Source: Sphingopyxis panaciterrulae (lineage in GTDB: Bacteria > Pseudomonadota > Alphaproteobacteria > Sphingomonadales > Sphingomonadaceae). Taken from it: 64,000 nt of DNA. Position numbers and translations under genes: made by a program. The DNA lies in NCBI RefSeq assembly GCF_014199295.1, contig NZ_JACIJH010000005.1, positions 124,001 to 188,000 of the forward strand, given 5' to 3'. The notes beneath the pieces were generated by a model. It had not been told where the DNA came from and did not search any database. It was given only the letters and a program-made list of their open reading frames with translations. Position 1 is the first letter of the stretch. Each line of letters starts with the position of its first letter. Of this stretch, positions 1-64,000 are shown piece after piece.

Positions 1-1200
1 CTGCCCGAAGCCAACGCCTTCGTCATCGCGCCGCCTGCGGTTCCCGGCCTCGGCACCGGCAACGGCTTCACGATGATGATCCAGGCGGCGGGCGGCCAGA
101 GCTATCATGAGCTGGAGCAGGCGACCGGCGCGATGATGGGCGCCGCGGCGCAGGACAAGCAGGTGCAGCAGGTCTTCTCGCTGTTCAACACCGGCAGCCC
201 GCGCATCTTCGCCGATGTCGACCGCGACAAGGCGCAGATACTGGGCGTCGACCCCAGCCAGGTCTATGCCGCGCTCGGCACCTATCTCGCCTCGACCTAT
301 GTCAACGACTTCAACTTCCTCGGCCGCACCTTCCGCGTGACGGCGCAGGCCGAGCCGTCGGCGCGCAGCCGGCTGGAGGATGTCGGGCGTCTGCAGGTGC
401 GGTCGACGTCGGGCGAGATGGTGCCTTTGTCGTCACTCGCGACCTTCCGCGACGACAGCGGGCCGGCGCGCGTCGTGCGCTACAACCTGTTCCCCGCGGT
501 CGAATTGCAGGGACAGGCGGCGCCGGGCGTGTCGTCGGGGCAGGCGCTGACGGTTATGGAGGACATGGCCGCCACGACGCTGCCCAGCGGCTTCGCCTAT
601 GAATGGACGGGTCTGGCCTATCAGGAAAAGGCGGCGGGCAGCGGCGCGGTGCTGATCTTCCTGCTCGCGGTGGTGTTCGTCTTCCTCGTGCTCGCGGCGC
701 AATATGAATCGCTGCCGCTGCCGCTCGCGGTGATCCTGATCGTGCCGATGTGCCTGCTCGCGGCAATGATCGGCGTCAATCTGCGCGGGATGGACAATAA
801 TATCCTGACGCAGGTCGGCCTCGTCGTGCTGATCGCGCTCGCCGCGAAGAATGCGATCCTGATCGTCGAATTCGCCAAGCAGGGCGAAGAGGAAGAGGGG
901 ATGAACACCTTCGACGCCGCGGTCCATGCCGCCCGCTCGCGCCTGCGGCCGATCCTGATGACCAGCTTCGCCTTCATCTTCGGCGTCATCCCGCTCGCGA
1001 TCGCGAGCGGGCCGGGGCAGGAGATGCGGCAGGCGCTTGGGACCGCGGTGACCTTCGGCATGCTCGGTGTGACCGTCTTCGGCCTGATCTTCACCCCTGT
1101 CTTCTATGTCGTCTGCCGCCATCTCGGCGACCGCGCGAAGGCGTGGGCGAAGCGCCGGGGCGACGGCAAGGGCGGCGAGACGCCAGCGGAGGCCCAGTGA
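1..1200 (+). CDS. RND multidrug efflux permease, C-terminal part (5' truncated by window edge)
   Basis: This is an inner-membrane proton-driven drug exporter of the HAE1/AcrB-MexB family. The reading frame is open from base 1, so the visible 399 residues are the C-terminal part of a protein of roughly 1,050 residues; the ATG at 73 is internal. The first half is periplasmic porter/docking domain (for example SPRIFADVDRDKAQILGVD). It is followed by hydrophobic helices including FLLAVVFVFLVLAAQYES and GLVVLIALAAKNAILIVEFA, which are typical of the AcrB second repeat, and a last helix ending in FTPVFYVVCR. The stop overlaps the start of the outer-membrane factor gene, so the two form an operon. 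The adaptor gene would lie upstream, outside the window. Confidence 0.93.
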   Translation: MPEANAFVIAPPAVPGLGTGNGFTMMIQAAGGQSYHELEQATGAMMGAAAQDKQVQQVFSLFNTGSPRIFADVDRDKAQILGVDPSQVYAALGTYLASTYVNDFNFLGRTFRVTAQAEPSARSRLEDVGRLQVRSTSGEMVPLSSLATFRDDSGPARVVRYNLFPAVELQGQAAPGVSSGQALTVMEDMAATTLPSGFAYEWTGLAYQEKAAGSGAVLIFLLAVVFVFLVLAAQYESLPLPLAVILIVPMCLLAAMIGVNLRGMDNNILTQVGLVVLIALAAKNAILIVEFAKQGEEEEGMNTFDAAVHAARSRLRPILMTSFAFIFGVIPLAIASGPGQEMRQALGTAVTFGMLGVTVFGLIFTPVFYVVCRHLGDRAKAWAKRRGDGKGGETPAEAQ

Positions 1201-2609
1201 TGACGCGTTCGATCCTTCTCGCCGCGACCGGCGCCCTCGCGCTGTCGGCCTGCACCGTCGGCCCCGCCTACCACCCGCCGGCGCCCGCCGCGCCGTCGCA
1301 GGCACCCTTCGTCGAAGGCGGCAAGTCGCCCGTCTTCACCGGCGACCAGCCGCCGGGCGAATGGTGGAGCCTGTTCGGCGATCCGACGCTCGACGCGCTG
1401 GTCCGGCAGGCGCTCGCCGCCAACACCGACCTGCGCGTCGCCGCCGCCAACCTCGCGCAGGCGCGTGCGGTGCTCAAGGAAGCACAGGCCGGGCGCCTGC
1501 CGACGACCAGCGTCGGTGCGAGCGGGACCTATGCGCGCCAGTCGGGTGCGACGACGGGCATCGGCCCGGTCGAGGGCGAAAGCTATGACGTCGGGCTCGA
1601 CGTCGGCTATCAGGTCGACCTGTTCGGCCGCGTCGAAAGCGCGATCCGCGCGAGCCGCGCCGACGCCGATGCGGTGCAGGCGGCGTTCGACCTGACCCGC
1701 ATCACCGTCGCGGCCGAAACGACCCGCGCCTATTCGGACGTCTGCGCCTTCAACCGCCAGATCGCGGTCGCGAACGAGACGCTGCGCATCCAGCAGCAGA
1801 CCTTCGACCTGACGCGCCGGCTGTTCGAGGGTGGGCGCGCGACGCGGCTCGACACCGGGCAGGCGGGGGCGCTGCTCGAACAGACGCGCGCCTCCATCCC
1901 GGCGCTCGAGGCGCAGCGTTCGGCGGCGCTTTACCGGCTGGCGGTGCTGACCGGCAAGCCGCCCGCCGAAGCGCCGCAGGTCGCGCTGCAATGCCAGGCC
2001 CCGCCCCGGCTCGATCGACCGATCCCGGTCGGCGACGGTGCCTCGCTGCTCGCGCGCCGCCCCGACATCCGCCGCGCCGAGCGCGAGCTGGCCGCCGCCG
2101 CGGCGCGGGTGAATGTGGCGACCGCGGACCTTTATCCCAGCATCAGCCTGGGCGGTTCGATCGGATCGACCGCGGGATCGGTGTCGGGGATCGGCGATTC
2201 GAGCAATTTCCGCTTCTCGATCGGGCCGCTGATTTCGTGGAGCTTTCCCAATATCGCGGTCGCGCGCGCGCGTCTGAAGCAGGCGGAGGCCGGCGCCGAC
2301 GCAGCGCTTGCGGCCTTCGACGGGAGCTGGCTGTCGGCGCTGCGGGAAACCGAGAGCGCGCTCGCCAACTATGCGGGCGAGCTCGACCGGCTCGCGGCGC
2401 TACGCCGTGCGGCGGACGAGGCGGGCGAGGCGGCGCGGATCGCGCGGCTGCGCTATCAGGCGGGGCGCGAGGCTTTCCAGGTCGTGCTCGACGCCGAACG
2501 CTCGCTCGCGCAGATTCAGGCGACGATCGCCCAGTCGGAGCAGCAGCGTTCGACCTATCTGGTCGCGCTGTTCCTCGCGCTCGGCGGGGGCTGGCAGGAA
2601 CCGGCGTAA
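1200..2609 (+). CDS. Outer-membrane efflux lipoprotein (NodT/OprM family)
   Basis: The 469-residue protein is the outer-membrane channel partner of the RND pump. The chosen ATG at 1200 overlaps the pump stop codon and begins a lipoprotein signal peptide with lipobox LSAC (Cys18). An in-frame ATG at 1143 would lack a signal. Two OEP repeats follow, with family motifs such as WWSLFGDPTLDALVRQAL near residue 55 and an RRPDIRRAERELAAA segment opening the second half. The C-terminus carries an FQVVLDAERSLAQ helix. It forms trimeric alpha-barrel exit ducts in homologues. The gene ends just before two hairpins that separate it from the convergent cyclase gene. Confidence 0.93.
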   Translation: MTRSILLAATGALALSACTVGPAYHPPAPAAPSQAPFVEGGKSPVFTGDQPPGEWWSLFGDPTLDALVRQALAANTDLRVAAANLAQARAVLKEAQAGRLPTTSVGASGTYARQSGATTGIGPVEGESYDVGLDVGYQVDLFGRVESAIRASRADADAVQAAFDLTRITVAAETTRAYSDVCAFNRQIAVANETLRIQQQTFDLTRRLFEGGRATRLDTGQAGALLEQTRASIPALEAQRSAALYRLAVLTGKPPAEAPQVALQCQAPPRLDRPIPVGDGASLLARRPDIRRAERELAAAAARVNVATADLYPSISLGGSIGSTAGSVSGIGDSSNFRFSIGPLISWSFPNIAVARARLKQAEAGADAALAAFDGSWLSALRETESALANYAGELDRLAALRRAADEAGEAARIARLRYQAGREAFQVVLDAERSLAQIQATIAQSEQQRSTYLVALFLALGGGWQEPA

Positions 2610-2644
2610 AATACGTGGCACCGCGTTGAATCGCTGAGAAAAAT

Positions 2645-2699
2645 GAGGGTGGAGCATGCCCCCCACAGCTCCACCCTCGCCCCGCCCATGCGGGCGGGG
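2645..2699. terminator. Two adjacent hairpins between convergent genes
   Basis: A perfect 11-bp inverted repeat, GAGGGTGGAGC (2645-2655) and GCTCCACCCTC (2668-2678), is followed directly by an 8-bp one, CCCCGCCC (2680-2687) and GGGCGGGG (2692-2699). They lie between the efflux operon end and the end of the leftward cyclase gene. A short T run follows. Function as a bidirectional terminator is inferred from position. Confidence 0.6.
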
Positions 2700-2710
2700 G
2701 CTTTGCGCCC

Positions 2711-3838
2711 TCAGGCGATCTCGATCCGGTTCCGCCCGCTTTCCTTGGCGCGATAGAGCGCCTCGTCGGCGGCTTTGAGCGCGGCGCGCGGATCGGAATA
2801 GCCGAACAGGTCGGCGACCCCGCCCGAGAAGGTGACGACGCCGAAAGGCTCGTCGGTCTTGCGGTTGATGAGGCGGCGGTCGGCGAGCCGTTCGCGCGCG
2901 TCGTTCAGGCGCTGCGCCGCCTCGGCGGGCGTCAGGCCGCGGAACAGCATCACGAATTCCTCGCCGCCGTGGCGCGCGACGTGGCAATTGTCGTTCGAAA
3001 TATGCGCCAGTGTGTCGGCGATGACCTTGAGCACGCGGTCGCCCGCGTCATGGCCGTGGGCGTCGTTGATCGCCTTGAAATTGTCGATGTCGCAAAAGGC
3101 GACGCTGAGCGCGATCGGCTGTTCGCGCGCTTCGCGATAATGGCGTTCGAGCAGCGCCTCGAAGGCGCGGCGGTTGGGAAGGCCGGTCAGATAATCGACC
3201 TCTGCATCGCGTTTCGCGCGCGCGAGGCTGCGGCGCAGCGATTTCGCCTCGTCCTCGCTGCGGCGCATCTCGTCCTCGGCCTTGCGCGTGCGTTCGAGCA
3301 TCGTCTTGGCAAGGTCGGCGAGGTTCGAGACGATCTGCCCCGTCTTCTGTAATTGTTCGAGGTCGGTCAGATGATCCTCGAGTTCGCTGCCGTAATCGCG
3401 CGTCATCTGGTGCGCGGCCTTGCTGCGCGTCTGGAAGGTTTCGAGATTGGTCTCGAGGCGGGTCATCAGCCGGTCGAGATCGGCCTTCGACTGCCGCCCT
3501 TCGTCCTCGCCGCCGATTTCGTCCATCCACGGCTGGTCGACCCCCTCGGCCGACTGCGCGCGCAGCGCGATGCGGCGCGCGAGCTGCGGATTGCTGCCGG
3601 AAAAGGCGCTGTGCGCGATCAGCAGATTGGCCGGCGACACATCGAGGTCGTGCTCGATCAGGAAATTGGCGATGGCGGCGACCAGGTCGCGGCGCGCCTG
3701 GCGGGAAAGATCGCGCGCGCCGCTGGGGTCAGGGGCGTCGCTCGCCGATCGGGGCGCGCCGCTTCGGGAATAGCGCAATCCCAGCCAGTCAAGGAGCCGC
3801 CCGACCGGCTCGCTCGATGATGTCGTTTTCGTGGTCAT
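2711..3838 (-). CDS. Diguanylate cyclase (GGDEF domain)
   Basis: The 375-residue cytoplasmic protein should make cyclic di-GMP from two GTP. The first ~200 residues have no recognised sensor domain and end in a charged, probably coiled-coil stretch (about 120-210). The GGDEF domain follows, with DYLTGLPNRR at 215-224, the FCDIDNFKAIND metal/substrate segment near 248-259, and the signature as GGEEF at 291-295. The RxxD inhibitory site expected five residues before the signature is absent (NDNC there), so product feedback through a canonical I-site is unlikely. No membrane segment is visible. It stands alone, convergent with the efflux genes. Confidence 0.92.
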   Translation of the reverse strand: MTTKTTSSSEPVGRLLDWLGLRYSRSGAPRSASDAPDPSGARDLSRQARRDLVAAIANFLIEHDLDVSPANLLIAHSAFSGSNPQLARRIALRAQSAEGVDQPWMDEIGGEDEGRQSKADLDRLMTRLETNLETFQTRSKAAHQMTRDYGSELEDHLTDLEQLQKTGQIVSNLADLAKTMLERTRKAEDEMRRSEDEAKSLRRSLARAKRDAEVDYLTGLPNRRAFEALLERHYREAREQPIALSVAFCDIDNFKAINDAHGHDAGDRVLKVIADTLAHISNDNCHVARHGGEEFVMLFRGLTPAEAAQRLNDARERLADRRLINRKTDEPFGVVTFSGGVADLFGYSDPRAALKAADEALYRAKESGRNRIEIA

Positions 3839-3996
3839 ACGATCCTTAACGGGTGGATCGGGGGCGGTTTAAGCCCGATGGACGGCGATCCCGGCACCCT
3901 TGGTTACCCGGTCAGGCAAGATACTGATATCCGAGGAAATTGTGCCTGCTGTGACCGCCTGTCCAGCGCGTCGCGGCGGAAAAGCTGGGCCTGACC

Positions 3997-4614
3997 CTAG
4001 GGTTTCAGCCGGTCGCGTACCTCTGTCATATGCTTGTCGAGGATGCTGACGAGGTCGAGATCCGGGTCGGTGAAATGGATCAGCGCCGACCCGCGCCGGA
4101 ACAGCAGCAGCGCCTGGGCTTCGGCCTCGACATCGGCATCGGCGCGAATCTCGCCGCGGTCGATCGCTTCGCGCAGGCTCTCGGCAAGACGCGCCACCGT
4201 CGCGCGATTGTAGCGCGCCATGATCTTCGCCAGTTCGCTGTCGAACATCGCGCCGAGGAACAGCGCGTAAAGCGCGCGCGTGCGATAGCTGTCGTGTCCT
4301 TCGGCCGACAGCGACCGCGTCCAGCGCGCGCGCATCGATTCGATGCCGGGCTCGACATCGGGGTCGACGATGGCGGCGAGCGATTGCTGCGTAATATGTT
4401 CGACGACGCGGGCGAGCAGGGCTTCCTTGGTCTCGAAATAATGGCCGGGAAGGCTGCGGCTATATCCCGCCTCATGGCCGACTTCCGCCAGGGTAAAGCC
4501 GTTCGCGCCCTTTTCGGCGATCAGCTTGACCGCGGCGGCGAGCAGCCGGCTTTCGGATTCCTGACGACGTTCCTCTTGCGTACGGCGCACATAACCCCCT
4601 GATCGACGGTCCAT
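3997..4614 (-). CDS. TetR family transcriptional regulator
   Basis: The 205-residue protein has an N-terminal TetR helix-turn-helix (about residues 15-60: KLIAEKGANGFTLAEVGHEA, then YFETKEALL). A variable ligand-binding half follows. Start 4614 (MDRRSGGYVRR) is chosen because a TAGGAG ribosome site precedes it and the DNA-binding domain begins shortly after; an upstream in-frame start at 4839 would run into the TonB gene promoter. It is divergent from the TonB receptor gene, and the intervening DNA holds a strong inverted repeat. It therefore probably represses itself and the receptor/esterase/permease operon. Confidence 0.88.
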   Translation of the reverse strand: MDRRSGGYVRRTQEERRQESESRLLAAAVKLIAEKGANGFTLAEVGHEAGYSRSLPGHYFETKEALLARVVEHITQQSLAAIVDPDVEPGIESMRARWTRSLSAEGHDSYRTRALYALFLGAMFDSELAKIMARYNRATVARLAESLREAIDRGEIRADADVEAEAQALLLFRRGSALIHFTDPDLDLVSILDKHMTEVRDRLKP

Positions 4615-4657
4615 TCGACCGCCACTCCTATGGGGATTGGCGGGGGCTGGCAAGTCT

Positions 4658-4699
4658 CTGGCTGGTTGGCCAGCAAAAACTTGCTTGACAACCAGCCAG
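4658..4699. promoter_or_regulatory. Inverted repeat operator candidate between tetR and TonB receptor
   Basis: Perfect 11-bp arms CTGGCTGGTTG (4658-4668) and CAACCAGCCAG (4689-4699) flank a 20-base spacer. The left arm also sits in a smaller dyad CTGGC-N6-GCCAG (4658-4673). A TTGACA hexamer (4685-4690) overlaps the right arm and is a candidate -35 for the receptor gene. Placement between a TetR gene and its divergent neighbour supports an operator role. Confidence 0.6.
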
Positions 4700-4763
4700 T
4701 AAATTTGCGAGTTGAAAATTGACACATGCTCAATTCCATAAAAAGAACGGAGGAGGGAGAGGG

Positions 4764-7295
4764 ATGACCGGGATTTACGACCATGCGCGTCGCGCGCAGA
4801 ATCGTCGCATGGCTCTGCTGGCGGCTGCGAGCCTGACAACCTTGTTACCCGCGGCCGCGCTGGCGCAGGCCGAGGGCGCGGCGCCTGCGGCCGAAGCCGC
4901 CGGCGATGACGGCGCGATCATCGTCACCGCGCGTCGCCGCGACGAATCGATCCTCGAAACGCCGATCGCGGTCAGCGTCGCAAGCGGGGAGGAGCTTCGC
5001 AGCAACGATGTCGCCCTCGCGCCGGATCTCGTCAAGCTGACCCCGGGCCTGACCGCGCAGATGGGGTCCTCGGGCGCGCTCGGCCTGTCCCGCCGTACCT
5101 CGCGGTTCGCTATTCGCGGCCAGGGCGGCGGCACCGGCGTCGTCACCTATTTCGCGGACGTTCCCAGCTTCGGTCTGGAATCCAACTTTTTCGACCTCGA
5201 CAATGTTCAGGTCATCAAGGGCCCGGTCGGCACCCTGTTCGGTCGCGTGACGACCGGCGGTGCCGTCCTGTTCTCGCCGACCGGACCGGGCGACGAGTTC
5301 GAAGGGTTCGTCGACCTCAAGGTCGGCGAACATGGTCGCCGCGATGTGGAATTTGCCGTTGGCGGTCCGCTTATCGACAATGTCCTCGGGCTTCGCGTCT
5401 CGGGGCAGATACTCAAGAGCGACGGCTTTTCCTCCAACCGCTACGATGGGGGGCGCCTCGACGGTCGCGATGGCCGGTCGTTCCGCGCCATCCTCGAATT
5501 CACGCCGACCGAGGGCATCACCAATACCATGATCGGGGCCGTCGACTATATCGAGGATCCTGTCCGGTCGGGCGTCCCGACCATCGCACGGCCGTTCAGC
5601 GCGGTCGTCAACCTCGGGCCCTTCGGCACCATCCAGCGCGGCAATTCGCAGCGCATCGCACCTTCGCTGGCACAGCTCAACGCCATAGACTGCCCCGGCG
5701 GCGTGTGTCCGACCTGGCTCGATCTGGCGCAGGGGGCCGTCGACGATCAGGAAGGTCGCTCGGTCTATGACGTCAATGAGAACAATGTCGCCTTCCCCAG
5801 CGTCAACCAGCGGCAGATCGGGGTCATCAACACGACCGAGTTCGAGGTCGCGGATTTCCTGACCCTGAAGAATATCTTCAGCTATCAGAGCAATTCCCGT
5901 CGCGGCAACAGCGCCCAGAATGTCGACAGCCTCTATCTGCCGATGCTGGAACTCGTCGACGGGCCGGGGCAGGGCCCGCGCGCCCTGACCGAGGAGGTCC
6001 AGGCGCAGGCCAGCCTGCTGGACGACCGCCTCGATATCACGGCCGGCTTCTTCTATGAAAAGAACTGGTCGCCCCATTATCAGCAGAGCGCCGTTCTTCT
6101 GTACGGCGGCTATCTCGGCCAGGCGGGCAATGCCGTCGCCTGCACGCTGGCCGGCACCGTGGCCGAGCCAGGCGCCGACGGCAGCTTCTATTGCTATTCG
6201 GGCGCACGGATCACCCTTGGCAAGAGTCGCTCGACGGACCGCGCCGTCTATACGCAGGCCACCTTCGACGTGACCGACAAGCTCTCGCTGACCGCCGGCT
6301 ATCGCTATACCTGGAGCAAGCGGTCCTCGGCGCAGGCGAGCTATTCGTCGCTTTCGATCCTGGACTCGGGGCTTCCGACGCAAAGGGTCCAGATCAACGG
6401 CGCGGCGCCGTTCGTCATCGCCGGCGACATAAAGAGCATTCCGGGCGAAAGCTTCCAGACCCTCGCCTTCGAAAAGGGGACATGGGCGTTCGCGGCGCAA
6501 TATCATTTCAACCCCGATCTCATGGTCTATGCGACCACCCGCCGCGGCTATAACCCTGGCGGCTTCAACGGCGCCAACGCTCCGGCCGGCTTCGAGCAAT
6601 ATGACGCGGAGATCGTCACCGATTACGAAATCGGCGCCAAATACAGTTGGCGGAACGGGCCGCTGCGCGGGCTGGTTTCGTTCGACGTGTATCGCGACAA
6701 TTTCGACAATGCCCAGCGCAACGTCACCCAGCCGGTCAACGGCAACCCCGTCGCCTATGTCGCCAACGTCGCCAGGATCCGCATCCAGGGCTTCGATCTC
6801 GACGCCTCGGCCAGCTACGACTGGTTCACGCTCGGCGGCTTCGTGACCCTGACCGACGCGAAATATCTGGAATATCCGAACACCGGACAATTCGATGCTT
6901 TTCCGATTCCGTTCGACCTGACCAGCTTTCACCCGGCCAATGTCTCGAAATGGCTGTGGGGCATCCGGCCCCGCATCGATTTCGGCCGGATGATCGACGG
7001 GGCCCCCGATATTTCGCTGTCTGGCAATATCTATCATCGCGGCAGCTTCTCTTCGAGCGAGCCGAATGTCGGGGTCGAGGCGCAGCGGCAGATCGACGGC
7101 TTCACGACCACCGACGTGCGTCTCGACTGGACGAACATCGGCGGCAGCGGCCTCAGCGCCGCGCTCGCCGTGACCAACCTGTTCGATTTCAACGGCAAGA
7201 TCGGCGGAAACGAGCTGCGCGGCACCAATGGCATCAACATCGACGTGTTCTCGCCGCCGCGCCAATTCTACGTCCAGCTCGGCTATAAATTCTGA
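4764..7295 (+). CDS. TonB-dependent outer-membrane receptor
   Basis: This 843-residue protein is an outer-membrane beta-barrel with an N-terminal plug, taking up a large or scarce ligand by TonB energy. The start at 4764 follows a GGAGG purine tract. A signal peptide of about 35 residues ends near ALAQAEG. A TonB-box-like AIIVTARRRDESILETPIAV precedes the plug, which contains NVQVIKGPVGTLFGR. The C-terminus ends in aromatic F (QLGYKF), as expected for BAM-assembled barrels. Downstream esterase, permease and ComA-like genes follow in the same direction, suggesting uptake and processing of an ester substrate. The ligand is unknown. Confidence 0.93.
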   Translation: MTGIYDHARRAQNRRMALLAAASLTTLLPAAALAQAEGAAPAAEAAGDDGAIIVTARRRDESILETPIAVSVASGEELRSNDVALAPDLVKLTPGLTAQMGSSGALGLSRRTSRFAIRGQGGGTGVVTYFADVPSFGLESNFFDLDNVQVIKGPVGTLFGRVTTGGAVLFSPTGPGDEFEGFVDLKVGEHGRRDVEFAVGGPLIDNVLGLRVSGQILKSDGFSSNRYDGGRLDGRDGRSFRAILEFTPTEGITNTMIGAVDYIEDPVRSGVPTIARPFSAVVNLGPFGTIQRGNSQRIAPSLAQLNAIDCPGGVCPTWLDLAQGAVDDQEGRSVYDVNENNVAFPSVNQRQIGVINTTEFEVADFLTLKNIFSYQSNSRRGNSAQNVDSLYLPMLELVDGPGQGPRALTEEVQAQASLLDDRLDITAGFFYEKNWSPHYQQSAVLLYGGYLGQAGNAVACTLAGTVAEPGADGSFYCYSGARITLGKSRSTDRAVYTQATFDVTDKLSLTAGYRYTWSKRSSAQASYSSLSILDSGLPTQRVQINGAAPFVIAGDIKSIPGESFQTLAFEKGTWAFAAQYHFNPDLMVYATTRRGYNPGGFNGANAPAGFEQYDAEIVTDYEIGAKYSWRNGPLRGLVSFDVYRDNFDNAQRNVTQPVNGNPVAYVANVARIRIQGFDLDASASYDWFTLGGFVTLTDAKYLEYPNTGQFDAFPIPFDLTSFHPANVSKWLWGIRPRIDFGRMIDGAPDISLSGNIYHRGSFSSSEPNVGVEAQRQIDGFTTTDVRLDWTNIGGSGLSAALAVTNLFDFNGKIGGNELRGTNGINIDVFSPPRQFYVQLGYKF

Positions 7296-7341
7296 CGACG
7301 GAAAGCGGCGACCTGGCGGCGCCGCGAAAGGGGAAGGGTTC

Positions 7342-8976
7342 ATGACGATCAGGCCAATATTGCCATGGGCTCTTCCCCTCGATCGCCGCGGTTTCCTCGC
7401 GGGGGTGGCAGGCGCGGCGACCGTGGCGACGACAGGCGCCGGAGCCATGGGAGCGGACATGAACCTCGTCGAAACGACTTCCGGGACGGTGCGCGGGACC
7501 GGCGACCGCGGCGTCCGCATCTTCAAGGGCATTCCCTATGGCGAGCCGACCGGCGGCGCGGCGCGCTTTTTGCCGCCTCAGCCCTTCAAGTCGCGCGGGC
7601 CAGTGATCGAGGCGACCGGCTATGGGCCGAAATGCCCGCAGCTCGGCTCGCGCGGGCTGACCGGGAACGAAGACTGCCTCGTCCTCAACATCTGGACTCC
7701 CGCGGCCGGTGCGGGCGCGGGGCGGCCGGTGATGGTCTATCTTCACGGCGGCGGCTTTCGCACCGGATCGGGATCGACCCCGTCGAGCGACGGGACGCAT
7801 CTGGCGCGCAGCGAGGATGTCGTGGTCGTGTCGCTCAATCACCGCCTCGGGCCGCTCGGCTATCTCTATCTCGGCGACATATTGGGCGGAGCCTATGAAA
7901 GCGGCAATGTCGGCAACCTCGACCTGATCCTTGCGCTGCAATGGGTGCGGGACAATATCGCGGCCTTCGGCGGCGATCCCGCCTGCGTCACCGTCTTCGG
8001 CGTGTCGGGCGGCGGCAAGAAGATCAGCCACCTGCTCGCCATGCCGGCGGCGAAGGGGCTGTTCCACCGCGCGATCGTGATGAGCGGCGCGCTGTCGACC
8101 GCCCTCGAGCGGGCGGCTTCGACCGCCTATAGCGAGCGCCTGCTCGCCCGGCTCGGGCTCGACCGCGCGCGGGCGCGCGAATTGCTGACCATGCCTGCGG
8201 CACCGATCCTCGCAGCCGTCGCCGCGCTGTCGAAGGCGGGGCAGGACCCCGAGGGCGGCTATGGCGGCGGCGGCGGACCGCAGCCGCTCGTCGACGGCGT
8301 CACCCTGCTCCGGCATCCCGGCGACGCGGTCGCCGCGGGGGCGTCGCGCACGATCCCGGTGATGATCGGCAGCACGCTCGACGAGCCGATCGCGGGCTAT
8401 CAGGGTCCCGAGGGGCTCAGGCGGCTCGAAACGATGAGCGCCGCCGACGTCCGTGCGCGCCTCGCCGACGGCCCCTTCGTTCAGCTCGGCGATCGCACCG
8501 ACGCGGTCCTTGCGCATTATCGCCGGGTCTGGCCCGATCTTTCGCCCGGCGCGCTGATGGTGCGCGTGGAAACGGCGGGAAGCTGGCGCTATCTTTCGAA
8601 CCGGCTCGCCGATGCCAAGGCGTCGGCGCGGGCGGCGCCGACCTGGGTCTATGTGATGACCTTCGCGGGCGGCACGGCCGGCGGTCCGCACGGCGCGGGG
8701 CACGCGACCGACGTGCCGCTGGTCATGGGCAATTACGCCAATCTGACCGAGATGAGCCGCACCCCCTGGTTCGCGGGTTCGCCGCATGTCGTGGAGATGA
8801 GCCGGATGATGGGCCGCACCTGGGCCAGCTTCGCGCGCACCGGCGATCCGGACAACGCACTGCTGCCGCGCTGGCCCGCTTATACGAAGGAGACGCGCGA
8901 GACGATGCTGCTCGACGTCGAATCGCGGCTCGTGAACGATCCCTTCGGCGATCGCGAAGCGTTCGGATCGGCCTGA
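7342..8976 (+). CDS. Carboxylesterase type B, Tat-exported
   Basis: This 544-residue alpha/beta hydrolase of the type-B carboxylesterase family should cleave carboxylic esters. The N-terminus has a twin-arginine signal (DRRGFLAGVAG near 14-24), so it is probably exported folded to the periplasm. Family marks are the oxyanion-hole HGGGF at 135-139 and the nucleophile elbow GVSGG (Ser222; the usual motif is GESAG, so the Glu and Ala are changed). A PHGAGHATDVPLVMGN segment provides the likely catalytic His. Start 7342 follows a GGGGAAGGG tract; an upstream in-frame start at 7228 lies inside the receptor gene. The stop overlaps the permease start. Confidence 0.9.
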   Translation: MTIRPILPWALPLDRRGFLAGVAGAATVATTGAGAMGADMNLVETTSGTVRGTGDRGVRIFKGIPYGEPTGGAARFLPPQPFKSRGPVIEATGYGPKCPQLGSRGLTGNEDCLVLNIWTPAAGAGAGRPVMVYLHGGGFRTGSGSTPSSDGTHLARSEDVVVVSLNHRLGPLGYLYLGDILGGAYESGNVGNLDLILALQWVRDNIAAFGGDPACVTVFGVSGGGKKISHLLAMPAAKGLFHRAIVMSGALSTALERAASTAYSERLLARLGLDRARARELLTMPAAPILAAVAALSKAGQDPEGGYGGGGGPQPLVDGVTLLRHPGDAVAAGASRTIPVMIGSTLDEPIAGYQGPEGLRRLETMSAADVRARLADGPFVQLGDRTDAVLAHYRRVWPDLSPGALMVRVETAGSWRYLSNRLADAKASARAAPTWVYVMTFAGGTAGGPHGAGHATDVPLVMGNYANLTEMSRTPWFAGSPHVVEMSRMMGRTWASFARTGDPDNALLPRWPAYTKETRETMLLDVESRLVNDPFGDREAFGSA

Positions 8977-10382
8977 TGGCGACCGTGACCGCTGCCGCAT
9001 CCGCTCCTTCGCGTCTCGATCGCGCCGGCCTTGGCTGGGCGCTCTTCGAGGGCGGGCGCATTCCCTATGTCGTCATGCTGGGCGTGGTCTTCATGCCCTA
9101 TTTCGCGCAGACGGTCGTCGGCGACGTGGTCGCAGGACAGGCCGAGGTCGCGAATTTCGCCAAATATGCGGGCTTTGCCGCCGCCTGCACCGCGCCCCTG
9201 CTCGGCGCGCTGCTCGACCAGCGCGGACCGCGCAAGCCGTGGATCGTCGCCTTCATGGCGGTGCTCGTGGGCGTCGTCGCGATGCTGTGGTTCGCGCAGC
9301 CGGGCGGGGCGGGGCTGTCGGTCGCGGTGGTCGTGACGCTGCTGGTGCTCGGCAAGCTCTTCTATACCTATACCGAGATGCTGCACAATTCGCTGCTCGC
9401 CGTCGCGGCGTCGGGCGGATCGATGGCGCGGCTTTCGGGCCTGTCGATCACCATCGGCGCGTCGAGCGGCTTTCTGTTCCTGATCTTCGTGCTGCTCGCG
9501 CTCGCGCTGCCGGCGCAGGGCGGGGTGCGGTTCGTCGCGGCGGCGCCGCTCTTCGGGCTCGATACGGCCAGCTATCAGCATCTGCGCATCGTGCCCGTGT
9601 TCGCCGCGCTGCTGCTCGTCGCTGCGAGCCTGCCGCTGCTGCGCTATGCGCGCGACTATCCACCGACGAACAAGAGCTGGAACGCATCCTTCCGGGGCGC
9701 CTTCGCTTATCTGGGCGGGCTTGCGAACCATCTGAAGGCGCGGCCCAACGCTGCCAAATTCCTGCTCGCGCGCATGATCTATGCCGACGGCCTCACCGCC
9801 ATATCGATCTTCACCGGCGTCCTCGCGGGCGGGGTGATGGGATGGAGCGCGACCGAATTGCTGCTCCTTGGCATCGGCCAGCTTGCGGCGTCGGCGATCG
9901 GCGCCGCGCTGCTGGCACGCATCGACATGCGCATCGGGTCGAAACGCGCCTTGCAGATCATGCTCGGCGGCATGATCCTCGCCTTGCTGGTCGTGGTCGG
10001 CACCGCGCCCGACAGGATTTTCTTCATCCCGCTCGACAGCGCGTCGCTTGCCTGGGACGGGCCGGTGTTCCGGCACGTCACCGACATCGTCTTTCTGGCG
10101 CTGCTGCTCGTCATGACCGGCCTCACATCCGGCACCACCGCGTCGAGCCGCGCCCTGCTCGCATCCCTGAGCCCCGCGAGCGAGGCGGGTGCCTATTTCG
10201 GCCTCTATGCGATGGCCGGTACCGTCACCGCCTGGCTCGCGCCGCTCGCGATCGGCTGGGCGACCAAGGCGACCGAATCCCAACAAGCCGGCTTCGTGCC
10301 GGTGATCGTCCTGCTGGCTGTCGGGCTGGCGCTGTTGTCGACGGTGAAACCGTCGGCCACCGCAGAGAAAGAAGAAGAATGA
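8976..10382 (+). CDS. MFS permease (possibly UMF1/Atg22-like)
   Basis: The 468-residue integral membrane transporter has about 12 hydrophobic segments. A typical MFS loop, GALLDQRGPRKPW, follows the second helix. The N-terminal pattern EGGRIPYVVMLGVVFMPYFA resembles UMF1/GPH-type permeases more than drug exporters. Its ATG shares bases with the esterase stop and its stop overlaps the next possible start, so it is translationally coupled on both sides. By position it probably moves the esterase product across the inner membrane. Substrate is unknown. Confidence 0.87.
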   Translation: MATVTAAASAPSRLDRAGLGWALFEGGRIPYVVMLGVVFMPYFAQTVVGDVVAGQAEVANFAKYAGFAAACTAPLLGALLDQRGPRKPWIVAFMAVLVGVVAMLWFAQPGGAGLSVAVVVTLLVLGKLFYTYTEMLHNSLLAVAASGGSMARLSGLSITIGASSGFLFLIFVLLALALPAQGGVRFVAAAPLFGLDTASYQHLRIVPVFAALLLVAASLPLLRYARDYPPTNKSWNASFRGAFAYLGGLANHLKARPNAAKFLLARMIYADGLTAISIFTGVLAGGVMGWSATELLLLGIGQLAASAIGAALLARIDMRIGSKRALQIMLGGMILALLVVVGTAPDRIFFIPLDSASLAWDGPVFRHVTDIVFLALLLVMTGLTSGTTASSRALLASLSPASEAGAYFGLYAMAGTVTAWLAPLAIGWATKATESQQAGFVPVIVLLAVGLALLSTVKPSATAEKEEE

Positions 10383-10414
10383 ATATCGAACGCCCCCTTC
10401 AGGAGCAGAAAGCC

Positions 10415-11212
10415 ATGACCGACGCCAAGGAGCGGGCGTTCAGCGACATCGTGCCGATCGTCGAGCCCCGGCCCAAGCCGCGCAATATCGGGCTGACCGA
10501 AATCCGCTCGCCCGCCTATTCGCTGCATCAGCTCGCGGGCATCGTCGACGGGCTCGGCGACTTCGTCGACAGCGTCAAATGGACCTGCGGCACCCAGCGG
10601 CTGGTGAGCCGCGACAGGGTGAGGGAGATCAATGCCTATCTCCACGCCAACCGGATCGAGGTCTCGACCGGCGGGCTGATCGAGACGGTGCTGCCGCTCG
10701 GCGAGGTTGCCGTCCACCGCTATCTCGAACAGTCGAAGGAACTCGGTTTCGACATCGTCGAGCTGTCGTCGGCGCTGGTTTCGGTGTCGGTCCAGGACAA
10801 GGTCAATCTGGTCAAGGCGGTGAACGCGCTCGAGATGAAGGCGAAGCCCGAGATCACGGGCTGGAGTCCGGGCGACCGCGGCAAGGTCAGCCCCGAAAAG
10901 ATGATCCGCGAGGCCGAGGCGATGGTCGAGGCGGGTGCCTGGAAGATCATGATCGAGGAAGACGGGCTGTTCTCGAGCGGCAACACCGCGAACGACGAGC
11001 GCGACTGGAACCGCGACGCGGTGTGGCGCATCGCCTCGCGCATTCCCGAGGAGATGCTCTATTGGGAAGCGAGCTCGGTGACGATCATCCGCTGGCTGCT
11101 GAGCAGCTTCGGCTCCGACGTCAACATTTTCGCGGGCGCCGAGGATCTGGGCTATATCGCCGCCTTTCGCGCCGGCACCTTCGCGATGAACATCGCCGCC
11201 TTCAACGGCTGA
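10415..11212 (+). CDS. ComA-like protein (phosphosulfolactate synthase-related TIM barrel)
   Basis: The 265-residue protein is related to (2R)-phospho-3-sulfolactate synthase, which adds sulfite to phosphoenolpyruvate in coenzyme M synthesis. Matching elements are VDFxK-like DFVDSVKWTCGTQ near the N-terminus, EAGAWKIMIEEDG mid-protein, then LYWEASSV and FGSDVNIFAG. Authentic ComA proteins have WEAP and VNLGNI at the last two places, so this copy is divergent and may catalyse another reaction. An AGGAG ribosome site at 10401-10405 supports start 10415; an ATG at 10379 overlapping the permease stop would add 12 residues. No other coenzyme M genes are nearby. The 3' end overlaps the convergent AraC gene by 11 bases. 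Confidence 0.78.
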   Translation: MTDAKERAFSDIVPIVEPRPKPRNIGLTEIRSPAYSLHQLAGIVDGLGDFVDSVKWTCGTQRLVSRDRVREINAYLHANRIEVSTGGLIETVLPLGEVAVHRYLEQSKELGFDIVELSSALVSVSVQDKVNLVKAVNALEMKAKPEITGWSPGDRGKVSPEKMIREAEAMVEAGAWKIMIEEDGLFSSGNTANDERDWNRDAVWRIASRIPEEMLYWEASSVTIIRWLLSSFGSDVNIFAGAEDLGYIAAFRAGTFAMNIAAFNG

Positions 11213-12200
11213 CCCCGCCGGCGCGCCATTCGGAGGGCGAGCACCCCGTCCAGTGGCGAAAGGCGCGGGTGAAGGAGCGCGCCTCGGCATAGCCGAGCGC
11301 CTCGGCGATCGCCTCGACCGTCGCATGGCTCGCGGTCAGCAGCCGCACCGCCTTGTCGCGGCGGACATTCTCGCGGATCGTCGCGAGGTTCGCGCCCTCG
11401 GCACGAAGCAGCCGGCGCAGCTTGTGCGGCGACAGGCCGGTCGCGGCCGCCAGTTCGCCCAGTGCCAGGTCTGGGCTGCGCGTCAGAAGCTGGCGCACCT
11501 GCCGCACCACGCTCGCGTCGCTCGCGGGGATCGTCATGATGTCGAGCGGCGCCGCGGCGACCATGGCTTCGAGTTCGGCCGGCGTGCGCCGGATCGGCGC
11601 GTGCAGAGCGTGCGCGTCCATCACGATCTGTCGCGCCGCGCCGTCGAAGCGGTGCCGGCACGGAAACAGATATTTGAATTCCTCGAAATAGGCGTCGGGG
11701 CGGGCATAGTCGAATTCGGCCGACAGCAGCGAGATCGTCTCGCCCGCCAGCCAGCAGGCGAGGCGGTGCCAGATGATCGTCCAGAATTCGCTGAAATAAT
11801 GGTCGGGGTCGCGCTCCGGCTCGGCAAAGCGCACCTCGACCGCAAGCCCGCCGTCCGACGCCGTAATCCGTGTCTCGATCCCCGCGGCGAGAAGGTTGTA
11901 GAAGCGGGCGGCACGGCGCAACCCGTCGGCGACGTCGCGACCTTCGAGCGCCAGTTCGCAGGCGAAGGCAAAGCTTCCCGGTGCGGCCGGGCGCACGGTA
12001 TAGCCCATCCATTCGTCGTCGAGGCTCGCCCAGATATTGCGCACGAGGCCGGCCATCGCCTCGACCGGCCCGCGCCAGCCCGGCCGCGCGAAATCGGCGG
12101 GGTCGAGGCCTGTTCCCGCGACCAGTGCGGCGACGCTGCGGCCCTGCCGCTCGGCGCCCTTGGTGCATACTTCGAAATAATAGCCGTCGATCGTTGCCAT
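11202..12200 (-). CDS. AraC family transcriptional regulator
   Basis: The 332-residue regulator has an N-terminal effector region resembling the arabinose-binding-like domain of OruR/ArgR-type AraC proteins. Two C-terminal helix-turn-helix units occupy about residues 235-330, with ALGELAAATGLSPHKLRRLL and AIAEALGYAEARSFTRAFRH as the recognition segments. It diverges from the dehydratase-like gene across a 100-base gap. The simplest inference is that it activates that gene and perhaps the hydrolase downstream of it. The effector is unknown. Confidence 0.9.
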   Translation of the reverse strand: MATIDGYYFEVCTKGAERQGRSVAALVAGTGLDPADFARPGWRGPVEAMAGLVRNIWASLDDEWMGYTVRPAAPGSFAFACELALEGRDVADGLRRAARFYNLLAAGIETRITASDGGLAVEVRFAEPERDPDHYFSEFWTIIWHRLACWLAGETISLLSAEFDYARPDAYFEEFKYLFPCRHRFDGAARQIVMDAHALHAPIRRTPAELEAMVAAAPLDIMTIPASDASVVRQVRQLLTRSPDLALGELAAATGLSPHKLRRLLRAEGANLATIRENVRRDKAVRLLTASHATVEAIAEALGYAEARSFTRAFRHWTGCSPSEWRAGGVSR

Positions 12201-12300
12201 GCTCTGCGCATTATGGTGAGTTTTCCTCGCCTGTCATGCCCTGTTTGTGTGTTCCCGATTCACGCTACGCGGCACTTTCACCAACATCGGGAGACCGCAC

Positions 12301-13806
12301 ATGACCCATCACCCCCGCGAAGAGAGCGCCGCCGATCGCTGGGCGCGCTTCCGGCCGATCGTCACCGGCGACGATTATGTCGAATCGCTCCGCGGCCGCG
12401 GCGTCGAGGTCTGGCTGTTCGGCGAACGGATCGACGAGCCGGTCGACCACCCGATCATCCGCCCGTCGATCAATGCGCTGAAGATGACCTATGATCTCGC
12501 GATCGAGGACCCCGACCTTGCGACCGCGCACAGCGACCTGATCGACGCACCGGTCAATCGCTTCCTCCACATCGTCGGCTCGCCGGACGACCTCGTCATG
12601 AAGAACCGCATGCAGCGTCGCATGGGCCAGCTCACCGGCACCTGCTTCCAGCGCTGCGCCGGGCTCGACACGATCAGCGTGCTCCATTCGATCACCTTCG
12701 ATATCGATGCGAAGCATGGCACGCCCTATCACCAGCGCTACCTGGAGTTCATGCGCCACGCACAGCGCAACAACATCATCCTCGGCGCGGGCATGACCGA
12801 CCCCAAGGGCGACCGCTCGAAGCGCCCGCACGAACAGGCCGACCCCGACATGTTCCTGCATGTGACGAAGCGGACCGAGGCGGGCGTCTACGTCACCGGC
12901 GCCAAGGCGCATATGACCGGCGGGCTCAACTCGCACTGGATCTGCGTCATGCCGACGATGAACATGGGCGAGGCCGACCGCGACTTCGCGATCGTCGGGC
13001 TGGTGCCGGGCGATGCGGCGGGCATCACCTATATCTATGGCCGCCAGTCGTGCGACACGCGCGCGCTGGAGAAGGGCGATATCGACCAGGGCAATGCGCG
13101 CTTCGGCGGGCAGGAAGTGCTCGTCGTCTTCGACAATGTCTTCATCCCCTATGAGCACGTCCTGATGGACGGCGAATATGAATTCGCGCAGGAGATGGTG
13201 ACGCGCTTCACCGCCTATCACCGTGCCTCCTACGTCTGCAAGACCGGGCTCGGCGACGTGATGGTCGGCGCCGCGGCGCAGGTCGCCGACTATAATGGCG
13301 CGGAGGCGGCGAGCCATATCAAGGACAAGCTGGTCGAGATGACCCATCTCAACGAGACCATCTATTCCTCGGCGATCGCGTCGAGCCACGAGGCGAAGCC
13401 GCTGGCATCGGGCATCTATATGAACGACGCGATGCTCGCCAATGTGTGCAAGCACAATGTCACGCGCTTCCCCTACGAGATTTCGCGCCTCGCGCAGGAT
13501 CTTGCCGGCGGGGTCATGGTGACGATGCCGTCGGATGCCGATTTCCGGCACGAGACGGTCGGGCCGATCCTGGCGAAATATATGAAGGGCAAGCACAATG
13601 TTCCCGTCGAATATCGCCAGCGTATCCTGCGCCTGATCGAGAATATGACGCTCGGCCGCAACGCCGTCGGCTATCTCACCGAATCGCTCCACGGCGCGGG
13701 CTCCCCGCAGGCGCAGCGCATCCAGATCCTGCGCGGCATGGAGGTCGAGACCAAGAAGGGCCTCGCGCGAGACCTTGCCGGAATCGCGGAGGATACGCAG
13801 TCTTAG
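12301..13806 (+). CDS. 4-hydroxybutyryl-CoA dehydratase / HpaB-family flavoprotein
   Basis: The 501-residue protein belongs to the 4-hydroxyphenylacetate 3-hydroxylase (HpaB) superfamily and looks closest to the 4-hydroxybutyryl-CoA dehydratase/vinylacetyl-CoA isomerase (AbfD) branch. The AbfD-like segment MTDPKGDRS lies at 165-173 and an ADPDMFLHV segment at 180-188. Candidate [4Fe-4S] ligands are Cys115 and Cys119 (CFQRC), His307 and Cys313 (YHRASYVCK). In AbfD the His and last Cys are seven apart; here they are six apart. If the cluster is present, the enzyme would remove water from a 4-hydroxyacyl-CoA or shift a double bond rather than hydroxylate. The start at 12301 gives a complete N-terminus. 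Confidence 0.83.
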   Translation: MTHHPREESAADRWARFRPIVTGDDYVESLRGRGVEVWLFGERIDEPVDHPIIRPSINALKMTYDLAIEDPDLATAHSDLIDAPVNRFLHIVGSPDDLVMKNRMQRRMGQLTGTCFQRCAGLDTISVLHSITFDIDAKHGTPYHQRYLEFMRHAQRNNIILGAGMTDPKGDRSKRPHEQADPDMFLHVTKRTEAGVYVTGAKAHMTGGLNSHWICVMPTMNMGEADRDFAIVGLVPGDAAGITYIYGRQSCDTRALEKGDIDQGNARFGGQEVLVVFDNVFIPYEHVLMDGEYEFAQEMVTRFTAYHRASYVCKTGLGDVMVGAAAQVADYNGAEAASHIKDKLVEMTHLNETIYSSAIASSHEAKPLASGIYMNDAMLANVCKHNVTRFPYEISRLAQDLAGGVMVTMPSDADFRHETVGPILAKYMKGKHNVPVEYRQRILRLIENMTLGRNAVGYLTESLHGAGSPQAQRIQILRGMEVETKKGLARDLAGIAEDTQS

Positions 13807-13838
13807 GGTCGGGATGCCCGGCGGGCGGGAGAGGGCCG

Positions 13839-14513
13839 ATGACGATACCGGTGATTGCGATCTGCGGCATCGCGACCGACGCGGCGAGCTGGCGGGGCAT
13901 GCCGGTCACGCGTATTTTCGTGCCGCGCGGACGCACGGTCGCGGCGATGGCGGCGGCGATCCTGTCAGAGCTTCCCGAACGCTTCGCGCTCTGCGGTCAT
14001 TCGATGGGCGGCTATGTCGCGCTCGAGATCGCGCGGCAGGCCGGCGAGCGCATGGCGGGGCTCGCGCTTCTCAGCACGTCGGCGGCCGCCGACAGCGACG
14101 AACAGCGCGCGGCGCGCGACCGCGTGATCGCGCAGGCGAAGGAGGATTTCGAAGGAGTGGCTCAAAAACTCGCTCCCGCGATGCTCTCGCGCGTGAGCCG
14201 CGCGGTTCCGGGTCTGCTCGACGAGACGCACGCGATGCTGATGCGCTGCGACGGCGCACTGTTCGCTGAACAGCAAGCGGCGGCGGCGGGACGGCCCGAC
14301 TACCGCGCTTCGCTCGCCGCCGTTTCGGCGCCGACTCTGATCCTCGCCGGCGAAGAGGACCGCATCGTGGCGCCCGACCGCTCGCGCGAGATTGCCGCCG
14401 CGATCGCGCATGCTGATCTCTGCCTCGTTCCAGCCTGCGGCCATGTGCCGCAGCGCGAGGCGCCCGATTTCACCGCCGCGGCGCTGCGGCGATGGGCCGG
14501 GCAGGCCCGCTAG
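13839..14513 (+). CDS. Alpha/beta hydrolase
   Basis: The 224-residue protein has the alpha/beta hydrolase core with nucleophile elbow GHSMGG (Ser55), a likely acid in GEEDRIV and the catalytic His in ACGHVPQRE near the C-terminus. It could be an esterase, lactonase or C-C bond hydrolase. The ATG at 13839 follows GGGAGAGGG and lies 32 bases after the dehydratase-like gene, so the two are probably co-transcribed. The protein is on the short side for the family, with a small cap region between the Ser and acid motifs. Substrate is unknown. Confidence 0.85.
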   Translation: MTIPVIAICGIATDAASWRGMPVTRIFVPRGRTVAAMAAAILSELPERFALCGHSMGGYVALEIARQAGERMAGLALLSTSAAADSDEQRAARDRVIAQAKEDFEGVAQKLAPAMLSRVSRAVPGLLDETHAMLMRCDGALFAEQQAAAAGRPDYRASLAAVSAPTLILAGEEDRIVAPDRSREIAAAIAHADLCLVPACGHVPQREAPDFTAAALRRWAGQAR

Positions 14514-14538
14514 GTCCCGACCCCGAAGGAGAGACGCA

Positions 14539-14838
14539 ATGGCAGGCGACATCCGCTTCGGCGACGCATGGCGAAAGGCGGTCGCCTCCTATCCGCGGTC
14601 AAGGGCGGTGCCGATCCGTTTCGCGGACATCGACATGTTCCGCCATCTGGGCGATGCCTGCATTTCGGTCGCGGACACGGTGATCGTCGCCGTTGCAGGC
14701 GAAGGTCGCGGCGAACTGCCTGCCGCGGTCAGGGCGCATCTGCGATCGCTGATGATCGATGTTGATCGACGTCAGATTCGTTCGATGACGATGGCGGGCG
14801 CCATGCCGCCCGCGGCGCACATGGTGACGAGGCCGTAG
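14539..14838 (+). CDS. Short hypothetical ORF, possible gene remnant
   Basis: The 99-residue reading frame has a good ribosome site (AAGGAGA before the ATG at 14539) and follows the hydrolase by 25 bases. The segment IRFADIDMFRHLGDACIS faintly recalls the start of 4HBT-type hot-dog thioesterases, but no full domain can be recognised. Its last ~22 codons run antisense through the end of the thiolase gene. That suggests the original 3' end has been lost or that the frame is not a gene. I would not assign a function. Confidence 0.35.
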   Translation: MAGDIRFGDAWRKAVASYPRSRAVPIRFADIDMFRHLGDACISVADTVIVAVAGEGRGELPAAVRAHLRSLMIDVDRRQIRSMTMAGAMPPAAHMVTRP

Positions 14839-16022
14839 CGACCGCCCGAGCGTTCGAGTTCGTCGAGCGCGGTGCCGATCAGGATTGAGCCTGTGGCGCC
14901 GATCGGGTGGCCGAGCGCCATCGCGCCGCCGTTGATGTTCACCTTCTCGCGATCGAGATCGAGGTCGCGGATGAACTTCTCGGCGACGACCGAGAAGGCC
15001 TCGTTGATTTCCCAGACGTCGATGTCGTCCTTGGTCAGGCCGGCCTTTTCGAGCACCTTCTTCGCCGCGGGAACCGGGGCGTTGAGCATCAGCGTCGGAT
15101 CGTCGCCGATATTGGCATAGGCGACGATGCGTCCCCGCGGCTTGAGCCCGTGCCTGTCGGCATAATCCTTCGAGGTGATGAGCAATGCGGCCGCGCCGTC
15201 GACGACACCCGACGAGTTGCCCGCGTGATGGACGCCCTTGAACCCGAGGCCGGGGTAGCGGCGCTGAATCTGCTTGCGGAAGGTCACCCCGTCGCCAAGG
15301 TCGAAATCGGCGATGGCATCGAAGCTGGGCTTGAGCGCGGCGAGGCCTTCGGCGGTGGTTTCGGGGCGCGGAAACTCTTCATGGTCGAGCGCGACGCTGC
15401 CGTCGGGGTTGAGCACCGGCACCAGCGACTTGTCGAAACGGCCTTCCTTGATCGCGCGGTCGGCGCGCTGCTGGCTGACCAGCGCGAGCGCGTCGACGGC
15501 TTCGCGGTCGATGCCTTCGATGGCGGCGATGGCGTCGCCGCACACGCCCTGGTGCGACTGTGGATGGAGCGCATCGAGCGCGGCGTGGCCGGCACCCATG
15601 CCGAGCGGCTTGATCCCGGCGTTCGCTTCCTGAGCGGCGAGCTGCGCGGTATAGCTCATCATCTCGGTGCCCCCGGCGACGACGCAATCCTCCATGCCGC
15701 TCATCACCGTCGCCGCGGCCAGGTTCACCGAGGTGATGCCGCCGCCGCAGAAGCGGTCGAGCGTCACGCCCGACACGGTGATCTCATAACCCGCCGACAG
15801 CGCTGCCATGCGGCCGAGGTCGGTGCCCTGCTTGCCGCGCTGGGTCGAGGTCGACCAGATCACATCGTCGACGGTTTTGGTGTCGAGGTTGTTGCGGTCG
15901 CGGATCGCGGCGAGCACGGTCGCGGCAAGATGCTGCGGATGGAGGTGCGACAGTGCACCCTTGCCGGGCTTGCCGATCCCGCGCGGCGTGCGGACGGCGT
16001 CGATGATATAGGCTTCGGCCAT
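14772..16022 (-). CDS. Thiolase (acetyl-CoA C-acyltransferase)
   Basis: The 416-residue thiolase should carry out the last, CoA-dependent cleavage of a 3-oxoacyl-CoA. Active-site marks are the acyl-accepting Cys92 in RFCGGG (commonly RFCSSG), His372 in GGAMALGHPIGATGS and the second Cys402 in CAAGGMAPA. The start at 16022 (MAEAYIIDAVRTPRG) matches the usual thiolase N-terminus; in-frame starts further upstream lie inside the dehydrogenase gene. It is the last gene of a leftward set of crotonase, two acyl-CoA dehydrogenase subunits and thiolase. That order fits one beta-oxidation round on a side chain. Confidence 0.94.
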   Translation of the reverse strand: MAEAYIIDAVRTPRGIGKPGKGALSHLHPQHLAATVLAAIRDRNNLDTKTVDDVIWSTSTQRGKQGTDLGRMAALSAGYEITVSGVTLDRFCGGGITSVNLAAATVMSGMEDCVVAGGTEMMSYTAQLAAQEANAGIKPLGMGAGHAALDALHPQSHQGVCGDAIAAIEGIDREAVDALALVSQQRADRAIKEGRFDKSLVPVLNPDGSVALDHEEFPRPETTAEGLAALKPSFDAIADFDLGDGVTFRKQIQRRYPGLGFKGVHHAGNSSGVVDGAAALLITSKDYADRHGLKPRGRIVAYANIGDDPTLMLNAPVPAAKKVLEKAGLTKDDIDVWEINEAFSVVAEKFIRDLDLDREKVNINGGAMALGHPIGATGSILIGTALDELERSGGRYGLVTMCAAGGMAPAIVIERI

Positions 16023-16039
16023 GGTCTTGTTCCTTGTGG

Positions 16040-17245
16040 TCAGGCGGGAATCCGGTTGAAGGGGACGCCCTTGTCGGGGCGATGGTCCTGCGGCAGGCCG
16101 AGGATCTTCTCGGCGATCGTGTTCAGCAGCATCTCGTCGGCGCCGCCGGCGATGCGGCCCGTCGGTGCATTGATCCAGCTCGCGCCCCAATCCTGCTTGA
16201 CCGGTGCGTGGGCGTCGAAATGTAGCCCCGTCGCGCCCTGCAGGTCGATCGCCAGTTCGGACAGCTTCTGGCGCGAACGCACCGAGACGAGCTTGTTGAG
16301 CGAGCCTTCGGGGCCGGGCTCCATCCCGGCCTGCATCATCGTCATGGCGCGTGCGGTGATCGCGTCGAGCGAATTGCGCATCGCATAATTGCGCGCGATC
16401 TGCTGACGGATGCGGCCGTCCTCGATCGCCGGGCGGCCGTTGATCTCGGCTGCTTCGGCGAGCGCGACGAACAGGTCGAGGCGCGGCCCGAAGCCGGCGC
16501 TGTCGGTGGCGACATAGCGCTCGATCATCAAGGTCGCCATGGCGACCGCGAAACCGCCGCCCACCGGCGACATGCGATGGTCGTCGCCGATCTTCACATC
16601 GTCGAAGAACACTTCGTTGACATGGCTGTCGCCGCCCGCGAGCTTGATCGGGCGCACGGTGACGCCCGGCGCCTTCATGTCGACCCAAAAATAGGTCAGC
16701 CCCTTGTGCTTGGGCACGGTCGGATCGGTCCGCACGACGATGACGCCATAGTCGCTATATTGCGCCCAGCTCGTCCACAGTTTCTGTCCGTTGATCTTCC
16801 AGCCGTTGCCGTCGGTCTCGGCGCGGGTGCGCAGGCCGGCGAGGTCCGATCCACCGGCGGGTTCGGAAAAGAGCTGGCACCAGATTTCCTCGCCGGTCAG
16901 CGCCTTGTGCACGCGCTCCCGGACCCACGCCTTGTCCTCGCAGAAGCGCATGATGATCGGCACCGGCATGCCGAGCGAGATGCTGAAATAGGCGGTCGGC
17001 ATGCCGAACGCCATCTCTTCGCTATCGAAGGCGACCTTCTCGATGGGGCTGAGGCCCTGGCCGCCATATTCGACCGGCCAGTTGATGCCCGAATAGCCCG
17101 CGGCGAAACGCCCCTTGAGATAGGCGCGGCCGAGCGCGAGATCCTCTTCCTCGCTCAAGCCCGCGCGCGCGGCGCGGCCGAAGCGCGGCGCGACCGATTC
17201 CAGCCAGGCGCGCGCTCTTTCGCGATAGGCTTCGACGTCGCTCAT
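16040..17245 (-). CDS. Acyl-CoA dehydrogenase, large-type subunit (pair 1)
   Basis: The 401-residue flavoprotein has the middle-domain motif LFSEPAGGSDLAGLRTRA near residues 127-144 and the C-terminal GGADEMLLNTIAEKILGLP. The arginine-FG-FQ flavin motif of ordinary homomeric acyl-CoA dehydrogenases is not visible here but is present in the neighbouring gene. That split is typical of the heterotetrameric enzymes known from steroid side-chain degradation (for example ChsE4-ChsE5). Start 17245 overlaps the upstream subunit stop as ATGA, implying coupled synthesis of the two subunits. Substrate is inferred only as a bulky acyl-CoA. Confidence 0.92.
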   Translation of the reverse strand: MSDVEAYRERARAWLESVAPRFGRAARAGLSEEEDLALGRAYLKGRFAAGYSGINWPVEYGGQGLSPIEKVAFDSEEMAFGMPTAYFSISLGMPVPIIMRFCEDKAWVRERVHKALTGEEIWCQLFSEPAGGSDLAGLRTRAETDGNGWKINGQKLWTSWAQYSDYGVIVVRTDPTVPKHKGLTYFWVDMKAPGVTVRPIKLAGGDSHVNEVFFDDVKIGDDHRMSPVGGGFAVAMATLMIERYVATDSAGFGPRLDLFVALAEAAEINGRPAIEDGRIRQQIARNYAMRNSLDAITARAMTMMQAGMEPGPEGSLNKLVSVRSRQKLSELAIDLQGATGLHFDAHAPVKQDWGASWINAPTGRIAGGADEMLLNTIAEKILGLPQDHRPDKGVPFNRIPA

Positions 17246-18330
17246 GCCGCTTTCTCCCGCAGGCGGTCGACGAGGACATCCTCCCAGAAGAAGAGGTTGC
17301 CCTGTTCGACCGCGAGGCTGCGCGCGCGGCGCATGTGAAGATGAAGCCCCGCTTCCCAGGTCACCCCGATACCGCCGTGAATCTGGACGCAATCGCGCGC
17401 CGCCGTATCATAGCCGTCGGTGGCCTGGATACGCGCCGCGGCGGCGGCGGCGATGAAGTCGTCCTGCCCCGCGCGCGAAGCGGCATGGACTGCTCCCGCG
17501 CGCGCCAGCTCGACGAGCGCGTAGATTTCGGCGATGCGGTGTTTCACCGACTGGAAGGCGCCGATCGGCTGGCCGAAGGCGCGCCGGGTCAGTGCATAGT
17601 CGCGTGCGGTTTCGAGCAGCTTTTCGGCCCCGCCGGTCTGTTCGTGCGCGGTGACGACTGCCTGCAGCGCGAGGATATGGACCGCCGCCGCTTCGGCGAC
17701 GGAACCCCGCAGCAATTCGATTGCCGGCGTCTCCGCAAAGACGAGGTCGGCGGCGCAGCGACTGTTGTCGAAGCTCTCGATTGGCCGGCGCTCGACATCC
17801 GCAAGCTCGGCGACCGCGAGGATCATTTCGTCTCCGTCTCGGGCGGTCACGATCGCGACGCCCGCGCGGGTGCCGCCGGTCACCGCAGACTTGGTCCCGC
17901 GCAGCTTGCCGTCCTCGAAAGCGAGGCCGCCGCCGATGACCCGTTGCCCCTCGATAAAGGCGACCGCCCCGATCGCCTCGCCCGCCGCCAGCACGGGCAG
18001 CCAGCGCTGCTTCAGCGCTTCGTCGCCATGATCGAGGATCGCGCGCGCGGCACCGAAGCTTGCGGTAAGGAAGGGCGCCCCCGACAGGCTGCGGCCCGCC
18101 TGATGGGAGACGAGCCCAAGCTCGACGAGCCCCAGGCCGAGCCCGCCATAAGCTTCGGGCAACGCGACCGCGGTCCAGCCCTGTTCCTTCGCGATGGTCC
18201 AGAAGGGCTCGAAGATCGCGTCCCGGGTTTCGAGCAGCGGGAGCAGCGCTTCGGTCGTGACATGGGCTTCGAGGATGCGGCGCGACTCGCTCGCGATCGC
18301 CTGCTGCCCCTCGTCGTACAGGATCGACAT
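17242..18330 (-). CDS. Acyl-CoA dehydrogenase, small-type subunit (pair 1)
   Basis: The 362-residue partner of the overlapping downstream gene has a reduced middle domain without the SEPxxGSD motif. It keeps the flavin-side motifs RRAFGQPIGAFQSVKHRIAE (about 272-291) and QIHGGIGVTWEAG (about 324-336). These complement what is missing from the large-type subunit, which supports a shared FAD site between the two chains. It follows the crotonase gene by 13 bases in a leftward operon that starts at the motif near 19190. Confidence 0.9.
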   Translation of the reverse strand: MSILYDEGQQAIASESRRILEAHVTTEALLPLLETRDAIFEPFWTIAKEQGWTAVALPEAYGGLGLGLVELGLVSHQAGRSLSGAPFLTASFGAARAILDHGDEALKQRWLPVLAAGEAIGAVAFIEGQRVIGGGLAFEDGKLRGTKSAVTGGTRAGVAIVTARDGDEMILAVAELADVERRPIESFDNSRCAADLVFAETPAIELLRGSVAEAAAVHILALQAVVTAHEQTGGAEKLLETARDYALTRRAFGQPIGAFQSVKHRIAEIYALVELARAGAVHAASRAGQDDFIAAAAAARIQATDGYDTAARDCVQIHGGIGVTWEAGLHLHMRRARSLAVEQGNLFFWEDVLVDRLREKAA

Positions 18331-18343
18331 GCGGCGGGGCCTC

Positions 18344-19144
18344 TCAGCGGATCGTGAATTTCTTGGCCTTGTCGGCCATCAGCGCGGCCCGGTCGACCTG
18401 CGGAACGCCGACCGGGTTGCCGATCTGGCAATATTTGAGCCCCTGCTGCAGCGCGACGCTGCGCGGCAGGTCGAGCGACTGCCAGATGGCCTTCAGCGAA
18501 CCCGCGGTGGCCGCCGGTGGCTTGGCGGCGATGGCGGCCGCCAGTTCCTCCGCGCGCGGCCACAATTCGTCGCGCGTCGTGATCTCGCTCACCAGCCCGA
18601 TGCGCAGCGCCGTGCCCGCGCCGATCCGCTCGTCGTTGCCGAGCAGCACCATGCGCAGCACATCGTGAAGCGGCATGTGATAGGTCATGCCGATCGGTTC
18701 GAGCGCGCTCGTCATCCCATAGGTGACGTGCGGGTCGAAGAAGGTCGCGTCTTCGGAGCAGATGATGATGTCGCTCTCGTTGAGCCAATAGAAGGCGCCG
18801 CCCGCCGCCATGCCGTGAACCGCGGCGATCACGGGCTTCCAGCAGTTCATCGACTTGGGGCCAAGAGTATTACCGGGGTCCTCGCAGTGCCAGATGTTGT
18901 CGAGTTCGACGACCGCCTGTCCCGGCTTCTGCGATTCCTTGACGTCGACGCCGGTACACCACGCCTTGCCCGGCGCGGCGCGCAGGACGCAGCAGTGGAT
19001 GTCGTCGGTGCGCGCAATCCACTTCCACAGATATTCGAATTCGGTCATCATCTGCCGGGTGAAGCTGTTCATCGCCTCGGGCCGATTCAGGGTGATCGTT
19101 GCGACATGGTCGGCGACGTCGACCAGGATGGTTTCATATTGCAT
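18344..19144 (-). CDS. Crotonase-family protein (enoyl-CoA hydratase/isomerase-like)
   Basis: The 266-residue crotonase has a substrate-loop WCTGVDVKES and an oxyanion-hole segment HGMAAGGAFYWLNESD near the middle. By eye, both catalytic glutamates of true enoyl-CoA hydratases are replaced (the GCELAL-equivalent Glu by Tyr; the PE pair lies in FFDPHVTYG). It may therefore be an isomerase, a hydrolase, or a hydratase with altered chemistry. Start 19144 (MQYETILVD) follows GGGAGAGG; an alternative ATG at 19168 adds eight residues. It is first in the leftward operon and diverges from the next dehydrogenase pair over a shared motif. Confidence 0.85.
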   Translation of the reverse strand: MQYETILVDVADHVATITLNRPEAMNSFTRQMMTEFEYLWKWIARTDDIHCCVLRAAPGKAWCTGVDVKESQKPGQAVVELDNIWHCEDPGNTLGPKSMNCWKPVIAAVHGMAAGGAFYWLNESDIIICSEDATFFDPHVTYGMTSALEPIGMTYHMPLHDVLRMVLLGNDERIGAGTALRIGLVSEITTRDELWPRAEELAAAIAAKPPAATAGSLKAIWQSLDLPRSVALQQGLKYCQIGNPVGVPQVDRAALMADKAKKFTIR

Positions 19145-19180
19145 GGCCAGCGAATCCTCTCCCGGCATTTCTCATGGTTG

Positions 19181-19198
19181 ACCTAGTTATACAACTCG
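19181..19198. promoter_or_regulatory. GTTATAYA regulon motif, copy 1 (crotonase / ACAD pair 2 divergent promoter)
   Basis: The bases ACCTAGTTATACAACTCG form a near-palindrome (AGTTATACAACT). They lie between the leftward crotonase operon and the rightward dehydrogenase pair. TTGACC at 19178-19183 followed 16 bases later by TATGAC is a candidate rightward promoter, which would place the motif between -35 and -10. Confidence 0.65.
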
Positions 19199-19235
19199 CT
19201 ATGACACAGACGGCAACAACTGGGCAAGTCCTTCG

Positions 19236-20327
19236 ATGAATTTCGACCTTAGCGATGAACAGAAAATGCTTGGCGAGCAAGCCCGCGCGCTGCTTGCCGA
19301 CCTGTCGCCGTTCGACCGGCTTCGCGGTCTGATCGATTCGGGCGCGGAGTGGGACGAACCGCTGTGGCGCGCGCTCGCCGAGATGGGCTTCCTGGGGGCC
19401 GCGATCCCCGAGGATCATGGGGGACTGGGGCTCGGCGCGCTCGACCTCGGCGTCATCATGGAAGCGCTCGGCGGCGCCAATGCGGCGGTGCCGTTCATGT
19501 CGTCGATCATATTGGGCGCGGAAGCGATCCGGCTGGCGGGCAGCGAGGCCCAGAAAGCGGCGTGGCTGCCGAAACTCGCATCGGGCGACGCGATCGCGAC
19601 CTTCGCCTATGCCGAGGGACCGGGGTCGGCCTTCGCTACCGGGGCGACGCTGGACGGCGGACAATTGAGCGGCAGCAAATTGCCGGTTGCCGACGGCGGA
19701 ATCGCCGATATCGCGGTCGTGCTCGTCGCCGGCGGCGGTTTCGCGCTGGTCGAACTGAACCAGCCCGGCGTGACGCGAACGCGGCTCGACGGTTTCGATC
19801 AGCTTCGCCCGCATTATCGACTCGATTTCGCCGATGCCGCGGCCGAGGCGATGCCGGGGGCCGGCAAGCTCGACCGGCTGATCGACCAGGCGGCGGTGCA
19901 GGCGGCCTTCGAAGCCGTGGGCGCTGCCGAAGCCTGCCTTCACATGGCGCGCGACTATGCGATGGACCGGCAGATCTTCGGGCGGCCGCTCGGCGGGTTC
20001 CAGGCGATCAAGCACAAGCTCGCCGATATCGCGGTCGCGACCGAACTCGCGCGGTCGAACGCCTATTATGGCGGCTGGGCAGCGGAATCCTCCCCCGACG
20101 ACCTCCCCGCGGCGGCGGCGGCGGCCCGGCTTTCGGGGATCAAATGCTTCGAGATGGCGGCGCGTGAGAATCTGCAGGTGCATGGCGGTATCGGCTATAC
20201 GTTCGAGGCGAACTGCCATTTCTATTACCGGCGCGAGCGGCTGCTGGCGGTGCATCTCGGCAATCGCGGCTTCTGGGCCGACCGGCTGCTGAACGCGCAG
20301 CCCGGTGCGCAAGGAAAGGCGGCGTAG
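19236..20327 (+). CDS. Acyl-CoA dehydrogenase, small-type subunit (pair 2)
   Basis: The 363-residue protein begins MNFDLSDEQKMLGEQARALL, a standard acyl-CoA dehydrogenase N-terminal helix. It carries the flavin motif RQIFGRPLGGFQAIKHKLAD (about 245-264) and VHGGIGYTFEANCHFYYRR near the end, but lacks the SEPxxGSD motif in the middle domain. The following gene supplies that motif, so the two probably form one alpha2-beta2 enzyme. It is the first gene of a two-gene rightward operon starting just after motif copy 1. Confidence 0.92.
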   Translation: MNFDLSDEQKMLGEQARALLADLSPFDRLRGLIDSGAEWDEPLWRALAEMGFLGAAIPEDHGGLGLGALDLGVIMEALGGANAAVPFMSSIILGAEAIRLAGSEAQKAAWLPKLASGDAIATFAYAEGPGSAFATGATLDGGQLSGSKLPVADGGIADIAVVLVAGGGFALVELNQPGVTRTRLDGFDQLRPHYRLDFADAAAEAMPGAGKLDRLIDQAAVQAAFEAVGAAEACLHMARDYAMDRQIFGRPLGGFQAIKHKLADIAVATELARSNAYYGGWAAESSPDDLPAAAAAARLSGIKCFEMAARENLQVHGGIGYTFEANCHFYYRRERLLAVHLGNRGFWADRLLNAQPGAQGKAA

Positions 20328-20328
20328 G

Positions 20329-21552
20329 ATGGATTTCAACGACAGCGCTGAGGAAGCCGCCTTCCGTGCCGAGGCCCGTGCCTGGCTCGCTGCTCACGCT
20401 CCCGCGCACGAGCTGCCAGTGGGCGCGAAGATGCCCGACACCGAGGAGGCCGACCGCGGCCGCGCCTGGATGCGGGAACTCTATGCCGGGGGCTGGTCGG
20501 GCCTGACTTTCCCGAAGGAACTCGGCGGCCGCGGCGCGTCGGGGATCGAGGCGGTGATCTTTGCCGAGGAAGAAGGCAAATATCCTCTTCCGAAGGGCCC
20601 CTTCACCTCGATCGGCACCGGCATGGCGCTGCCCGTGATCGCGAAACATGGCACTGCCGAGCAAAAGGCGCGCTTCATCGAGGCGACGCTGAAGGGCGAC
20701 ATCACCTGGTGCCAGCTCTTCTCCGAACCGGCCGCCGGCTCGGACCTTGCGGGACTGCGCACCAAGGCGTCGCGCGCCGACGATGGCAGCGGCGACTGGA
20801 TCGTCAACGGGCAGAAGGTCTGGTCGAGCTGGGCGCATCTTACCGACTGGGGTATCCTCGTCGTCCGCACCGATCCGACCGTGCCCAAGCACAAGGGGCT
20901 GACTTTCTTCGTCGTCGATATGAAGACGCCGGGAATCGAGACCCGCCCGATCCGCCAGATTTCGGGTGCGAGCGAGTTCAACGAGACCTTCCTGACCGAC
21001 GTCCGCATCCCCGATGCCAACCGCCTCGGTGCCGAGGGCGAGGGCTGGGCGTGCTGCATGACGGTGCTGATGGGCGAGCGGCTGGGCTCGGGCGCGCATC
21101 GTAGCGGGATCGAACCCTTGCTGGACTATGCCGCCGCGACCTCCGACGGGCATGGCGGGACGATGCTCGACGATCGCGCGGTTCGCCTGCAATTCGCCGA
21201 CGCGCTCGCCGACGAGCAGGGCGAGCGTTTCTTTCAGGCGCGGCTCCGCACGATGGTGTCGAGGGGCGAGAATCCGGGTGCGCTCGCGGGGATGGTCAAG
21301 CTGGCCTATGCCGGCCGCTATCAAAGGACCAACGGCCTCGCGCTCGAACTGCGCGGCCTTTCGGGGATTGCGCCCGACATGGACGACACCGCAACGGGCG
21401 ACGTCCAGTACGACTATATCTATTCGACCGTGATGCGTATCGCGGGCGGCGCAGACGAGGTGCTGCGCAACCAGATCGCCGAGCGCGTGCTCGGCCTGCC
21501 CGGCGAAATGCGCATGGACAAGGATGTGCCGTTCGAGGCGCTGAAGGGCTGA
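20329..21552 (+). CDS. Acyl-CoA dehydrogenase, large-type subunit (pair 2)
   Basis: The 407-residue protein has WCQLFSEPAAGSDLAGLRTK near residues 126-145 and ends in GGADEVLRNQIAERVLGLPG. It resembles the large-type subunit of pair 1, including the shared phrase DPTVPKHKGLTFF. The ATG at 20329 begins one base after the small-subunit stop and sits close to AAGGAAAGG, so the genes are coupled. The operon ends at a GC-rich hairpin facing the convergent ligase gene. Confidence 0.92.
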   Translation: MDFNDSAEEAAFRAEARAWLAAHAPAHELPVGAKMPDTEEADRGRAWMRELYAGGWSGLTFPKELGGRGASGIEAVIFAEEEGKYPLPKGPFTSIGTGMALPVIAKHGTAEQKARFIEATLKGDITWCQLFSEPAAGSDLAGLRTKASRADDGSGDWIVNGQKVWSSWAHLTDWGILVVRTDPTVPKHKGLTFFVVDMKTPGIETRPIRQISGASEFNETFLTDVRIPDANRLGAEGEGWACCMTVLMGERLGSGAHRSGIEPLLDYAAATSDGHGGTMLDDRAVRLQFADALADEQGERFFQARLRTMVSRGENPGALAGMVKLAYAGRYQRTNGLALELRGLSGIAPDMDDTATGDVQYDYIYSTVMRIAGGADEVLRNQIAERVLGLPGEMRMDKDVPFEALKG

Positions 21553-21572
21553 GCCCCGTCGTCCGCTCCGCC

Positions 21573-21590
21573 CGTTGGCGTCCGCCAACG
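21573..21590. terminator. Hairpin between convergent operons
   Basis: CGTTGGCG (21573-21580) and CGCCAACG (21583-21590) form a perfect 8-bp stem with a two-base loop, set in a GC-rich context. It occupies the 52-base gap between the dehydrogenase and CoA-ligase stop codons. No T tract follows, so a terminator role is inferred from position only. Confidence 0.45.
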
Positions 21591-21604
21591 AAGCGGGGCG
21601 GGGT

Positions 21605-23089
21605 TCAGGCCGCCCGGCGCGCCTCAGCCGCCTTCGCCAGTGGCTCCGCCAGTTCCTTCTTCAGGATCTTGCCATTGGGGTTGAGGGGCATCGCATCGAT
21701 GATGAGGAGCGTGCGCGGCACCTTGTTGTCGGCCAGATGCTCGCGGCAGAAGGCGATGATCTCGTCGGGCTCGGTGCGCTGCCCGGGGCGCAGCGTGACC
21801 GCAGCGGCGATATCCTCGCCCAGAACCTCGTGCGGCACGCCGACCACCGCCGCCTGCTGCACCGCCGGATGGAGATGGAGCGCGGTCTCGATCTCGAGCG
21901 GCGTGATGTTGTAGCCGCCGCGGATGATCAGTTCCTTCGACCGCCCGGCCATGATCAGATCGCCATCCTCGTCGACGAAGCCGAGGTCGCCGGTCTTGGT
22001 CCAGCCGCCCTTGAAGCTTTGCGCCGTCGCTTCGGGATCGTTCCAGTATCGGCGCGGATGTTTCTGCCAGCCATAGATTTCGCCGACGACGCCGGGTTCG
22101 GTGACGATATGGCCGTTTTCGTCGCGGATCTGCATGTGCGCGGGCAGCTTGCCGACGCATCCGGGCTTCATCACCTGTTCCTGGCTGTTCGTGCCGAGCC
22201 CGACGCCGCCTTCGGACATGCCATAGCTGTTGCGGATGCGCAGGTGCGGCCACAGCTTCGCGGCGCGCATCACCGAATCGTGCGGCAGCGGCGCGGTGCC
22301 CGTCATCAGATATTTGACCCCCGTGAGGTCGTAATCGCCGACGTCGGGATGATCGAGCACGAGCCGCAGCATCGAGGGCACCAGATAGATGAGGTTCGGG
22401 CGCATTTCTCTCGTCAGCTCGAGAAAGCCCTTGGGGTCGAACTTCGGCTGAGTGATCGCCTTGGCCCCGCCGCGTGCAGGCAGCATGACGATGCCGATAT
22501 TGCCGCCCGATCCGGTGAGCGGCAGCGCGTTCAGGGTCGAGCGCGAGCGGTCCTGATTATAGCCGGTGACACCTGTCATCAGGTCGGGATGCGATACCAC
22601 GACGCCCTTGATCTTGCCGGTCGTTCCCGACGTGCCGAGGATTTCGGCGTCGGCATCGGGGTCGAGGCTGGCCTGATCGGGGAGCGCGGACAGGTCGCGC
22701 GGCATCGCGTCGACGTGCCAACAGCCGGCGAGATCGAGGGTCTTCACCAGATCGGGTGCGTCGGTCAGGCAGAAGCGTGGTTCGCACAGCGCGGCATAGT
22801 CGGCGATTTCTCTGGGATTGAGGCGCGTGTTGATCGGACAGGCGATGCCGCCGGCGCGGAACACCGCGAACACCGCGATCGCCATTTCGACCGCGCGCGC
22901 GTTGCTGATCGGCAGGAAGACGCGGTCGCCGGGGACGAGCCCCGCCGCCGCTAGCCCGCCGCCGACCTCGTCGGCTTCGCGGTCCCACTCGGCGAAGCTG
23001 ATCTGCCGCCTGGTATCGTCGTGCGCGATCTCATTGGCCTGATGCGACGCGCGCACCTTCAATGCATCGCTGATGCGGCGAACTTCCAT
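21605..23089 (-). CDS. AMP-forming acyl-CoA synthetase (ligase 1)
   Basis: The 494-residue ANL-superfamily enzyme should activate a carboxylic acid to its CoA thioester through an acyl-AMP. Motifs include the P-loop TSGTTGKIKG, SYGMSEGG, GDLGFVDEDGD followed by RSKELIIRGGYNI, and the catalytic Lys in NPNGKILKKEL at the C-terminus. Start 23089 (ATG, MEVRRISDALKV) follows AAGGGGATAG; a GTG at 23113 would add eight residues. It is a single-gene leftward unit divergent from the hot-dog dehydratase over motif copy 2. It may feed acid substrate into the pathway. Confidence 0.92.
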   Translation of the reverse strand: MEVRRISDALKVRASHQANEIAHDDTRRQISFAEWDREADEVGGGLAAAGLVPGDRVFLPISNARAVEMAIAVFAVFRAGGIACPINTRLNPREIADYAALCEPRFCLTDAPDLVKTLDLAGCWHVDAMPRDLSALPDQASLDPDADAEILGTSGTTGKIKGVVVSHPDLMTGVTGYNQDRSRSTLNALPLTGSGGNIGIVMLPARGGAKAITQPKFDPKGFLELTREMRPNLIYLVPSMLRLVLDHPDVGDYDLTGVKYLMTGTAPLPHDSVMRAAKLWPHLRIRNSYGMSEGGVGLGTNSQEQVMKPGCVGKLPAHMQIRDENGHIVTEPGVVGEIYGWQKHPRRYWNDPEATAQSFKGGWTKTGDLGFVDEDGDLIMAGRSKELIIRGGYNITPLEIETALHLHPAVQQAAVVGVPHEVLGEDIAAAVTLRPGQRTEPDEIIAFCREHLADNKVPRTLLIIDAMPLNPNGKILKKELAEPLAKAAEARRAA

Positions 23090-23128
23090 TGCGGCACTAT
23101 CCCCTTGCTTCACTGATAGGGATGTATT

Positions 23129-23146
23129 ACCTAGTTATATAACTCG
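23129..23146. promoter_or_regulatory. GTTATAYA regulon motif, copy 2 (ligase 1 / dehydratase divergent promoter)
   Basis: ACCTAGTTATATAACTCG contains the perfect 12-bp palindrome AGTTATATAACT (23133-23144). It lies 18 bases upstream of the dehydratase start and about 40 bases upstream of the ligase start. A bound protein could block both directions. This is the most symmetric of the seven copies. Confidence 0.7.
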
Positions 23147-23164
23147 TGACAAGGGAGATAAGCC

Positions 23165-24451
23165 ATGGCGGACGCAAAAACCGATATCAAGCAGAGTGAC
23201 GAATGGCAGAAAGCCGTCGCCTATGAGATTACGGATGCGGATATCGATCGGCAACGGGCGCTGCTCGGCTTCGATCAGGCGGCCAGGACGCGCGAGTATA
23301 TCCAGACCGCGACTGAGGATAATATCCGCAATTTCGCGCACGGCATGGGCGACGACAAGCCGCTCTACACCGACCCCCATTATGCGAAGAAGACCCGCTG
23401 GGGCAGCGTGATCGCGCCGGGGATGATGGCGGGCGTCATCAACAAGCCGATGCTCGGCGACCCGGTGCCCGACGAGATCAAGGCGCTGAGGAAAAGCCTG
23501 TTCAAGGGCGTTCACGTCTTCGTGTCGGGGTCGCAATGGGATTTCTATCGCCCCATCTACCCTGGGGACACCATCTACAGTTTCAACGGCGACGAAAGCT
23601 GCGAGGTGAAGCAGTCCGAATTCGCCGGCCGTTCGGTCATCGGCGTCCGCCGCGACGTCAAGATCAACCAGCGCGGCGAGGTCGTCGCGGTCTATCGCAT
23701 CCTTCGCGTCCTTACCGAGCGCAAGACGGCGGCGAAGAAGGGCAAATATTCGGCAATCGACCCTGCGCGCTACACCGACGAGGAAATGCAGGCGATCGAG
23801 GACATCTATGCGCAGGAGACGGTGCAGGGCGCCGCGAAGCGCTGGTTCGAGGAGGTCGAGAAGGGCGATTCGCTTGGCCTTCAGGCCAAGGGGCCGCTGA
23901 CGGTCACCGACGTGATCTGCTTCCATGCGGGCGGCTATGGCTTCGTGCCCTATGCGCCGACTGCGAACCGTCTCGCGCACAAGAACCGGCAGCGCATTCC
24001 GGCCTTCTACATCAAGAATGAATATGGCGTTCCCGACGTCGCGCAGCGGCTGCACTGGGACCCGGTCTGGGCGCAGGCGATCGGCAATCCCATGGCCTAT
24101 GATTACGGTGTGATGCGCGAAAATTATCTGTGGCAGTATCTCAGCGACTGGGCGGGCGACGATGCGGTCATCACCCATGTCCATGACGAGATCCGCAAGT
24201 TCAACTATATGGGCGATGTCCAGCGCGTGAGCGGCGAGGTGCTCGCGAAACGGCAGGACGGCGGGCAAAGCCTGGTCGACGTCGCGGTGAAGTTCACCAA
24301 CCAGCGCGACGAGGAAACGGTGCGCGCGACCGCGACGATCGCGCTGCCGAACAAGGAAAGGCCGCTGCCGCTTTATCCTTCGGTGCCCGAGGAACTCGCG
24401 GAAAAGGCGGTGCGGATGCTCGCGCGTCACCGCGAATTGGGCGGGGATTGA
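23165..24451 (+). CDS. Double hot-dog acyl-CoA dehydratase (FAS1-like/MaoC family)
   Basis: The 428-residue protein appears to be two hot-dog folds in tandem. The N-terminal domain has the MaoC-like pattern GDDKPLYTDPHYAKKTRWGS (about 60-79), where the usual catalytic DxNPxH motif carries Tyr in place of His, followed by IAPGMM. The C-terminal half has GPLTVTDVICFHAGG and a late VSGEVLAKRQDGGQSLVDV strand pattern of MaoC enzymes. Such proteins hydrate or dehydrate enoyl-CoAs with bulky tails. Start 23165 follows AAGGGAG. It heads a rightward operon with two crotonases. Confidence 0.84.
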   Translation: MADAKTDIKQSDEWQKAVAYEITDADIDRQRALLGFDQAARTREYIQTATEDNIRNFAHGMGDDKPLYTDPHYAKKTRWGSVIAPGMMAGVINKPMLGDPVPDEIKALRKSLFKGVHVFVSGSQWDFYRPIYPGDTIYSFNGDESCEVKQSEFAGRSVIGVRRDVKINQRGEVVAVYRILRVLTERKTAAKKGKYSAIDPARYTDEEMQAIEDIYAQETVQGAAKRWFEEVEKGDSLGLQAKGPLTVTDVICFHAGGYGFVPYAPTANRLAHKNRQRIPAFYIKNEYGVPDVAQRLHWDPVWAQAIGNPMAYDYGVMRENYLWQYLSDWAGDDAVITHVHDEIRKFNYMGDVQRVSGEVLAKRQDGGQSLVDVAVKFTNQRDEETVRATATIALPNKERPLPLYPSVPEELAEKAVRMLARHRELGGD

Positions 24452-24495
24452 CCCGTTCGCCGTTCGCTTCGAAAACGGGTCGGGGAGGCTTGGCG

Positions 24496-25293
24496 ATGTC
24501 CGAAATATTGATCGACGACGAGGAAGGCGTTCGCACCATCACCCTCAACCGGCCCGACCGGCTGAACGCGCTGACCGGTTCGATCATGACGCCGCTCGCC
24601 GATGCATGCGCCGACGCGGCGCGCGACTCGTCGGTCGGCTGCGTGATCGTGACCGGCGCGGGGCGCGGCTTCTGCGCCGGCGGCGACCTGAAGGAGGGTG
24701 GCGCCGACAAGGCGGTCGTGCCGCCGAACCCGGAGGTGGGCAGCCGTACCGAACAGGGCTTCTCGCGCCTGCGCGGCTTCATGGAAACCTCGCGCCTGCT
24801 CCATGAGATGCCGAAGCCGACCATCGCGATGGTCAACGGGCCGGTCGCCGGCGCAGGAATCGGCATCGCCGGCGCGTGCGACCTGCGCTTTGCCGCAAGG
24901 AGCGCGACTTTTCTCACCGCCTTCGACCGCATCGGGGCCAGCGGCGATTTCGGATCGACCTGGTTCTGGACCCGGATCGTCGGCACTGGCGTGGCGCGCG
25001 AGCTCTTTTTCCTGGGTGAGAAATTGTCGGCCGAAGAGGCGTTCGCCAAGGGGCTCTACACCCGCCTCTTCGACGATGGGGTGCTCGCGGACGAAACGAT
25101 GAAGGCCGCCCGCCGCCTCGCTGACGGACCGCGCATGGGCTATCGCTACATGAAGGCGAACCTCAACAATGCCGAGGATTGGGCGTTCGAGGCGGCGCTC
25201 GACGCCGAAGCGCTCAATATGGGATTGTCGACCAGCGCGACCGCGATGGTCTGGCGCGAGAAGAAGAAGCAGGAGGAACGGGGCGGTGACTGA
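24496..25293 (+). CDS. Crotonase-family protein (isomerase-like)
   Basis: The 265-residue crotonase has an oxyanion-hole loop GRGFCAGGDL and HGP-type turn NGPVAGAGIGIAGACDLRF. The positions of the two hydratase glutamates appear as Gly and Phe, with an Asp following (TAFDRIGASGDFG). This pattern is seen in PaaG-type isomerases rather than hydratases; the assignment is by eye. Start 24496 (MSEILIDDEEGVRTITLNRP) follows GGGGAGG. It lies 44 bases after the hot-dog dehydratase and overlaps the next crotonase. Confidence 0.88.
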   Translation: MSEILIDDEEGVRTITLNRPDRLNALTGSIMTPLADACADAARDSSVGCVIVTGAGRGFCAGGDLKEGGADKAVVPPNPEVGSRTEQGFSRLRGFMETSRLLHEMPKPTIAMVNGPVAGAGIGIAGACDLRFAARSATFLTAFDRIGASGDFGSTWFWTRIVGTGVARELFFLGEKLSAEEAFAKGLYTRLFDDGVLADETMKAARRLADGPRMGYRYMKANLNNAEDWAFEAALDAEALNMGLSTSATAMVWREKKKQEERGGD

Positions 25294-26083
25294 TTTCGCG
25301 CATATCCGTATCGACCGCCACGAGGGCGGCATCGCCGCGGTCGTGGTCGCGCGCGCCGATATCGGCAATGCGTCGTCGCCCGAAATGCTCGGCGAGATCC
25401 GCGATGCCTTCGCCGCGCTGTCGGCCGACCGCGATGCACGCGCGATCCTGTTCGCCGCCGAGGGCAAGCACTTCTCGGTCGGCGCTGATTTCGCCTTTCT
25501 GCAGCGGCTGACCGGCATGGGCGCGAGCGAGATCAAGGACACCGTCTACGCCAATTTCCAGGGCGCCGCGCGCGCCATCTATCGCTGCCCCAAGCCGACG
25601 CTTGCGCTGGTCCAGGGGGCGGCGGTGACGGTGGGATGCGAACTTGCGCTCGCCTGCGACTTTCGCGTCGCCGCCGACAATGCGATGTTCCAGGAAAGCT
25701 GGATTCGCCTTGGCATCATGCCGCCGCTCGGCGGCATCTTTCTCTTGCCGCGCCTTGTCGGGCTCGGCCGCGCGATGGAGATGTGCCTGCGCGGCAAGCA
25801 GGTCCGCGCCGATGAAGCGCTCGCGATCGGGCTGGTGGGCGAAGTGGTCGCGCGTGACGATCTGGAAAGTCGCGGCCTGGATCTTGCGCGCGAGCTCGCC
25901 GCTTCGGCTCCGCTCGCCTATGCGACGGTCAAGCAGTCGATGCAGCGCGCGCTCGAAAGCAGCATGGAGGCCGAGTGGCAGGCGAACCTGTCGAATCAGG
26001 CGCTGCTGCTCGGCAGCGAGGATCATCGCGAAGGGCTGGCGGCGGTGACCGGGAAGCGCGCGCCGCTGTTCAAGGGCGAATAG
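25286..26083 (+). CDS. Crotonase-family protein (enoyl-CoA hydratase-like)
   Basis: The 265-residue protein starts at GTG 25286, eight bases inside the previous gene, after a full AGGAGG ribosome site (25271-25276). It has the loop FSVGADFAFLQRL and the segment VGCELALACDFRV, so the first catalytic Glu is kept. The second position reads FQESWIRLGIMPP, with Trp where Glu is expected. It is the third gene of the rightward dehydratase operon. It may be a hydratase with altered acid-base chemistry or an isomerase. Confidence 0.87.
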   Translation: MTDFAHIRIDRHEGGIAAVVVARADIGNASSPEMLGEIRDAFAALSADRDARAILFAAEGKHFSVGADFAFLQRLTGMGASEIKDTVYANFQGAARAIYRCPKPTLALVQGAAVTVGCELALACDFRVAADNAMFQESWIRLGIMPPLGGIFLLPRLVGLGRAMEMCLRGKQVRADEALAIGLVGEVVARDDLESRGLDLARELAASAPLAYATVKQSMQRALESSMEAEWQANLSNQALLLGSEDHREGLAAVTGKRAPLFKGE

Positions 26084-26089
26084 CGGGCG

Positions 26090-26881
26090 TCAGAATATGC
26101 TGCGTCCCGGTGCGACGAAGATGGTCTGCGTGCCCTTGGCATAGACGCCGTCGATATCGGCAAACAGATTCTGCGCCACGGCGTGCCCGTTGCCCGCGCC
26201 TTCGGTGAAGGCGTCGAGCAGAAACCATTCGCCGCGCGGACGGCGAAAGAACTGGATCGAGATATCGAGGTTGGCGTAGCTCCATGCCTCGGCGTGCGTC
26301 GCGCTGCCGACTCCATTGCCGAAATCGGCGAACAAGCAGGCCTTGGCAAAGGGCGACGCCGGCGTGCCGAGCACGACTTCGCCGTCCATCCGCATCCACA
26401 CGACGCCGCGTCCCGGCGCGCGCGCTTCGCCCATGATCGGCCGCGTCCGGATCGCGCCCGCCATCGTTGCGCCGGCAAGGAAGTTGCGTTCCTCCACCTC
26501 CTCGGGCGCCGGGTGCGGTTGCGGTGCAGGGCAGGGCGGGGTGTCGAGCCCGCGTGCGAGGACCAGATGGGCTTGCGTTACCGGCCGGTCTCCCGCGAGC
26601 AGCTCGATGCGGTGGAACTGTGCCTGCCGTCCCTCGCGCACCGGCACGAAACGCGCCGTCAGCGGAGCGTGCGGCACGACGCCCAATATGTCGATCGTCA
26701 AACGGCAGATTTCGAGGCCGGCGTCGAATCGCGCTTCCTCGATGAGCTGACCGATCAGCGCGGCGATCGGTCCGCCCGCCACGGCGTTGGCGAACCATGG
26801 ATTGCGCGCGAGCCCCGACGGCACGAAAGCCTCTCCGTCGCGGACGAAATAATGCGGGATCGGGCGTTCGTGCTCGGTCAT
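26090..26881 (-). CDS. Acyl-CoA thioesterase-like protein (TesB-like double hot dog)
   Basis: The 263-residue protein resembles the TesB-like thioesterase family. Supporting segments are GGPIAALIGQLIEEARFDA near residue 36 and, in the second half, GVVWMRMDGEVVLGTPASP followed by WSYANLDISIQFFRRPRGEW. It would release free acids from CoA esters, perhaps recycling CoA when the pathway stalls. A TAGGAGG site precedes the ATG at 26881. It is a single leftward gene, divergent from dehydrogenase pair 3 over motif copy 3. Confidence 0.82.
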   Translation of the reverse strand: MTEHERPIPHYFVRDGEAFVPSGLARNPWFANAVAGGPIAALIGQLIEEARFDAGLEICRLTIDILGVVPHAPLTARFVPVREGRQAQFHRIELLAGDRPVTQAHLVLARGLDTPPCPAPQPHPAPEEVEERNFLAGATMAGAIRTRPIMGEARAPGRGVVWMRMDGEVVLGTPASPFAKACLFADFGNGVGSATHAEAWSYANLDISIQFFRRPRGEWFLLDAFTEGAGNGHAVAQNLFADIDGVYAKGTQTIFVAPGRSIF

Positions 26882-26922
26882 GCGAGCCTCCTACCGATAG
26901 GATGAACATCGCACAACATGTT

Positions 26923-26942
26923 TGACGTAGTTATATAAGTCA
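26923..26942. promoter_or_regulatory. GTTATAYA regulon motif, copy 3 (thioesterase / ACAD pair 3 divergent promoter)
   Basis: TGACGTAGTTATATAAGTCA is an imperfect palindrome with TGAC/GTCA ends. TTGACG (26922-26927) and CATAGA (26945-26950), 17 bases apart, form a candidate rightward promoter with the motif as its spacer. Confidence 0.65.
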
Positions 26943-26977
26943 GGCATAGAATCGACGGAGAAGAGGGAGAGCGTGCG

Positions 26978-28189
26978 ATGGATCTGAGCTATGGCGAAGC
27001 CGCCGAGGCCTTCCGCGCCGAGGTGCGGGCCTTCCTGTCGCTCCACTGGCCGCCGCCATCGGATATGCGTGGAACCGACCTTCGGCAGTTCATCCGCACT
27101 TTCCGCGCACTCGCGATAGATCAGGGTTATCTCTATCGCGCGATCCCGAAGCGTTATGGCGGGTCCGAACAACCGGTCGATGTCATCCGCGCCCAGGTGA
27201 TCCGCGAGGAGTTCGCGCGCGCGCACGCGCCGACGGAGGTGGGCGGCAATGGCGTGAACATGACCGTGCCGACCCTGCTCGAAAAGGGCACCGACGCGCA
27301 GAAGGAGCTCTTCATCCGCAAGACGCTCGAAGGCGATTATATCTGGGGCCAGGGCTATTCCGAGCCCGGCGCGGGATCGGACCTCGCAAGCGTGCGGACG
27401 CGGGGCGAATTGTCGGCGGACGGCGGCAAGTGGATCATCAACGGGCAGAAGATCTGGACCTCGCAGGGGATGCAGGCGACGCATATGTTCATGCTCGTGC
27501 GCACCGAGCCCGATGCGCCCAAGCATGACGGCATCACCTATCTGCTCATCGACCTGGACCAGCCCGGTGTCACGCGGCGTCCGATCCGGCAGATGACGGG
27601 CGAAGCGGGCGACCATACCTTCTGCGAATTCTTCTTCGACAATGCCGAGACCCCGGTGACTTGGCAGGTCGGCGAGCGCGGACAGGGCTGGTATGTCAGC
27701 CGCACGACGCTGAAGCACGAGCGCGCCAGCATCGGCGGCGCCGACGGGCTGGGCAAGCAGTTCGCGAAGCTCGTTGAGCTTGCGAAGGAGGTCGGCCGGA
27801 TCGACGATCCGATCGTGCGCGACAGGCTGACGCAGATCGAGGGTTTCGTCCTCTCGCACCGCTATTCGAGCTATCGCATCTTCAGTTGCGCCGCCGCGGG
27901 CGAGGATGCGGGCGCGGTGCCGCTGATGATGAAGTTGCTGCTGACGGAGATCGGGCACGACATGGCGCTGCTCGCGCAGGATCTGATCGGAGAGCATGGT
28001 TTCGTCGAACCCGCTGGTGCGGGCGGCCGCGGCAACCGCGGGCCGCGCGGCCCCGAAAAATGGATGGATCAGATCATGGGCAGCCTCGGCAATTCGATCG
28101 CGGGCGGGGCGTCGAACATCCAGCGCAACATCATCGGCGAAAGGGGACTCGGCCTGCCGCGCGACCTCGCGATGAGCGGCGAGCGCTGA
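26978..28189 (+). CDS. Acyl-CoA dehydrogenase, large-type subunit (pair 3)
   Basis: The 403-residue flavoprotein has GYSEPGAGSDLASVRTRG near residues 127-144 and a C-terminal GGASNIQRNIIGERGLGLPR. Unlike pair 2, the large-type gene comes first here. A GAGGGAGAG tract lies before the ATG at 26978. The small-type gene starts four bases after its stop. The C-terminal region contains a Gly/Arg-rich stretch (AGAGGRGNRGPRGPEKW) before the last helices, which is longer than in pairs 1 and 2. Confidence 0.92.
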   Translation: MDLSYGEAAEAFRAEVRAFLSLHWPPPSDMRGTDLRQFIRTFRALAIDQGYLYRAIPKRYGGSEQPVDVIRAQVIREEFARAHAPTEVGGNGVNMTVPTLLEKGTDAQKELFIRKTLEGDYIWGQGYSEPGAGSDLASVRTRGELSADGGKWIINGQKIWTSQGMQATHMFMLVRTEPDAPKHDGITYLLIDLDQPGVTRRPIRQMTGEAGDHTFCEFFFDNAETPVTWQVGERGQGWYVSRTTLKHERASIGGADGLGKQFAKLVELAKEVGRIDDPIVRDRLTQIEGFVLSHRYSSYRIFSCAAAGEDAGAVPLMMKLLLTEIGHDMALLAQDLIGEHGFVEPAGAGGRGNRGPRGPEKWMDQIMGSLGNSIAGGASNIQRNIIGERGLGLPRDLAMSGER

Positions 28190-28193
28190 ACCC

Positions 28194-29186
28194 ATGCATT
28201 TCCACCTGACCGAAGAGCAGACGGCAATTCAGGATGCGGTGCGCGGCACGCTCGCCGACGCATGGCCGATCGAGCGCATCCATGCCTTTGCCGATGGCGA
28301 TGCGGATTTCGACGGCGAGAGCTGGCGCGCGCTGATGGCGCTGGGGCTTGGCGGCATCCTGTTGCCGGACAGCGGCATGGGCCTTCTCGAAGCCGCGCTC
28401 GCCTGCGAGGTGGCGGGCGAGGCGGCCGCGGCCGGCCCCCTGATCGGGCAATGGCTCGCGGTGGCCGCGGCGGCGGCGAGCGGCAAGGGCGGAGAGTTTC
28501 TCGATCCGCTGGCGAGCGGCGAGCGTGTCGCGACGCTGGTGCATGGCGGCAGCGCCTTCGTCCCCTGCGCCCGCGCCGCCGATCTTTTCCTGATCGTCGA
28601 CCGCGATGCCGGGGTACGCCTCGTACCCGCGAGCGAAGGCGTGACGATCGAGGCGGTCAGGGCGTCCGACCGCAGCCGGCCGGTATCGAAAGTCGAAATC
28701 GCCGACGGTGCGGGGGAGCGACTTTTCGAGGCGGCCGACCCGATGACTGCGCGGCTGGCCGATGCGGCGCTCGTCCTCGTCGCTGCCGACGCGCTCGGCG
28801 GCGCGCAGAAGGTCACCGACATGAGCGTCGCCTATGCCAAGGAACGCGAGCAGTTCGGTCAGCCGATCGGCCGCTTCCAGGGGCTGAAGCACCAGCTTGC
28901 GCACATGGCGCTCGATGTCGAGCCGGCGCGCGCGCTTGTCTGGTATGCGGCCTATGCCTGGGATGCCGGGCTATCCGATGCCCCGCGCGCCGCGGCGATG
29001 GCGAAGGCGCATCTTTGCGACGTCTATGTCCGCGCGACGCGTGCGGCGGTCGCGGCGCATGGCGGCATCGGCTATACGTGGGAATATGGGCTGGGCTACT
29101 GGTTCCGTCGTGCCGTCTTCGACCGCGCCTGGCTCGGCAGTCCGGCCGAACATCGCGCGCGCGCCGCGGCGCAGGCGGGCTGGTAG
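28194..29186 (+). CDS. Acyl-CoA dehydrogenase, small-type subunit (pair 3)
   Basis: The 330-residue protein begins MHFHLTEEQTAIQDAVRGTL. It keeps KEREQFGQPIGRFQGLKHQL (about 217-236) and AHGGIGYTWEYGLGYWFRRA near the end, but no SEPxxGSD motif. It is short for an acyl-CoA dehydrogenase (usual 380-400), with the loss in the middle domain, as expected of the smaller chain of a heteromeric enzyme. It is four bases from the large-type gene and is followed after three bases by the acyltransferase gene. Confidence 0.9.
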   Translation: MHFHLTEEQTAIQDAVRGTLADAWPIERIHAFADGDADFDGESWRALMALGLGGILLPDSGMGLLEAALACEVAGEAAAAGPLIGQWLAVAAAAASGKGGEFLDPLASGERVATLVHGGSAFVPCARAADLFLIVDRDAGVRLVPASEGVTIEAVRASDRSRPVSKVEIADGAGERLFEAADPMTARLADAALVLVAADALGGAQKVTDMSVAYAKEREQFGQPIGRFQGLKHQLAHMALDVEPARALVWYAAYAWDAGLSDAPRAAAMAKAHLCDVYVRATRAAVAAHGGIGYTWEYGLGYWFRRAVFDRAWLGSPAEHRARAAAQAGW

Positions 29187-29189
29187 GCG

Positions 29190-30560
29190 GTGAACGCGGC
29201 CGACAGCCTGCAACTCGCCCCGGGCGTACGGCGGCTGCGTCCCGACGACCATTTCATGATCCTGTCGGAAACCGACGCCTCGCCGATGCATGTCGGCGCG
29301 CTTATCCTGCTCGACGTTCCGGACGACCGATGGGCCGACTTCGCGGCGGCGATCCGGCGCCAGTTCGCCGACCGATTGCCCGCGACGCCGCTCCTGGCGC
29401 GCCTGCATCAGGCACCCGACGGCTATGACAGCGATGTCTGGGCCGACATCGCTCGTGCTGACCTCGAAACGCTCGTCGTCGTCGAGTCCCATGACGGGGC
29501 GTGGAGCGAGGCTGAACTATACGCTGCCGTGGCGCGGCTCAACATGCGTCGGCTCGACCTGTCGGGTCCGCCGTTCGCCGCGCACCTCTTCGAGCGGCTC
29601 GCGGGTGGTGGCAGCGCCCTCTATCTCAAGATGCACCACAGCGTCGCCGACGGCATCGGCTTCCAGACCATTCTCGGCCTGCTCAGCGATGCGGCCCCGC
29701 CCGCAACCGCGCGCTTCGTCGATGCACGTTTGCCCGAGCCCGAAAAGTGGCGCCAGCGGGCAGAGGCGCGCTTCGCCGCCGAAGAGGGATTGCGCACCGA
29801 ACAGTCGGCGCGGCGCAAGGAAGCGCTCGCGGCGCTCGAATCGTTCAAGGACGAGCGCGCGCCTACCCCCCAGCTCAAAATGTCGGGCCCGACCTCGGGC
29901 GAGCGCCGCTATGCGACCATCAGCCTGCCGCTCGCGCGCGTGAAAGCGGTGGGTAAGGCGCAGGGGGCGACGGTCAACGACGTCTTCCTGACCCTTGCGA
30001 GCGCCGCGCTGCGTAAGCATCTCCTCGCAATCGGCGACCTTCCCGATACGCCGCTCGTCGTCAATTCGGCGCGCTCCTACCGCCGTGACGAACATGGGCC
30101 GTTCGGCAACCGCATCGTCGCGCTGCACCCGCACCTCGCGACGCATCTGGCCGATCCGATCGAACGGCTCCGCGCGATCCAGGCGTCGATGGCGGCCGAG
30201 ATGCGGCGCACCGGGCATGACGAGGCGTTGCTCGACGCTGCCGAGAAGCCCTATGGCGCGCGCGACCGCCGCGCCGCCTTTGCCGAGCGCATGGCGGGCG
30301 GCAAAAGGCTGCTCCCCGGCAATCTGACGCTATCGAACGTTCCCGGCCCCGCCGATGCGCGCAGCTATGCGGGGTTTCGCCAGCTTCACAATTATCCGGT
30401 GCCGATCATCGGATCGGGCCGCTTTCTCAACATCACCTCGCGGCGCAGCGGCGGCAATCTCGACATGGGCGTGATCGCCGATGCCGAAAAGGTTGCCGAC
30501 GTCGGCCGCATTGCGGCGCTGTTCGTGGCCGCGCTCGACGAACTGGAGGGGCTTTCATGA
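29190..30560 (+). CDS. WS/DGAT-family acyltransferase
   Basis: The 456-residue protein has the wax ester synthase/diacylglycerol acyltransferase motif HHSVADG at 149-155 and the N-terminal family pattern MHVGALILLD. The C-terminal half includes NDVFLTLASAALRKHL and LTLSNVPGPA, both typical. Such enzymes move an acyl group from CoA to an alcohol or glycerolipid. The start is GTG at 29190, three bases after the dehydrogenase stop. In a catabolic operon it might store or detoxify excess acyl-CoA as ester, but that is inference. Confidence 0.9.
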   Translation: MNAADSLQLAPGVRRLRPDDHFMILSETDASPMHVGALILLDVPDDRWADFAAAIRRQFADRLPATPLLARLHQAPDGYDSDVWADIARADLETLVVVESHDGAWSEAELYAAVARLNMRRLDLSGPPFAAHLFERLAGGGSALYLKMHHSVADGIGFQTILGLLSDAAPPATARFVDARLPEPEKWRQRAEARFAAEEGLRTEQSARRKEALAALESFKDERAPTPQLKMSGPTSGERRYATISLPLARVKAVGKAQGATVNDVFLTLASAALRKHLLAIGDLPDTPLVVNSARSYRRDEHGPFGNRIVALHPHLATHLADPIERLRAIQASMAAEMRRTGHDEALLDAAEKPYGARDRRAAFAERMAGGKRLLPGNLTLSNVPGPADARSYAGFRQLHNYPVPIIGSGRFLNITSRRSGGNLDMGVIADAEKVADVGRIAALFVAALDELEGLS

Positions 30561-31615
30561 CCGACGATCTCGCGTTCAAGCCGGAGGATGATCGCTATCA
30601 TCCCCTGTCCGACGATCCCTATGAGACCGAGACCAACTGGTGGTCGTTCAACATTCCCGAGCGCAAGATCGGCTGCTGGATTCACGCGCCCTATTATCCC
30701 AACCGCAAGAGCGTGACCTGGCGCATCTTCGCATGGGACGACGAGGGCTATGATCCGGCGCGCATGGCCTATTACCGCAAGGTCGAAGAGGCGCCGATGC
30801 CCGATGCGCCCGACCTGACCGACATCGTCTTCCCCGGCGACAGACATGGCGGCGGCTATTCCTTGAAGATGATCGAGCCGGGGATGAAATATCATCTGGT
30901 CTATGACGATCCGGCGCGGGGCTTCGCGCTCGATTTCACGCACACCGGCCTCCATCCGCCGCACCGCTTCCCGCCGGGCAAGCCGCCTTTCATGGCGACG
31001 CCGCATTACGACCAGCTCGGCCATGTCGAGGGCTGGATGACGTTGCGCGGCGAGCGCATCCGCATCGACGGGATCGGGGTGCGCGACCGCACCTGGGGAC
31101 CGCGCGGCGGACCCTATGCCGCGAGTCCGAAAAGCTATGCGAGCGATCTCGATCGGGTAAAGCATCCCGGCGGCGCGCGCTGGCGCGAGATCGAGCGCGA
31201 GCGGGGTCGTGGGCGAATCCAATATATCTTCGGCCACCGCCGCGACGGTACCGGATTCCTCGGCTTCGTACGCGTCGCCGATGGGGGCGCCGACGGATGG
31301 GCGCCGATGAACGCCGGCTGGATTCGTCGCGACGGCCAATTCGGCGGCCTCGATGCGGCACGGTCGCGGATGCGGAGTTTTCGCAACCCGAAGACCGGCT
31401 GGAGCACCCATATGCAGGTCGAGCTCGTCGACGAGCATGGCCGCGACATGGTCAGCGAAGGGTTCGTGGTTTCGACGATGAGCGAGGCGGGCTATGGCGT
31501 GAACCAGTTGATGCGCTGGGACATCGACGGCGGCATCGGCTGGGGCGAGGATCAGGACGTATGGAACGCAGCTCACTTCGTGCGGATGCTCGATGCGCTG
31601 AAGGCGACCGCCTGA
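30557..31615 (+). CDS. Lipocalin-like protein (DUF7064/CrtC-AttH type)
   Basis: The 352-residue protein is not an enzyme family I can name with certainty. The mid-protein phrase GIGVRDRTWGPRG, preceded by LGHVEGWMTLRGERIRIDG, matches the pattern of AttH/CrtC-like double-lipocalin proteins, some of which hydrate isoprenoid double bonds. It is rich in Trp, Tyr and His and has no signal peptide. The ATG overlaps the acyltransferase stop (ATGA). In this operon it could bind or modify a hydrophobic pathway intermediate. Confidence 0.7.
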   Translation: MTDDLAFKPEDDRYHPLSDDPYETETNWWSFNIPERKIGCWIHAPYYPNRKSVTWRIFAWDDEGYDPARMAYYRKVEEAPMPDAPDLTDIVFPGDRHGGGYSLKMIEPGMKYHLVYDDPARGFALDFTHTGLHPPHRFPPGKPPFMATPHYDQLGHVEGWMTLRGERIRIDGIGVRDRTWGPRGGPYAASPKSYASDLDRVKHPGGARWREIERERGRGRIQYIFGHRRDGTGFLGFVRVADGGADGWAPMNAGWIRRDGQFGGLDAARSRMRSFRNPKTGWSTHMQVELVDEHGRDMVSEGFVVSTMSEAGYGVNQLMRWDIDGGIGWGEDQDVWNAAHFVRMLDALKATA

Positions 31616-31620
31616 CCGCC

Positions 31621-32550
31621 ATGCTCGCGAAGCTGTCGCTGCCCTTGATGTGCGCGCCGATGAGCTTCGCCTCGGCTGTGCCGCTCGCCGTCGCCTGCTG
31701 CCGCGCGGGGGTGATCGGCGGCTGGCAGGGTGGGACCTATACGCCGTCCGACCGGTTCGAGGCGTATCTGAAGGCGCTGGCCGAAACCGACGGCGCGCCG
31801 CCGATCGTCAACCTGCCCGCGCGCTGGGGCCGCGACCCGGCGGCGGCCGACCGCATCGCGCTGCTCGAGCGCTACCGCGTGCCGCTCGTGCTCTCGAGCC
31901 TCGGCGATCCGTCCGCGCTGGTTGAGCGGGTGCATGGATGGGGCGGCCATGTCATTCACGATGTCACGACGATGAAGCATGCCGAGAAGGCGATCGCCGC
32001 GGGCGCCGACGGACTGATGCTGACCTGCGCGGGCGCGGGCGGGCATACGGGCTTCCTGACCCCGATGGCCTTCGTCCCCGCAGTGCGGAGGATGTTCGAC
32101 GGGCTGCTGATCGTCGCCGGCGGCATCGCCGACGCCCATGGCATCGCCGCGGCGCTCGCGCTCGGCGGCGATATCGCCTGCATGGGCACGCGCTTCATCG
32201 CGACGCCCGAAAGCGGCGTTGTCGAGGGACACCGCGCGATGATCCCGACGGTGAGCGCCGACGATATCGTCGCCTCGGCCGCGATGAACGGCGTGCCCGC
32301 GCACTGGATGCGGCAATCGATCGAGGCGGTCGGCCTCGACCCCCGAACGCTGCCCAATATACGCTCGGACATGCCCGAGGGCGTGATGCCATGGCGCGAT
32401 ATCTGGAGCGCGGGGCAGAGTGCCGGGCTGATCGATGCGGTTGAGCCCGTGGCCGATCTCGTCGCGCGGCTGGCCCGCGCGTTCGAGGCGTTGCCGGCGA
32501 TCCCCGACTGGCGCGCGTGCCTGGCCGAACGGACGGCGAACTGGGGCTAG
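31621..32550 (+). CDS. Nitronate monooxygenase-family flavoprotein
   Basis: The 309-residue FMN TIM-barrel protein has the 2-nitropropane dioxygenase pattern AGAGGHTGFLTPMAFVP, which includes the usual catalytic His, then AGGIADAHGIAAALALGGD and the phosphate-binding CMGTRFIATPE. Members act on nitronates; in steroid catabolism a member (IpdC) oxidises a ring-derived CoA thioester. The start is ATG 31621, five bases after the previous stop. Its final bases overlap the convergent oxidoreductase stop. The role here is probably oxidation of a CoA-bound intermediate. Confidence 0.87.
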   Translation: MLAKLSLPLMCAPMSFASAVPLAVACCRAGVIGGWQGGTYTPSDRFEAYLKALAETDGAPPIVNLPARWGRDPAAADRIALLERYRVPLVLSSLGDPSALVERVHGWGGHVIHDVTTMKHAEKAIAAGADGLMLTCAGAGGHTGFLTPMAFVPAVRRMFDGLLIVAGGIADAHGIAAALALGGDIACMGTRFIATPESGVVEGHRAMIPTVSADDIVASAAMNGVPAHWMRQSIEAVGLDPRTLPNIRSDMPEGVMPWRDIWSAGQSAGLIDAVEPVADLVARLARAFEALPAIPDWRACLAERTANWG

Positions 32551-33524
32551 TCCATCGTCAGCACGATCCGCCCGGCGCTCTTGCCTGCCGCGGCTTCTTC
32601 CATCGCGGCGCGAAACTCCGGCAAGGGATAGCTCTTGGCGACGGCGGGACGCAGCGTCCCCGCGGCCGCCAGCGCGAAAATCCGGTCGCGGTTCGCGTTG
32701 CTCTTTTCCGGCTCGAACAGGCCGAACTGGCGGATGTCGACGCCGATCAGCGCGCCGCCCTTGAGCAGCGGCAGGTTGGACCGCAGCGCGGCGATGCCGG
32801 CGGGAAAGCCGACGACCAGATGGCGGCCGTTCCATGCGAGCGAGCGGAAGGCGGCTTCGGTGGCCTCGCCGCCGACGGGGTCGAAGACGACGTCGACGCC
32901 CCTGTCGCCGTTCGCGGCCTTCACGGCGGCGCGCCAGTCTTCGCCGCGCGCGTCGATCGCGGCATCGGCGCCACCCGCGATCGCGAGCGCGCGTTTCGCC
33001 TCGCTCGACGCCGATGCCAGAACGCGCGCGCCGAGATGCTTGCCGATCTGCACCGCGGCATAACCCGTCGCGCCGCCCGCGCCGAGGACGAGCAGGCTTT
33101 CGCGCGCCTGCAACCGGGCGCGGTCGACCAGCGCGTGCCAGGCGGTCGCATAGCTGACGGGAAAAACCGCTGCTTCCTCGAACGACAGCGCCGCGGGCAT
33201 CGGGCGCACCGTGCGCGCGGGGAGGTTGGCGGCTTCGGCGAACAGCCCGCCCCACCCGCTCGCGACGACGCGGTCGCCGACTGCGAAACCGGTCGCCTCC
33301 GCGCCGACCGCATCGACCACCCCCGCGCATTCGCTGCCGGGGATATAGGGCAGCGGCGGCTTCACCTGATAGCCGCCGGCCGCGGTCAGCACGTCGACGA
33401 AGCTGATCCCGGCCGCGCGGATCGCGATGCGCAACTGGGTCGGCGACGGCGGGCCCGGATCATGCTCGACGAGCCGATAGAGCGACGGCGGACCGAGCCT
33501 ATCGGTCAGCACCGCGCGCGGCAT
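32547..33524 (-). CDS. Zinc-independent MDR oxidoreductase (NADPH:quinone reductase-like)
   Basis: The 325-residue medium-chain dehydrogenase/reductase has the GroES-like N-terminal domain with IPGSECAGVVDAVGAEATGF and the Rossmann motif VLGAGGATGYAAVQIGKHLGA. The Cys and His ligands of zinc alcohol dehydrogenases are not visible in the N-terminal domain, so it fits the quinone/enoyl reductase branch. The ATG at 33524 shares a base with the upstream SDR stop. It is the last gene of a seven-gene leftward operon. Confidence 0.9.
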   Translation of the reverse strand: MPRAVLTDRLGPPSLYRLVEHDPGPPSPTQLRIAIRAAGISFVDVLTAAGGYQVKPPLPYIPGSECAGVVDAVGAEATGFAVGDRVVASGWGGLFAEAANLPARTVRPMPAALSFEEAAVFPVSYATAWHALVDRARLQARESLLVLGAGGATGYAAVQIGKHLGARVLASASSEAKRALAIAGGADAAIDARGEDWRAAVKAANGDRGVDVVFDPVGGEATEAAFRSLAWNGRHLVVGFPAGIAALRSNLPLLKGGALIGVDIRQFGLFEPEKSNANRDRIFALAAAGTLRPAVAKSYPLPEFRAAMEEAAAGKSAGRIVLTMD

Positions 33525-34270
33525 CAGCGCTGCCCCCCGTCGACGCGGACGAGCGCGCCGGTCGTGTAGGAGGAGGCGGGGCTCGCGAGCATCAGAGCCG
33601 CCGTGACGATTTCCTCCGGCCGTCCGGGCCGCCCGAGCGCGACGGGCTGCGCCTCGCGTTTCCTGGGTTCCCACGCCTCGGCGATGTCGGTCAGGAAGGG
33701 GCCGGGGCTGATCGTGTTCACCCGTACCTTCGGCGCATATTCGCGGCTCAGCGAAACGCTCATCGCGTTCAGCGCCGCCTTCGCGGAGCCATAGGGCACG
33801 ACCATCGGCAGCGCCATCAGGGCGCCGGTCGAACTGATGTTGATGATGCAGCCGCCGTCGCCCTGGCTCATCCGGTGCGCGACCTGGCTTGCAAGGCGGA
33901 ACGGTCCCTTGAAGTTCAGGTTCATCACCGAATCGAACAGGTTTTCGGGCATCTCGTGGCTGGGGCAGGGCGGCGACATGCCGGCGTTGTTGATAAGGAT
34001 GTCGACGCGGCCGAACTGGGCATAGGCGGCGGCGATCAGGCCGTCGATCTCGTCCCAGCGCCCGCAATGGACGCCATGCGCCAGCGCGCGGCGTCCCAGT
34101 GCGCGGCATTCGCCCGCGACCTCCTCGCATTTGTCGAGCTTGCGGCTCGCGACGATGACGTCGGCGCCGCGCTCGGCGAGCGCCTTGACCATGCGATAGC
34201 CGAGCCCGCGCGATCCGCCGGTGACGAGCGCGACCTTGCCGGTGAAATCGAACAGCGGATCGGGGGTCAT
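33524..34270 (-). CDS. Short-chain dehydrogenase/reductase
   Basis: The 248-residue classical SDR has the cofactor motif TGGSRGLG, the NNAG motif in LINNAGM, an active-site Ser in ISSTGAL and YGSAK as the YxxxK motif. An SDR lies in the same operon as an APH-type kinase and an acyl-CoA dehydrogenase, which suggests it oxidises or reduces a hydroxyacyl intermediate. Start 34270 (MTPDPLFDFTGKVALVTGG) overlaps the dehydrogenase stop. The Asp after the second strand is not seen, so NADP use is possible. Confidence 0.92.
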   Translation of the reverse strand: MTPDPLFDFTGKVALVTGGSRGLGYRMVKALAERGADVIVASRKLDKCEEVAGECRALGRRALAHGVHCGRWDEIDGLIAAAYAQFGRVDILINNAGMSPPCPSHEMPENLFDSVMNLNFKGPFRLASQVAHRMSQGDGGCIINISSTGALMALPMVVPYGSAKAALNAMSVSLSREYAPKVRVNTISPGPFLTDIAEAWEPRKREAQPVALGRPGRPEEIVTAALMLASPASSYTTGALVRVDGGQR

Positions 34271-35547
34271 GCGACGCTCCTTTCGCGGATGGCGGCAAGG
34301 CGGGTCGGGATATGCTCGCTGGGGAACAGCCCCGGCGCGGGCCTTGCGGTCCTGAGATGGGCGTTGGCGACCTGCACCTTGTGGACCTCGGTCGGGCCAT
34401 CGGCCAGCGCCATCGCGGGCAGCCCCATCCACATGTCGGCCAGCGGCGTTTCGAGCGTCATGCCGAGGCTGCCGTGAAGCTGGATCGCGCGCTGGACGAT
34501 ATCGTGATAGACTTTCGCCATCTGCACCTTGCACATCGCGATATGCGTGCGTGCGGCGCCATGCTCCTCATTGTCGATGATCCACGCGGTCTTCAGCACG
34601 AGCAGGCGGAACTGTTCGAGCTCGATGATCGAGTCGGCGATCGCGCCCTGCACGAATTGGTGCTCGCTGAGGGGCTTGCCCTGCGTCCGCCGCGACACCG
34701 CGCGTTCGAGCATCATGTCGATGGCGCGCTGACACTTGCCGACGGTCCGCATCGCATGATGGACGCGTCCGCCGCCGAGGCGCGCCTGCGCGACCTTGAA
34801 GCCTTCGCCGGGGCCGCCGAGCATCGCGTCGAGCGGCACGCGCACCTTGTCATAGCGGATATAGGCGTGGGTGCCGTCGTCCTGTCCCTTGCTGTCGCCC
34901 ATCGTCTGCGAATGGCGGACGAACTCGACTCCCGGCGTGTCAGTCGGCACGATCAGCATCGACATGCGTTCATGGGGCGGATTTTCGGGGTTGGTCACCA
35001 CCATCGCGATCAGGAAAGCCGCGAAGCGGGCGTTCGAAGAGAACCATTTCTCGCCCTCGATCACCCATTCGTCGCCCTCGCGCCACGCGCGACAGGTGAA
35101 TTCCTTGGGATCGGCGCCCGCCTGCGGCTCGGTCATCGAAAAGCAGGACACGATCTCGCCGTCCATCAGCGGCTGGAGATATCGTTCCTTCTGTTCCTTC
35201 GTCCCGAACATCGCGAGGATCTCGCTGTTGCCGGTGTCGGGCGCGGCGGTGCCGAAGACGGTCGGCGCCCAATAGCTGCGCCCCAATATCTCGTTCATCA
35301 GGGCGAGCGTGAGCTGGCCGTATCCGGGCCCGCCCAGCTCGGCGCCGAGGTGGCATGCCCATAGCCCCTGCGCCTTCACCCGATCCTGCAGCGGTTTCAA
35401 ATGCGCCCGCGCTTCCGCGTTCGCGACGTCATAGGGCGCGCCATGACCGGGGAAGAGCATGTCCATCGGCTCGCATTCCGCGCGGACGAAGGTCGCCATC
35501 CAGTCGAGCTTCGCCTGCAATTCGGGTTCGATGCGGAAATCGATCAT
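34267..35547 (-). CDS. Acyl-CoA dehydrogenase, ACAD10/11- or LvaC-like
   Basis: The 426-residue protein is unlike the paired dehydrogenases in this region: one chain carries both SMTEPQAGADPKEFTCRA and the flavin motif RRTQGKPLSEHQFVQ, with QLHGSLGMTLETPLADMW near the end. It resembles the dehydrogenase part of human ACAD10/11 and bacterial LvaC. The next upstream gene encodes the matching kinase. In those systems a 4-hydroxyacyl-CoA is phosphorylated and the phosphate is then eliminated, moving the hydroxyl to position 3. That role is proposed here by analogy. Confidence 0.88.
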   Translation of the reverse strand: MIDFRIEPELQAKLDWMATFVRAECEPMDMLFPGHGAPYDVANAEARAHLKPLQDRVKAQGLWACHLGAELGGPGYGQLTLALMNEILGRSYWAPTVFGTAAPDTGNSEILAMFGTKEQKERYLQPLMDGEIVSCFSMTEPQAGADPKEFTCRAWREGDEWVIEGEKWFSSNARFAAFLIAMVVTNPENPPHERMSMLIVPTDTPGVEFVRHSQTMGDSKGQDDGTHAYIRYDKVRVPLDAMLGGPGEGFKVAQARLGGGRVHHAMRTVGKCQRAIDMMLERAVSRRTQGKPLSEHQFVQGAIADSIIELEQFRLLVLKTAWIIDNEEHGAARTHIAMCKVQMAKVYHDIVQRAIQLHGSLGMTLETPLADMWMGLPAMALADGPTEVHKVQVANAHLRTARPAPGLFPSEHIPTRLAAIRERSVA

Positions 35548-35598
35548 GTCCTCGTCCTCTGAATTGAAAGCTACGGTGGTGGATTGTCTCGGCCCGGT

Positions 35599-36666
35599 TC
35601 ATCCCACCAATCGAATCAGCTTCTCGGCCTCCGCGAAATTGCCGCGCACCAGCCGGTCGAAGAAGCGCCCGGTCTCGGCGCTCAATATGCCCTTTGCCGC
35701 CTGCGCGACCTTATATTCGAGGATGCAGCCGCCCTTGAACATCGCGAGGATCAGATAATAGTCGAAACTGTCCATGCTGCGCCCGGTCCCCGCGGCATAA
35801 TGCGCCATCAATTCCTGCCGCGTCGGCCAGTCGCCGACATTGTAGAGCGCTTTTTCGGGAACATGGCCGGGGAAACGTTCGTCGCATATGCCGTTGCAGA
35901 ACCAGGCGAGGTCGAGCAGCGGATCGGCGATCGTGGACAACTCCCAGTCGATCAGCGCGGTCAGCCGGCACGGCGGGTCGAAGGCGAAGAGCGCGTTGGG
36001 TGTGCCGACGTCGCCGTGGATGATGCCGGGGCGGAAATCGTCCGGAATATTGGCGCGCAGCCAGTCGCGTGCGAGCGCATAGCCGGGCAGTTCGCGCCAC
36101 GCGAAATCATAGAGTTGCTTATAGCTTCTGATCTGGCCTTCCCAGCGGTCGACCTGCCGTTCGAGGAAATTGTCGGGCCGCCCGAAATCTTCGAGACCCA
36201 CCGCCCGATAATCGACGTTGGCGAGGGCGATCAGTCCGTCGATCATCGCGAACGGCACCTCGCGCGCGTGCGGCGGCTTGTCGAAGGGCGGGCGGTCGTG
36301 GATCTTTCCGTCGGTGAGATCGGCGGGCCAGCCTTCGACAAGATCCATGACATAGAAGGGCGCGCCGATAACCCCGGGGTCGGCGCAGCTCCCGTGGCAG
36401 ACCGGGTGGGGGACGTCGGTGCCGTTGAGGGCCGTCAGTACGCGCGCCTCGCGCAGCACGCTCTTCTCGCTGCCTGGCGGGGGCACGGCCGGCGGGCGCC
36501 GCAGGATTAGCGTCTGGGCGCCGCGGTTCAATGCCAGGATGACGTTCGATGTACCGCCGTGGATCTTCTCGACCGCGAGCGGCCCGCCGCCAAGCGCGGG
36601 AATATACGCGTCGAGCCACGCGCTCAGCCGCCCGGGATCGGCCAGCGCTCTTGCATCGTCGCTCAT
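35599..36666 (-). CDS. APH-family kinase (ACAD10/11 or LvaA-like)
   Basis: The 355-residue aminoglycoside-phosphotransferase-fold protein has the catalytic HGDVGTPN at 217-224, the metal-binding IDWE at 239-242, and an N-terminal glycine loop KIHGGTSNVILAL. Together with the adjacent dehydrogenase it mirrors the fused kinase-dehydrogenase ACAD10/11 and the split LvaA-LvaC of levulinate catabolism. It would phosphorylate the 4-hydroxyl of an acyl-CoA. Start 36666 (MSDDARALADPG) overlaps the MarR stop; an in-frame frame further upstream is antisense-like noise inside marR. Confidence 0.88.
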   Translation of the reverse strand: MSDDARALADPGRLSAWLDAYIPALGGGPLAVEKIHGGTSNVILALNRGAQTLILRRPPAVPPPGSEKSVLREARVLTALNGTDVPHPVCHGSCADPGVIGAPFYVMDLVEGWPADLTDGKIHDRPPFDKPPHAREVPFAMIDGLIALANVDYRAVGLEDFGRPDNFLERQVDRWEGQIRSYKQLYDFAWRELPGYALARDWLRANIPDDFRPGIIHGDVGTPNALFAFDPPCRLTALIDWELSTIADPLLDLAWFCNGICDERFPGHVPEKALYNVGDWPTRQELMAHYAAGTGRSMDSFDYYLILAMFKGGCILEYKVAQAAKGILSAETGRFFDRLVRGNFAEAEKLIRLVG

Positions 36667-37121
36667 GCGCTGCCTTCCTTCAGATAGGTTTCGATCCCGC
36701 AGCGGATCGCGTTGAGCCGGTCGGCGGCGTCGCCAAAGGCCTTGCTGTCGATCCGGCCCAGCACCGCTTTCGTCACCGCCTGCGCGCGGGCATGGTCGGC
36801 CGCCTTCAGGGCACGGCCGGCTTCGGTCGCTACGATCAGCGAGGCGCGTTTGTGCTCCGGATTGTCCGCAAAGGCGATGAGGCCCAGCTCGCCGAGCCGG
36901 TTCGCGGCGCGCTGCACCACCTGGCGCGGATGGCCGAGGCTGCGGCCGATCTGCGCGACGGTCGGCGGCGCGGCGGCGTTCACCACCGCGGTCAGCACCG
37001 TCAGCTCCATCTCGGCAAGCCCGCTCGCGCTCCGCGTATCGGCATAGAGCGCGCGCATCCGCCCGCGAAGTCGGGCGACCTCGTCGGCGAATCGTTCGAA
37101 ATCGGTGAAACGCTCTGACAT
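36663..37121 (-). CDS. MarR family transcriptional regulator
   Basis: The 152-residue winged-helix protein has the MarR layout: AEMELTVLTAVVNAA, then PPTVAQIGRSLGHPRQVVQR as the recognition helix region, and a wing ending LIVATEAGRAL. It sits inside the leftward operon, with its stop overlapping the kinase start. A perfect 18-bp palindrome lies just upstream, which suggests self-regulation and control of the downstream kinase, dehydrogenase, SDR and reductase genes. Confidence 0.92.
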   Translation of the reverse strand: MSERFTDFERFADEVARLRGRMRALYADTRSASGLAEMELTVLTAVVNAAAPPTVAQIGRSLGHPRQVVQRAANRLGELGLIAFADNPEHKRASLIVATEAGRALKAADHARAQAVTKAVLGRIDSKAFGDAADRLNAIRCGIETYLKEGSA

Positions 37122-37131
37122 GGCACTTTGA

Positions 37132-37156
37132 TGTCAAGTTGACACTATAGTGTCAA
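37132..37156. promoter_or_regulatory. MarR operator candidate: overlapping palindromes
   Basis: TTGACACTATAGTGTCAA (37139-37156) is a perfect 18-bp palindrome. A second dyad, TGTCAA-G-TTGACA (37132-37144), overlaps it, giving three TGTCAA-type half sites. It ends 11 bases before the MarR start codon and lies within the only gap in the operon. Confidence 0.75.
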
Positions 37157-37162
37157 TGATCT

Positions 37163-37597
37163 TCAGCGCGTCGCCATCTTCGCGAAAAGAGAGGCCTCCG
37201 CCTGCCAGTCGATCCGCACACGGCGATGGGCGAAGCGCCAGCCCTCGAGCGTCCGGACGAGCTTGTCGTCATAGGTGCCGCTGTGATCGGGGCCGAAATT
37301 GCTGTGAACGGTGAAATAGCTGCGCGCGGTCGCGCTGTCGCCATCGATGCGGATCAGCGGATTGGTGATGTGATGGCGCACGAAGGTCAGGCGCGGGTCG
37401 CGGCGTCCCGAGGTCAGCGATGCCGCGATCGCCGCCGGACCGACGGGCCGGTTGCCCGGATATTCGAGCACGCCGTCCGCCGCGAAGCAGGCGGCAAGGT
37501 CGGCGACGCGGCCGCGGTCGCCATTATAGGTATAGCAGGCGAGCAGGTCGCGGATCGCGTCACGGTCGGTAGCCGGATCTGCCTTGGGGTCAGCCAT
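37163..37597 (-). CDS. SnoaL/NTF2-like protein
   Basis: The 144-residue protein has an NTF2-like cone fold pattern: DRDAIRDLLACYTYNGDRGR, LAACFAADGVLEYPG, and late beta strands YDDKLVRTLEGWRFAHRRV. The family includes ketosteroid isomerase-like and dehydratase enzymes as well as non-catalytic binders. Catalytic residues cannot be fixed from this sequence. The start overlaps the SMP-30-like gene end by eight bases. Confidence 0.85.
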   Translation of the reverse strand: MADPKADPATDRDAIRDLLACYTYNGDRGRVADLAACFAADGVLEYPGNRPVGPAAIAASLTSGRRDPRLTFVRHHITNPLIRIDGDSATARSYFTVHSNFGPDHSGTYDDKLVRTLEGWRFAHRRVRIDWQAEASLFAKMATR

Positions 37598-38450
37598 TAT
37601 AGTGCAGCTTCAGGCCGGGCTCGTCCCAGCGCAGCTTGGCGAGCCGCCCGGTGGTCGAAAGGGTGACATAGGCGTCGCGCCCGTCCGCGCCGCCGAAGGC
37701 GATATTGGTGACGTAGCGTTCGCCGGGGATGTCGCGCTTGCTCGTCCGGCCGTCGGGGGTGATCGTCGTGATCCCGCCTTCATAGAGCGTCGCGACGCAG
37801 ATATTCCCTGCCGCGGTCACCGCAAGGCTGTCGAACCCGACGGGGCCCGGCGCGGTCGCGACCCATTCGGGCCTTTGCGCCTCGACCTTCCGCTCATAGC
37901 GCCACAGCCGCGCCTGATGGGTGTCGGCGACGTGGACATGCGCGCCGTCGGGCGACAGGCCGACGCCGTTATAGGACACCGCATGACGGTTGATCGCCGC
38001 GATCGCCGACCCGTCGGGCAGGGCGCTGAACAGCCCGCTCGCGGTGCGGATGCCGTCGTGGCTCTTGCCGAGGTCGGTGAACCACATCCGGCCGTCGGCA
38101 TCGAAGACGATGTCGTTCGGCGCTTCGAGCGCGATGCCGTCGCAGGCGTCGTAAAGCCGCTCGACCCGCCCGGTGGCCAGGTCGACGCGCTCGATCCGCC
38201 CCTCATGCCCGGCACCGCGCGCATTCTGGAATTTTTCGAGGTCGAGCCCGCCGTTGTTGCAGACATAGAGCGCGCCGTCGGGACCGATCGCAGCGCCGTT
38301 CGGGCCGCCGCCGATGGCGCTGACCACCTCCGTGCGGCCGCTCCAGCAGCGGGTGATGCGCCCGCCGGCGAGCTCGACGACGATGACCGACCCGTCCGCC
38401 ATCGCCACCGGCCCCTCGGGAAAGGCGAGGCCCTCCGCGACAATCTCCAT
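37590..38450 (-). CDS. SMP-30/gluconolactonase/LRE-family protein
   Basis: The 286-residue six-bladed propeller has the family phrases AFPEGPVAMADGSVIVVEL, GGGPNGAAIGPDGALYVCNN, APNDIVFDADGRMWFTDLG and YNGVGLSPDGAHVHVADT. These carry the Glu, Asn and Asp metal ligands of lactonases. It probably opens a lactone formed in the pathway. It is the first gene of a seven-gene leftward operon, starting about ten bases from motif copy 4. Confidence 0.9.
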   Translation of the reverse strand: MEIVAEGLAFPEGPVAMADGSVIVVELAGGRITRCWSGRTEVVSAIGGGPNGAAIGPDGALYVCNNGGLDLEKFQNARGAGHEGRIERVDLATGRVERLYDACDGIALEAPNDIVFDADGRMWFTDLGKSHDGIRTASGLFSALPDGSAIAAINRHAVSYNGVGLSPDGAHVHVADTHQARLWRYERKVEAQRPEWVATAPGPVGFDSLAVTAAGNICVATLYEGGITTITPDGRTSKRDIPGERYVTNIAFGGADGRDAYVTLSTTGRLAKLRWDEPGLKLHYNG

Positions 38451-38458
38451 TGACGCCT

Positions 38459-38480
38459 CTCCTATATAACTTAGTTAGTC
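38459..38480. promoter_or_regulatory. GTTATAYA regulon motif, copy 4 (lactonase operon / SDR operon divergent promoter)
   Basis: Read on the minus strand, GACTAACTAAGTTATATAGG matches the shared motif with one decayed half (TATAGG in place of TATAAC). It lies between the leftward SMP-30-like operon and the rightward SDR operon. TATATA could also serve as a leftward -10, 17-25 bases before the start codon. Confidence 0.5.
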
Positions 38481-38534
38481 ATGTCTTGACATGCACTGGG
38501 GTTGGGCGCAACCCTTTCACGCGGGAGAGATTAT

Positions 38535-39416
38535 TTGCCGGTTCCATCGCATCACATCGTGGCGACGCCGCCGCCCTTCGGCGCGCCGCCCTATCCTGCG
38601 GATATTTTCGCGGGGCAGACGGTGCTCGTCACCGGGGGCGGCTCGGGCATGGGGCTGGCGATGGCGAAGGCCTTTGCGCAGGGCGGCGCGCAGGTGGCGG
38701 TGATGGGCCGCAGCCTCGACCGCGCGCAGGAGGGGGCGGCGCAGATCGCGGCGCTGGGCGTGCGCGTCCATGCCATGAGCTGCGACGTGCGCCTTCCCGA
38801 AGCGGTCGCCGCCGCGTTCGACGAGGCGGAGGAAGCGCTTGGTCCGATCGGCCTGCTCGCCAACAATGCCGGCGCCAATTTTCCGGTGCTTGCAGAGAAT
38901 ATCTCGGCCAACGCCTGGGGCGCGGTGACGCGGATCGCGATCGACGGCACTTTCCTCTGCTCGGCCGAGTTCGCGCGCCGTCGCATCGCGCGCGGAGAGG
39001 GCGGGGCGATCGTCGTCAACAGCGCGCAATATATCTGGACCGGCTTTCCGGGTGATGCGCACAGCGCCGCCGCCAAGACCGCGCAGGCAACGATGACGAA
39101 GAAGCTGGCGGCCGACTGGGCGCCCCATGGCATCCGCGTCAATGCGGTCGCGGCGGGCTTCTTTCCGCACGAAGCATCGGTCTCGGGACGCCGCGAGGAA
39201 GGGGTGGAGCCCTTGCAGAACATGATCCCCGCCGGCCGCACCGGCAGCATCTGGGAATTCGGCTGGCTCTCCGCGATGACCTGCACGCCGCTGTTCGGCG
39301 CGATGACCGGACAGGTCATCGTGCAGGACGGCGGCGAGAGCCTGCGCCGCTCGCTCATCATGCCCGATTTCGTCCCGCCCCGCGAACGCGCCGAAGGGCC
39401 GTGGGGGTGGCAATGA
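38535..39416 (+). CDS. SDR, 2,4-dienoyl-CoA reductase-like
   Basis: The 293-residue SDR has TGGGSGMG and NNAGANFPVLAENIS, similar to the CAAGNF segment of DECR. The usual YxxxK is missing; instead Tyr166, Ser177 and Lys181 reproduce the Tyr-N10-Ser-N3-Lys spacing of mammalian DECR1. It should therefore reduce a dienoyl-CoA with NADPH. The start is chosen as TTG 38535, seven bases after GGGAGAG; no ATG gives a full N-terminus. Its stop overlaps the next gene. Confidence 0.85.
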   Translation: MPVPSHHIVATPPPFGAPPYPADIFAGQTVLVTGGGSGMGLAMAKAFAQGGAQVAVMGRSLDRAQEGAAQIAALGVRVHAMSCDVRLPEAVAAAFDEAEEALGPIGLLANNAGANFPVLAENISANAWGAVTRIAIDGTFLCSAEFARRRIARGEGGAIVVNSAQYIWTGFPGDAHSAAAKTAQATMTKKLAADWAPHGIRVNAVAAGFFPHEASVSGRREEGVEPLQNMIPAGRTGSIWEFGWLSAMTCTPLFGAMTGQVIVQDGGESLRRSLIMPDFVPPRERAEGPWGWQ

Positions 39417-39916
39417 CGGGCTGGCTGACCGGAAAGCGCGCGCGCATCGAGGGCGACAGCCCGGCCATCCGCGCCGCCATCCAAGCGGCGGGCGCCGCGC
39501 TGGTGGCCGGGGGCGATTGCGACATCTGGGTCCATGTCGCGCCGCCGACCGCGGTCAAGCCCGCGCACGAACTGACTCATGCCGAATGGCGCGCGAGCCT
39601 CGACACGGGGCTCGACCGCCGCTTTCTCGGCGCCAGGGATTTCGCCGATGCCTGCCGGGCGCGCGGGCAGGGCGGCGCGATTCTGTTCGTCGGCGCGCCG
39701 GGACAGGCGCTGGGCGCCGACCAGGCGGCAGCGGCGGGCGCGCTCGGCAACCTTACCAAGACGCTGGGCGTCGAATGGGCGCGCGACGGCATTCGGGTGA
39801 ACAGCATATTGACGCGCGAGACCGGCGACACGCTCGGCCATCTCGCCGCCTATCTGGTCAGCGACTATGCCGCCTATGTCACCGGCGCGGTCATGGGCAT
39901 CGCGCTCGATGACTGA
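39413..39916 (+). CDS. Half-size SDR-like protein lacking cofactor and catalytic motifs
   Basis: The 167-residue protein matches only the second half of an SDR: FADACRARGQGGAILFVGAP, then ALGNLTKTLGVEWARDGIRVNSI and YLVSDYAAYVTGAVMG. The glycine-rich cofactor loop and YxxxK are absent. The gene overlaps its neighbours at both ends (ATGA at 39413 and at 39909) and keeps normal codon use. It therefore looks like a maintained, perhaps structural, partner rather than a fresh pseudogene. Function is unknown. Confidence 0.75.
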   Translation: MTGWLTGKRARIEGDSPAIRAAIQAAGAALVAGGDCDIWVHVAPPTAVKPAHELTHAEWRASLDTGLDRRFLGARDFADACRARGQGGAILFVGAPGQALGADQAAAAGALGNLTKTLGVEWARDGIRVNSILTRETGDTLGHLAAYLVSDYAAYVTGAVMGIALDD

Positions 39917-40769
39917 CCGCGCGCGCCTCGACGGACAGGCGGCGTTCGTCACCGGCGGCGGAGGCGGGATCGGCCGCGCGATCGCGCTGCGCCTTGCCGA
40001 AGCGGGCGCCGACGTCGCGATCTTCGACATCTTTGCGGAACGCGCCGAAGAGGCGGCGGCGCGCGTTGCCGAACGGGGTGTTCGCGCGCTGGCGCTTCCC
40101 GGCGACGTGATGGATTCGGACGCGCTGCGGGCCGCGATCGACCGGACGGCGGACGCCTTCGGGCGGCTCGACATCCTGGTCAATAACGCCGGCGGGGTTT
40201 CCGCGCGCCCCTTCCTCGAACAGAGCGAGCGCAGCATGCGCAAGCATGTCGACATCAACCTGATGTCGATGCTGGTCGCGACGCAGGCGGCGGCAAGGCA
40301 TATGGTCGCCGGCGCACGCGGCGGCGCCATCGTCAATGTCGCGAGTATCGAGGCGAACCGCGCCGCGCCCAATTTCGCCGTCTATGCCGCGTGCAAGGCG
40401 GGGATGCTCAGCTTCACGAAGTCGATGGCGGTCGAACTGTCCGAACATGGCATTCGCGTCAATGGCATCGCCCCCGACCATACGGTGACGCCCGGCAATC
40501 AGGGCAATCGTGCGGGCCCGGTCGATCCGGGAACCTGGAAGCGGCGCAGCGCGGAGGAGATCGACGCGATGAACCGGCTGATTCCGCTGGGGCGCGAGGG
40601 TGTCGATAGGGAATGCGGCGATGCCGCGGTCTTCCTGTCGAGCGCCATGGCGAGCTACATCACCGGCGTCCTGCTGCCCGTCGATGGCGGCACCTGGGCC
40701 TCGTCGGGCTGGGTGCGCGGGCGGAACGGCAAATGGACGCTCAACGAGGGGCTGAATTTCGGTGCGTGA
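39909..40769 (+). CDS. Short-chain dehydrogenase/reductase
   Basis: The 286-residue classical SDR has TGGGGGIGRA, Asp in AIFDIF suggesting NAD preference, NNAGG, Ser in VASIEAN and YAACK. A C-terminal extension of about 20 residues (WVRGRNGKWTLNEGLNFGA) follows the usual GGTWAS end. The start at 39909 overlaps the half-size SDR stop. It closes a three-gene SDR operon that begins at motif copy 4. Confidence 0.92.
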   Translation: MTDRARLDGQAAFVTGGGGGIGRAIALRLAEAGADVAIFDIFAERAEEAAARVAERGVRALALPGDVMDSDALRAAIDRTADAFGRLDILVNNAGGVSARPFLEQSERSMRKHVDINLMSMLVATQAAARHMVAGARGGAIVNVASIEANRAAPNFAVYAACKAGMLSFTKSMAVELSEHGIRVNGIAPDHTVTPGNQGNRAGPVDPGTWKRRSAEEIDAMNRLIPLGREGVDRECGDAAVFLSSAMASYITGVLLPVDGGTWASSGWVRGRNGKWTLNEGLNFGA

Positions 40770-40873
40770 AGAGAGGAAATTGCCCCGATGTTGCGGGGTT
40801 GCGTCGAAAGCCCTAATGGCAGCAAGAGCGAAACGGGTTTGAAGCATAGCCGGGCAGGGGCAGGAATTTGCAG

Positions 40874-41644
40874 ATGGACAATGGGGCTTCGCGCATCCGG
40901 GTACCGAAGACGTCGGAACTGGTCGCCGACCAGATCAGAGCCCAGATCGTTCGCGGGGAGTTGACCGAGGGGGATTCGCTGCCGCCCGAGGGGGCTCTGA
41001 TGACGACGCTCGGCATTTCGCGGCCGACCCTGCGCGAAGCCTTCCGCATTCTCGAGGCCGAAAATCTGATCAGCGTCGTGCGCGGATCGCGCAGCGGCGC
41101 GCGCGTCCATCAACCCTCGACAGAGCTCGTCTCGCGCTATGCGGGCTATGTGCTCGAATCGCAGGGAACCACGATTGCCGACCTTTACACCGCGCGCCTT
41201 GCGATCGAACCGACCGTGGTGCGGTGGCTGGCGATGGAGAAAGGGCAGACGCCGGGTTTCGCGCGCCTCAAGCAGACGCTGGCCGATCTCGACAAGATGC
41301 TGAAGACCGGCGAATATGCGACCTTCGTCGACAATGTCTCGCACTTTCACCAGACGCTGGTGGAGGCGACCGGCAACAAGACGCTGAGCTTCATGAACCG
41401 CATGCTGCTCAACCTCGGGCGTCATCACCAGAATGATTATCAGCGGCGTCATCCGCGCACGAGCGAGGACAAGTCGAAGAGCCTGCGGGCCGGCTTCAAA
41501 TCCTTCGAGAAGCTGGTGACGATGATCGAGGACGGTGATGTCGAGGGCGCGGTTGCGCACTGGCGCCTGCATCTGCGCAACGCCAACGAGACCTGGGCGA
41601 CGCGCGGTGAGGGTGAACGGACCGTCGACTCCCTGCACGTATGA
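40874..41644 (+). CDS. GntR-family regulator, FCD (FadR-like) subgroup, no. 1
   Basis: The 256-residue regulator has an N-terminal winged helix-turn-helix (about residues 12-75: VADQIRAQIVRGELTEGDSL, then ISRPTLREAFRILEAENLI). A C-terminal helical FCD domain follows, with LYTARLAIEPTVVRWLA, FHQTLVEATGN as metal/ligand His candidates, and HWRLHL at the end. The ATG at 40874 follows an AGGA site. It overlaps the CoA-ligase start (ATGA), linking regulator and ligase. It is a candidate to bind the GTTATAYA motifs, because GntR operators often have GT-N6-AC symmetry. Confidence 0.9.
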   Translation: MDNGASRIRVPKTSELVADQIRAQIVRGELTEGDSLPPEGALMTTLGISRPTLREAFRILEAENLISVVRGSRSGARVHQPSTELVSRYAGYVLESQGTTIADLYTARLAIEPTVVRWLAMEKGQTPGFARLKQTLADLDKMLKTGEYATFVDNVSHFHQTLVEATGNKTLSFMNRMLLNLGRHHQNDYQRRHPRTSEDKSKSLRAGFKSFEKLVTMIEDGDVEGAVAHWRLHLRNANETWATRGEGERTVDSLHV

Positions 41645-43152
41645 GTTCCAATTTCATCGAGGCGATGATCGCGGCCGTCGCGCGCGCGCCAGCGGCTTCG
41701 CTGACCGTCGCATCCGACGTCCGCCCCGGCGAGACGACACTGGGTGCGGTGGTTTCGGCGGGACGGCGGATGGGGACGCGGATGACGGCCTCGGGGATCG
41801 AGCCGGGCGATATCGTCGCCTGCATGCTCCCCAATTGGCGCGAATGGCTCGTCGTCGCGGTTGCGGCGGCGCAGGCTGGCGCCGTGATGCTGCCGGTCGT
41901 CACCATCTATGGCGCGAAGGAACTGGGTTTCATCCTGCGCCAGTCGGGTGCGAAATGGCTGTTCACCCCCGATCGCTTCCGCAATGTCGATTATGTGCGG
42001 GTCGTCGCGGACTGCGGGGCCCTTTCCGCCCTTGAACGCCATATAGCGACCGGCCCCGCATTCGACGCGCTCGAGGCGGATGGGCCGATCGCCGAACCCG
42101 CGTTCCGGTCGGCGGCCGACCTTTCGCTCCTCGTCTATACGTCGGGTACCACCGCCGACCCGAAGGGCGTCATGCATTCGGCGCGCGGCTTTCTCGCCGA
42201 TATGGAGACGATGCATATGCTGCGCAGCGGCAGCGACGACGATGCGGTCATCTCGCCGTGGCCGCCGGGGCATGTCGCGGGCGCGCTGTCGATGTATCGC
42301 TTCCTGACGCAGGGCGTGCCGTTGGTGCTGATGGATCAGTGGGACCCGGCGCGCGCCGCCGAACTGATCGACAGGCATCGCATCACATCCTCATCGGGGA
42401 CGCCCTTTCATCTGTCCGGCATGATCGCCGCGGCCGATGCGAACGGCCACGACCTCTCGTCGCTCCGTCAGTATCTGGTCGGCGCGGCGCCCGTTCCGGC
42501 ATCGCTGATCGAGCGCTGCCAGGCCCAGGGTCTCGCCGTCTATCATTGCTACGGGTCGAGCGAACATCCGACCGTGACGTCGGGCGTCGTCGACGATCCG
42601 CTCGACAAGCAGCTCCATACCGAGGGACGCGCGATCGCCGGGTCCGAAATGCGCTTCGTCGACGACGACGGCCATGACGTGCCGTCCGGTGCCGACGGCG
42701 AGATCTGCACGCGCGGGCCGGAGCTTTTTCTCGGTTATCTCGACCCCGCGCTCAATGCGGGCGCCTTCCTGCCGGGCGGCTGGTACCGCACCGGCGACAT
42801 CGGCCGGCTCGATGCCGAGGGCTATCTGCTCATCACCGACCGCAAGAAGGATATCATCATTCGCGGCGGCGAGAATATCTCGTCGAAGGAAGTCGAGGCG
42901 CTGCTGCTTGCGCATCCGAAGATTGTCGACGCCGCGGCGGTCGCAGCTCCCGACGAGCGGATGGGCGAGGTCGTGCGCGCCTGCATTGTGCTGGTGCCGG
43001 GCGCGTCGCTGACGCTCGACGAACTGCGCGACCATTTCGCCGCAGCGGGAATTGCCAGGCAGAAAACCCCCGAACGGCTCAGCATCCTCAACGAATTGCC
43101 GCGCAATGCGTCGGGCAAGGTGCTGAAGCACGAACTGCGGCGAAACCCCTAG
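41641..43152 (+). CDS. AMP-forming acyl-CoA synthetase (ligase 2)
   Basis: The 503-residue ANL enzyme has the P-loop YTSGTTADPKGVMHS, CYGSSEHP, YRTGDIGRLDAEGYL, DRKKDIIIRGGENIS and catalytic Lys in NASGKVLKHEL. It starts inside the GntR stop (ATGA at 41641), so it is translated with its likely regulator. It should make the CoA ester of an early pathway acid. It converges on the leftward SDR gene with a four-base overlap. Confidence 0.93.
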   Translation: MSSNFIEAMIAAVARAPAASLTVASDVRPGETTLGAVVSAGRRMGTRMTASGIEPGDIVACMLPNWREWLVVAVAAAQAGAVMLPVVTIYGAKELGFILRQSGAKWLFTPDRFRNVDYVRVVADCGALSALERHIATGPAFDALEADGPIAEPAFRSAADLSLLVYTSGTTADPKGVMHSARGFLADMETMHMLRSGSDDDAVISPWPPGHVAGALSMYRFLTQGVPLVLMDQWDPARAAELIDRHRITSSSGTPFHLSGMIAAADANGHDLSSLRQYLVGAAPVPASLIERCQAQGLAVYHCYGSSEHPTVTSGVVDDPLDKQLHTEGRAIAGSEMRFVDDDGHDVPSGADGEICTRGPELFLGYLDPALNAGAFLPGGWYRTGDIGRLDAEGYLLITDRKKDIIIRGGENISSKEVEALLLAHPKIVDAAAVAAPDERMGEVVRACIVLVPGASLTLDELRDHFAAAGIARQKTPERLSILNELPRNASGKVLKHELRRNP

Positions 43153-43943
43153 TTTCGCATGATGAACCCGCCGTCGACGTTCAGCGCCTGACCGGTGATC
43201 CAGTCGCCTGCGGGCGAACAGAGCAGCAGCAGCGCGCCGACCAGATCCTGCGGCTGTCCCCGCGGCTGCTTGACGACCCGCGCCATCGCCGCCTGCACGA
43301 AGGGGCTTTCCTCGGGCGTCAGCGCCTTGCCCGCGTCGGACATCGTCATTCCCGGCGCGATCGCGTTCACGTTGACGTTCATTCGCCCGAGCTCGGTCGC
43401 GAGCGTCGTCGTCAGGCCGAGCAGCGCGACCTTGCTGATCCCATAGGGCGTCTGCGCCGGAAAGCCGCCGGCCGAAAGCTGGTTGACGATCTTGCCGCCG
43501 CCGCGCGCCTCGAACAGCGGGACCGCCGCCTTCGAACAGATCAGCGCGCCGGTCAGGTTGATGCGCATCAGCCGGTCGAAGTCGGCGATGCTTGTCTGGA
43601 TCGCGGGGGTGCCGACCGCCTCGACCATCAGTGCGGCATTGTTGACCAGGATATCGAGTCCGCCGAACGCCGCCTCGGCGGTCTCCATCATCGCCGAAAC
43701 CGGTGCCTCGTCGGCGATATCGACCTGTACCGCGATCGCCTTGCCGCCCGCTTCCTCGATCTCGCCCGCGACGCGCTCGGCGCCCTCCTTGTTCAGATCC
43801 GCGACGACGACGCTCGCGCCCGCGTTGGCGAGCCCGATCGCATAGGCGCGTCCGATGCTGTTCCCGCGTCCGCCCGCGCCGGTGACGACCGCGACCTTGC
43901 CGTCGAGGCGGAACTGCTCGTTGGTGAAATCGGCCATCCTCAT
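43149..43943 (-). CDS. Short-chain dehydrogenase/reductase
   Basis: The 264-residue SDR has an extended glycine loop GAGGRGNSIGRA, Asp in VVADLNKEG suggesting NAD, NNAAL, Ser in NQLSAGG and YGISK. It begins MRMADF with the first ATG overlapping the aldehyde dehydrogenase stop; a second ATG at 43937 is possible. It is the last gene of the P450 operon and may oxidise the alcohol made by the P450. Confidence 0.91.
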   Translation of the reverse strand: MRMADFTNEQFRLDGKVAVVTGAGGRGNSIGRAYAIGLANAGASVVVADLNKEGAERVAGEIEEAGGKAIAVQVDIADEAPVSAMMETAEAAFGGLDILVNNAALMVEAVGTPAIQTSIADFDRLMRINLTGALICSKAAVPLFEARGGGKIVNQLSAGGFPAQTPYGISKVALLGLTTTLATELGRMNVNVNAIAPGMTMSDAGKALTPEESPFVQAAMARVVKQPRGQPQDLVGALLLLCSPAGDWITGQALNVDGGFIMRN

Positions 43944-45418
43944 GCCCCCTTCGGAAAGATGGGCGCGCCGACGCCGATGGTGACGGTCTTGTAGTGCAGG
44001 AACTCGTCGATCCCGGCGCGGCCGCCCTCCTTGCCGAAGCCGGAGATGCCGATGCCGCCGAACGGCGTGTGCGGATTGATCTGGAATCCGCCATTATTAT
44101 AGACGCCGCCCGCGTTCAGCCGTTCCGACAGGCGGTGGACGCGCTGCAGGTCGTTCGACTGGATATAGGCGGCAAGGCCGTATTCGCTATTGTTGGCGAT
44201 CGCGACCGCCTCGTCCTCGCTGTGGAATTTCATCACCACGACCGCGGGGCCGAAAATCTCGACCTGGCTGATCTCGTGATCGGGGTCGGCGTCGACGATC
44301 AGCGTCGGCTCGATGAAATTGCCGTCGGCAAGCTCGCCGCCGCAGCGGCCGCCGCCCAGCTCGAACTTCGCCGCGCCATCGGCCTTGGCGCGCTCGAACA
44401 TGCCCAGGATGCGGTCGACCGCGGCCTTGTTGATGACGGGGCCGACCGCAACCGTCGGGTCCATCGGGTCGCCGACCTTGAACCGGCCGATGATCGCTCT
44501 GAGCCTCGCGACGAAATCGTCATAGACGTCGGCGTGGACGAGCTGGCGGGTGGGCAGCGCGCAGCCCTGGCCGGACAGGCAGCCGACGGTCCAGAAGACC
44601 GCGCGTTCGGCCGCCGCCTGCAGGTCGCAGTCGGGAAAGACGAGGCTCGCCGACTTGCCGCCCAGTTCCATGACCGACGGCTTGATCTCCTCTGCGCACG
44701 CCGCGAGGATCTTGCGCGCGGTGATCGGGCCGCCGGTGAAGCTGATCTTGCGGATCTTCTTGTGCCGGACGATCGCCTCGCCGCATTCGGCATTGCCGGG
44801 CAGGATCGACAGCACGCCGTCGGGCACCCCGGCTTCCTTGCACAATTGCGCGAACAGTTCGGGCGCGAAGGGCGTGATCTCGGCGGGCTTGCAGATCACG
44901 CAATTGCCCGCCGCGAGCGCCGCGGCGACCTTCATGCCGAGCGAGATCAGCGGCCCGTTCCAGGTGATGATGATGCCGACGATGCCGATCGGTTCGGGTA
45001 CGGTATAGGAAAGCTCGCCGCGCGTATCGAAGGTGCTGATGAGCTCGCCCGACATCTTGTCGCACCAGCCGGCATAATAGCGCGTCCAGCCGACCGCGGT
45101 GTCGACCCCACGCTCGCCGACCATCAGCGTCGTGCCGCCGTCGAGCGCGGCCATTTCGGCAAGACGGGTCCTGTTCGCCTCGAGCAGGTCGGCAAGGCGG
45201 TTCAATATGTCGCGCCGTGCCTCGGGCGGGGTGCGGCGCCAGTCGTCCTGCGCCGCCGCGGCCTTGGCGACCGCTTCCTCGACCTCGCGCGCGCCGGCGA
45301 GCGGTATGTCCGCCTGAACCTCCTGCTTCACCGGATGCAGGTGCGGGTGCGTCCCGCCGCTGCCGCTCGTCCTCTGTTCGTGCCCCAGGTGCAGGTGGAC
45401 TGCAGGTGCGCTGGCCAT
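43940..45418 (-). CDS. Aldehyde dehydrogenase
   Basis: The 492-residue NAD(P)-dependent enzyme has Asn154 in TWNGPL, Glu251 in ELGGKSA and the nucleophile Cys286 in GQGCALPTR. The N-terminus is unusually His-rich (HLHLGHEQ and THPHLHP in the first 30 residues), which is not a family feature. Start 45418 follows an AAAAGGA purine tract; an in-frame start at 45475 lacks one. Between VOC protein and SDR in a P450 operon, it likely turns an aldehyde formed by oxidation into the acid for CoA activation. Confidence 0.93.
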   Translation of the reverse strand: MASAPAVHLHLGHEQRTSGSGGTHPHLHPVKQEVQADIPLAGAREVEEAVAKAAAAQDDWRRTPPEARRDILNRLADLLEANRTRLAEMAALDGGTTLMVGERGVDTAVGWTRYYAGWCDKMSGELISTFDTRGELSYTVPEPIGIVGIIITWNGPLISLGMKVAAALAAGNCVICKPAEITPFAPELFAQLCKEAGVPDGVLSILPGNAECGEAIVRHKKIRKISFTGGPITARKILAACAEEIKPSVMELGGKSASLVFPDCDLQAAAERAVFWTVGCLSGQGCALPTRQLVHADVYDDFVARLRAIIGRFKVGDPMDPTVAVGPVINKAAVDRILGMFERAKADGAAKFELGGGRCGGELADGNFIEPTLIVDADPDHEISQVEIFGPAVVVMKFHSEDEAVAIANNSEYGLAAYIQSNDLQRVHRLSERLNAGGVYNNGGFQINPHTPFGGIGISGFGKEGGRAGIDEFLHYKTVTIGVGAPIFPKGA

Positions 45419-45437
45419 GATGTCATCCTTTTCTTTT

Positions 45438-45872
45438 TCAGGTGTTTTCCGGCGTCGCCAAGACAAGCCCGCCATCGGCGCCGGGTCGCATCACCGGACT
45501 CCAGACGATCTCCCAGCCATTGCCTTCGGGGTCGGCGAAATAGCCCGAATAGAGACCGCCATCGCGGTCACGGATCGGGCTGGTAATTGTGGCGCCGACG
45601 GCGATCGCCTTGGCGAATTGCGTGTCGACGTCGGCCTTGGTTTCGACGAAGATCGCGTTCACGGCGCGCGGCACGGCGGAAAGGTCGATGCCGCTTTCTG
45701 CGGCCAGATAATCGCGCGGCACGAACACGATCACCACCGTTCCGGCGCGCAGCATGAGCGAGCCCGGTACCTCGGGACCCCAACTCCGCCAGCCGAGACC
45801 GTCGATGTAGAATTTACGCAAGGTCTCCATGTCGCCCGCTGGCACCATGAGCATATGCACGGCCTGATCCAT
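45438..45872 (-). CDS. VOC (glyoxalase/bleomycin-resistance) family protein
   Basis: The 144-residue protein has the paired beta-alpha-beta-beta-beta units of the VOC superfamily: HMLMVPAGDMETLRKFYIDG at the start and YSGYFADPEGNGWEIVWSP near the end. The possible metal ligands are His6 and a Glu in NGWEIVW. It could be an isomerase, a dioxygenase or a binding protein. Start 45872 (MDQAVHML) follows GGGAG. It lies five bases after the P450 gene. Confidence 0.88.
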   Translation of the reverse strand: MDQAVHMLMVPAGDMETLRKFYIDGLGWRSWGPEVPGSLMLRAGTVVIVFVPRDYLAAESGIDLSAVPRAVNAIFVETKADVDTQFAKAIAVGATITSPIRDRDGGLYSGYFADPEGNGWEIVWSPVMRPGADGGLVLATPENT

Positions 45873-45877
45873 TGTCT

Positions 45878-47065
45878 TTACTCCCACGCCAGATGCAGAT
45901 GTTCGAGCGCCATCACGCTGCCGCCGCGGCAGCTTTCGTCGCCCTTTTCGATTTGCCGGAAATGGCCGATGCGGCCGAACCACGCGCGATAGAAGACGAT
46001 CAACTCCATCCGCGCGAGATGCAGGCCAAGGCAGGTGTGGATGCCCGATCCGAACGCCGCGTGGCGGTAGAATTGCCGTTCGACCGATACCGTCTTCGGG
46101 TCCTCGGCGAGATCTTCGTCCCAGCCGACGAGCGGCAGCGGCGCGAGGATAGAGTCGCCCGCGAAAAGCCGCACCCCTTCGAGCTCGGTATCCTCCACGA
46201 TATAGCGCGGGGTCGCGACGAAGGCATAGCGGCGCAGCAGTTCCTCGACCATGCTGGGGATCACCACCGGATCGTCGATCGCGCGCTGGCGCAGGCCGTC
46301 GTCATGCGCGAGATGGCGCATGCCGAAGCTCATCGCGTTGGTCACCGTGTCGAGCCCCGCGAGGAACATCAGGAAGCCGATCGACATCAGTTCCTCAAAG
46401 CTCGGCTGGCGGCCGTCGATCTCGCTGGCGATGATCTTCGAGATCATGTCGTCGCGCGGCTCGGCCATCCGCGCCCGGATCAGCTCGGTCAGATGCCCCA
46501 ATATCTGCTGCGCGAGCGCGTTGCGCTCCTCGTTGCTCGCCTGCGAGTTGAAAAAGGAGACGACGAGCCGGCGGAATTCGTCGAACCGCTCCATCGGAAA
46601 ACCGAACAATTCCATGAAGACCGCGACCGGAAGGCGCGAGGCGATGGCGGCGACGAATTCGCATTCGCCGCTCCCCGCCACCTCGCCGAGCAGCCGGTCG
46701 GTCCACTCGGCGACGCGGGCTTCGAGTGGCTCGATCGCCTTCGATTCGAAGAAGGGGCGCAGCATCTGCCGATAGGGCCGGTGCTCGGGCGGGTCGAGCA
46801 TCTCGGGGATCATCTTCGGCTGGTTCGGATTGGGCGGGATGGACAGATAGCGGCTCGAGAAGATTTCCGGGTGCCGCACGACATGCTGCACCGCCGCACC
46901 GGTATTGCACACCCAGTGGCCGCCATGCGCGTTGGTCCAGAAAACCGGCGGTGCGGTCTCCTTCAGCTCCCAATAGCGCGCGTGACAGTCGGCGAGCACG
47001 CCGGGGTCGGCGACATAGTCGAACTCATAGACCGGCGAACGCGCCGGCACCTGCGACTCGGTCAT
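45878..47065 (-). CDS. Cytochrome P450
   Basis: The 395-residue soluble bacterial P450 has the I-helix AGLDT at 236-240 (oxygen activation), ExxR at 275-278 and the heme-ligand motif FGSGIHTCLG with Cys345. It resembles class I P450s of the P450cam/CYP type that need separate ferredoxin and reductase. Neither partner gene is in this window. It probably hydroxylates the hydrophobic growth substrate. It is first in a four-gene leftward operon with VOC, ALDH and SDR, facing a TetR gene. Confidence 0.94.
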   Translation of the reverse strand: MTESQVPARSPVYEFDYVADPGVLADCHARYWELKETAPPVFWTNAHGGHWVCNTGAAVQHVVRHPEIFSSRYLSIPPNPNQPKMIPEMLDPPEHRPYRQMLRPFFESKAIEPLEARVAEWTDRLLGEVAGSGECEFVAAIASRLPVAVFMELFGFPMERFDEFRRLVVSFFNSQASNEERNALAQQILGHLTELIRARMAEPRDDMISKIIASEIDGRQPSFEELMSIGFLMFLAGLDTVTNAMSFGMRHLAHDDGLRQRAIDDPVVIPSMVEELLRRYAFVATPRYIVEDTELEGVRLFAGDSILAPLPLVGWDEDLAEDPKTVSVERQFYRHAAFGSGIHTCLGLHLARMELIVFYRAWFGRIGHFRQIEKGDESCRGGSVMALEHLHLAWE

Positions 47066-47087
47066 TCATCCTCTCCTCTTGACGCAA

Positions 47088-47103
47088 GTAAACGGTCGTT
47101 TAC
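47088..47103. promoter_or_regulatory. TetR operator candidate between P450 and tetR
   Basis: GTAAACG-GT-CGTTTAC is a 16-bp near-perfect palindrome (seven-base arms, two-base centre) in the 62-base divergent gap. It is 22 bases from the P450 start and 24 bases from the TetR start, so one bound dimer pair could repress both. Confidence 0.75.
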
Positions 47104-47127
47104 ATAAGGAGTCAACAGGGAGCGCAT

Positions 47128-47688
47128 ATGGCGACGAAGATCGAGATCCCCGCGCGCGATGCGGACCGGACGCGGCAGGCGATCCTTGACGCCGCGCAGC
47201 AGGTTTTCGCCGAAAAGGGCTTTGCGGAGGCGGGGGTGCGCGACATCACCGCGCGCGCGGGCGTCAATCCGTCGCTCGTCAGCCGCTATTTCGGCGGCAA
47301 GCTCAAACTGTTCGAGGCGGCGCTCGATGCCGTGCTCGACGCGCGGCTGATGACCGACCTTCCGCGGCAGGGGTTCGGCCGCCTGATCGTCGCGCGTTTC
47401 GCTGATGAAGACGACCGGGTCAGCCCGCTGCCGATGCTGTTCCGGGCGGCCGCCGACAGCGAGGCGCGCGCGGTGGCGCAGCGCCTGCTCCGCGACCGGG
47501 TGTTCGAACCGTTGCAGAAATGGTTCGGCGGCGAAGGAGCGGATGTGAAGGCGGCGCGCTTCATGATGGTCTCGCTCGGCTTCTTCGCCTATCGCGACCA
47601 ACTGCCGCTCGCGGAATTCGCGGGCGCCGTCGAGCCCCGCCTTCGCCGGTGGCTGGAAGAGGAGTTCCAGGCCATCGTCGATGACTGA
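47128..47688 (+). CDS. TetR family transcriptional regulator
   Basis: The 186-residue regulator has a clear TetR DNA-binding domain (ILDAAQQVFAEKGFAEAGVR, then SLVSRYFGGKLKLFEAAL) and a short ligand domain. It diverges from the P450 operon over a palindrome that is its likely operator. It is convergent with the fourth acyl-CoA dehydrogenase pair, six bases apart. Confidence 0.93.
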   Translation: MATKIEIPARDADRTRQAILDAAQQVFAEKGFAEAGVRDITARAGVNPSLVSRYFGGKLKLFEAALDAVLDARLMTDLPRQGFGRLIVARFADEDDRVSPLPMLFRAAADSEARAVAQRLLRDRVFEPLQKWFGGEGADVKAARFMMVSLGFFAYRDQLPLAEFAGAVEPRLRRWLEEEFQAIVDD

Positions 47689-47694
47689 CATGAC

Positions 47695-48582
47695 TCAGGC
47701 CGCGAGCAGCGCCGTGCGCTCGGCCGGTGCGACATGCTGCAGCAGATGCGCCCGCTTCAGGCAAAAATGCGGATAGGCCTCGTCGGTCATGCCGATCCCG
47801 CCGTGAATCTGGATATTGGCGCGGCCATTGTCGAGCGCCGCCTGGTCGGCGAGCCGTTTCGCGGCGGCGACATGGAACGCCGCACCGGCATCGCCCGCAT
47901 CGAGCGCGCAGGCGGCATAATAGAGCTGCGACCGCGCGACGGCGCAGCGAACCGCCATGTCGGCGCACAGATGCTTGATCGCCTGGAACCAGCCGATCGG
48001 CCGCTCGAACTGCTCGCGAACCTGTGCATAGGCCGCCGCCATGTCGCGCGCCGCGTCGGCGGCGCCGATGGCATAGGCGGCGGCAAGGATCTGAAGATGG
48101 AGCGCCGCGTGCGGGTGGTCGATAGCCACAATCGTCAACGGACCGGCGATCCGGGTCAATGTCGCCGACTGGTCGAGCGACGGCGCGGATGGCGGCGCCT
48201 CGCCGATCTCGAAATGCCCCAGGGCGCCGCCGAAGAGGCCGAGCGCATGTGTCGCTCCCTCGCCATCGAAGAGGCGCGCGCCGCCGTCCGCGGGCAGGGC
48301 GAGCGCAACCTTGACCGTCGCGCCCGTCCAGCGCGCCGCGACCGCGCTGGACAGCAGCGCCACCGGCGCAAGGAAACGGCCGAGCTCGGCGAACACCAGC
48401 GCCTCGGTCGCGTGATCGAGGTCCATTCCCGGCGCGGTCATGCCGGTCCAGCCCATGGCTTCAAGTTGCTGCCACAGCCCGGCGGGACGCGCGCGCGCGG
48501 CTTCGAGCGGCATATTGTCGCGGCACCAGTCGGCGGTTGCAGTCTGGAAGACGGTCTGCTCGTCGTTCGGCGTCAGGTCCAT
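47695..48582 (-). CDS. Acyl-CoA dehydrogenase, small-type subunit (pair 4)
   Basis: The 295-residue protein is the shortest of the four small-type chains. It keeps VREQFERPIGWFQAIKHLCA (about 187-206) and QIHGGIGMTDEAYPHFCLKR near the end, but most of the middle domain is reduced and no SEPxxGSD motif is present. Start 48582 (MDLTPNDEQTVFQTATADW) matches the family N-terminus; an in-frame start at 48765 lies inside the large-type gene. It follows that gene by 58 bases and is the last gene of its operon. Confidence 0.88.
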   Translation of the reverse strand: MDLTPNDEQTVFQTATADWCRDNMPLEAARARPAGLWQQLEAMGWTGMTAPGMDLDHATEALVFAELGRFLAPVALLSSAVAARWTGATVKVALALPADGGARLFDGEGATHALGLFGGALGHFEIGEAPPSAPSLDQSATLTRIAGPLTIVAIDHPHAALHLQILAAAYAIGAADAARDMAAAYAQVREQFERPIGWFQAIKHLCADMAVRCAVARSQLYYAACALDAGDAGAAFHVAAAKRLADQAALDNGRANIQIHGGIGMTDEAYPHFCLKRAHLLQHVAPAERTALLAA

Positions 48583-48640
48583 GCGGAGGCTTTCGTTCCC
48601 GGGTTCCGGCCCGCGCCGGGGTGCGATGCCCGCTGCGCGC

Positions 48641-49792
48641 TCATCGCGATTTCGGCAGGCCAAGCAGCCGCTCGCCGATGATATCGCGCTGAATCTGCGC
48701 GCTGCCGCCGGCGATGGTCGCGGCGAAACCGCGCAGATAGTCGGCGACGGCATCGTCGTCGCCATAGCGAAAGTCGAGGATGTCGGCCCCTTTCAGCAAC
48801 ACCGCCATGCGCTCCAGCCGCTGGCCGAGTTCGGATGTGAAGAGTCGGATCACCGACGCCTCCGCTCCCGGCTGGCCGGTGCGGACGACATGGGAGATAT
48901 TGCGATAGGTCATCGCACGCACCGCCGCGACCTCGGCGCGCATCTGCGCCAACTGGTCGGCGACGCGATCGTCTTTCATCATGCCGTTCGCGCGCGCCGC
49001 GGCGATCAGCTCCTCGATCTCCTGGCTCTGCTTGACCTGATCGGCGATGAAGCCGGTGCCGCGCTCGAAGCTGAGGGTCGACATCGCCACCTTCCACCCG
49101 TTGCCGAGCCCGCCGACCACATTGGCCAGCGGGATGCGGACATCGTCGTAAAAGACCTCGGCGAACTCGGTCTGCCCCGACATCTTGCGGATCGGCCGCA
49201 CGGTGATTCCCGGCGCGTGCATGTCGCAGATGACCCAGCTCAGTCCAGCGTGCCGCCGCGATCCGTCTTCGGTACGCAGCACCAGTTCCTGCCAGTCGGC
49301 GACATGGGCGAAGCTCGTCCAGATCTTCGATCCGTTGACGATCAGTTCGTCGCCCTCGATCCGCCCGCGCGTCTTGATGCCGGCAAGGTCCGACCCCGCG
49401 CCGGGTTCCGAAAAGCCCTGGCACCAGATCGCCTCGCCCTTCAGGATACGCGGCAGGTGATAGGCTTTCTGCGCCTCGCTCGCATTAAGGATCAGCGTCG
49501 GGCCGCCATGGTTGATGCCGACGAAATTGGCGCCGATCCACGGCGCATGCGCCTTCGCATACTCCTCCAGCCAGACGACCTGCTGGACGATCGACAGCCC
49601 GCGCCCCCCATAGTCGGTCGGCCAGTTGATGCCCGCCCAGCCGGCGTCGAACAGCCGCCGCTGCCACGCCTTGTCGAAATCGATCGCGTCGGCCGCGTTC
49701 AGCGGGCGCTTCTCCGCGGGGACATGGGCGTGCAGCCAGTCGCGGCACGCTTCGCGAAAGCGCGTCTCTTCAAGGGAAAAGCCGATGTCCAT
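48641..49792 (-). CDS. Acyl-CoA dehydrogenase, large-type subunit (pair 4)
   Basis: The 383-residue protein has WCQGFSEPGAGSDLAGIKTR near residues 117-136 and a C-terminal GGSAQIQRDIIGERLLGLPK. It should pair with the following small-type chain. Its start shares a base with the upstream SDR stop. The operon order from 51481 leftward is crotonase, dienoyl-reductase-like SDR, large-type and small-type dehydrogenase. Confidence 0.92.
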   Translation of the reverse strand: MDIGFSLEETRFREACRDWLHAHVPAEKRPLNAADAIDFDKAWQRRLFDAGWAGINWPTDYGGRGLSIVQQVVWLEEYAKAHAPWIGANFVGINHGGPTLILNASEAQKAYHLPRILKGEAIWCQGFSEPGAGSDLAGIKTRGRIEGDELIVNGSKIWTSFAHVADWQELVLRTEDGSRRHAGLSWVICDMHAPGITVRPIRKMSGQTEFAEVFYDDVRIPLANVVGGLGNGWKVAMSTLSFERGTGFIADQVKQSQEIEELIAAARANGMMKDDRVADQLAQMRAEVAAVRAMTYRNISHVVRTGQPGAEASVIRLFTSELGQRLERMAVLLKGADILDFRYGDDDAVADYLRGFAATIAGGSAQIQRDIIGERLLGLPKSR

Positions 49793-50700
49793 CAGCCGTC
49801 CCTGCGCGTCCTGGCAATGGCGTCCTTGGCGCTGCCGCTTTCGATCGCGCGCTTGCCGAACTGTTCACGGATGGGCACGAATTCGGGCATCACCAGCGAC
49901 CGCCGCAGCCAGTTGGCGGCATCGACGACCAGCGTGTGCCCGCTGATGTAGCTTGCATAGGGCGAGCAGAGAAAGGTCGCCGCCCAGCCGAGCTCGCGTA
50001 CCTCGCCCACCCGCATTCCCGGAATCGTATTGTCGCCGCGCTCGCCTTCGCGGTGGCGCGTCATATGCCCGGGCAGGTCTTCGTGCGGGAAGCGGCCCGG
50101 CGCGATGCAGTTGACGCGGATGCCGTCGGGCGCCCATTCGACCGCCAGGCTTTGCGTGAGGTTGGTGACCCCCGCCTTTGCTGCGGCCGAATGCGCGGTG
50201 CCGGGTCCGCCGGTCCAGCTATAGGTCGCGCCGATGTTCAGGATCGCGCCGGGCCGCTTTGCCGCCAGCCGCCGCAATGCGAACTCGCGGCTGCAGTTAT
50301 AGGTGCCGTTCAGGACGATATCGACCACGGTGCGAAATCCGTTCGGTGTCATCTCCTCGGCGGGCGCGGGGAAATTGCCCGCGGCGTTGTTGATGAGCAC
50401 GTCGACCGGGCCGAGCTTCGCCTCGATCTCGTCGAAGGCGCGGGCGATCGCTTCGGGTTCGCGCACGTCGCAGGCGACCGCGATCGCCTCGGCGCCGACC
50501 GTGCGCATCGCGGCGAGTCCGGATTCGAGATGGTCGGGCTTGCGGCTGAGGATCGCGACCTTCGCGCCCAGCCGGGCGAACTCGACCGCCATGCCCTTGC
50601 CGAGCCCGGTGCCGCCGCCGGTTACCGCGACCACCTGTCCGTCATAGGTCCCGTCGGGCAGCGCCTTGGCGCCGGGCGGGGGCGGGGCGGGAAGGGCCAT
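49792..50700 (-). CDS. SDR, 2,4-dienoyl-CoA reductase-like
   Basis: The 302-residue SDR has TGGGTGLGKG and INNAAGNFPAPAEEM, close to the CAAGNF segment of DECR enzymes. YxxxK is missing, and Tyr160, Ser171 and Lys175 show the DECR1-type spacing. A C-terminal tail of about 30 residues rich in Arg and Lys follows the usual end. It is probably an NADPH-dependent dienoyl-CoA reductase, needed when a substrate carries pre-existing double bonds. Start 50700 matches the domain boundary; an in-frame start at 50793 lies inside the crotonase gene. Confidence 0.87.
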   Translation of the reverse strand: MALPAPPPPGAKALPDGTYDGQVVAVTGGGTGLGKGMAVEFARLGAKVAILSRKPDHLESGLAAMRTVGAEAIAVACDVREPEAIARAFDEIEAKLGPVDVLINNAAGNFPAPAEEMTPNGFRTVVDIVLNGTYNCSREFALRRLAAKRPGAILNIGATYSWTGGPGTAHSAAAKAGVTNLTQSLAVEWAPDGIRVNCIAPGRFPHEDLPGHMTRHREGERGDNTIPGMRVGEVRELGWAATFLCSPYASYISGHTLVVDAANWLRRSLVMPEFVPIREQFGKRAIESGSAKDAIARTRRDG

Positions 50701-50701
50701 C

Positions 50702-51481
50702 CTATTTCCCCTTGTAGCTGGGCGCGCGCTTCTCGCGGTGCGCGGCGCGGGCTTCCTGATAATCCTCGGTCTTGAACAGATAGCTTTGCGCATAAAGCTC
50801 GGCGCGCGTGCCGGTGCGGATCGTCGGGCCGTGCATCAGATTCACCATCTCCTTGGCCATCGCCAGGTTGATCGGCGGTTTGGCCGCGATGTCTCGGGCG
50901 AGGTCCAGCGCGCGCGCGTCGAGCTCTTCGGGCGGCACGACAAAATCGACCACGCCCCATTCGAGGGCGGTCGCCGCGTCGATCGGGCGGCCGGTCATCA
51001 CCATATATTTGGTGCGCGACGGACCGATCAGCGCGGTCATCATCTGCGTGCCGCCGGTATCGGGCAGCACGCCATAGAGGATTTCGGGCAGCGCCAGCTT
51101 CAGCGTCGTGTCGCTCACCCGGATATCGGCGGCGAGCGCGAGCTCGCATCCGCCGCCGATGACGCCTCCCTTGAGCGCGGCGACGATCGGCTTCGTCGAT
51201 TCCTGCATCCGCAGGCGCCCTTCCTGGTGGCGGCGGACGAAGTGGAAGTCGCTCTCGTCCCGCGCGCGGTGGCCGAGCACCTGGGTATCGCGGCCCGAAC
51301 AGAAGCTTTTGCCTGCGGCGCGAATCAGGATCGCGCTGCTTTCGCTTTCCTCGAGCGCGTCGTCGAGCCGCGTGCGGAACAGCGCCGACATGGCGTCGTC
51401 CATCGCATTGTGCCGGTCGGGCCGGTTCAACGTGAGGATATGCAGGGCACCGTCGCGCTCGCTCAGGACCAGTTCGGACAT
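50702..51481 (-). CDS. Enoyl-CoA hydratase (crotonase family)
   Basis: The 259-residue crotonase is the only one of the four here with both hydratase glutamates in place: GGGCELALAADIR and LALPEILYGVLPDTGGT. The substrate loop reads FCSGRDTQVL. It should therefore hydrate a 2-enoyl-CoA to the 3-hydroxyacyl-CoA. Start 51481 follows GGGAGAG. It is first in the leftward pair-4 operon, with motif copy 5 about 40 bases upstream. Confidence 0.92.
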   Translation of the reverse strand: MSELVLSERDGALHILTLNRPDRHNAMDDAMSALFRTRLDDALEESESSAILIRAAGKSFCSGRDTQVLGHRARDESDFHFVRRHQEGRLRMQESTKPIVAALKGGVIGGGCELALAADIRVSDTTLKLALPEILYGVLPDTGGTQMMTALIGPSRTKYMVMTGRPIDAATALEWGVVDFVVPPEELDARALDLARDIAAKPPINLAMAKEMVNLMHGPTIRTGTRAELYAQSYLFKTEDYQEARAAHREKRAPSYKGK

Positions 51482-51518
51482 GGTCTCTCCCAAGTTTCTT
51501 TTCGGCAGGGCTTGCACC

Positions 51519-51536
51519 ACTTGTATAACTAAGTCA
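51519..51536. promoter_or_regulatory. GTTATAYA regulon motif, copy 5 (crotonase / SDR divergent promoter)
   Basis: ACTTGTATAACTAAGTCA, read on the minus strand as TGACTTAGTTATACAAGT, carries the core GTTATACA. It lies in the 88-base gap between the leftward pair-4 operon and the rightward SDR/ligase operon. Confidence 0.65.
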
Positions 51537-51569
51537 ATTACGTCGAAGCAAATGGGGAGAGACGAAAGC

Positions 51570-52331
51570 ATGGAGCTGAGCGGAAAGACGGCGCTCGTTA
51601 CCGGGGCTTCGCGCGGCATCGGCGCGGCGATCGCGCGGCGACTCGCGGACGCCGGCGCGCATGTCGCGGTCAACTATGCGGGCAGCCGCGACGCGGCCCA
51701 GGCGCTGGTGGCGGAGATCGCGGCGACGGGCGGCAAGGCTTTCGCCGTGCAGGCCGACGTCGGTACGCTCGACGGTATCCGGTCGATGCTGAATGCCTGC
51801 GACGCGGCCTTCGGCGGCGCCCCCAATCTCGACATTCTCGTCAACAACGCCGGAGTCGGCGGCGAGGGCGACGCGGGCAGCCTGAAAAAATGCAGCGAGG
51901 AGCTGTTCGACCGCATGATCGCGGTGAACCAGAAGGCGCCGCACTTCATCACGCAATATTGCCTGGACCGGCTCCGCGACAAAGGACGCATCGTCAACAT
52001 CGGGTCGCTCGGCGGCCGTTCGGCGCTGCCGCCCTTCGCCGCCTATGCCGCGACCAAGCGCGCGCTGCAGAGCCTGACGATGTCGACCGCTGTCGTCGTC
52101 GCGCCGCGCGGCATCACCTGCAACCTCGTCGCGCCCGGCGCGGTCGATACCGAATTCAACAGCGCGCTGCTCGAAAAGCCCGGCTGGGCGGAGGGGACGG
52201 CGAAGCTCACGCCGATGAAGCGGCTCGGCGTTCCCGAAGACATCGCCGGCGCGGTAATGATGCTCGTGCGCGACGAGGCGCATTGGGTGACTGGTCAGAT
52301 CGTCGAGGCGAGCGGAGGATTGTTCCTGTGA
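51570..52331 (+). CDS. Short-chain dehydrogenase/reductase, tandem copy A
   Basis: The 253-residue classical SDR has TGASRGIGAA, NNAGVG, Ser in IGSLGGR and YAATK. It is closely similar over its length, and equal in length, to the next gene, so the two arose by tandem duplication. The AVNYAGSRDAA segment after strand 2 lacks an Asp, which suggests NADP use. The ATG at 51570 follows GGGGAGAG. It opens a seven-gene rightward operon. Confidence 0.93.
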   Translation: MELSGKTALVTGASRGIGAAIARRLADAGAHVAVNYAGSRDAAQALVAEIAATGGKAFAVQADVGTLDGIRSMLNACDAAFGGAPNLDILVNNAGVGGEGDAGSLKKCSEELFDRMIAVNQKAPHFITQYCLDRLRDKGRIVNIGSLGGRSALPPFAAYAATKRALQSLTMSTAVVVAPRGITCNLVAPGAVDTEFNSALLEKPGWAEGTAKLTPMKRLGVPEDIAGAVMMLVRDEAHWVTGQIVEASGGLFL

Positions 52332-53089
52332 GCCTCGCGGGCAAGACCGTGCTGGTCACCGGCGGCTCGCGCGGCATCGGCGCCGCGATCGTGCGGCGGC
52401 TGGGGCAGGCGGGCGCGCATGTCGCGATCAACTATGCGGGCAGCCGCGACGCGGCCGAGGCGCTGGCGGCGGAAATCGAGGCGGGCGGGGGCAGCGCTTT
52501 CGCCGTCCGGGCCGACGTTTCGACCCTCGTCGGAATCGAGGCGCTGTTCGCCGCCTGCGACGCGGCCTTCGGCGGCGCGCCCAACCTCGACATCCTGATC
52601 AACAATGCCGGGGTCGGCCGCGGCGGCCGCGACGGCACGCTGACCGGCGCGGACGAGGCCTTGTTCGACGAACTGTTCGCGGTCAATGTGAAGGGACCGC
52701 ACTTCGTGACGCAGGCGGCGCTGCCGCGGCTCCGCGACGGCGGGCGCATCGTCAACATCGGCTCGATGTCGGGCAAGGTCGGCCAGCCCTTCGCCGCGAG
52801 CTACGCGATGACGAAGCGCGCGATCCAGAGCCTGACCTTCTCGACCGCGCTCGCGGTGGCAAAGCGGCAGATCACCTGCAACTGCATCGCCCCCGGTGCG
52901 GTCGCGACCGAATTCATTGCGGCGCTGCGTGCCCGGCCCGGCTGGGACGAGGCGACCGCGAAGCACACGCCGATGGGCCGCATCGGCGAGCCCGCTGACA
53001 TTGCCGGCGCGGTGATGATGCTGCTCGGCGACGATGCCCGCTGGGTGACCGGACAGGTGATCGAGGCCAGCGGAGGGCTCGCGCTCTGA
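52328..53089 (+). CDS. Short-chain dehydrogenase/reductase, tandem copy B
   Basis: The 253-residue SDR starts at GTG 52328, overlapping the stop of copy A. It has TGGSRGIGAA, NNAGVG, Ser in IGSMSGK and YAMTK. Shared phrases with copy A include AGSRDAA, CDAAFGGAPNLDIL and DIAGAVMML. The changes lie mainly in the segment after NNAG and around the active site. That fits divergence to a related substrate or stereoisomer. Confidence 0.93.
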   Translation: MSLAGKTVLVTGGSRGIGAAIVRRLGQAGAHVAINYAGSRDAAEALAAEIEAGGGSAFAVRADVSTLVGIEALFAACDAAFGGAPNLDILINNAGVGRGGRDGTLTGADEALFDELFAVNVKGPHFVTQAALPRLRDGGRIVNIGSMSGKVGQPFAASYAMTKRAIQSLTFSTALAVAKRQITCNCIAPGAVATEFIAALRARPGWDEATAKHTPMGRIGEPADIAGAVMMLLGDDARWVTGQVIEASGGLAL

Positions 53090-54588
53090 TGGCGTTGATG
53101 ACCGAAAAACTGCGCGCGATCATGGCGCTCGATCCCGATCGCATCGAACTGGATTTCGAGGGGCGCGACTATAGCTGGCGCCAGATCGCCGATGCCGTTC
53201 GCGCTATCGAGGATGCTCTGGGCGCGATGGGCCTGCCAGAGGATACACGCATCGGCGTGATGCTGCGCAATCGGCCCGGCCATGTCGCCGCGACCGTCGC
53301 AGTGCTGTCGACCGATCGCTGCCTCGTCACGCTCAATCCGGCGCTTCCCGACGACCGGCTCTTTGCCGATGTCGAAGGGCTGGGGCTGCCGGCGATCATC
53401 GCCGACACGGCCGATCTTGCGCGGCCGGGGCTTGCCGAGGCGCTCGACCGCGCCGGCTCTGCGGTGATCGAGATCGGTCCGCGGCTCGACGGCGTGCGGG
53501 TGATGCGGCGCGACGTGCGGACCGCGATGCAGACCTCGCCCGGCGTCGCGATCGAGATGTTGACCAGCGGCACCACCGGCACCCCCAAGCGGGTGCCGCT
53601 CAGCCGCGAGTCCTTCGACGCCAGCTTCCGCGGCTTCACCCGCTATGAGCGCGGGCGCAGCTTCGACGATCCGCCGACGCTCAGTTCGGGCTGCACGATG
53701 ATCGTCAACCCGCTGACCCATATCGGCGGCATCTACGGCTGCATCGCCGCGCTTGCGGCCGGGCGCAAGATCGCGCTGCTCGAAAAATTCTCGGTCGAGG
53801 CGTGGGTCGACGCGGTGAAGCGCAACCGCCCCGCGGTCGCGCCGGCGGTACCCTCGGCGGTGCGGATGCTGCTCGATGCCGACGTCGACCCCGCCGACCT
53901 TTCCAGCCTGCGCGCGCTGATCTCGGGCACCGCGCCGCTCGCGCCCGATCTGGTCGATGCCTTCCTCGAAAAATATGATATCCCGATCTGCACCAATTAT
54001 GGCGCGACCGAATTTGCGGGCGCGATCGCCGGCTGGACGATCGATGATTTCCGCAAGCATTGGACCGAAAAGCGCGGTGCGGTCGGCCGGGTTCATGCTA
54101 ATATCGCGGCGCGCGTCGTCGACCCCGCCACGGGTGCGGCGCTGCCCGCCGGTGAGGAAGGGCTGCTCGAACTCAAGGGCGAACAGCTCGGCAACGGGCT
54201 TCGGTGGTTGCGCACCACCGATCGCGCGGTCCTCGATGCCGACCATTTCCTCTTCATCCGCGGCCGCGCCGACGATGCGATCATCCGCGGCGGGTTCAAG
54301 GTCCATCCCGACGATGTGGTGCGCGCGCTGGGGGCGCACCCCGCGGTTCGCGAGGCGGCGGTGGTCGGCGTTGCCGACGCGCGGCTCGGGGCGGTGCCCG
54401 CCGCTGCGATCATCCTGAAGGACGGTGCGGTCGCGCCCGCCCCCGACGAACTCAGGGCATGGCTCAAGGATCGGCTGATCGCCTATCAGGTACCGGTCCA
54501 TTTTCGCTTCGTTTCCGATTTCCCGCGCACCCCGTCGATGAAGCCATCGGCTCCGGGGCTGCGCGCATTGTTCGAGGAGGCAGGATGA
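53089..54588 (+). CDS. AMP-forming acyl-CoA synthetase (ligase 3)
   Basis: The 499-residue ANL enzyme has LTSGTTGTPKRVPLSRESF, NYGATEFAG, a changed hinge motif RTTDRAVLDADHFLFI (TTD in place of TGD), and RGGFKVHPDDV. The C-terminal catalytic Lys is probably that in TPSMKPSAPGLR, a variant of the usual SGKI pattern. The altered motifs set it apart from ligases 1 and 2 and suggest a different substrate. Its ATG shares a base with the SDR stop. Confidence 0.9.
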   Translation: MALMTEKLRAIMALDPDRIELDFEGRDYSWRQIADAVRAIEDALGAMGLPEDTRIGVMLRNRPGHVAATVAVLSTDRCLVTLNPALPDDRLFADVEGLGLPAIIADTADLARPGLAEALDRAGSAVIEIGPRLDGVRVMRRDVRTAMQTSPGVAIEMLTSGTTGTPKRVPLSRESFDASFRGFTRYERGRSFDDPPTLSSGCTMIVNPLTHIGGIYGCIAALAAGRKIALLEKFSVEAWVDAVKRNRPAVAPAVPSAVRMLLDADVDPADLSSLRALISGTAPLAPDLVDAFLEKYDIPICTNYGATEFAGAIAGWTIDDFRKHWTEKRGAVGRVHANIAARVVDPATGAALPAGEEGLLELKGEQLGNGLRWLRTTDRAVLDADHFLFIRGRADDAIIRGGFKVHPDDVVRALGAHPAVREAAVVGVADARLGAVPAAAIILKDGAVAPAPDELRAWLKDRLIAYQVPVHFRFVSDFPRTPSMKPSAPGLRALFEEAG

Positions 54589-55406
54589 TGGAGGACTTCT
54601 CCGGCAAGGTCGTGATCGTTACCGGCGGCGGGCGCGGCGTCGGGCGCGGGATCGCCCGGGCGTTCGCGGCGGCAGGGGCCGAGGTGATGCTGGGCGCACG
54701 CACCATTTCCTATGCCGAGGACGTGAAGGCGGAGATCGAGAAGGCGGGCGGGATCGCCGAATGCTTCGCCGCCGATATCGCGAGGCACGCCGACTGCCGC
54801 GCGCTGGTCGAGGCGGCGGCGCGGGCGTTCGGCGGGGTCGACATCATCGTCCATGCCGCCGCGGACATTCCGCACGGCGGGCTCGGCCACGTCGACGACG
54901 AGCGCCTCGAAGCGGGCTTCGCGAGCATCGCCAAGGCGGCGTGGTGGCTGCTCGACGCGGCGCGACCCTATCTGGCCAAGGCGCGCGACGGCGGGCGCTT
55001 CATCGCGATCGGCTCGGTCAACGGCACCTTCAACGTCGTTCCCAACATGACCGCCTATGGCATGGCGAAGGCGGCGCTCGACGCTTTCGTCCGCGCCGCG
55101 GCGGGCGATGTGGTGGGCGAGGGGATCACCGTCAATGCGGTGAACCCCGGCCTCGTCGCGAGCGACCGCGCCAAGGCGGTGCTCGGCGAGGAGGGCCTCG
55201 CCGCCTATGGCGCGACGGTGCCGGTCGGACGGCCGGGGACGCCCGAGGATATCGCACACGCCTGCCTGTTTCTCGCCTCGGCGCGCTCCGACTATATCAC
55301 CGGCACGACGATCAAGATGGATGGCGGCTCGACCGTCGCCGCGTCGCCCGGGCGGAACGACATCCTGCAGGACCGGCTCAAGCTCCAGCATGGAAAGGCG
55401 CCCTGA
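54585..55406 (+). CDS. Short-chain dehydrogenase/reductase
   Basis: The 273-residue SDR has TGGGRGVGRG, VHAAAD in the NNAG position, Ser in IGSVNGT and YGMAK. It ends in a 20-residue tail after the GGSTVA motif. The start MMEDF overlaps the ligase stop and follows GAGGAGG. Oxidation or reduction of a ring or 3-hydroxyacyl position is likely but not determined. Confidence 0.91.
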   Translation: MMEDFSGKVVIVTGGGRGVGRGIARAFAAAGAEVMLGARTISYAEDVKAEIEKAGGIAECFAADIARHADCRALVEAAARAFGGVDIIVHAAADIPHGGLGHVDDERLEAGFASIAKAAWWLLDAARPYLAKARDGGRFIAIGSVNGTFNVVPNMTAYGMAKAALDAFVRAAAGDVVGEGITVNAVNPGLVASDRAKAVLGEEGLAAYGATVPVGRPGTPEDIAHACLFLASARSDYITGTTIKMDGGSTVAASPGRNDILQDRLKLQHGKAP

Positions 55407-56200
55407 TGGACCTGGGGATCAAGGACAAGGTCGCGCTCGTCTTCGGCGGGTCGAAGGGGATCGGGCTCGGCTGCGCGCACGAATTCGCGCGCGAAGGCTG
55501 CCGCACCGTCATCGCGGCGCGCACCCGGGCGACGATCGACGCTGCGGTCGCCGAGGTGCGGGCCGCAGGCGGGGACGTCGTCGGCGTCTCGGCCGACTGC
55601 ACGACAAGGGACGGCATCGCGACGGCGGTGCAGGCCGCGACCGACGCGTTCGGTCCGCCCGACATATTGATCTTCAACGTCGATTCTGGGCCCAAGGGCG
55701 CCTTCCTCGAGGTCGACGACGAAACCTTCGCGGCCGCCAACAACAATAATGTCATGGCCTTCCGCTGGGCGGTGCAGGCGGTGGTTCCGCACATGCACGC
55801 GCGGGGCTGGGGCCGTATCCTGACCATCGGCACCAATTCGGTGAAGGCGCCGCACCGGAAGCTCGCGCGCGCGGCGCAGAACACCTACCGCGTGGGAGCG
55901 CTCGCGCTGTCGAAGACGCTATCGGCCGAAGTCGGCCCGATGGGAATCACGGTCAATACGCTCGGTACCGGCGCGATTGCGACGCCGCAGTTCAAGGCGG
56001 TCTTCACGAAGATCGCGGCCGAACGCGGCCAGACGTACGATGAGCATATCGCCGAGCGGACGAGCCATTACCCGATCCCGCGCATGGGAACGCCAGAGGA
56101 CATGGCGGCGGCGGCCGCCTTTCTCTGCTCCGACCGCGCCGGCTTTATCACCGGCCAGGTGCTCGTCGTCGATGGCGGCAACCTCGAAGTTCTGCAATGA
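55406..56200 (+). CDS. Atypical SDR lacking YxxxK
   Basis: The 264-residue SDR keeps GGSKGIGLG at 14-22 and GGNLEVL at the end. The NNAG motif reads FNVDSG, and the YxxxK region reads QNTYR (158-162), placing Gln and Arg where Tyr and Lys are expected. A similar S-N-x-x-R pattern marks a known atypical SDR branch. It may use another catalytic residue or act as a binding partner. It shares a base with the previous stop and is co-transcribed. Confidence 0.86.
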   Translation: MDLGIKDKVALVFGGSKGIGLGCAHEFAREGCRTVIAARTRATIDAAVAEVRAAGGDVVGVSADCTTRDGIATAVQAATDAFGPPDILIFNVDSGPKGAFLEVDDETFAAANNNNVMAFRWAVQAVVPHMHARGWGRILTIGTNSVKAPHRKLARAAQNTYRVGALALSKTLSAEVGPMGITVNTLGTGAIATPQFKAVFTKIAAERGQTYDEHIAERTSHYPIPRMGTPEDMAAAAAFLCSDRAGFITGQVLVVDGGNLEVLQ

Positions 56201-56221
56201 TTGGCAAGCGAAGGATGGATT

Positions 56222-57016
56222 ATGAAACTGGGCAGTGACATTGCGGCGGTCGTCACCGGCGGCGCCTCCGGCCTCGGCCGTGCGAGCGCAGAGGCGCTGG
56301 CGGCCGCGGGGGTGAAGGTCGCGATCTTCGACGTCAACGAAGAGGGCGGCAAGGCGGTGGCCGACGCGATCGGCGGCCTTTTCTGCCGCGTCGACATCAC
56401 CAGCGAGGACAGCGTCGTCGCCGGCTACGATGCCGCGCGGGCGGCGCACGGGCAGGAACGCATCCTCGTCCATTGCGCGCAGATCTCGAAGGGCGGCAAG
56501 ACCGTCCGCTACGACAAGGCGAGCGGCGGCTATGTCCGCTATTCGACCGAGGATTATGCCTTCTCGGCCCAGGGAATATTGATCGCAAGCTATCGGCTCG
56601 CGTCGATCGCCGCGCTCGGCATGGCCAATGCCGACCCGCTCAACGAGGACGGCGAACGCGGCGCGATCGTCCTCACCGCCTCGGCGGCGGCGCAGGATGC
56701 GCAGATCGGACAGGTCGGCTACGGCTCGCTCAAGGCCGGCGTGAACGGGCTCGTGCTGCCGATGGCGCGCGACCTGATGGACCTCGGCGTCCGCGTCAAT
56801 TCGATCATGCCGGGCATTTTCGCGACGCCGCCGATGCTCGCGGTCAAGGACAAGGCGCCGGCGATCTTCGAGGGGCTCGCGGCCTCGGTGCCCTTCCCCA
56901 AGCGCCTGGGCAAGCCCGAGGAGTTCGGCAGCCTGGTGCTCGAACTGGCCCGCAACACATATTTCAACGGCCAGAATCTCCGGCTCGACGGCGCCATCCG
57001 CATGCCGCCCAAATAG
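56222..57016 (+). CDS. SDR, type II 3-hydroxyacyl-CoA dehydrogenase-like
   Basis: The 264-residue SDR resembles HSD17B10/HSD10. It has TGGASGLGRA, Asp in AIFDVNEEG for NAD, YGSLK as YxxxK, a long insertion ASGGYVRYSTEDY of the family type, and the distinctive C-terminal LDGAIRMPP. It should oxidise a 3-hydroxyacyl-CoA to the 3-oxoacyl-CoA that thiolase cleaves. Start 56222 follows AAGGA at suitable spacing; a TTG at 56201 is the alternative. Confidence 0.9.
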   Translation: MKLGSDIAAVVTGGASGLGRASAEALAAAGVKVAIFDVNEEGGKAVADAIGGLFCRVDITSEDSVVAGYDAARAAHGQERILVHCAQISKGGKTVRYDKASGGYVRYSTEDYAFSAQGILIASYRLASIAALGMANADPLNEDGERGAIVLTASAAAQDAQIGQVGYGSLKAGVNGLVLPMARDLMDLGVRVNSIMPGIFATPPMLAVKDKAPAIFEGLAASVPFPKRLGKPEEFGSLVLELARNTYFNGQNLRLDGAIRMPPK

Positions 57017-57026
57017 GATAACCATT

Positions 57027-58040
57027 TTGAACGCACCCCAGCAATTCCCCTTCGCGCGCCAGTCCGCAGGCCCCGCACCGCTGCGCCGGCCCGGCTCGGT
57101 CCGCCGCACGACCTCGATCGATTCGGACTGGCCCGACGGCTTCGGCGAGCCGTGGATCATGACCGGCCGCGGGCGCGATTTGCTGACCCCCGTCGAGGGC
57201 GATGCGGTTGAACTCGCGAGCGGCAGCTTTCGAATCAGGACATCGCCGCTGCGCGAGATTCTGGACATCGCCGCCGCTCCCGACCATCCGCGCCTCGGCG
57301 AGATGGTCGGGGTGCGCGCGGGCGGTGCGAGCCGCACGGCGCTGGGCGAGGTGCTCGGCGACCTGCGCGGCACGCCCCTCTTTCAAATTCTCGACGACTT
57401 TGCCGGGGCAAGCCTCGTGGCGGGCTGGATCTGGTCGCGCTGGACCGACGACTGGCACGCGCGCATGGCCGCGAACCGCGCGAAATCGACCGCCGGCAAC
57501 AAGGGGCGGATGGTCAATATCTGCACCGGATTCACCGCGGGGGGCAGTTCGCTGACCGCCGACGGCGAGGTCGACCACAGCGACCAGTCGGCGACCGAGG
57601 TCGGCCCGCTCGTCCATCCCGACGATCCCGACGGCTGGCACGATCTGCCGGTACAGCAAGGGCGGCCGCAGGCGCGCCGCGCGCGCCGGATCGACGTCTG
57701 GCGCGCGGAAGGGGTGCTGAAGGTCGACGCCGGCTTTCAGGACAGCGGCCCCAATCCGCAGGGCACGCGCTCCGCGATCCACGAATATCGCGTCTATGCC
57801 GAAATCGACGAGGCGAGCGGCACATTGGTGGCGCTTCAGGCGCTGCCCCTGATCCTGCCCTTTCGCGAATGTCCCGGCGCATCGATGAAGGCGGCGCGCA
57901 TGGTGGGGCAGGATGTCGGCGGATTTCGCCAGGCGGTGCTCGACACGCTCGCCGGCACCATCGGCTGCACGCATCTCAACGATGTCCTGCGCGCGCTGGC
58001 CGACGTCCCGGCACTGGCACGGATGATACCGCAGGAATGA
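57027..58040 (+). CDS. DUF2889 family protein
   Basis: The 337-residue protein carries the DUF2889 pattern: RRARRIDVWRAEGVLKVDAG near residues 211-230, FRECPGAS, and GCTHLNDVLRAL near the end. The two Cys and the His in these C-terminal segments are conserved in the family and might bind metal, but no activity is established to my knowledge. The N-terminal ~200 residues are an extra region. The start is TTG 57027. It ends the seven-gene rightward operon. DUF2889 genes often lie near aromatic or steroid-type catabolic genes, but the role is unknown. Confidence 0.8.
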   Translation: MNAPQQFPFARQSAGPAPLRRPGSVRRTTSIDSDWPDGFGEPWIMTGRGRDLLTPVEGDAVELASGSFRIRTSPLREILDIAAAPDHPRLGEMVGVRAGGASRTALGEVLGDLRGTPLFQILDDFAGASLVAGWIWSRWTDDWHARMAANRAKSTAGNKGRMVNICTGFTAGGSSLTADGEVDHSDQSATEVGPLVHPDDPDGWHDLPVQQGRPQARRARRIDVWRAEGVLKVDAGFQDSGPNPQGTRSAIHEYRVYAEIDEASGTLVALQALPLILPFRECPGASMKAARMVGQDVGGFRQAVLDTLAGTIGCTHLNDVLRALADVPALARMIPQE

Positions 58041-58102
58041 TGCCGAAAGCGCCTGCCTGACCGGAGTTGACGCTAGGTCATCCGGCAAATTCCGCAACCC
58101 AC

Positions 58103-58136
58103 TTGTCTGTCTTGTTAGACTTAGTTATATAACTGG
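58103..58136 (+). promoter_or_regulatory. GTTATAYA regulon motif, copy 6, overlapping a promoter of the TonB receptor
   Basis: GACTTAGTTATATAACTGG (58118-58136) holds the perfect AGTTATATAACT palindrome. TTGTCT (58103-58108) and TATATA (58126-58131) with a 17-base spacer form a good -35/-10 pair for the receptor gene, so the motif would cover the -10 box. This is the clearest case for direct repression. Confidence 0.68.
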
Positions 58137-58179
58137 CTCAGCGAGGACGCCAGGAAGCCTCGCGGGGAGGATGTTGGCC

Positions 58180-60609
58180 ATGAATTTCAAGGATAAGTGC
58201 GATTCGGTTCGAATTCTTGCGACCGTCTCGGTCGGGGCGCTCGCGATGGCGACGGTTCCGGCGATGGCGCAGGACGCAACCGCCGCTCCGCAACAGCCCG
58301 CCGCCAGTCAGACGAAATATGACGGCGACGCGATCGTGGTTACCGGCATCACCAAGCAGGATGCCAATATCCAGGATACGCCGATCGCGATCACGGCGTT
58401 CAGCGGCGAGACGCTGACCGAGCAGGGAATCGGCAAGGTCGACGAAATCGCGACCTTCACGCCCGGCTTCAACATCCGCGGGGCGGGCAACAACCCGACC
58501 GCGCTGACGCTCGCGATGCGCGGCCAGATCCAGAACGACAATATCGCGACGCTCGAGCCGTCGGTCGGCACCTATCTCGACGAAATGTACATCGCGCGCG
58601 CCTATGGCCTGAACACCGAACTGGTCGATGTCGAAAGCGTGCAGGTGCTGAAAGGCCCGCAGGGGACGCTGTTCGGCCGCAACACCTCGGCCGGCGCCGT
58701 GCTGATCCAGACCGCCAACCCGCGCTACGGCGAAATCTCGGGCAAGCTCAGCGCGACTTACGGGCGCTTCGACGAGCGCACCGGGCAGGCGGTGCTCAAC
58801 CTTGGCCTGTCGGACAGCCTCGCGGTCCGCGGCGCGCTCTGGTATCAGAAGCGCGACGGGTACAAGACCGACGTCAACACCGGCGCCAAATATGAAGGGC
58901 GCGAGACGATCAACGGCCGCGTCAAGCTCGGCTGGAAGCCGACCGAGACGCTGGAGATCCTGCTGTCGGGTGAGTGGTACGACACCGATATCGACGGTCC
59001 GATCCGCCAGAATCTCTTCTTCAACGCGCCCGCTGCCTTTGGGCCGGCCAAGCCGATCGTCGACGGCATTGCCGCCGCCGAACGCGACGCGTTCGGAGGG
59101 AATCCCAATCTCGCGGCCTATACCTCGCCTTCGGCGGTGGTTGGCGCCGATCCGCGGGGACCGTTCAACAAGACCAAGACGCAGACCTACATGGCCAAGT
59201 TCATCCTCGACACCAGCTTCGGGCAGGTGCGCTGGATCAACGGCTATCGCGGTGTCCAGAGCGAGAATATCATCGATCTCGACGGATCGAGCGTCGTCGG
59301 CCATTTCACCGAAGGCAAGCAGGACCTCAAGCAATATTCGACCGAGCTCCAGTTGACCGGCACCGCGTTCGAGGACCGGCTCAACTTCGCGACGGGGCTT
59401 ACCTATTTCCGCGAAACGGGCTTCGACCAGTCGCGCTCGAACCTGTTCGGCGGCAAGTTCGCCGCGGGCCCGACGGTGCCGCCCGAATATGTCGGCCGCA
59501 CGAGCTGGTCGAACTTCTCGGGCACGCTCGATAACGACAGCTTCGGCATGTATGGGCAGCTCAATTACGAACTGACCGACGCGCTCAGCATCACTGGCGG
59601 CCTGCGCTACTCGATCGACGACAAGCGCGTGATCACCCAGTCGGGCGATGTCGTCGACAATAGCGACGAATTCGTCCGCTGCACCCCGTCGACGGTGGCG
59701 ATCCCCTGTCTGCGCGAACGGCACAAGACCTTCACCAATCTCTCCTATACCGCCGGCATCGATTATGACCTGACCGACAACATTCTCATTTATGCCAAAT
59801 ACAGCAAGGGCTACCGCTCCGGGGCGATGCAGCTTCGCACGGTGACGCTCGCCGATTCGACGCCGTCGGATCCGGAAATCGTGCATGAGCAGGAAATCGG
59901 TATCAAGACGACCTTCCTCGGCGGACGCGGCCGGTTCAATGTCGCGGGCTATCACAACAAGGTATCGGATGCGCAGCGCAGCCCGGTGCTGGCACCGAAC
60001 GGCGTCAGCCAGACGGTGATCGAGAATGCCGACACCGAAACCTGGGGCGTCGAGGCCGATGCGTCGATCGAGGTGGTCGACGGCTTCACCATCTTCGCCT
60101 CGGGTGCACTGACCGATCCCAAATATACGCGCTACGAGGGCAAGGCGCTCGACGGCGTGCCGCCGAACCAGGCGATCGTGACCGTCGACAAGAGCGACTA
60201 TCTGCTCGTCGGCCTCGTCAAGAAGCAATATTCGGTCGGCGCAAATTATAGCCGGGATTTCGGCGGCGTCGGACTAGACGCGAACATCGTCTACGCCTGG
60301 CAGGGCAGGATGCCGCAGATCGACATTCCGGCGAGCATGTTCACCTCGACGGCGCCCGGCGGCCTCGGGCTCACCCAGGCGCAGGCCGACCAGCTCGCCG
60401 CGGTCGCCCAGTCTGGCTCGCTCGGCATCCTCAATGCGCGGGTCGCGCTCAGCTTCGGGCCGGAACGGAATTTCGAACTCGCATTGTGGGGCAAGAATCT
60501 GACCAACGATCAGGAACAGCAATATACGCTGCTGCTCAGCAACATCTACGTCGGCACATCCTATAACGAGCCGCGCAGCTATGGTGTGACCGCCAGCTTC
60601 AAATTCTAG
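58180..60609 (+). CDS. TonB-dependent outer-membrane receptor
   Basis: The 809-residue receptor has a signal peptide of about 30 residues ending AMAQDAT, the TonB-box-like DAIVVTGITKQDANIQDTPI, a plug with SVQVLKGPQGTLFGRNTSAG, and a barrel ending in SFKF. The start 58180 is chosen because GGGGAGG lies nine bases upstream; the ATG at 58171 directly abuts that site. Its promoter carries the regulon motif, so it is probably the dedicated uptake route for the pathway substrate. An intrinsic terminator follows. Confidence 0.94.
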   Translation: MNFKDKCDSVRILATVSVGALAMATVPAMAQDATAAPQQPAASQTKYDGDAIVVTGITKQDANIQDTPIAITAFSGETLTEQGIGKVDEIATFTPGFNIRGAGNNPTALTLAMRGQIQNDNIATLEPSVGTYLDEMYIARAYGLNTELVDVESVQVLKGPQGTLFGRNTSAGAVLIQTANPRYGEISGKLSATYGRFDERTGQAVLNLGLSDSLAVRGALWYQKRDGYKTDVNTGAKYEGRETINGRVKLGWKPTETLEILLSGEWYDTDIDGPIRQNLFFNAPAAFGPAKPIVDGIAAAERDAFGGNPNLAAYTSPSAVVGADPRGPFNKTKTQTYMAKFILDTSFGQVRWINGYRGVQSENIIDLDGSSVVGHFTEGKQDLKQYSTELQLTGTAFEDRLNFATGLTYFRETGFDQSRSNLFGGKFAAGPTVPPEYVGRTSWSNFSGTLDNDSFGMYGQLNYELTDALSITGGLRYSIDDKRVITQSGDVVDNSDEFVRCTPSTVAIPCLRERHKTFTNLSYTAGIDYDLTDNILIYAKYSKGYRSGAMQLRTVTLADSTPSDPEIVHEQEIGIKTTFLGGRGRFNVAGYHNKVSDAQRSPVLAPNGVSQTVIENADTETWGVEADASIEVVDGFTIFASGALTDPKYTRYEGKALDGVPPNQAIVTVDKSDYLLVGLVKKQYSVGANYSRDFGGVGLDANIVYAWQGRMPQIDIPASMFTSTAPGGLGLTQAQADQLAAVAQSGSLGILNARVALSFGPERNFELALWGKNLTNDQEQQYTLLLSNIYVGTSYNEPRSYGVTASFKF

Positions 60610-60638
60610 GAACCATTGGGCGCTCCTCGGAGCAACTG

Positions 60639-60676
60639 GGGGAGGGTCGGCGATGCCGGACCTCCCCTTATTTTTT
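60639..60676 (+). terminator. Intrinsic terminator after the TonB receptor
   Basis: A stem from 60639 to 60667 (GGGGAGG pairing with CCTCCCC, then TCGGC with GCCGG including one G-U pair, one G-A mismatch, loop GAT) is followed by TTATTTTTT (60668-60676). It lies between the receptor and the transporter gene 14 bases further on, so it may act as partial terminator or attenuator. Confidence 0.82.
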
Positions 60677-60690
60677 GCGAAAGGGAGAGG

Positions 60691-61953
60691 ATGGCGTCAG
60701 ATATTTCCAGCCGGCGGGGGCTGACCCTGGGTCTGCTCGCGCTCGTCGCGGTCCTGAGCTATGTCGATCGTCAGGTCTTCACCCTGTTCCAGGACGATAT
60801 CAAGGTCGAGCTCGGGCTCGACGACGCGCAGCTCGGGCTGCTCACCGGTATCGCCTTCGCCGCCTTCTATGCGCTCGCCGCCTTTCCGATCGCCCGTTAT
60901 GCCGATCGCGGCGACCGGCGGCTGGTGATTGCGGTCTGCGTCTCGATCTGGAGCGTCGCCACCGCGCTGTCGGCGCTTGCGCATAATTTCTGGCAGATGC
61001 TGCTCGCGCGCATCGGCCTCGCCGCGGCCGAGGCGGGGGCGGGGCCGGCGGGCATGTCGTTGCTGACCGAAATCTTCCCGAAGGAGCGGCGCACGACCGT
61101 GATTTCGGTCATGCTCGCCGCCAATGCGGTCGGGCTGTCGGGCGGGCTCGCGCTCGCGGGCTGGCTGTCGCAATGGTATGGCTGGCGCGCCGTGTTCCTG
61201 ATCGTCGGCCTGCCGGGAATCGCGATCGGGCTGCTTGTCTATCTGCTGGCGGCCGAACCGCGCCGCCGCGGCGTTCTGGACCCCGCGCCGCCGCAGCGGT
61301 CGAGCCCCGGCGAGGTGCTCCGCACGATGGCGTCGAATCCGTCGCTGCGCTGGGTCGCGCTGTTGCTCTGCATGGTGCCGGTGACCGGCTTCGCCTTCAT
61401 CCTGTGGGGCGCGTCCTTCTTTCAGCGCGTCCATGCGATGGACAAGACCGAAACCGGCTTCTGGCTCGGCGGGGCGATGGCGGCGGGACTGGTCCTCGGC
61501 AATCTCGTCGCGGGCTGGGTCGGCGACCGCTACGGCAAGGCCAAGCCGCGTTTCAACGGCTGGTTCGCCGGGATCGGCCTGCTGGTCTCCTTTCCCTTTG
61601 GCCTCGGTTTCGCGCTCGCCGGCAACGCCTATGTCGCGCTCGCCTGTTTCGTCGTCGTCAAGTTCACCATGACGCTGCACCTGGGGCCGATCATCGCGCT
61701 CTGCTTCGCGCAGGTGCCCGAGCATATGCGGGCGATGATGTCGGCGACGATCAACATGTTCATCGGCCTTGCCGGCGTCGGGCTCGGCGGGACGGTCGCG
61801 GGTTTCCTCAGCCGCTACTTCACGCCGGAATATGGCGAATTGTCGCTGCAACCCGCGCTGGCAGTGCTCAGCTTCTGCCTGCTGGTGGGCGGGATTGCCG
61901 CGATCATGGCAGGGCGGACCGCGCGGCCGATCGACGAGGGCGATCGGCGCTAA
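60691..61953 (+). CDS. MFS transporter (spinster-like/aromatic acid-type)
   Basis: The 420-residue transporter has about 12 membrane segments, the N-terminal DRQVFTLFQDDIKVELGLDD typical of spinster-like MFS proteins, and the MFS loop ARYADRGDRRLVIA. The ATG at 60691 follows AAGGGAGAGG. It lies downstream of the TonB receptor past an intrinsic terminator, and probably carries the same compound over the inner membrane. Its last four bases overlap the convergent amidohydrolase. Confidence 0.9.
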   Translation: MASDISSRRGLTLGLLALVAVLSYVDRQVFTLFQDDIKVELGLDDAQLGLLTGIAFAAFYALAAFPIARYADRGDRRLVIAVCVSIWSVATALSALAHNFWQMLLARIGLAAAEAGAGPAGMSLLTEIFPKERRTTVISVMLAANAVGLSGGLALAGWLSQWYGWRAVFLIVGLPGIAIGLLVYLLAAEPRRRGVLDPAPPQRSSPGEVLRTMASNPSLRWVALLLCMVPVTGFAFILWGASFFQRVHAMDKTETGFWLGGAMAAGLVLGNLVAGWVGDRYGKAKPRFNGWFAGIGLLVSFPFGLGFALAGNAYVALACFVVVKFTMTLHLGPIIALCFAQVPEHMRAMMSATINMFIGLAGVGLGGTVAGFLSRYFTPEYGELSLQPALAVLSFCLLVGGIAAIMAGRTARPIDEGDRR

Positions 61954-63065
61954 GCCGCCAGCTTCGCACTCGTCCGGACCAGCGGTTCGATCCCGAACAG
62001 CCGCGCGGCGTTCAGGCCCAATATATCGCGGCGAACCGCGTCGCTGACCGCGATCCCCTCGAACAGTTCGTCGACGATGCGGCGGCTGATCGGGAAGGTG
62101 CCTTCGGCGTGCGGATAGTCCGATCCCCACATGATGTTCTTCGCGCCGGGCAGCCCCGCCGCGGCCGAGGCGATGCAGGCGCGGTCGTGCTGGAAGCTCG
62201 CCCAGACCTGGTCGTCGATGATCCGGCTCGGCATCCGGTCGAGCTTGGGGCGCACGAAATTCGCATGCGCGACCGACACCTCGTCCATCCGCTCGGCAAG
62301 CGCGACGAGCCAGCTTGCGCCGCTCTCGATAAAGGCGACCCTGGCGTCCGGATTGCGGTCGAGCACGCCGCCCGCGGCCAGATACATCACGCTGCGCTGT
62401 GCGTCGTTCATCTGGTTCGCATAGTTGATGATCGCCGCCCCCGGCCCGCGCTCGACCACCACGGTCGCCAGGCCGGTGCCGGTGTGCATGACAAAGACGA
62501 TGCCCAGCGCCGCCGCCCTGGCGAAGACGGGGTCCCATGCCTCGTCATTATATTTGGGCAGGTTGACGGGCGTCGTCGCGGGCAGCATCGCCGCCCGGAA
62601 ACCCTTTGACGCCAGATAGTCGAGCTCGGCGAGCGTGTTCGAGAAATCGAGCACCGGCAGCATGCCGCAGCGCACGAAGCGATCGGGATGATCGCCGAGG
62701 AACCGGTCGTTCCAGTCGTTGTAGAGCCGCGCCGACGCCGCTTCCGCCTCGGGATCGTCGAGGCAATAGAGCCACAGGCCGAGCGAGGGGAAGCAGATTT
62801 CGGCGTCGATGCCCTCCAGCTCCATATCCTCGAGGCGGCCCGGAATCTCGCGAATCCCGCGGCGCTGCGAATCCCCCAGCTCCTTTTCGCGATGCTGGCC
62901 GACGCGCAGGCGATGGATGATCTTGTCCTTCGTTCCGGTGATCAGATACTCGCCCTCCTTGCGCGAATGGATCGCATGATCCTTCAGCGAGGCGGGAAGG
63001 CCTTCGAGGAAGAGGTCGGCCGGTTCCATGATGTGGCTGTCGGCGCTGAACACAAAGGGTTTCAT
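61950..63065 (-). CDS. Metal-dependent amidohydrolase (ACMSD-like, amidohydrolase 2)
   Basis: The 371-residue TIM-barrel protein has Asp9-x-His11 in SADSHIMEP, His in VMHTGTG and the late metal Asp in MWGSDYPHAEG. This layout fits the amidohydrolase-2/ACMSD group, which includes decarboxylases and C-C hydrolases as well as amidases. Start 63065 follows AGGAG; an in-frame upstream start at 63164 would run through the regulatory motif. It is a single leftward gene divergent from GntR no. 2. Confidence 0.9.
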   Translation of the reverse strand: MKPFVFSADSHIMEPADLFLEGLPASLKDHAIHSRKEGEYLITGTKDKIIHRLRVGQHREKELGDSQRRGIREIPGRLEDMELEGIDAEICFPSLGLWLYCLDDPEAEAASARLYNDWNDRFLGDHPDRFVRCGMLPVLDFSNTLAELDYLASKGFRAAMLPATTPVNLPKYNDEAWDPVFARAAALGIVFVMHTGTGLATVVVERGPGAAIINYANQMNDAQRSVMYLAAGGVLDRNPDARVAFIESGASWLVALAERMDEVSVAHANFVRPKLDRMPSRIIDDQVWASFQHDRACIASAAAGLPGAKNIMWGSDYPHAEGTFPISRRIVDELFEGIAVSDAVRRDILGLNAARLFGIEPLVRTSAKLAA

Positions 63066-63101
63066 CACGGGACTCCTCTCGACTCGGCAGGTGCTGTCTC
63101 C

Positions 63102-63186
63102 ATTAAACAGATACCTGGTTATATAAGTCAACCGGATATTTTTCGTGGACACGATGGGTTTCATCCATAAAATAGATATCTGGTTT
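63102..63186. promoter_or_regulatory. Direct repeats with AGATAYCTGGTT half-palindromes (GntR no. 2 operator candidate)
   Basis: Two 20-base repeats, 63102-63121 and 63167-63186, agree at 16 of 20 positions and share AGATA(C/T)CTGGTT. The inferred ideal site AACCAGATATCTGGTT is a full palindrome. The repeats start 65 bases apart, flank motif copy 7, and the second abuts the ribosome site of the GntR gene, so they suit autoregulation. Confidence 0.6.
63113..63133. promoter_or_regulatory. GTTATAYA regulon motif, copy 7 (amidohydrolase / GntR divergent promoter)
   Basis: ACCTGGTTATATAAGTCAACC contains the core GTTATATA and overlaps the first AGATAYCTGGTT repeat. On the minus strand TTGACT and TTTAAT, 18 bases apart, form a candidate promoter for the amidohydrolase, with the motif in the spacer. 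Confidence 0.65.
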
Positions 63187-63196
63187 GGAGGTGAAG

Positions 63197-63886
63197 ATGA
63201 TGATGGACGATCGGGCCGAAACGCTGGCGAGCCGTACCGCGCGCGCGCTGGCGGATCTCAGCCTCGCGGCGGCGCCCGGCGATCATCTGGGTGCCGAGGA
63301 CGATCTGCTCCAGCGTTTCGGGGTCAGCCGCCCGACCCTGCGCCAAGCCGCCAAGCTGGTCGAGCGCGACCGGCTGATCAGCATCCGCCGGGGAATCAAG
63401 GGCGGCTATTTCGCCGAGCGCCCTGACGCCCGCGACGCGATCCAGTCGCTCGCGCGCTTCCTGCGCCTGCGGGGCGCGACGCTCGGCGACGTCATCCAGG
63501 TGACGCGGCCGGTGTCGGAGGAGGCAGCAGTTGCCGCCGCCGAGCGGCGCGGCCCGGCCGATATCGAGCGGTTGCAGGCGTTCGTCGCTGCGATCGACGA
63601 TCACGACACGCCGCGCGCGCTGATCGCCGCCGAGGTCGAGCTGGCACGCCTGATCTCGGGGCTCAGCGGCAATCCGGTGTTCGAGCTGGTGATGGAGATC
63701 GGCTACAGTTTCGGTCTCGACGAAAAGGGGAGCGACCTCTACGCCGACGCGGACCGCCGCGAGCGGACGCGCGCGATGCAGCGCAGCCTGTGCACCGCGA
63801 TCATCGACGGCGACCTGGAGGTCGCGCGGCTGATGATGAACCGCCGCTCGCGCCAGTTCGACGAATGGCTGGGGGGTGCGGCATGA
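63197..63886 (+). CDS. GntR-family regulator, FCD subgroup, no. 2
   Basis: The 229-residue regulator has a GntR winged helix (AEDDLLQRFGVSRPTLRQAA then KLVERDRLISIRRGIKGGYF, residues about 32-75) and an FCD-like helical domain with VTRPVSEEAAVAAAERR. The FCD metal ligands are less clear than in no. 1. A GGAGGTGA ribosome site favours ATG 63197; further ATGs follow at 63200 and 63203. The stop overlaps the next gene. It is a second candidate for binding the shared motif, and the likely binder of the AGATAYCTGGTT repeats. Confidence 0.9.
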   Translation: MMMDDRAETLASRTARALADLSLAAAPGDHLGAEDDLLQRFGVSRPTLRQAAKLVERDRLISIRRGIKGGYFAERPDARDAIQSLARFLRLRGATLGDVIQVTRPVSEEAAVAAAERRGPADIERLQAFVAAIDDHDTPRALIAAEVELARLISGLSGNPVFELVMEIGYSFGLDEKGSDLYADADRRERTRAMQRSLCTAIIDGDLEVARLMMNRRSRQFDEWLGGAA

Positions 63887-64000
63887 GCATCCTGGCCTTT
63901 CGCGGCTTCGCCGGCGTGCGGCTCGAAGCCGAAGCAATCGGCGCCGAAGACGACCCCGCGGTGCTGCTCATCCACGGCGCGGGGCAGGCGCGCGCCGTCT
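63883..64000 (+). CDS. Alpha/beta hydrolase, N-terminal fragment (3' truncated by window edge)
   Basis: Only the first 39 residues are visible. They begin MSILAFRGFAGVRLEAEAIG and reach VLLIHGAGQ, whose HG segment is the usual oxyanion loop after the third strand of alpha/beta hydrolases. The ATG overlaps the GntR stop (ATGA), so it is co-transcribed with the regulator. The catalytic residues lie beyond the window. Confidence 0.75.
   Translation, partial: MSILAFRGFAGVRLEAEAIGAEDDPAVLLIHGAGQARAV

Follow-up and report, generated by a model that had tools for sequence, protein, structure and literature searches.

The island described here probably encodes four distinct α2β2 acyl-CoA dehydrogenases (ACADs), which, judging from sequence, would serve the catabolism of a bulky substrate, cyclic or branched, with a non-steroid isoprenoid as the likeliest candidate. 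The α2β2 heteromeric ACAD is itself an already known kind of enzyme, acting on large substrates such as steroids; the pathway in which it is found here is uncharacterized.

Four probable heteromeric acyl-CoA dehydrogenases

The four adjacent ACAD gene pairs that the original prediction had claimed are all real genes in the window (the whole 64,000-nucleotide stretch of DNA analyzed), each consisting of a large (L) and a small (S) chain:

16040–17245 (−): p1L, large (alpha-type) subunit; Pfam N, middle and C domains; SEPAGGSD; catalytic Glu; top PDB matches Tcur3483 and ChsE4
17242–18330 (−): p1S, small (beta-type) subunit; Pfam N and C domains without the middle one; RRAFGQPIGAFQ and HGGIG; top PDB match Tcur3481
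19236–20327 (+): p2S, small subunit; Pfam, motifs; pimD_small is its nearest model in NCBIfam (153 bits, cut-off 653)
20329–21552 (+): p2L, large subunit; Pfam, motifs; 23 of 80 genus genomes have a match at E ≤ 1e-150
26978–28189 (+): p3L, large subunit; Pfam, motifs
28194–29186 (+): p3S, small subunit; Pfam, motifs; orthologues of 72–91% identity in 10 of 35 other genus genomes
47695–48582 (−), start inferred: p4S, small subunit, acidic variant RxxF(E/D)RPIG; Pfam, motifs, AlphaFold model
48641–49792 (−): p4L, large subunit; Pfam, motifs, AlphaFold model

The two genes of each pair are adjacent on the same strand, with spacings of −4 (an ATGA overlap between the pair 1 ORFs), 1, 4 and 58 bp. 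A fifth ACAD in the island (34267–35547) is of the single-chain type, with the N, middle and C domains of Pfam in one chain.

Predicted division of the active site between the chains

All four L chains have the N, middle and C domains, and the middle domain has no Pfam match in any of the four S chains. SEPxxGSD-type and RxxF-type motifs mark the isoalloxazine and ADP-ribose ends of FAD, respectively. The proposed division of the family motifs between the chains stands for SEPxxGSD, found in every L chain, and for HGGIG, found in every S chain, but only in part for the third motif. Thus, RxxFGxx(I/L)xxFQ is present in three S chains, whereas pair 4 has RxxF(E/D) instead, p4S reading REQFERPIGWFQ at this place. 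The acidic residue is not peculiar to this genome: E or D occupies the position in all 21 distinct sequences matched at ≥60% identity and ≥85% coverage, this genome's own copy counted in. Across wider sets of sequences, all 107 L chains and none of 109 S chains have SEPxxG(S/T)D, and L..ER occurs in 107 of 107 distinct L sequences (22 + 41 + 33 + 11). The RxxF motif lies on the S chains, with YQ in place of FQ in many p2S orthologues, and HGGIG is missing from 4 of 22 p1S sequences.

The catalytic Glu, taken as the position of ChsE4 E247 (numbering counted from the printed alignment), is divided in the same manner. All 29 L sequences have it and none of the 32 S sequences does; at this place the S sequences show 27 Ala, 3 Gln, 1 Gly and one gap, which is p4S itself. 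By analogy with the ChsE4–ChsE5 subunit roles given in PMC11153573, the L chain would bind the substrate and the isoalloxazine end of FAD and contribute the catalytic Glu, with the ADP-ribose end bound by the S chain; two active sites per tetramer, as published for ChsE4–ChsE5 and relatives, would be expected.

The two chains also appear to have descended together. Elsewhere in the genome, the L and the S nearest to those of each window pair belong to one and the same pair, at L/S identities of 81/68, 44/44, 52/42 and 51/33% for pairs 1–4. At another locus of the genome the chains are naturally fused in one 804-aa frame, whose S–L order of halves is that described for the fused ACAD CasC in PMC8399759; unlike CasC, the window pairs are separate genes. 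It is very hard to believe, then, that the L chains act alone as homotetramers beside S chains that are decaying or regulatory paralogues: the S motifs are largely kept across many orthologues, L and S co-descend, and the genes of each pair are closely spaced.

Nearest solved enzymes

An L-chain profile scored 251 bits against Tcur3483 and 237 against ChsE4, compared with 172 for the next solved chain, so this kinship is not due to chance. The S profile is less discriminating; Tcur3481 ranks first at 161 bits, modestly above other ACAD chains (142), and ChsE5 (118 bits) falls under several of them. Tcur3481–Tcur3483, the Thermomonospora curvata steroid ACAD (PDB 6wy8/6wy9), is therefore the first-ranked match for both profiles, with an identical chain split and an aligned Glu, although p4L is only 30% identical to Tcur3483 in structural alignment. 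Similarly, the L chains align over their full length with ChsE4 of the Mycobacterium tuberculosis ChsE4–ChsE5 (FadE26–FadE27, PDB 4x28) and keep Glu247; p4L, however, shares 28% identity with it in structural alignment, and many other ACADs are as near to the S chains as ChsE5 is. Among NCBIfam models, pimC_large of PimC–PimD is nearest for all four L chains, and IpdE2 (three) or pimD_small (one) for the S chains, but all eight chains score far under the curated thresholds, the best of them reaching 223 bits where the cut-off is 624.

The AlphaFold model of p4L has its best structural matches in 6wy9_A (Z 37.1), 6wy8_B (35.7), 8hk0_B (34.5) and, at rank 4, 4x28_A (34.3). For p4S, the helical N and C parts are confident, and residues 89–153, where the beta-domain is expected, have pLDDT below 50. 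Beta subunits do not come first for this model by Z (6wy8_A at rank 42 with 23.4, the top row having 27.1), and 6wy8_C is at rank 2 by Foldseek. Taken together, the Glu split, the co-descent, the fusion elsewhere and the resemblance of p4L to alpha subunits of known structure support well the two-chain architecture that had been predicted.

Conservation of the pairs and of the island

One sphingomonad genome can hold about 15 heteromeric ACADs, for that is the approximate number of L/S pairs counted here. Four pairs within 33 kb would have P ~0.002 under uniform placement, a model that ignores the clustering of catabolic genes. Furthermore, nearly every genome of the genus (74 of 80) has pair 1, and the present one has it twice. 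The force of four pairs in one island is thus weaker than it appears, and on the same grounds the successive dehydrogenations that had been deduced from four pairs in 34 kb are supported only in part.

The number of pairs in the genome and the wide occurrence and duplication of pair 1, together with the window's four pairs not being one another's closest relatives, would suit a loose collection of general branched- or long-chain β-oxidation genes, side by side by chance, with a different ordinary substrate for each pair. The island of genome G017, which has no p1 adjoining it and its only p1L match at C1:2455230, and Novosphingobium-titled loci with a p2–p3 block without p1 point the same way. 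We regard this as improbable, in view of how the other genes travel. Counted without regard to phylogeny, p4L (at least 85%) and the CYP101-like P450 always occur together, in 23 of the 80 genus genomes; 22 of these also have p2L, and likewise 22 the aldolase described below. Where p2L and the P450 are on one contig, they are 20–30.3 kb apart in 17 of 19 genomes; in the remaining two, G060 and G074, both are retained at distances of 0.83 and 0.90 Mb. Pairs 2 and 4, the P450 and the aldolase have nearly one genome set in common, the two genomes with a split island included, and this speaks for a single pathway acting on a branched or cyclic acyl-CoA. In addition, the gene order is kept in genome G019 and, in inverted orientation, in G017. 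We conclude that pairs 2 and 4 belong to the island, that pair 3, sampled in 36 genus genomes, very probably does, and that pair 1, at the island's edge, probably counts among the general gene pairs of the genus.

Gene content and a possible reaction sequence

The other genes of the island are as follows; assignments are from Pfam except where another source is given.

14772–16022 (−), start inferred: thiolase (PRK06025 subfamily) beside p1; Thiolase_N/C; NCBIfam NF004682, 801 bits, cut-off 568; syntenic in Sphingopyxis loci
18344–19168 (−): ECH1, enoyl-CoA hydratase family; ECH_1; conserved neighbour
21605–23113 (−): ACS1, acyl-CoA synthetase; AMP-binding; syntenic
23165–24451 (+): MaoC/FAS1-type hydratase; PF13452, PF01575
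24448–25293 (+): ECH2, enoyl-CoA hydratase family
25169–26083 (+), listed ORF, start probably downstream: ECH3, enoyl-CoA hydratase family; match from residue 52
26090–26881 (−): acyl-CoA thioesterase; 4HBT_3/3C
29190–30560 (+): WS/DGAT-family acyltransferase; PF03007/PF06974
30557–31615 (+): DUF7065/Rv3169-like protein; PF23213, 36.8 bits, cut-off 27; Rv3169_fam under cut-off
32547–33560 (−), start inferred: zinc-type alcohol dehydrogenase/quinone oxidoreductase; match on ORF 32547–34400
34267–35547 (−): the single-chain ACAD
35599–36720 (−), start inferred: APH-family kinase beside the single-chain ACAD; PF01636 on ORF 35599–37137
37163–37597 (−): SnoaL-like protein
37590–38450 (−): SMP-30/gluconolactonase-type protein
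38502–39416 (+): SDR dehydrogenase; syntenic in G019 and G017
39867–40769 (+): SDR dehydrogenase; syntenic
40868–41644 (+): GntR/FCD regulator
41641–43152 (+): ACS2, acyl-CoA synthetase
43149–43943 (−): SDR dehydrogenase
43940–45475 (−): aldehyde dehydrogenase
45438–45983: small PF00903 protein (glyoxalase/dioxygenase superfamily)
45878–47065 (−): CYP101-like cytochrome P450; best PDB matches
47128–47688 (+): TetR regulator
49792–50793 (−): SDR dehydrogenase; syntenic in G019 and G017
50702–51673 (−), listed ORF: enoyl-CoA hydratase family; match from residue 75
51108–52331 (+), listed ORF: SDR dehydrogenase; match from residue 160
51890–53089 (+), listed ORF: SDR dehydrogenase; match from residue 152
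53089–54588 (+): ACS3, acyl-CoA synthetase
54761–56200 (+), listed ORF: SDR dehydrogenase; match from residue 223
56201–57016 (+): SDR dehydrogenase
57027–58040 (+): DUF2889 protein; PF11136; also near aldolase-type genes on three plasmids
58171–60609 (+): TonB-dependent receptor; syntenic in G019
60616–61953 (+): MFS transporter; syntenic
61950–63164 (−): amidohydrolase (PF04909); syntenic
63185–63886 (+): GntR/FCD regulator; syntenic in G019

Just past the window's right end lies an Ltp2-type aldolase gene, followed by one for an OB_ChsH2_C protein. The aldolase scores 188 bits against the T. curvata Ltp2–ChsH2 retro-aldolase (PDB 6ok1) and retains both YDHF and the second catalytic Tyr (TcLtp2 position 344 by our own count), residues whose roles are given in PMC12329534. 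The ChsH2-type partner differs from the known one in being a 142-aa protein with no MaoC match. As for the P450, its best PDB matches are CYP101J2 followed by CYP101D-type and P450cam chains, a resemblance that leaves its substrate unfixed. The linked aldolase genes and this P450 indirectly support the bulky or branched substrate that had been predicted.

The island would span from the thiolase, at ~14.8 kb of the window, to the aldolase pair. In such a pathway, the P450 would hydroxylate the substrate, alcohol and aldehyde dehydrogenases would oxidize the product, and CoA ligation would follow. The heteromeric dehydrogenases would then carry out α,β-dehydrogenation, with hydration and thiolysis thereafter, or retro-aldol cleavage instead where a tertiary alcohol blocks thiolysis.

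Steroid or non-steroid substrate

The same genes raise the question of whether the island serves steroid side-chain degradation (sterol, bile acid or androgen derivatives), with ring-degradation genes elsewhere in the genome and the pairs as functional equivalents of ChsE4–ChsE5, ChsE1–ChsE2 or Scd4AB. The nearest solved enzymes do have steroid substrates, Ltp2- and ChsH2-type genes adjoin the island, and the use of several heteromeric ACADs in succession on one molecule has a precedent in cholesterol, according to PMC6678751. In addition, the region C1:432–486 kb encodes a homologue of the 3-ketosteroid dehydrogenase KstD, a Rieske oxygenase and three P450s, three other ACAD pairs being near. 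The KstD homologue falls just under the cut-off of NF009478 (PRK12844; 760 against 789 bits) and scores 391 bits against NF009479 (cut-off 793) and 307 against PDB 7p18. This neighborhood suggests that steroid-type chemistry may exist in the organism.

Nevertheless, we think a steroid side chain unlikely. The steroid markers searched were KshA and KstD, and KshA was not found in this 99.99% complete genome, which disfavors the canonical (9,10-seco) pathway and with it a steroid substrate; the near-threshold KstD homologue points the other way. The Rieske protein beside that homologue is nearest to the glycine betaine monooxygenase model, far under its cut-off. Among the 59 window ORFs scanned with Pfam, no ring-cleavage-specific family was matched, with the PF00903 protein as a possible exception. 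Moreover, all four L chains have Ala where wild-type Tcur3483 (6wy8) and ChsE4 have Gly; this is the very site at which 6wy9, titled as the G363A variant, differs from wild type.

The genome has a single protein that matches KshA_C (22.6 bits in the genome search and 23.5 with neighbors, cut-off 23.3); it was rejected as a KshA, being a VanA-type oxygenase (VanA_C 143 bits against KshA_C 28.6). Across the family, matches to KshA at E ≤ 1e-20, not confirmed singly as KshA, occur in 48 of 298 genomes.

Heteromeric ACADs and Ltp2-type aldolases are readily taken for markers of steroid catabolism. The presence of both in one island of a genome that yielded no KshA calls for caution with this shortcut, and the island offers a compact, testable enzyme set for finding another substrate class. 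Going further, we tentatively suggest, as a possibility somewhat short of an even chance, that the island encodes an as yet undescribed aerobic pathway in which the whole 'steroid' side-chain toolkit is used on a cyclic isoprenoid other than a steroid. If so, the combination of α2β2 ACADs with an Ltp2/ChsH2-type retro-aldolase would be a general answer to tertiary-carbon blocks in ring-bearing acyl-CoAs, rather than a steroid-only one. A Mycobacterium branderi plasmid carries a related set of genes, whose aldolase is 64% identical.

Predicted two-chain dehydrogenases of the island

The main interest of this DNA (G000:C5:124001-188000, from a 4.43 Mb genome that is 99.99% complete) lies in a coherent, uncharacterised catabolic island, which runs from about 14.8 kb to beyond the right end of the window, and not in its count of four dehydrogenase pairs. 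The pairs themselves are well founded. Gene calls, domains and motifs bear out the original prediction of four adjacent two-chain acyl-CoA dehydrogenases (ACADs), a kind of enzyme that is already known. In every pair, the large, alpha-type chain (p1L to p4L) has Pfam matches to the N-terminal, middle and C-terminal domains, and the small, beta-type chain (p1S to p4S) has the N- and C-terminal domains with no middle-domain match. The two genes are separated by -4, 1, 4 and 58 bp in pairs 1 to 4, respectively.

The division of the family motifs between the chains, also proposed from the outset, stands with one exception. SEPxxGSD is found in all four large chains and HGGIG in all four small chains, but RxxFG in three small chains only, the motif of pair 4 reading REQFERPIGWFQ. 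The exception is a stable one: p4S (47695-48582) and its matches have Glu or Asp in place of the motif glycine in 21 of 21 distinct sequences. Variation was also seen elsewhere, with the motif ending in YQ instead of FQ in many p2S orthologues and HGGIG absent from 4/22 p1S sequences. These counts were made on tblastn matches of at least 60% identity and at least 85% query coverage, with duplicates removed and the genome's own copies included. In a mixed alignment of both chain types, the catalytic Glu (E243 in p4L) is present in 29/29 large and 0/32 small chains.

Relation to known heteromeric enzymes

The solved chains nearest to the large subunits are those of steroid alpha2beta2 enzymes. 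A profile of the four large chains scores Tcur3483 at 251 bits and ChsE4 at 237, as against 172 for the next solved chain. The small-chain profile also places Tcur3481 first (161 bits), although its lead over other ACADs is narrower (142), with ChsE5 at 118. None of the eight chains reached the cut-off of an NCBIfam model and no subfamily name was obtained in that search. The predicted model of p4L (mean pLDDT 87) has its best fold matches in 6wy9_A (Z 37.1), 6wy8_B (35.7), 8hk0_B (34.5) and 4x28_A (34.3). That of p4S (mean pLDDT 73) is confident in its helical parts and of low confidence at residues 89-153, the expected site of the beta domain; beta subunits were not clearly favoured among its fold matches.

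According to PMC11153573, the alpha subunit of such enzymes contributes the isoalloxazine site, the Glu and the substrate site, and the beta subunit binds the ADP-ribose of FAD; an alpha2beta2 tetramer has two active sites, as stated in an excerpt of PMC8399759. Judged from domains and motifs, the predicted chain split in the island pairs is the same as this published division.

At one position the island enzymes differ from both solved steroid enzymes: wild-type Tcur3483 and ChsE4 have a glycine there, all four large chains an alanine, and it is at this position that the printed sequence of 6wy9, titled a G363A variant, departs from 6wy8. Since the key-glycine column is blurred in the mixed alignment (of 29 large chains, 18 Ala, 7 Glu, 2 Tyr, 1 Gly and 1 gap), the assignment is based instead on how often the I(A/G)GG motif takes each form among the filtered tblastn matches described above, with IAGG in 106/107 large-chain sequences and IGGG in one.

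Descent of the pairs

Among the genome's pairs, the nearest paralogues of a large chain and of its small chain are partners of each other (p1 with the pair on contig C26, p2 with C9b, p3 with C1a and p4 with C9a). For none of the four (0/4) is the closest relative another island pair; therefore, they are not products of recent local duplication. Tandem duplication within the island was accordingly rejected as a source, every pair having its nearest relative elsewhere in the genome. A homotetrameric reading, in which each chain would act alone, was also rejected, given the division of the Glu and the motifs between the chains and the co-descent of the two chains.

Genome-wide, PF02770 has 39 matches (38 above cut-off, 5 within the window), and 14 of the 52 PF00441 domains lack a preceding middle domain. 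The total comes to about 15 pairs, made up of separate genes on the same strand in 13 cases, a fusion in one and convergent genes in one. This tally was grouped partly by eye, includes among the 13 one pair with a degenerate small-chain middle domain, and leaves out a small-chain-like orphan on contig C7. The fusion joins a small and a large half in one 804-aa frame (C1:652-654 kb; L122:6096-8480), in the same order of halves as CasC, as that order is given in part of PMC8399759. Three pairs lie within 14 kb at another locus. Four pairs in 33 kb would have P ~0.002 under uniform placement, which is not strong evidence because catabolic genes cluster.

The island as a probable unit

Pair 1 is not an island-specific feature. 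It has matches at E<=1e-90 in 74/80 genomes of the genus (at least 77% identity in 73, a partial 67% match in G084), and in three island-free genomes whose pair 1 locus was inspected, the run of same-strand genes around it includes an SDR and the thiolase. Its near-universality, the second copy on C26 of the window's own genome (large-chain identity 81%) and its placement in G017, where the sole p1L is far away from the island, lead to this conclusion.

The other genes traced largely occur together. p4L (at least 85% identity) and the CYP101-like P450 (45878..47065, minus strand) occur in an identical set of 23/80 genus genomes, a count that leaves out p4L homologues of 52-57% in five others; P450 identity across the set is 84-88%, and 66% in G017. 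p2L is found in 22 of the 23 plus G067 (70% match), and the Ltp2-like aldolase in 22/23. Orthologues of p3S at 72% or more occur in 11 genomes, all among 12 with the P450, in a search of 60 genomes (36 of the genus, counting the window's own) in which matches of 40-53% were taken as other subfamilies. Where p2L and the P450 share a contig, they lie 20-30.3 kb apart in 17/19 genomes; these comprise 16 of the 23 P450 genomes plus G070, G026 and G081, the two genes being on different contigs in G100, G009 and G027 and p2L having no match in G018. The island halves are 0.83 Mb (G060) and 0.90 Mb (G074) apart, yet both are retained. Gene order is kept in G019 and inverted in G017. That the genes are a loose collection, as pair 1 by itself might suggest, seems to us quite improbable beside this shared distribution.

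The closest named p2L matches (89-94%) are mostly titled Sphingopyxis, with a few metagenome-assembled genomes titled Alphaproteobacteria, Sphingomonadaceae or Gammaproteobacteria. S. panaciterrae and strain PET50 have the core of pairs 1 to 3. A plasmid DNA search with 16040-36000 returned 7 records, none spanning 80% of the query. No description of the island was found among the literature titles and abstract openings listed, mostly outside subscription journals.

At 11202-13806, an AraC regulator is divergent from a flavin monooxygenase of HpaB-like type, both NCBIfam HpaB models scoring far under cut-off. The same unit stands between p2L and the acyl-CoA synthetase gene (21605..23113, minus strand, in the window) in locus L013, 95% and 86% identical; because it is found at that place, it may be a mobile accessory of the island. 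At 34267-36720, a single-chain ACAD beside an APH-family kinase may resemble ACAD11 and the Lva 4-hydroxyacyl-CoA systems. Another APH gene, at L120:5018-6394, adjoins a CoA-transferase. The left edge of the window (73-3838) is unrelated to the island; besides the last part of an AcrB-type efflux gene, it encodes a GGDEF protein and an outer-membrane efflux protein.

Steroid or other substrate

It had been suggested that the pairs act in succession on one large molecule. There is precedent: in M. tuberculosis, ChsE4-ChsE5, ChsE3 and ChsE1-ChsE2 serve successive cycles (PMC6678751, in part), and in Caenibius tardaugens the side chains of bile salts are the proposed target of Scd4AB, which has two subunits (PMC12882949, in part). 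Several heteromeric dehydrogenases used in turn on one molecule are thus a known scheme, with which successive dehydrogenations by the island pairs would, by analogy, be compatible.

The precedents are steroid enzymes, and a steroid side chain has to be weighed as the substrate. In its favour, the genome encodes a KstD homologue at C1:444 kb, scoring 760 bits with NF009478 (cut-off 789), 391 with NF009479 (793) and 307 with 7p18; so near a score raised our estimate for a steroid and lowered that for the best explanation, as well as, slightly, those for an undescribed non-steroid isoprenoid pathway and for a loose collection. Several points tell against it. First, KshA, among the genes required of putative steroid degraders in the survey of PMC4810484, appears to be missing: KshA_C has a single partial match in the genome (22.6 bits; 23.5 with neighbours; cut-off 23.3), in a VanA-type protein that scores 143 bits with VanA_C versus 28.6 with KshA_C. 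Across the family, KshA_C matches at E<=1e-20 occur in 48/298 genomes, including one congener (G090). Second, the Rieske protein adjoining the KstD homologue has glycine betaine monooxygenase as its nearest model, far under cut-off. Third, the island P450 resembles camphor hydroxylases and CYP101J2, whose substrate is 1,8-cineole (PMC5598857, in part). Fourth, there is the alanine common to the four large chains. Setting the KshA_C result, the P450 and the alanine against the KstD homologue, we favour a non-steroid, terpenoid-like substrate on sequence grounds, and consider it probable that the dehydrogenases serve a bulky molecule of this kind; a steroid side chain is unlikely.

The KstD homologue belongs to a further catabolic cluster (C1:432-486 kb; L115-L117) that also encodes a Rieske oxygenase, a GMC oxidoreductase, three P450-like proteins and, in a stretch of 14 kb, three pairs of ACAD chains.

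Right flank and plasmid relatives

Just to the right of the window, locus L120 encodes the aldolase, which has YDHF and, on a count by hand, TcLtp2's second catalytic Tyr (residue roles from part of PMC12329534). The same locus contains:

ChsH2-type zinc/OB-fold protein
CoA-transferases
second thiolase-like protein, with YDGF
another P450

Aldolases of the Ltp2 type cleave where a tertiary alcohol blocks thiolysis (PMC8399759); in the portion covering these genes, that review reports no Sal1, Sad or Sal2/Ltp2 homologues in a Sphingobium strain and tabulates them as absent from Chol11. A related set is carried by a Mycobacterium branderi plasmid, with an aldolase 64% identical, a P450 37% identical, an ACAD pair and DUF2889, and further sets lie on plasmids of Sphingomonas paeninsulae and Sphingobium sp. 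RAC03. The DUF2889 protein (57027-58040 in the window) has counterparts on three plasmids from two phyla (L132, L133 and L134), again close to genes of the Ltp2-like and OB-fold types.
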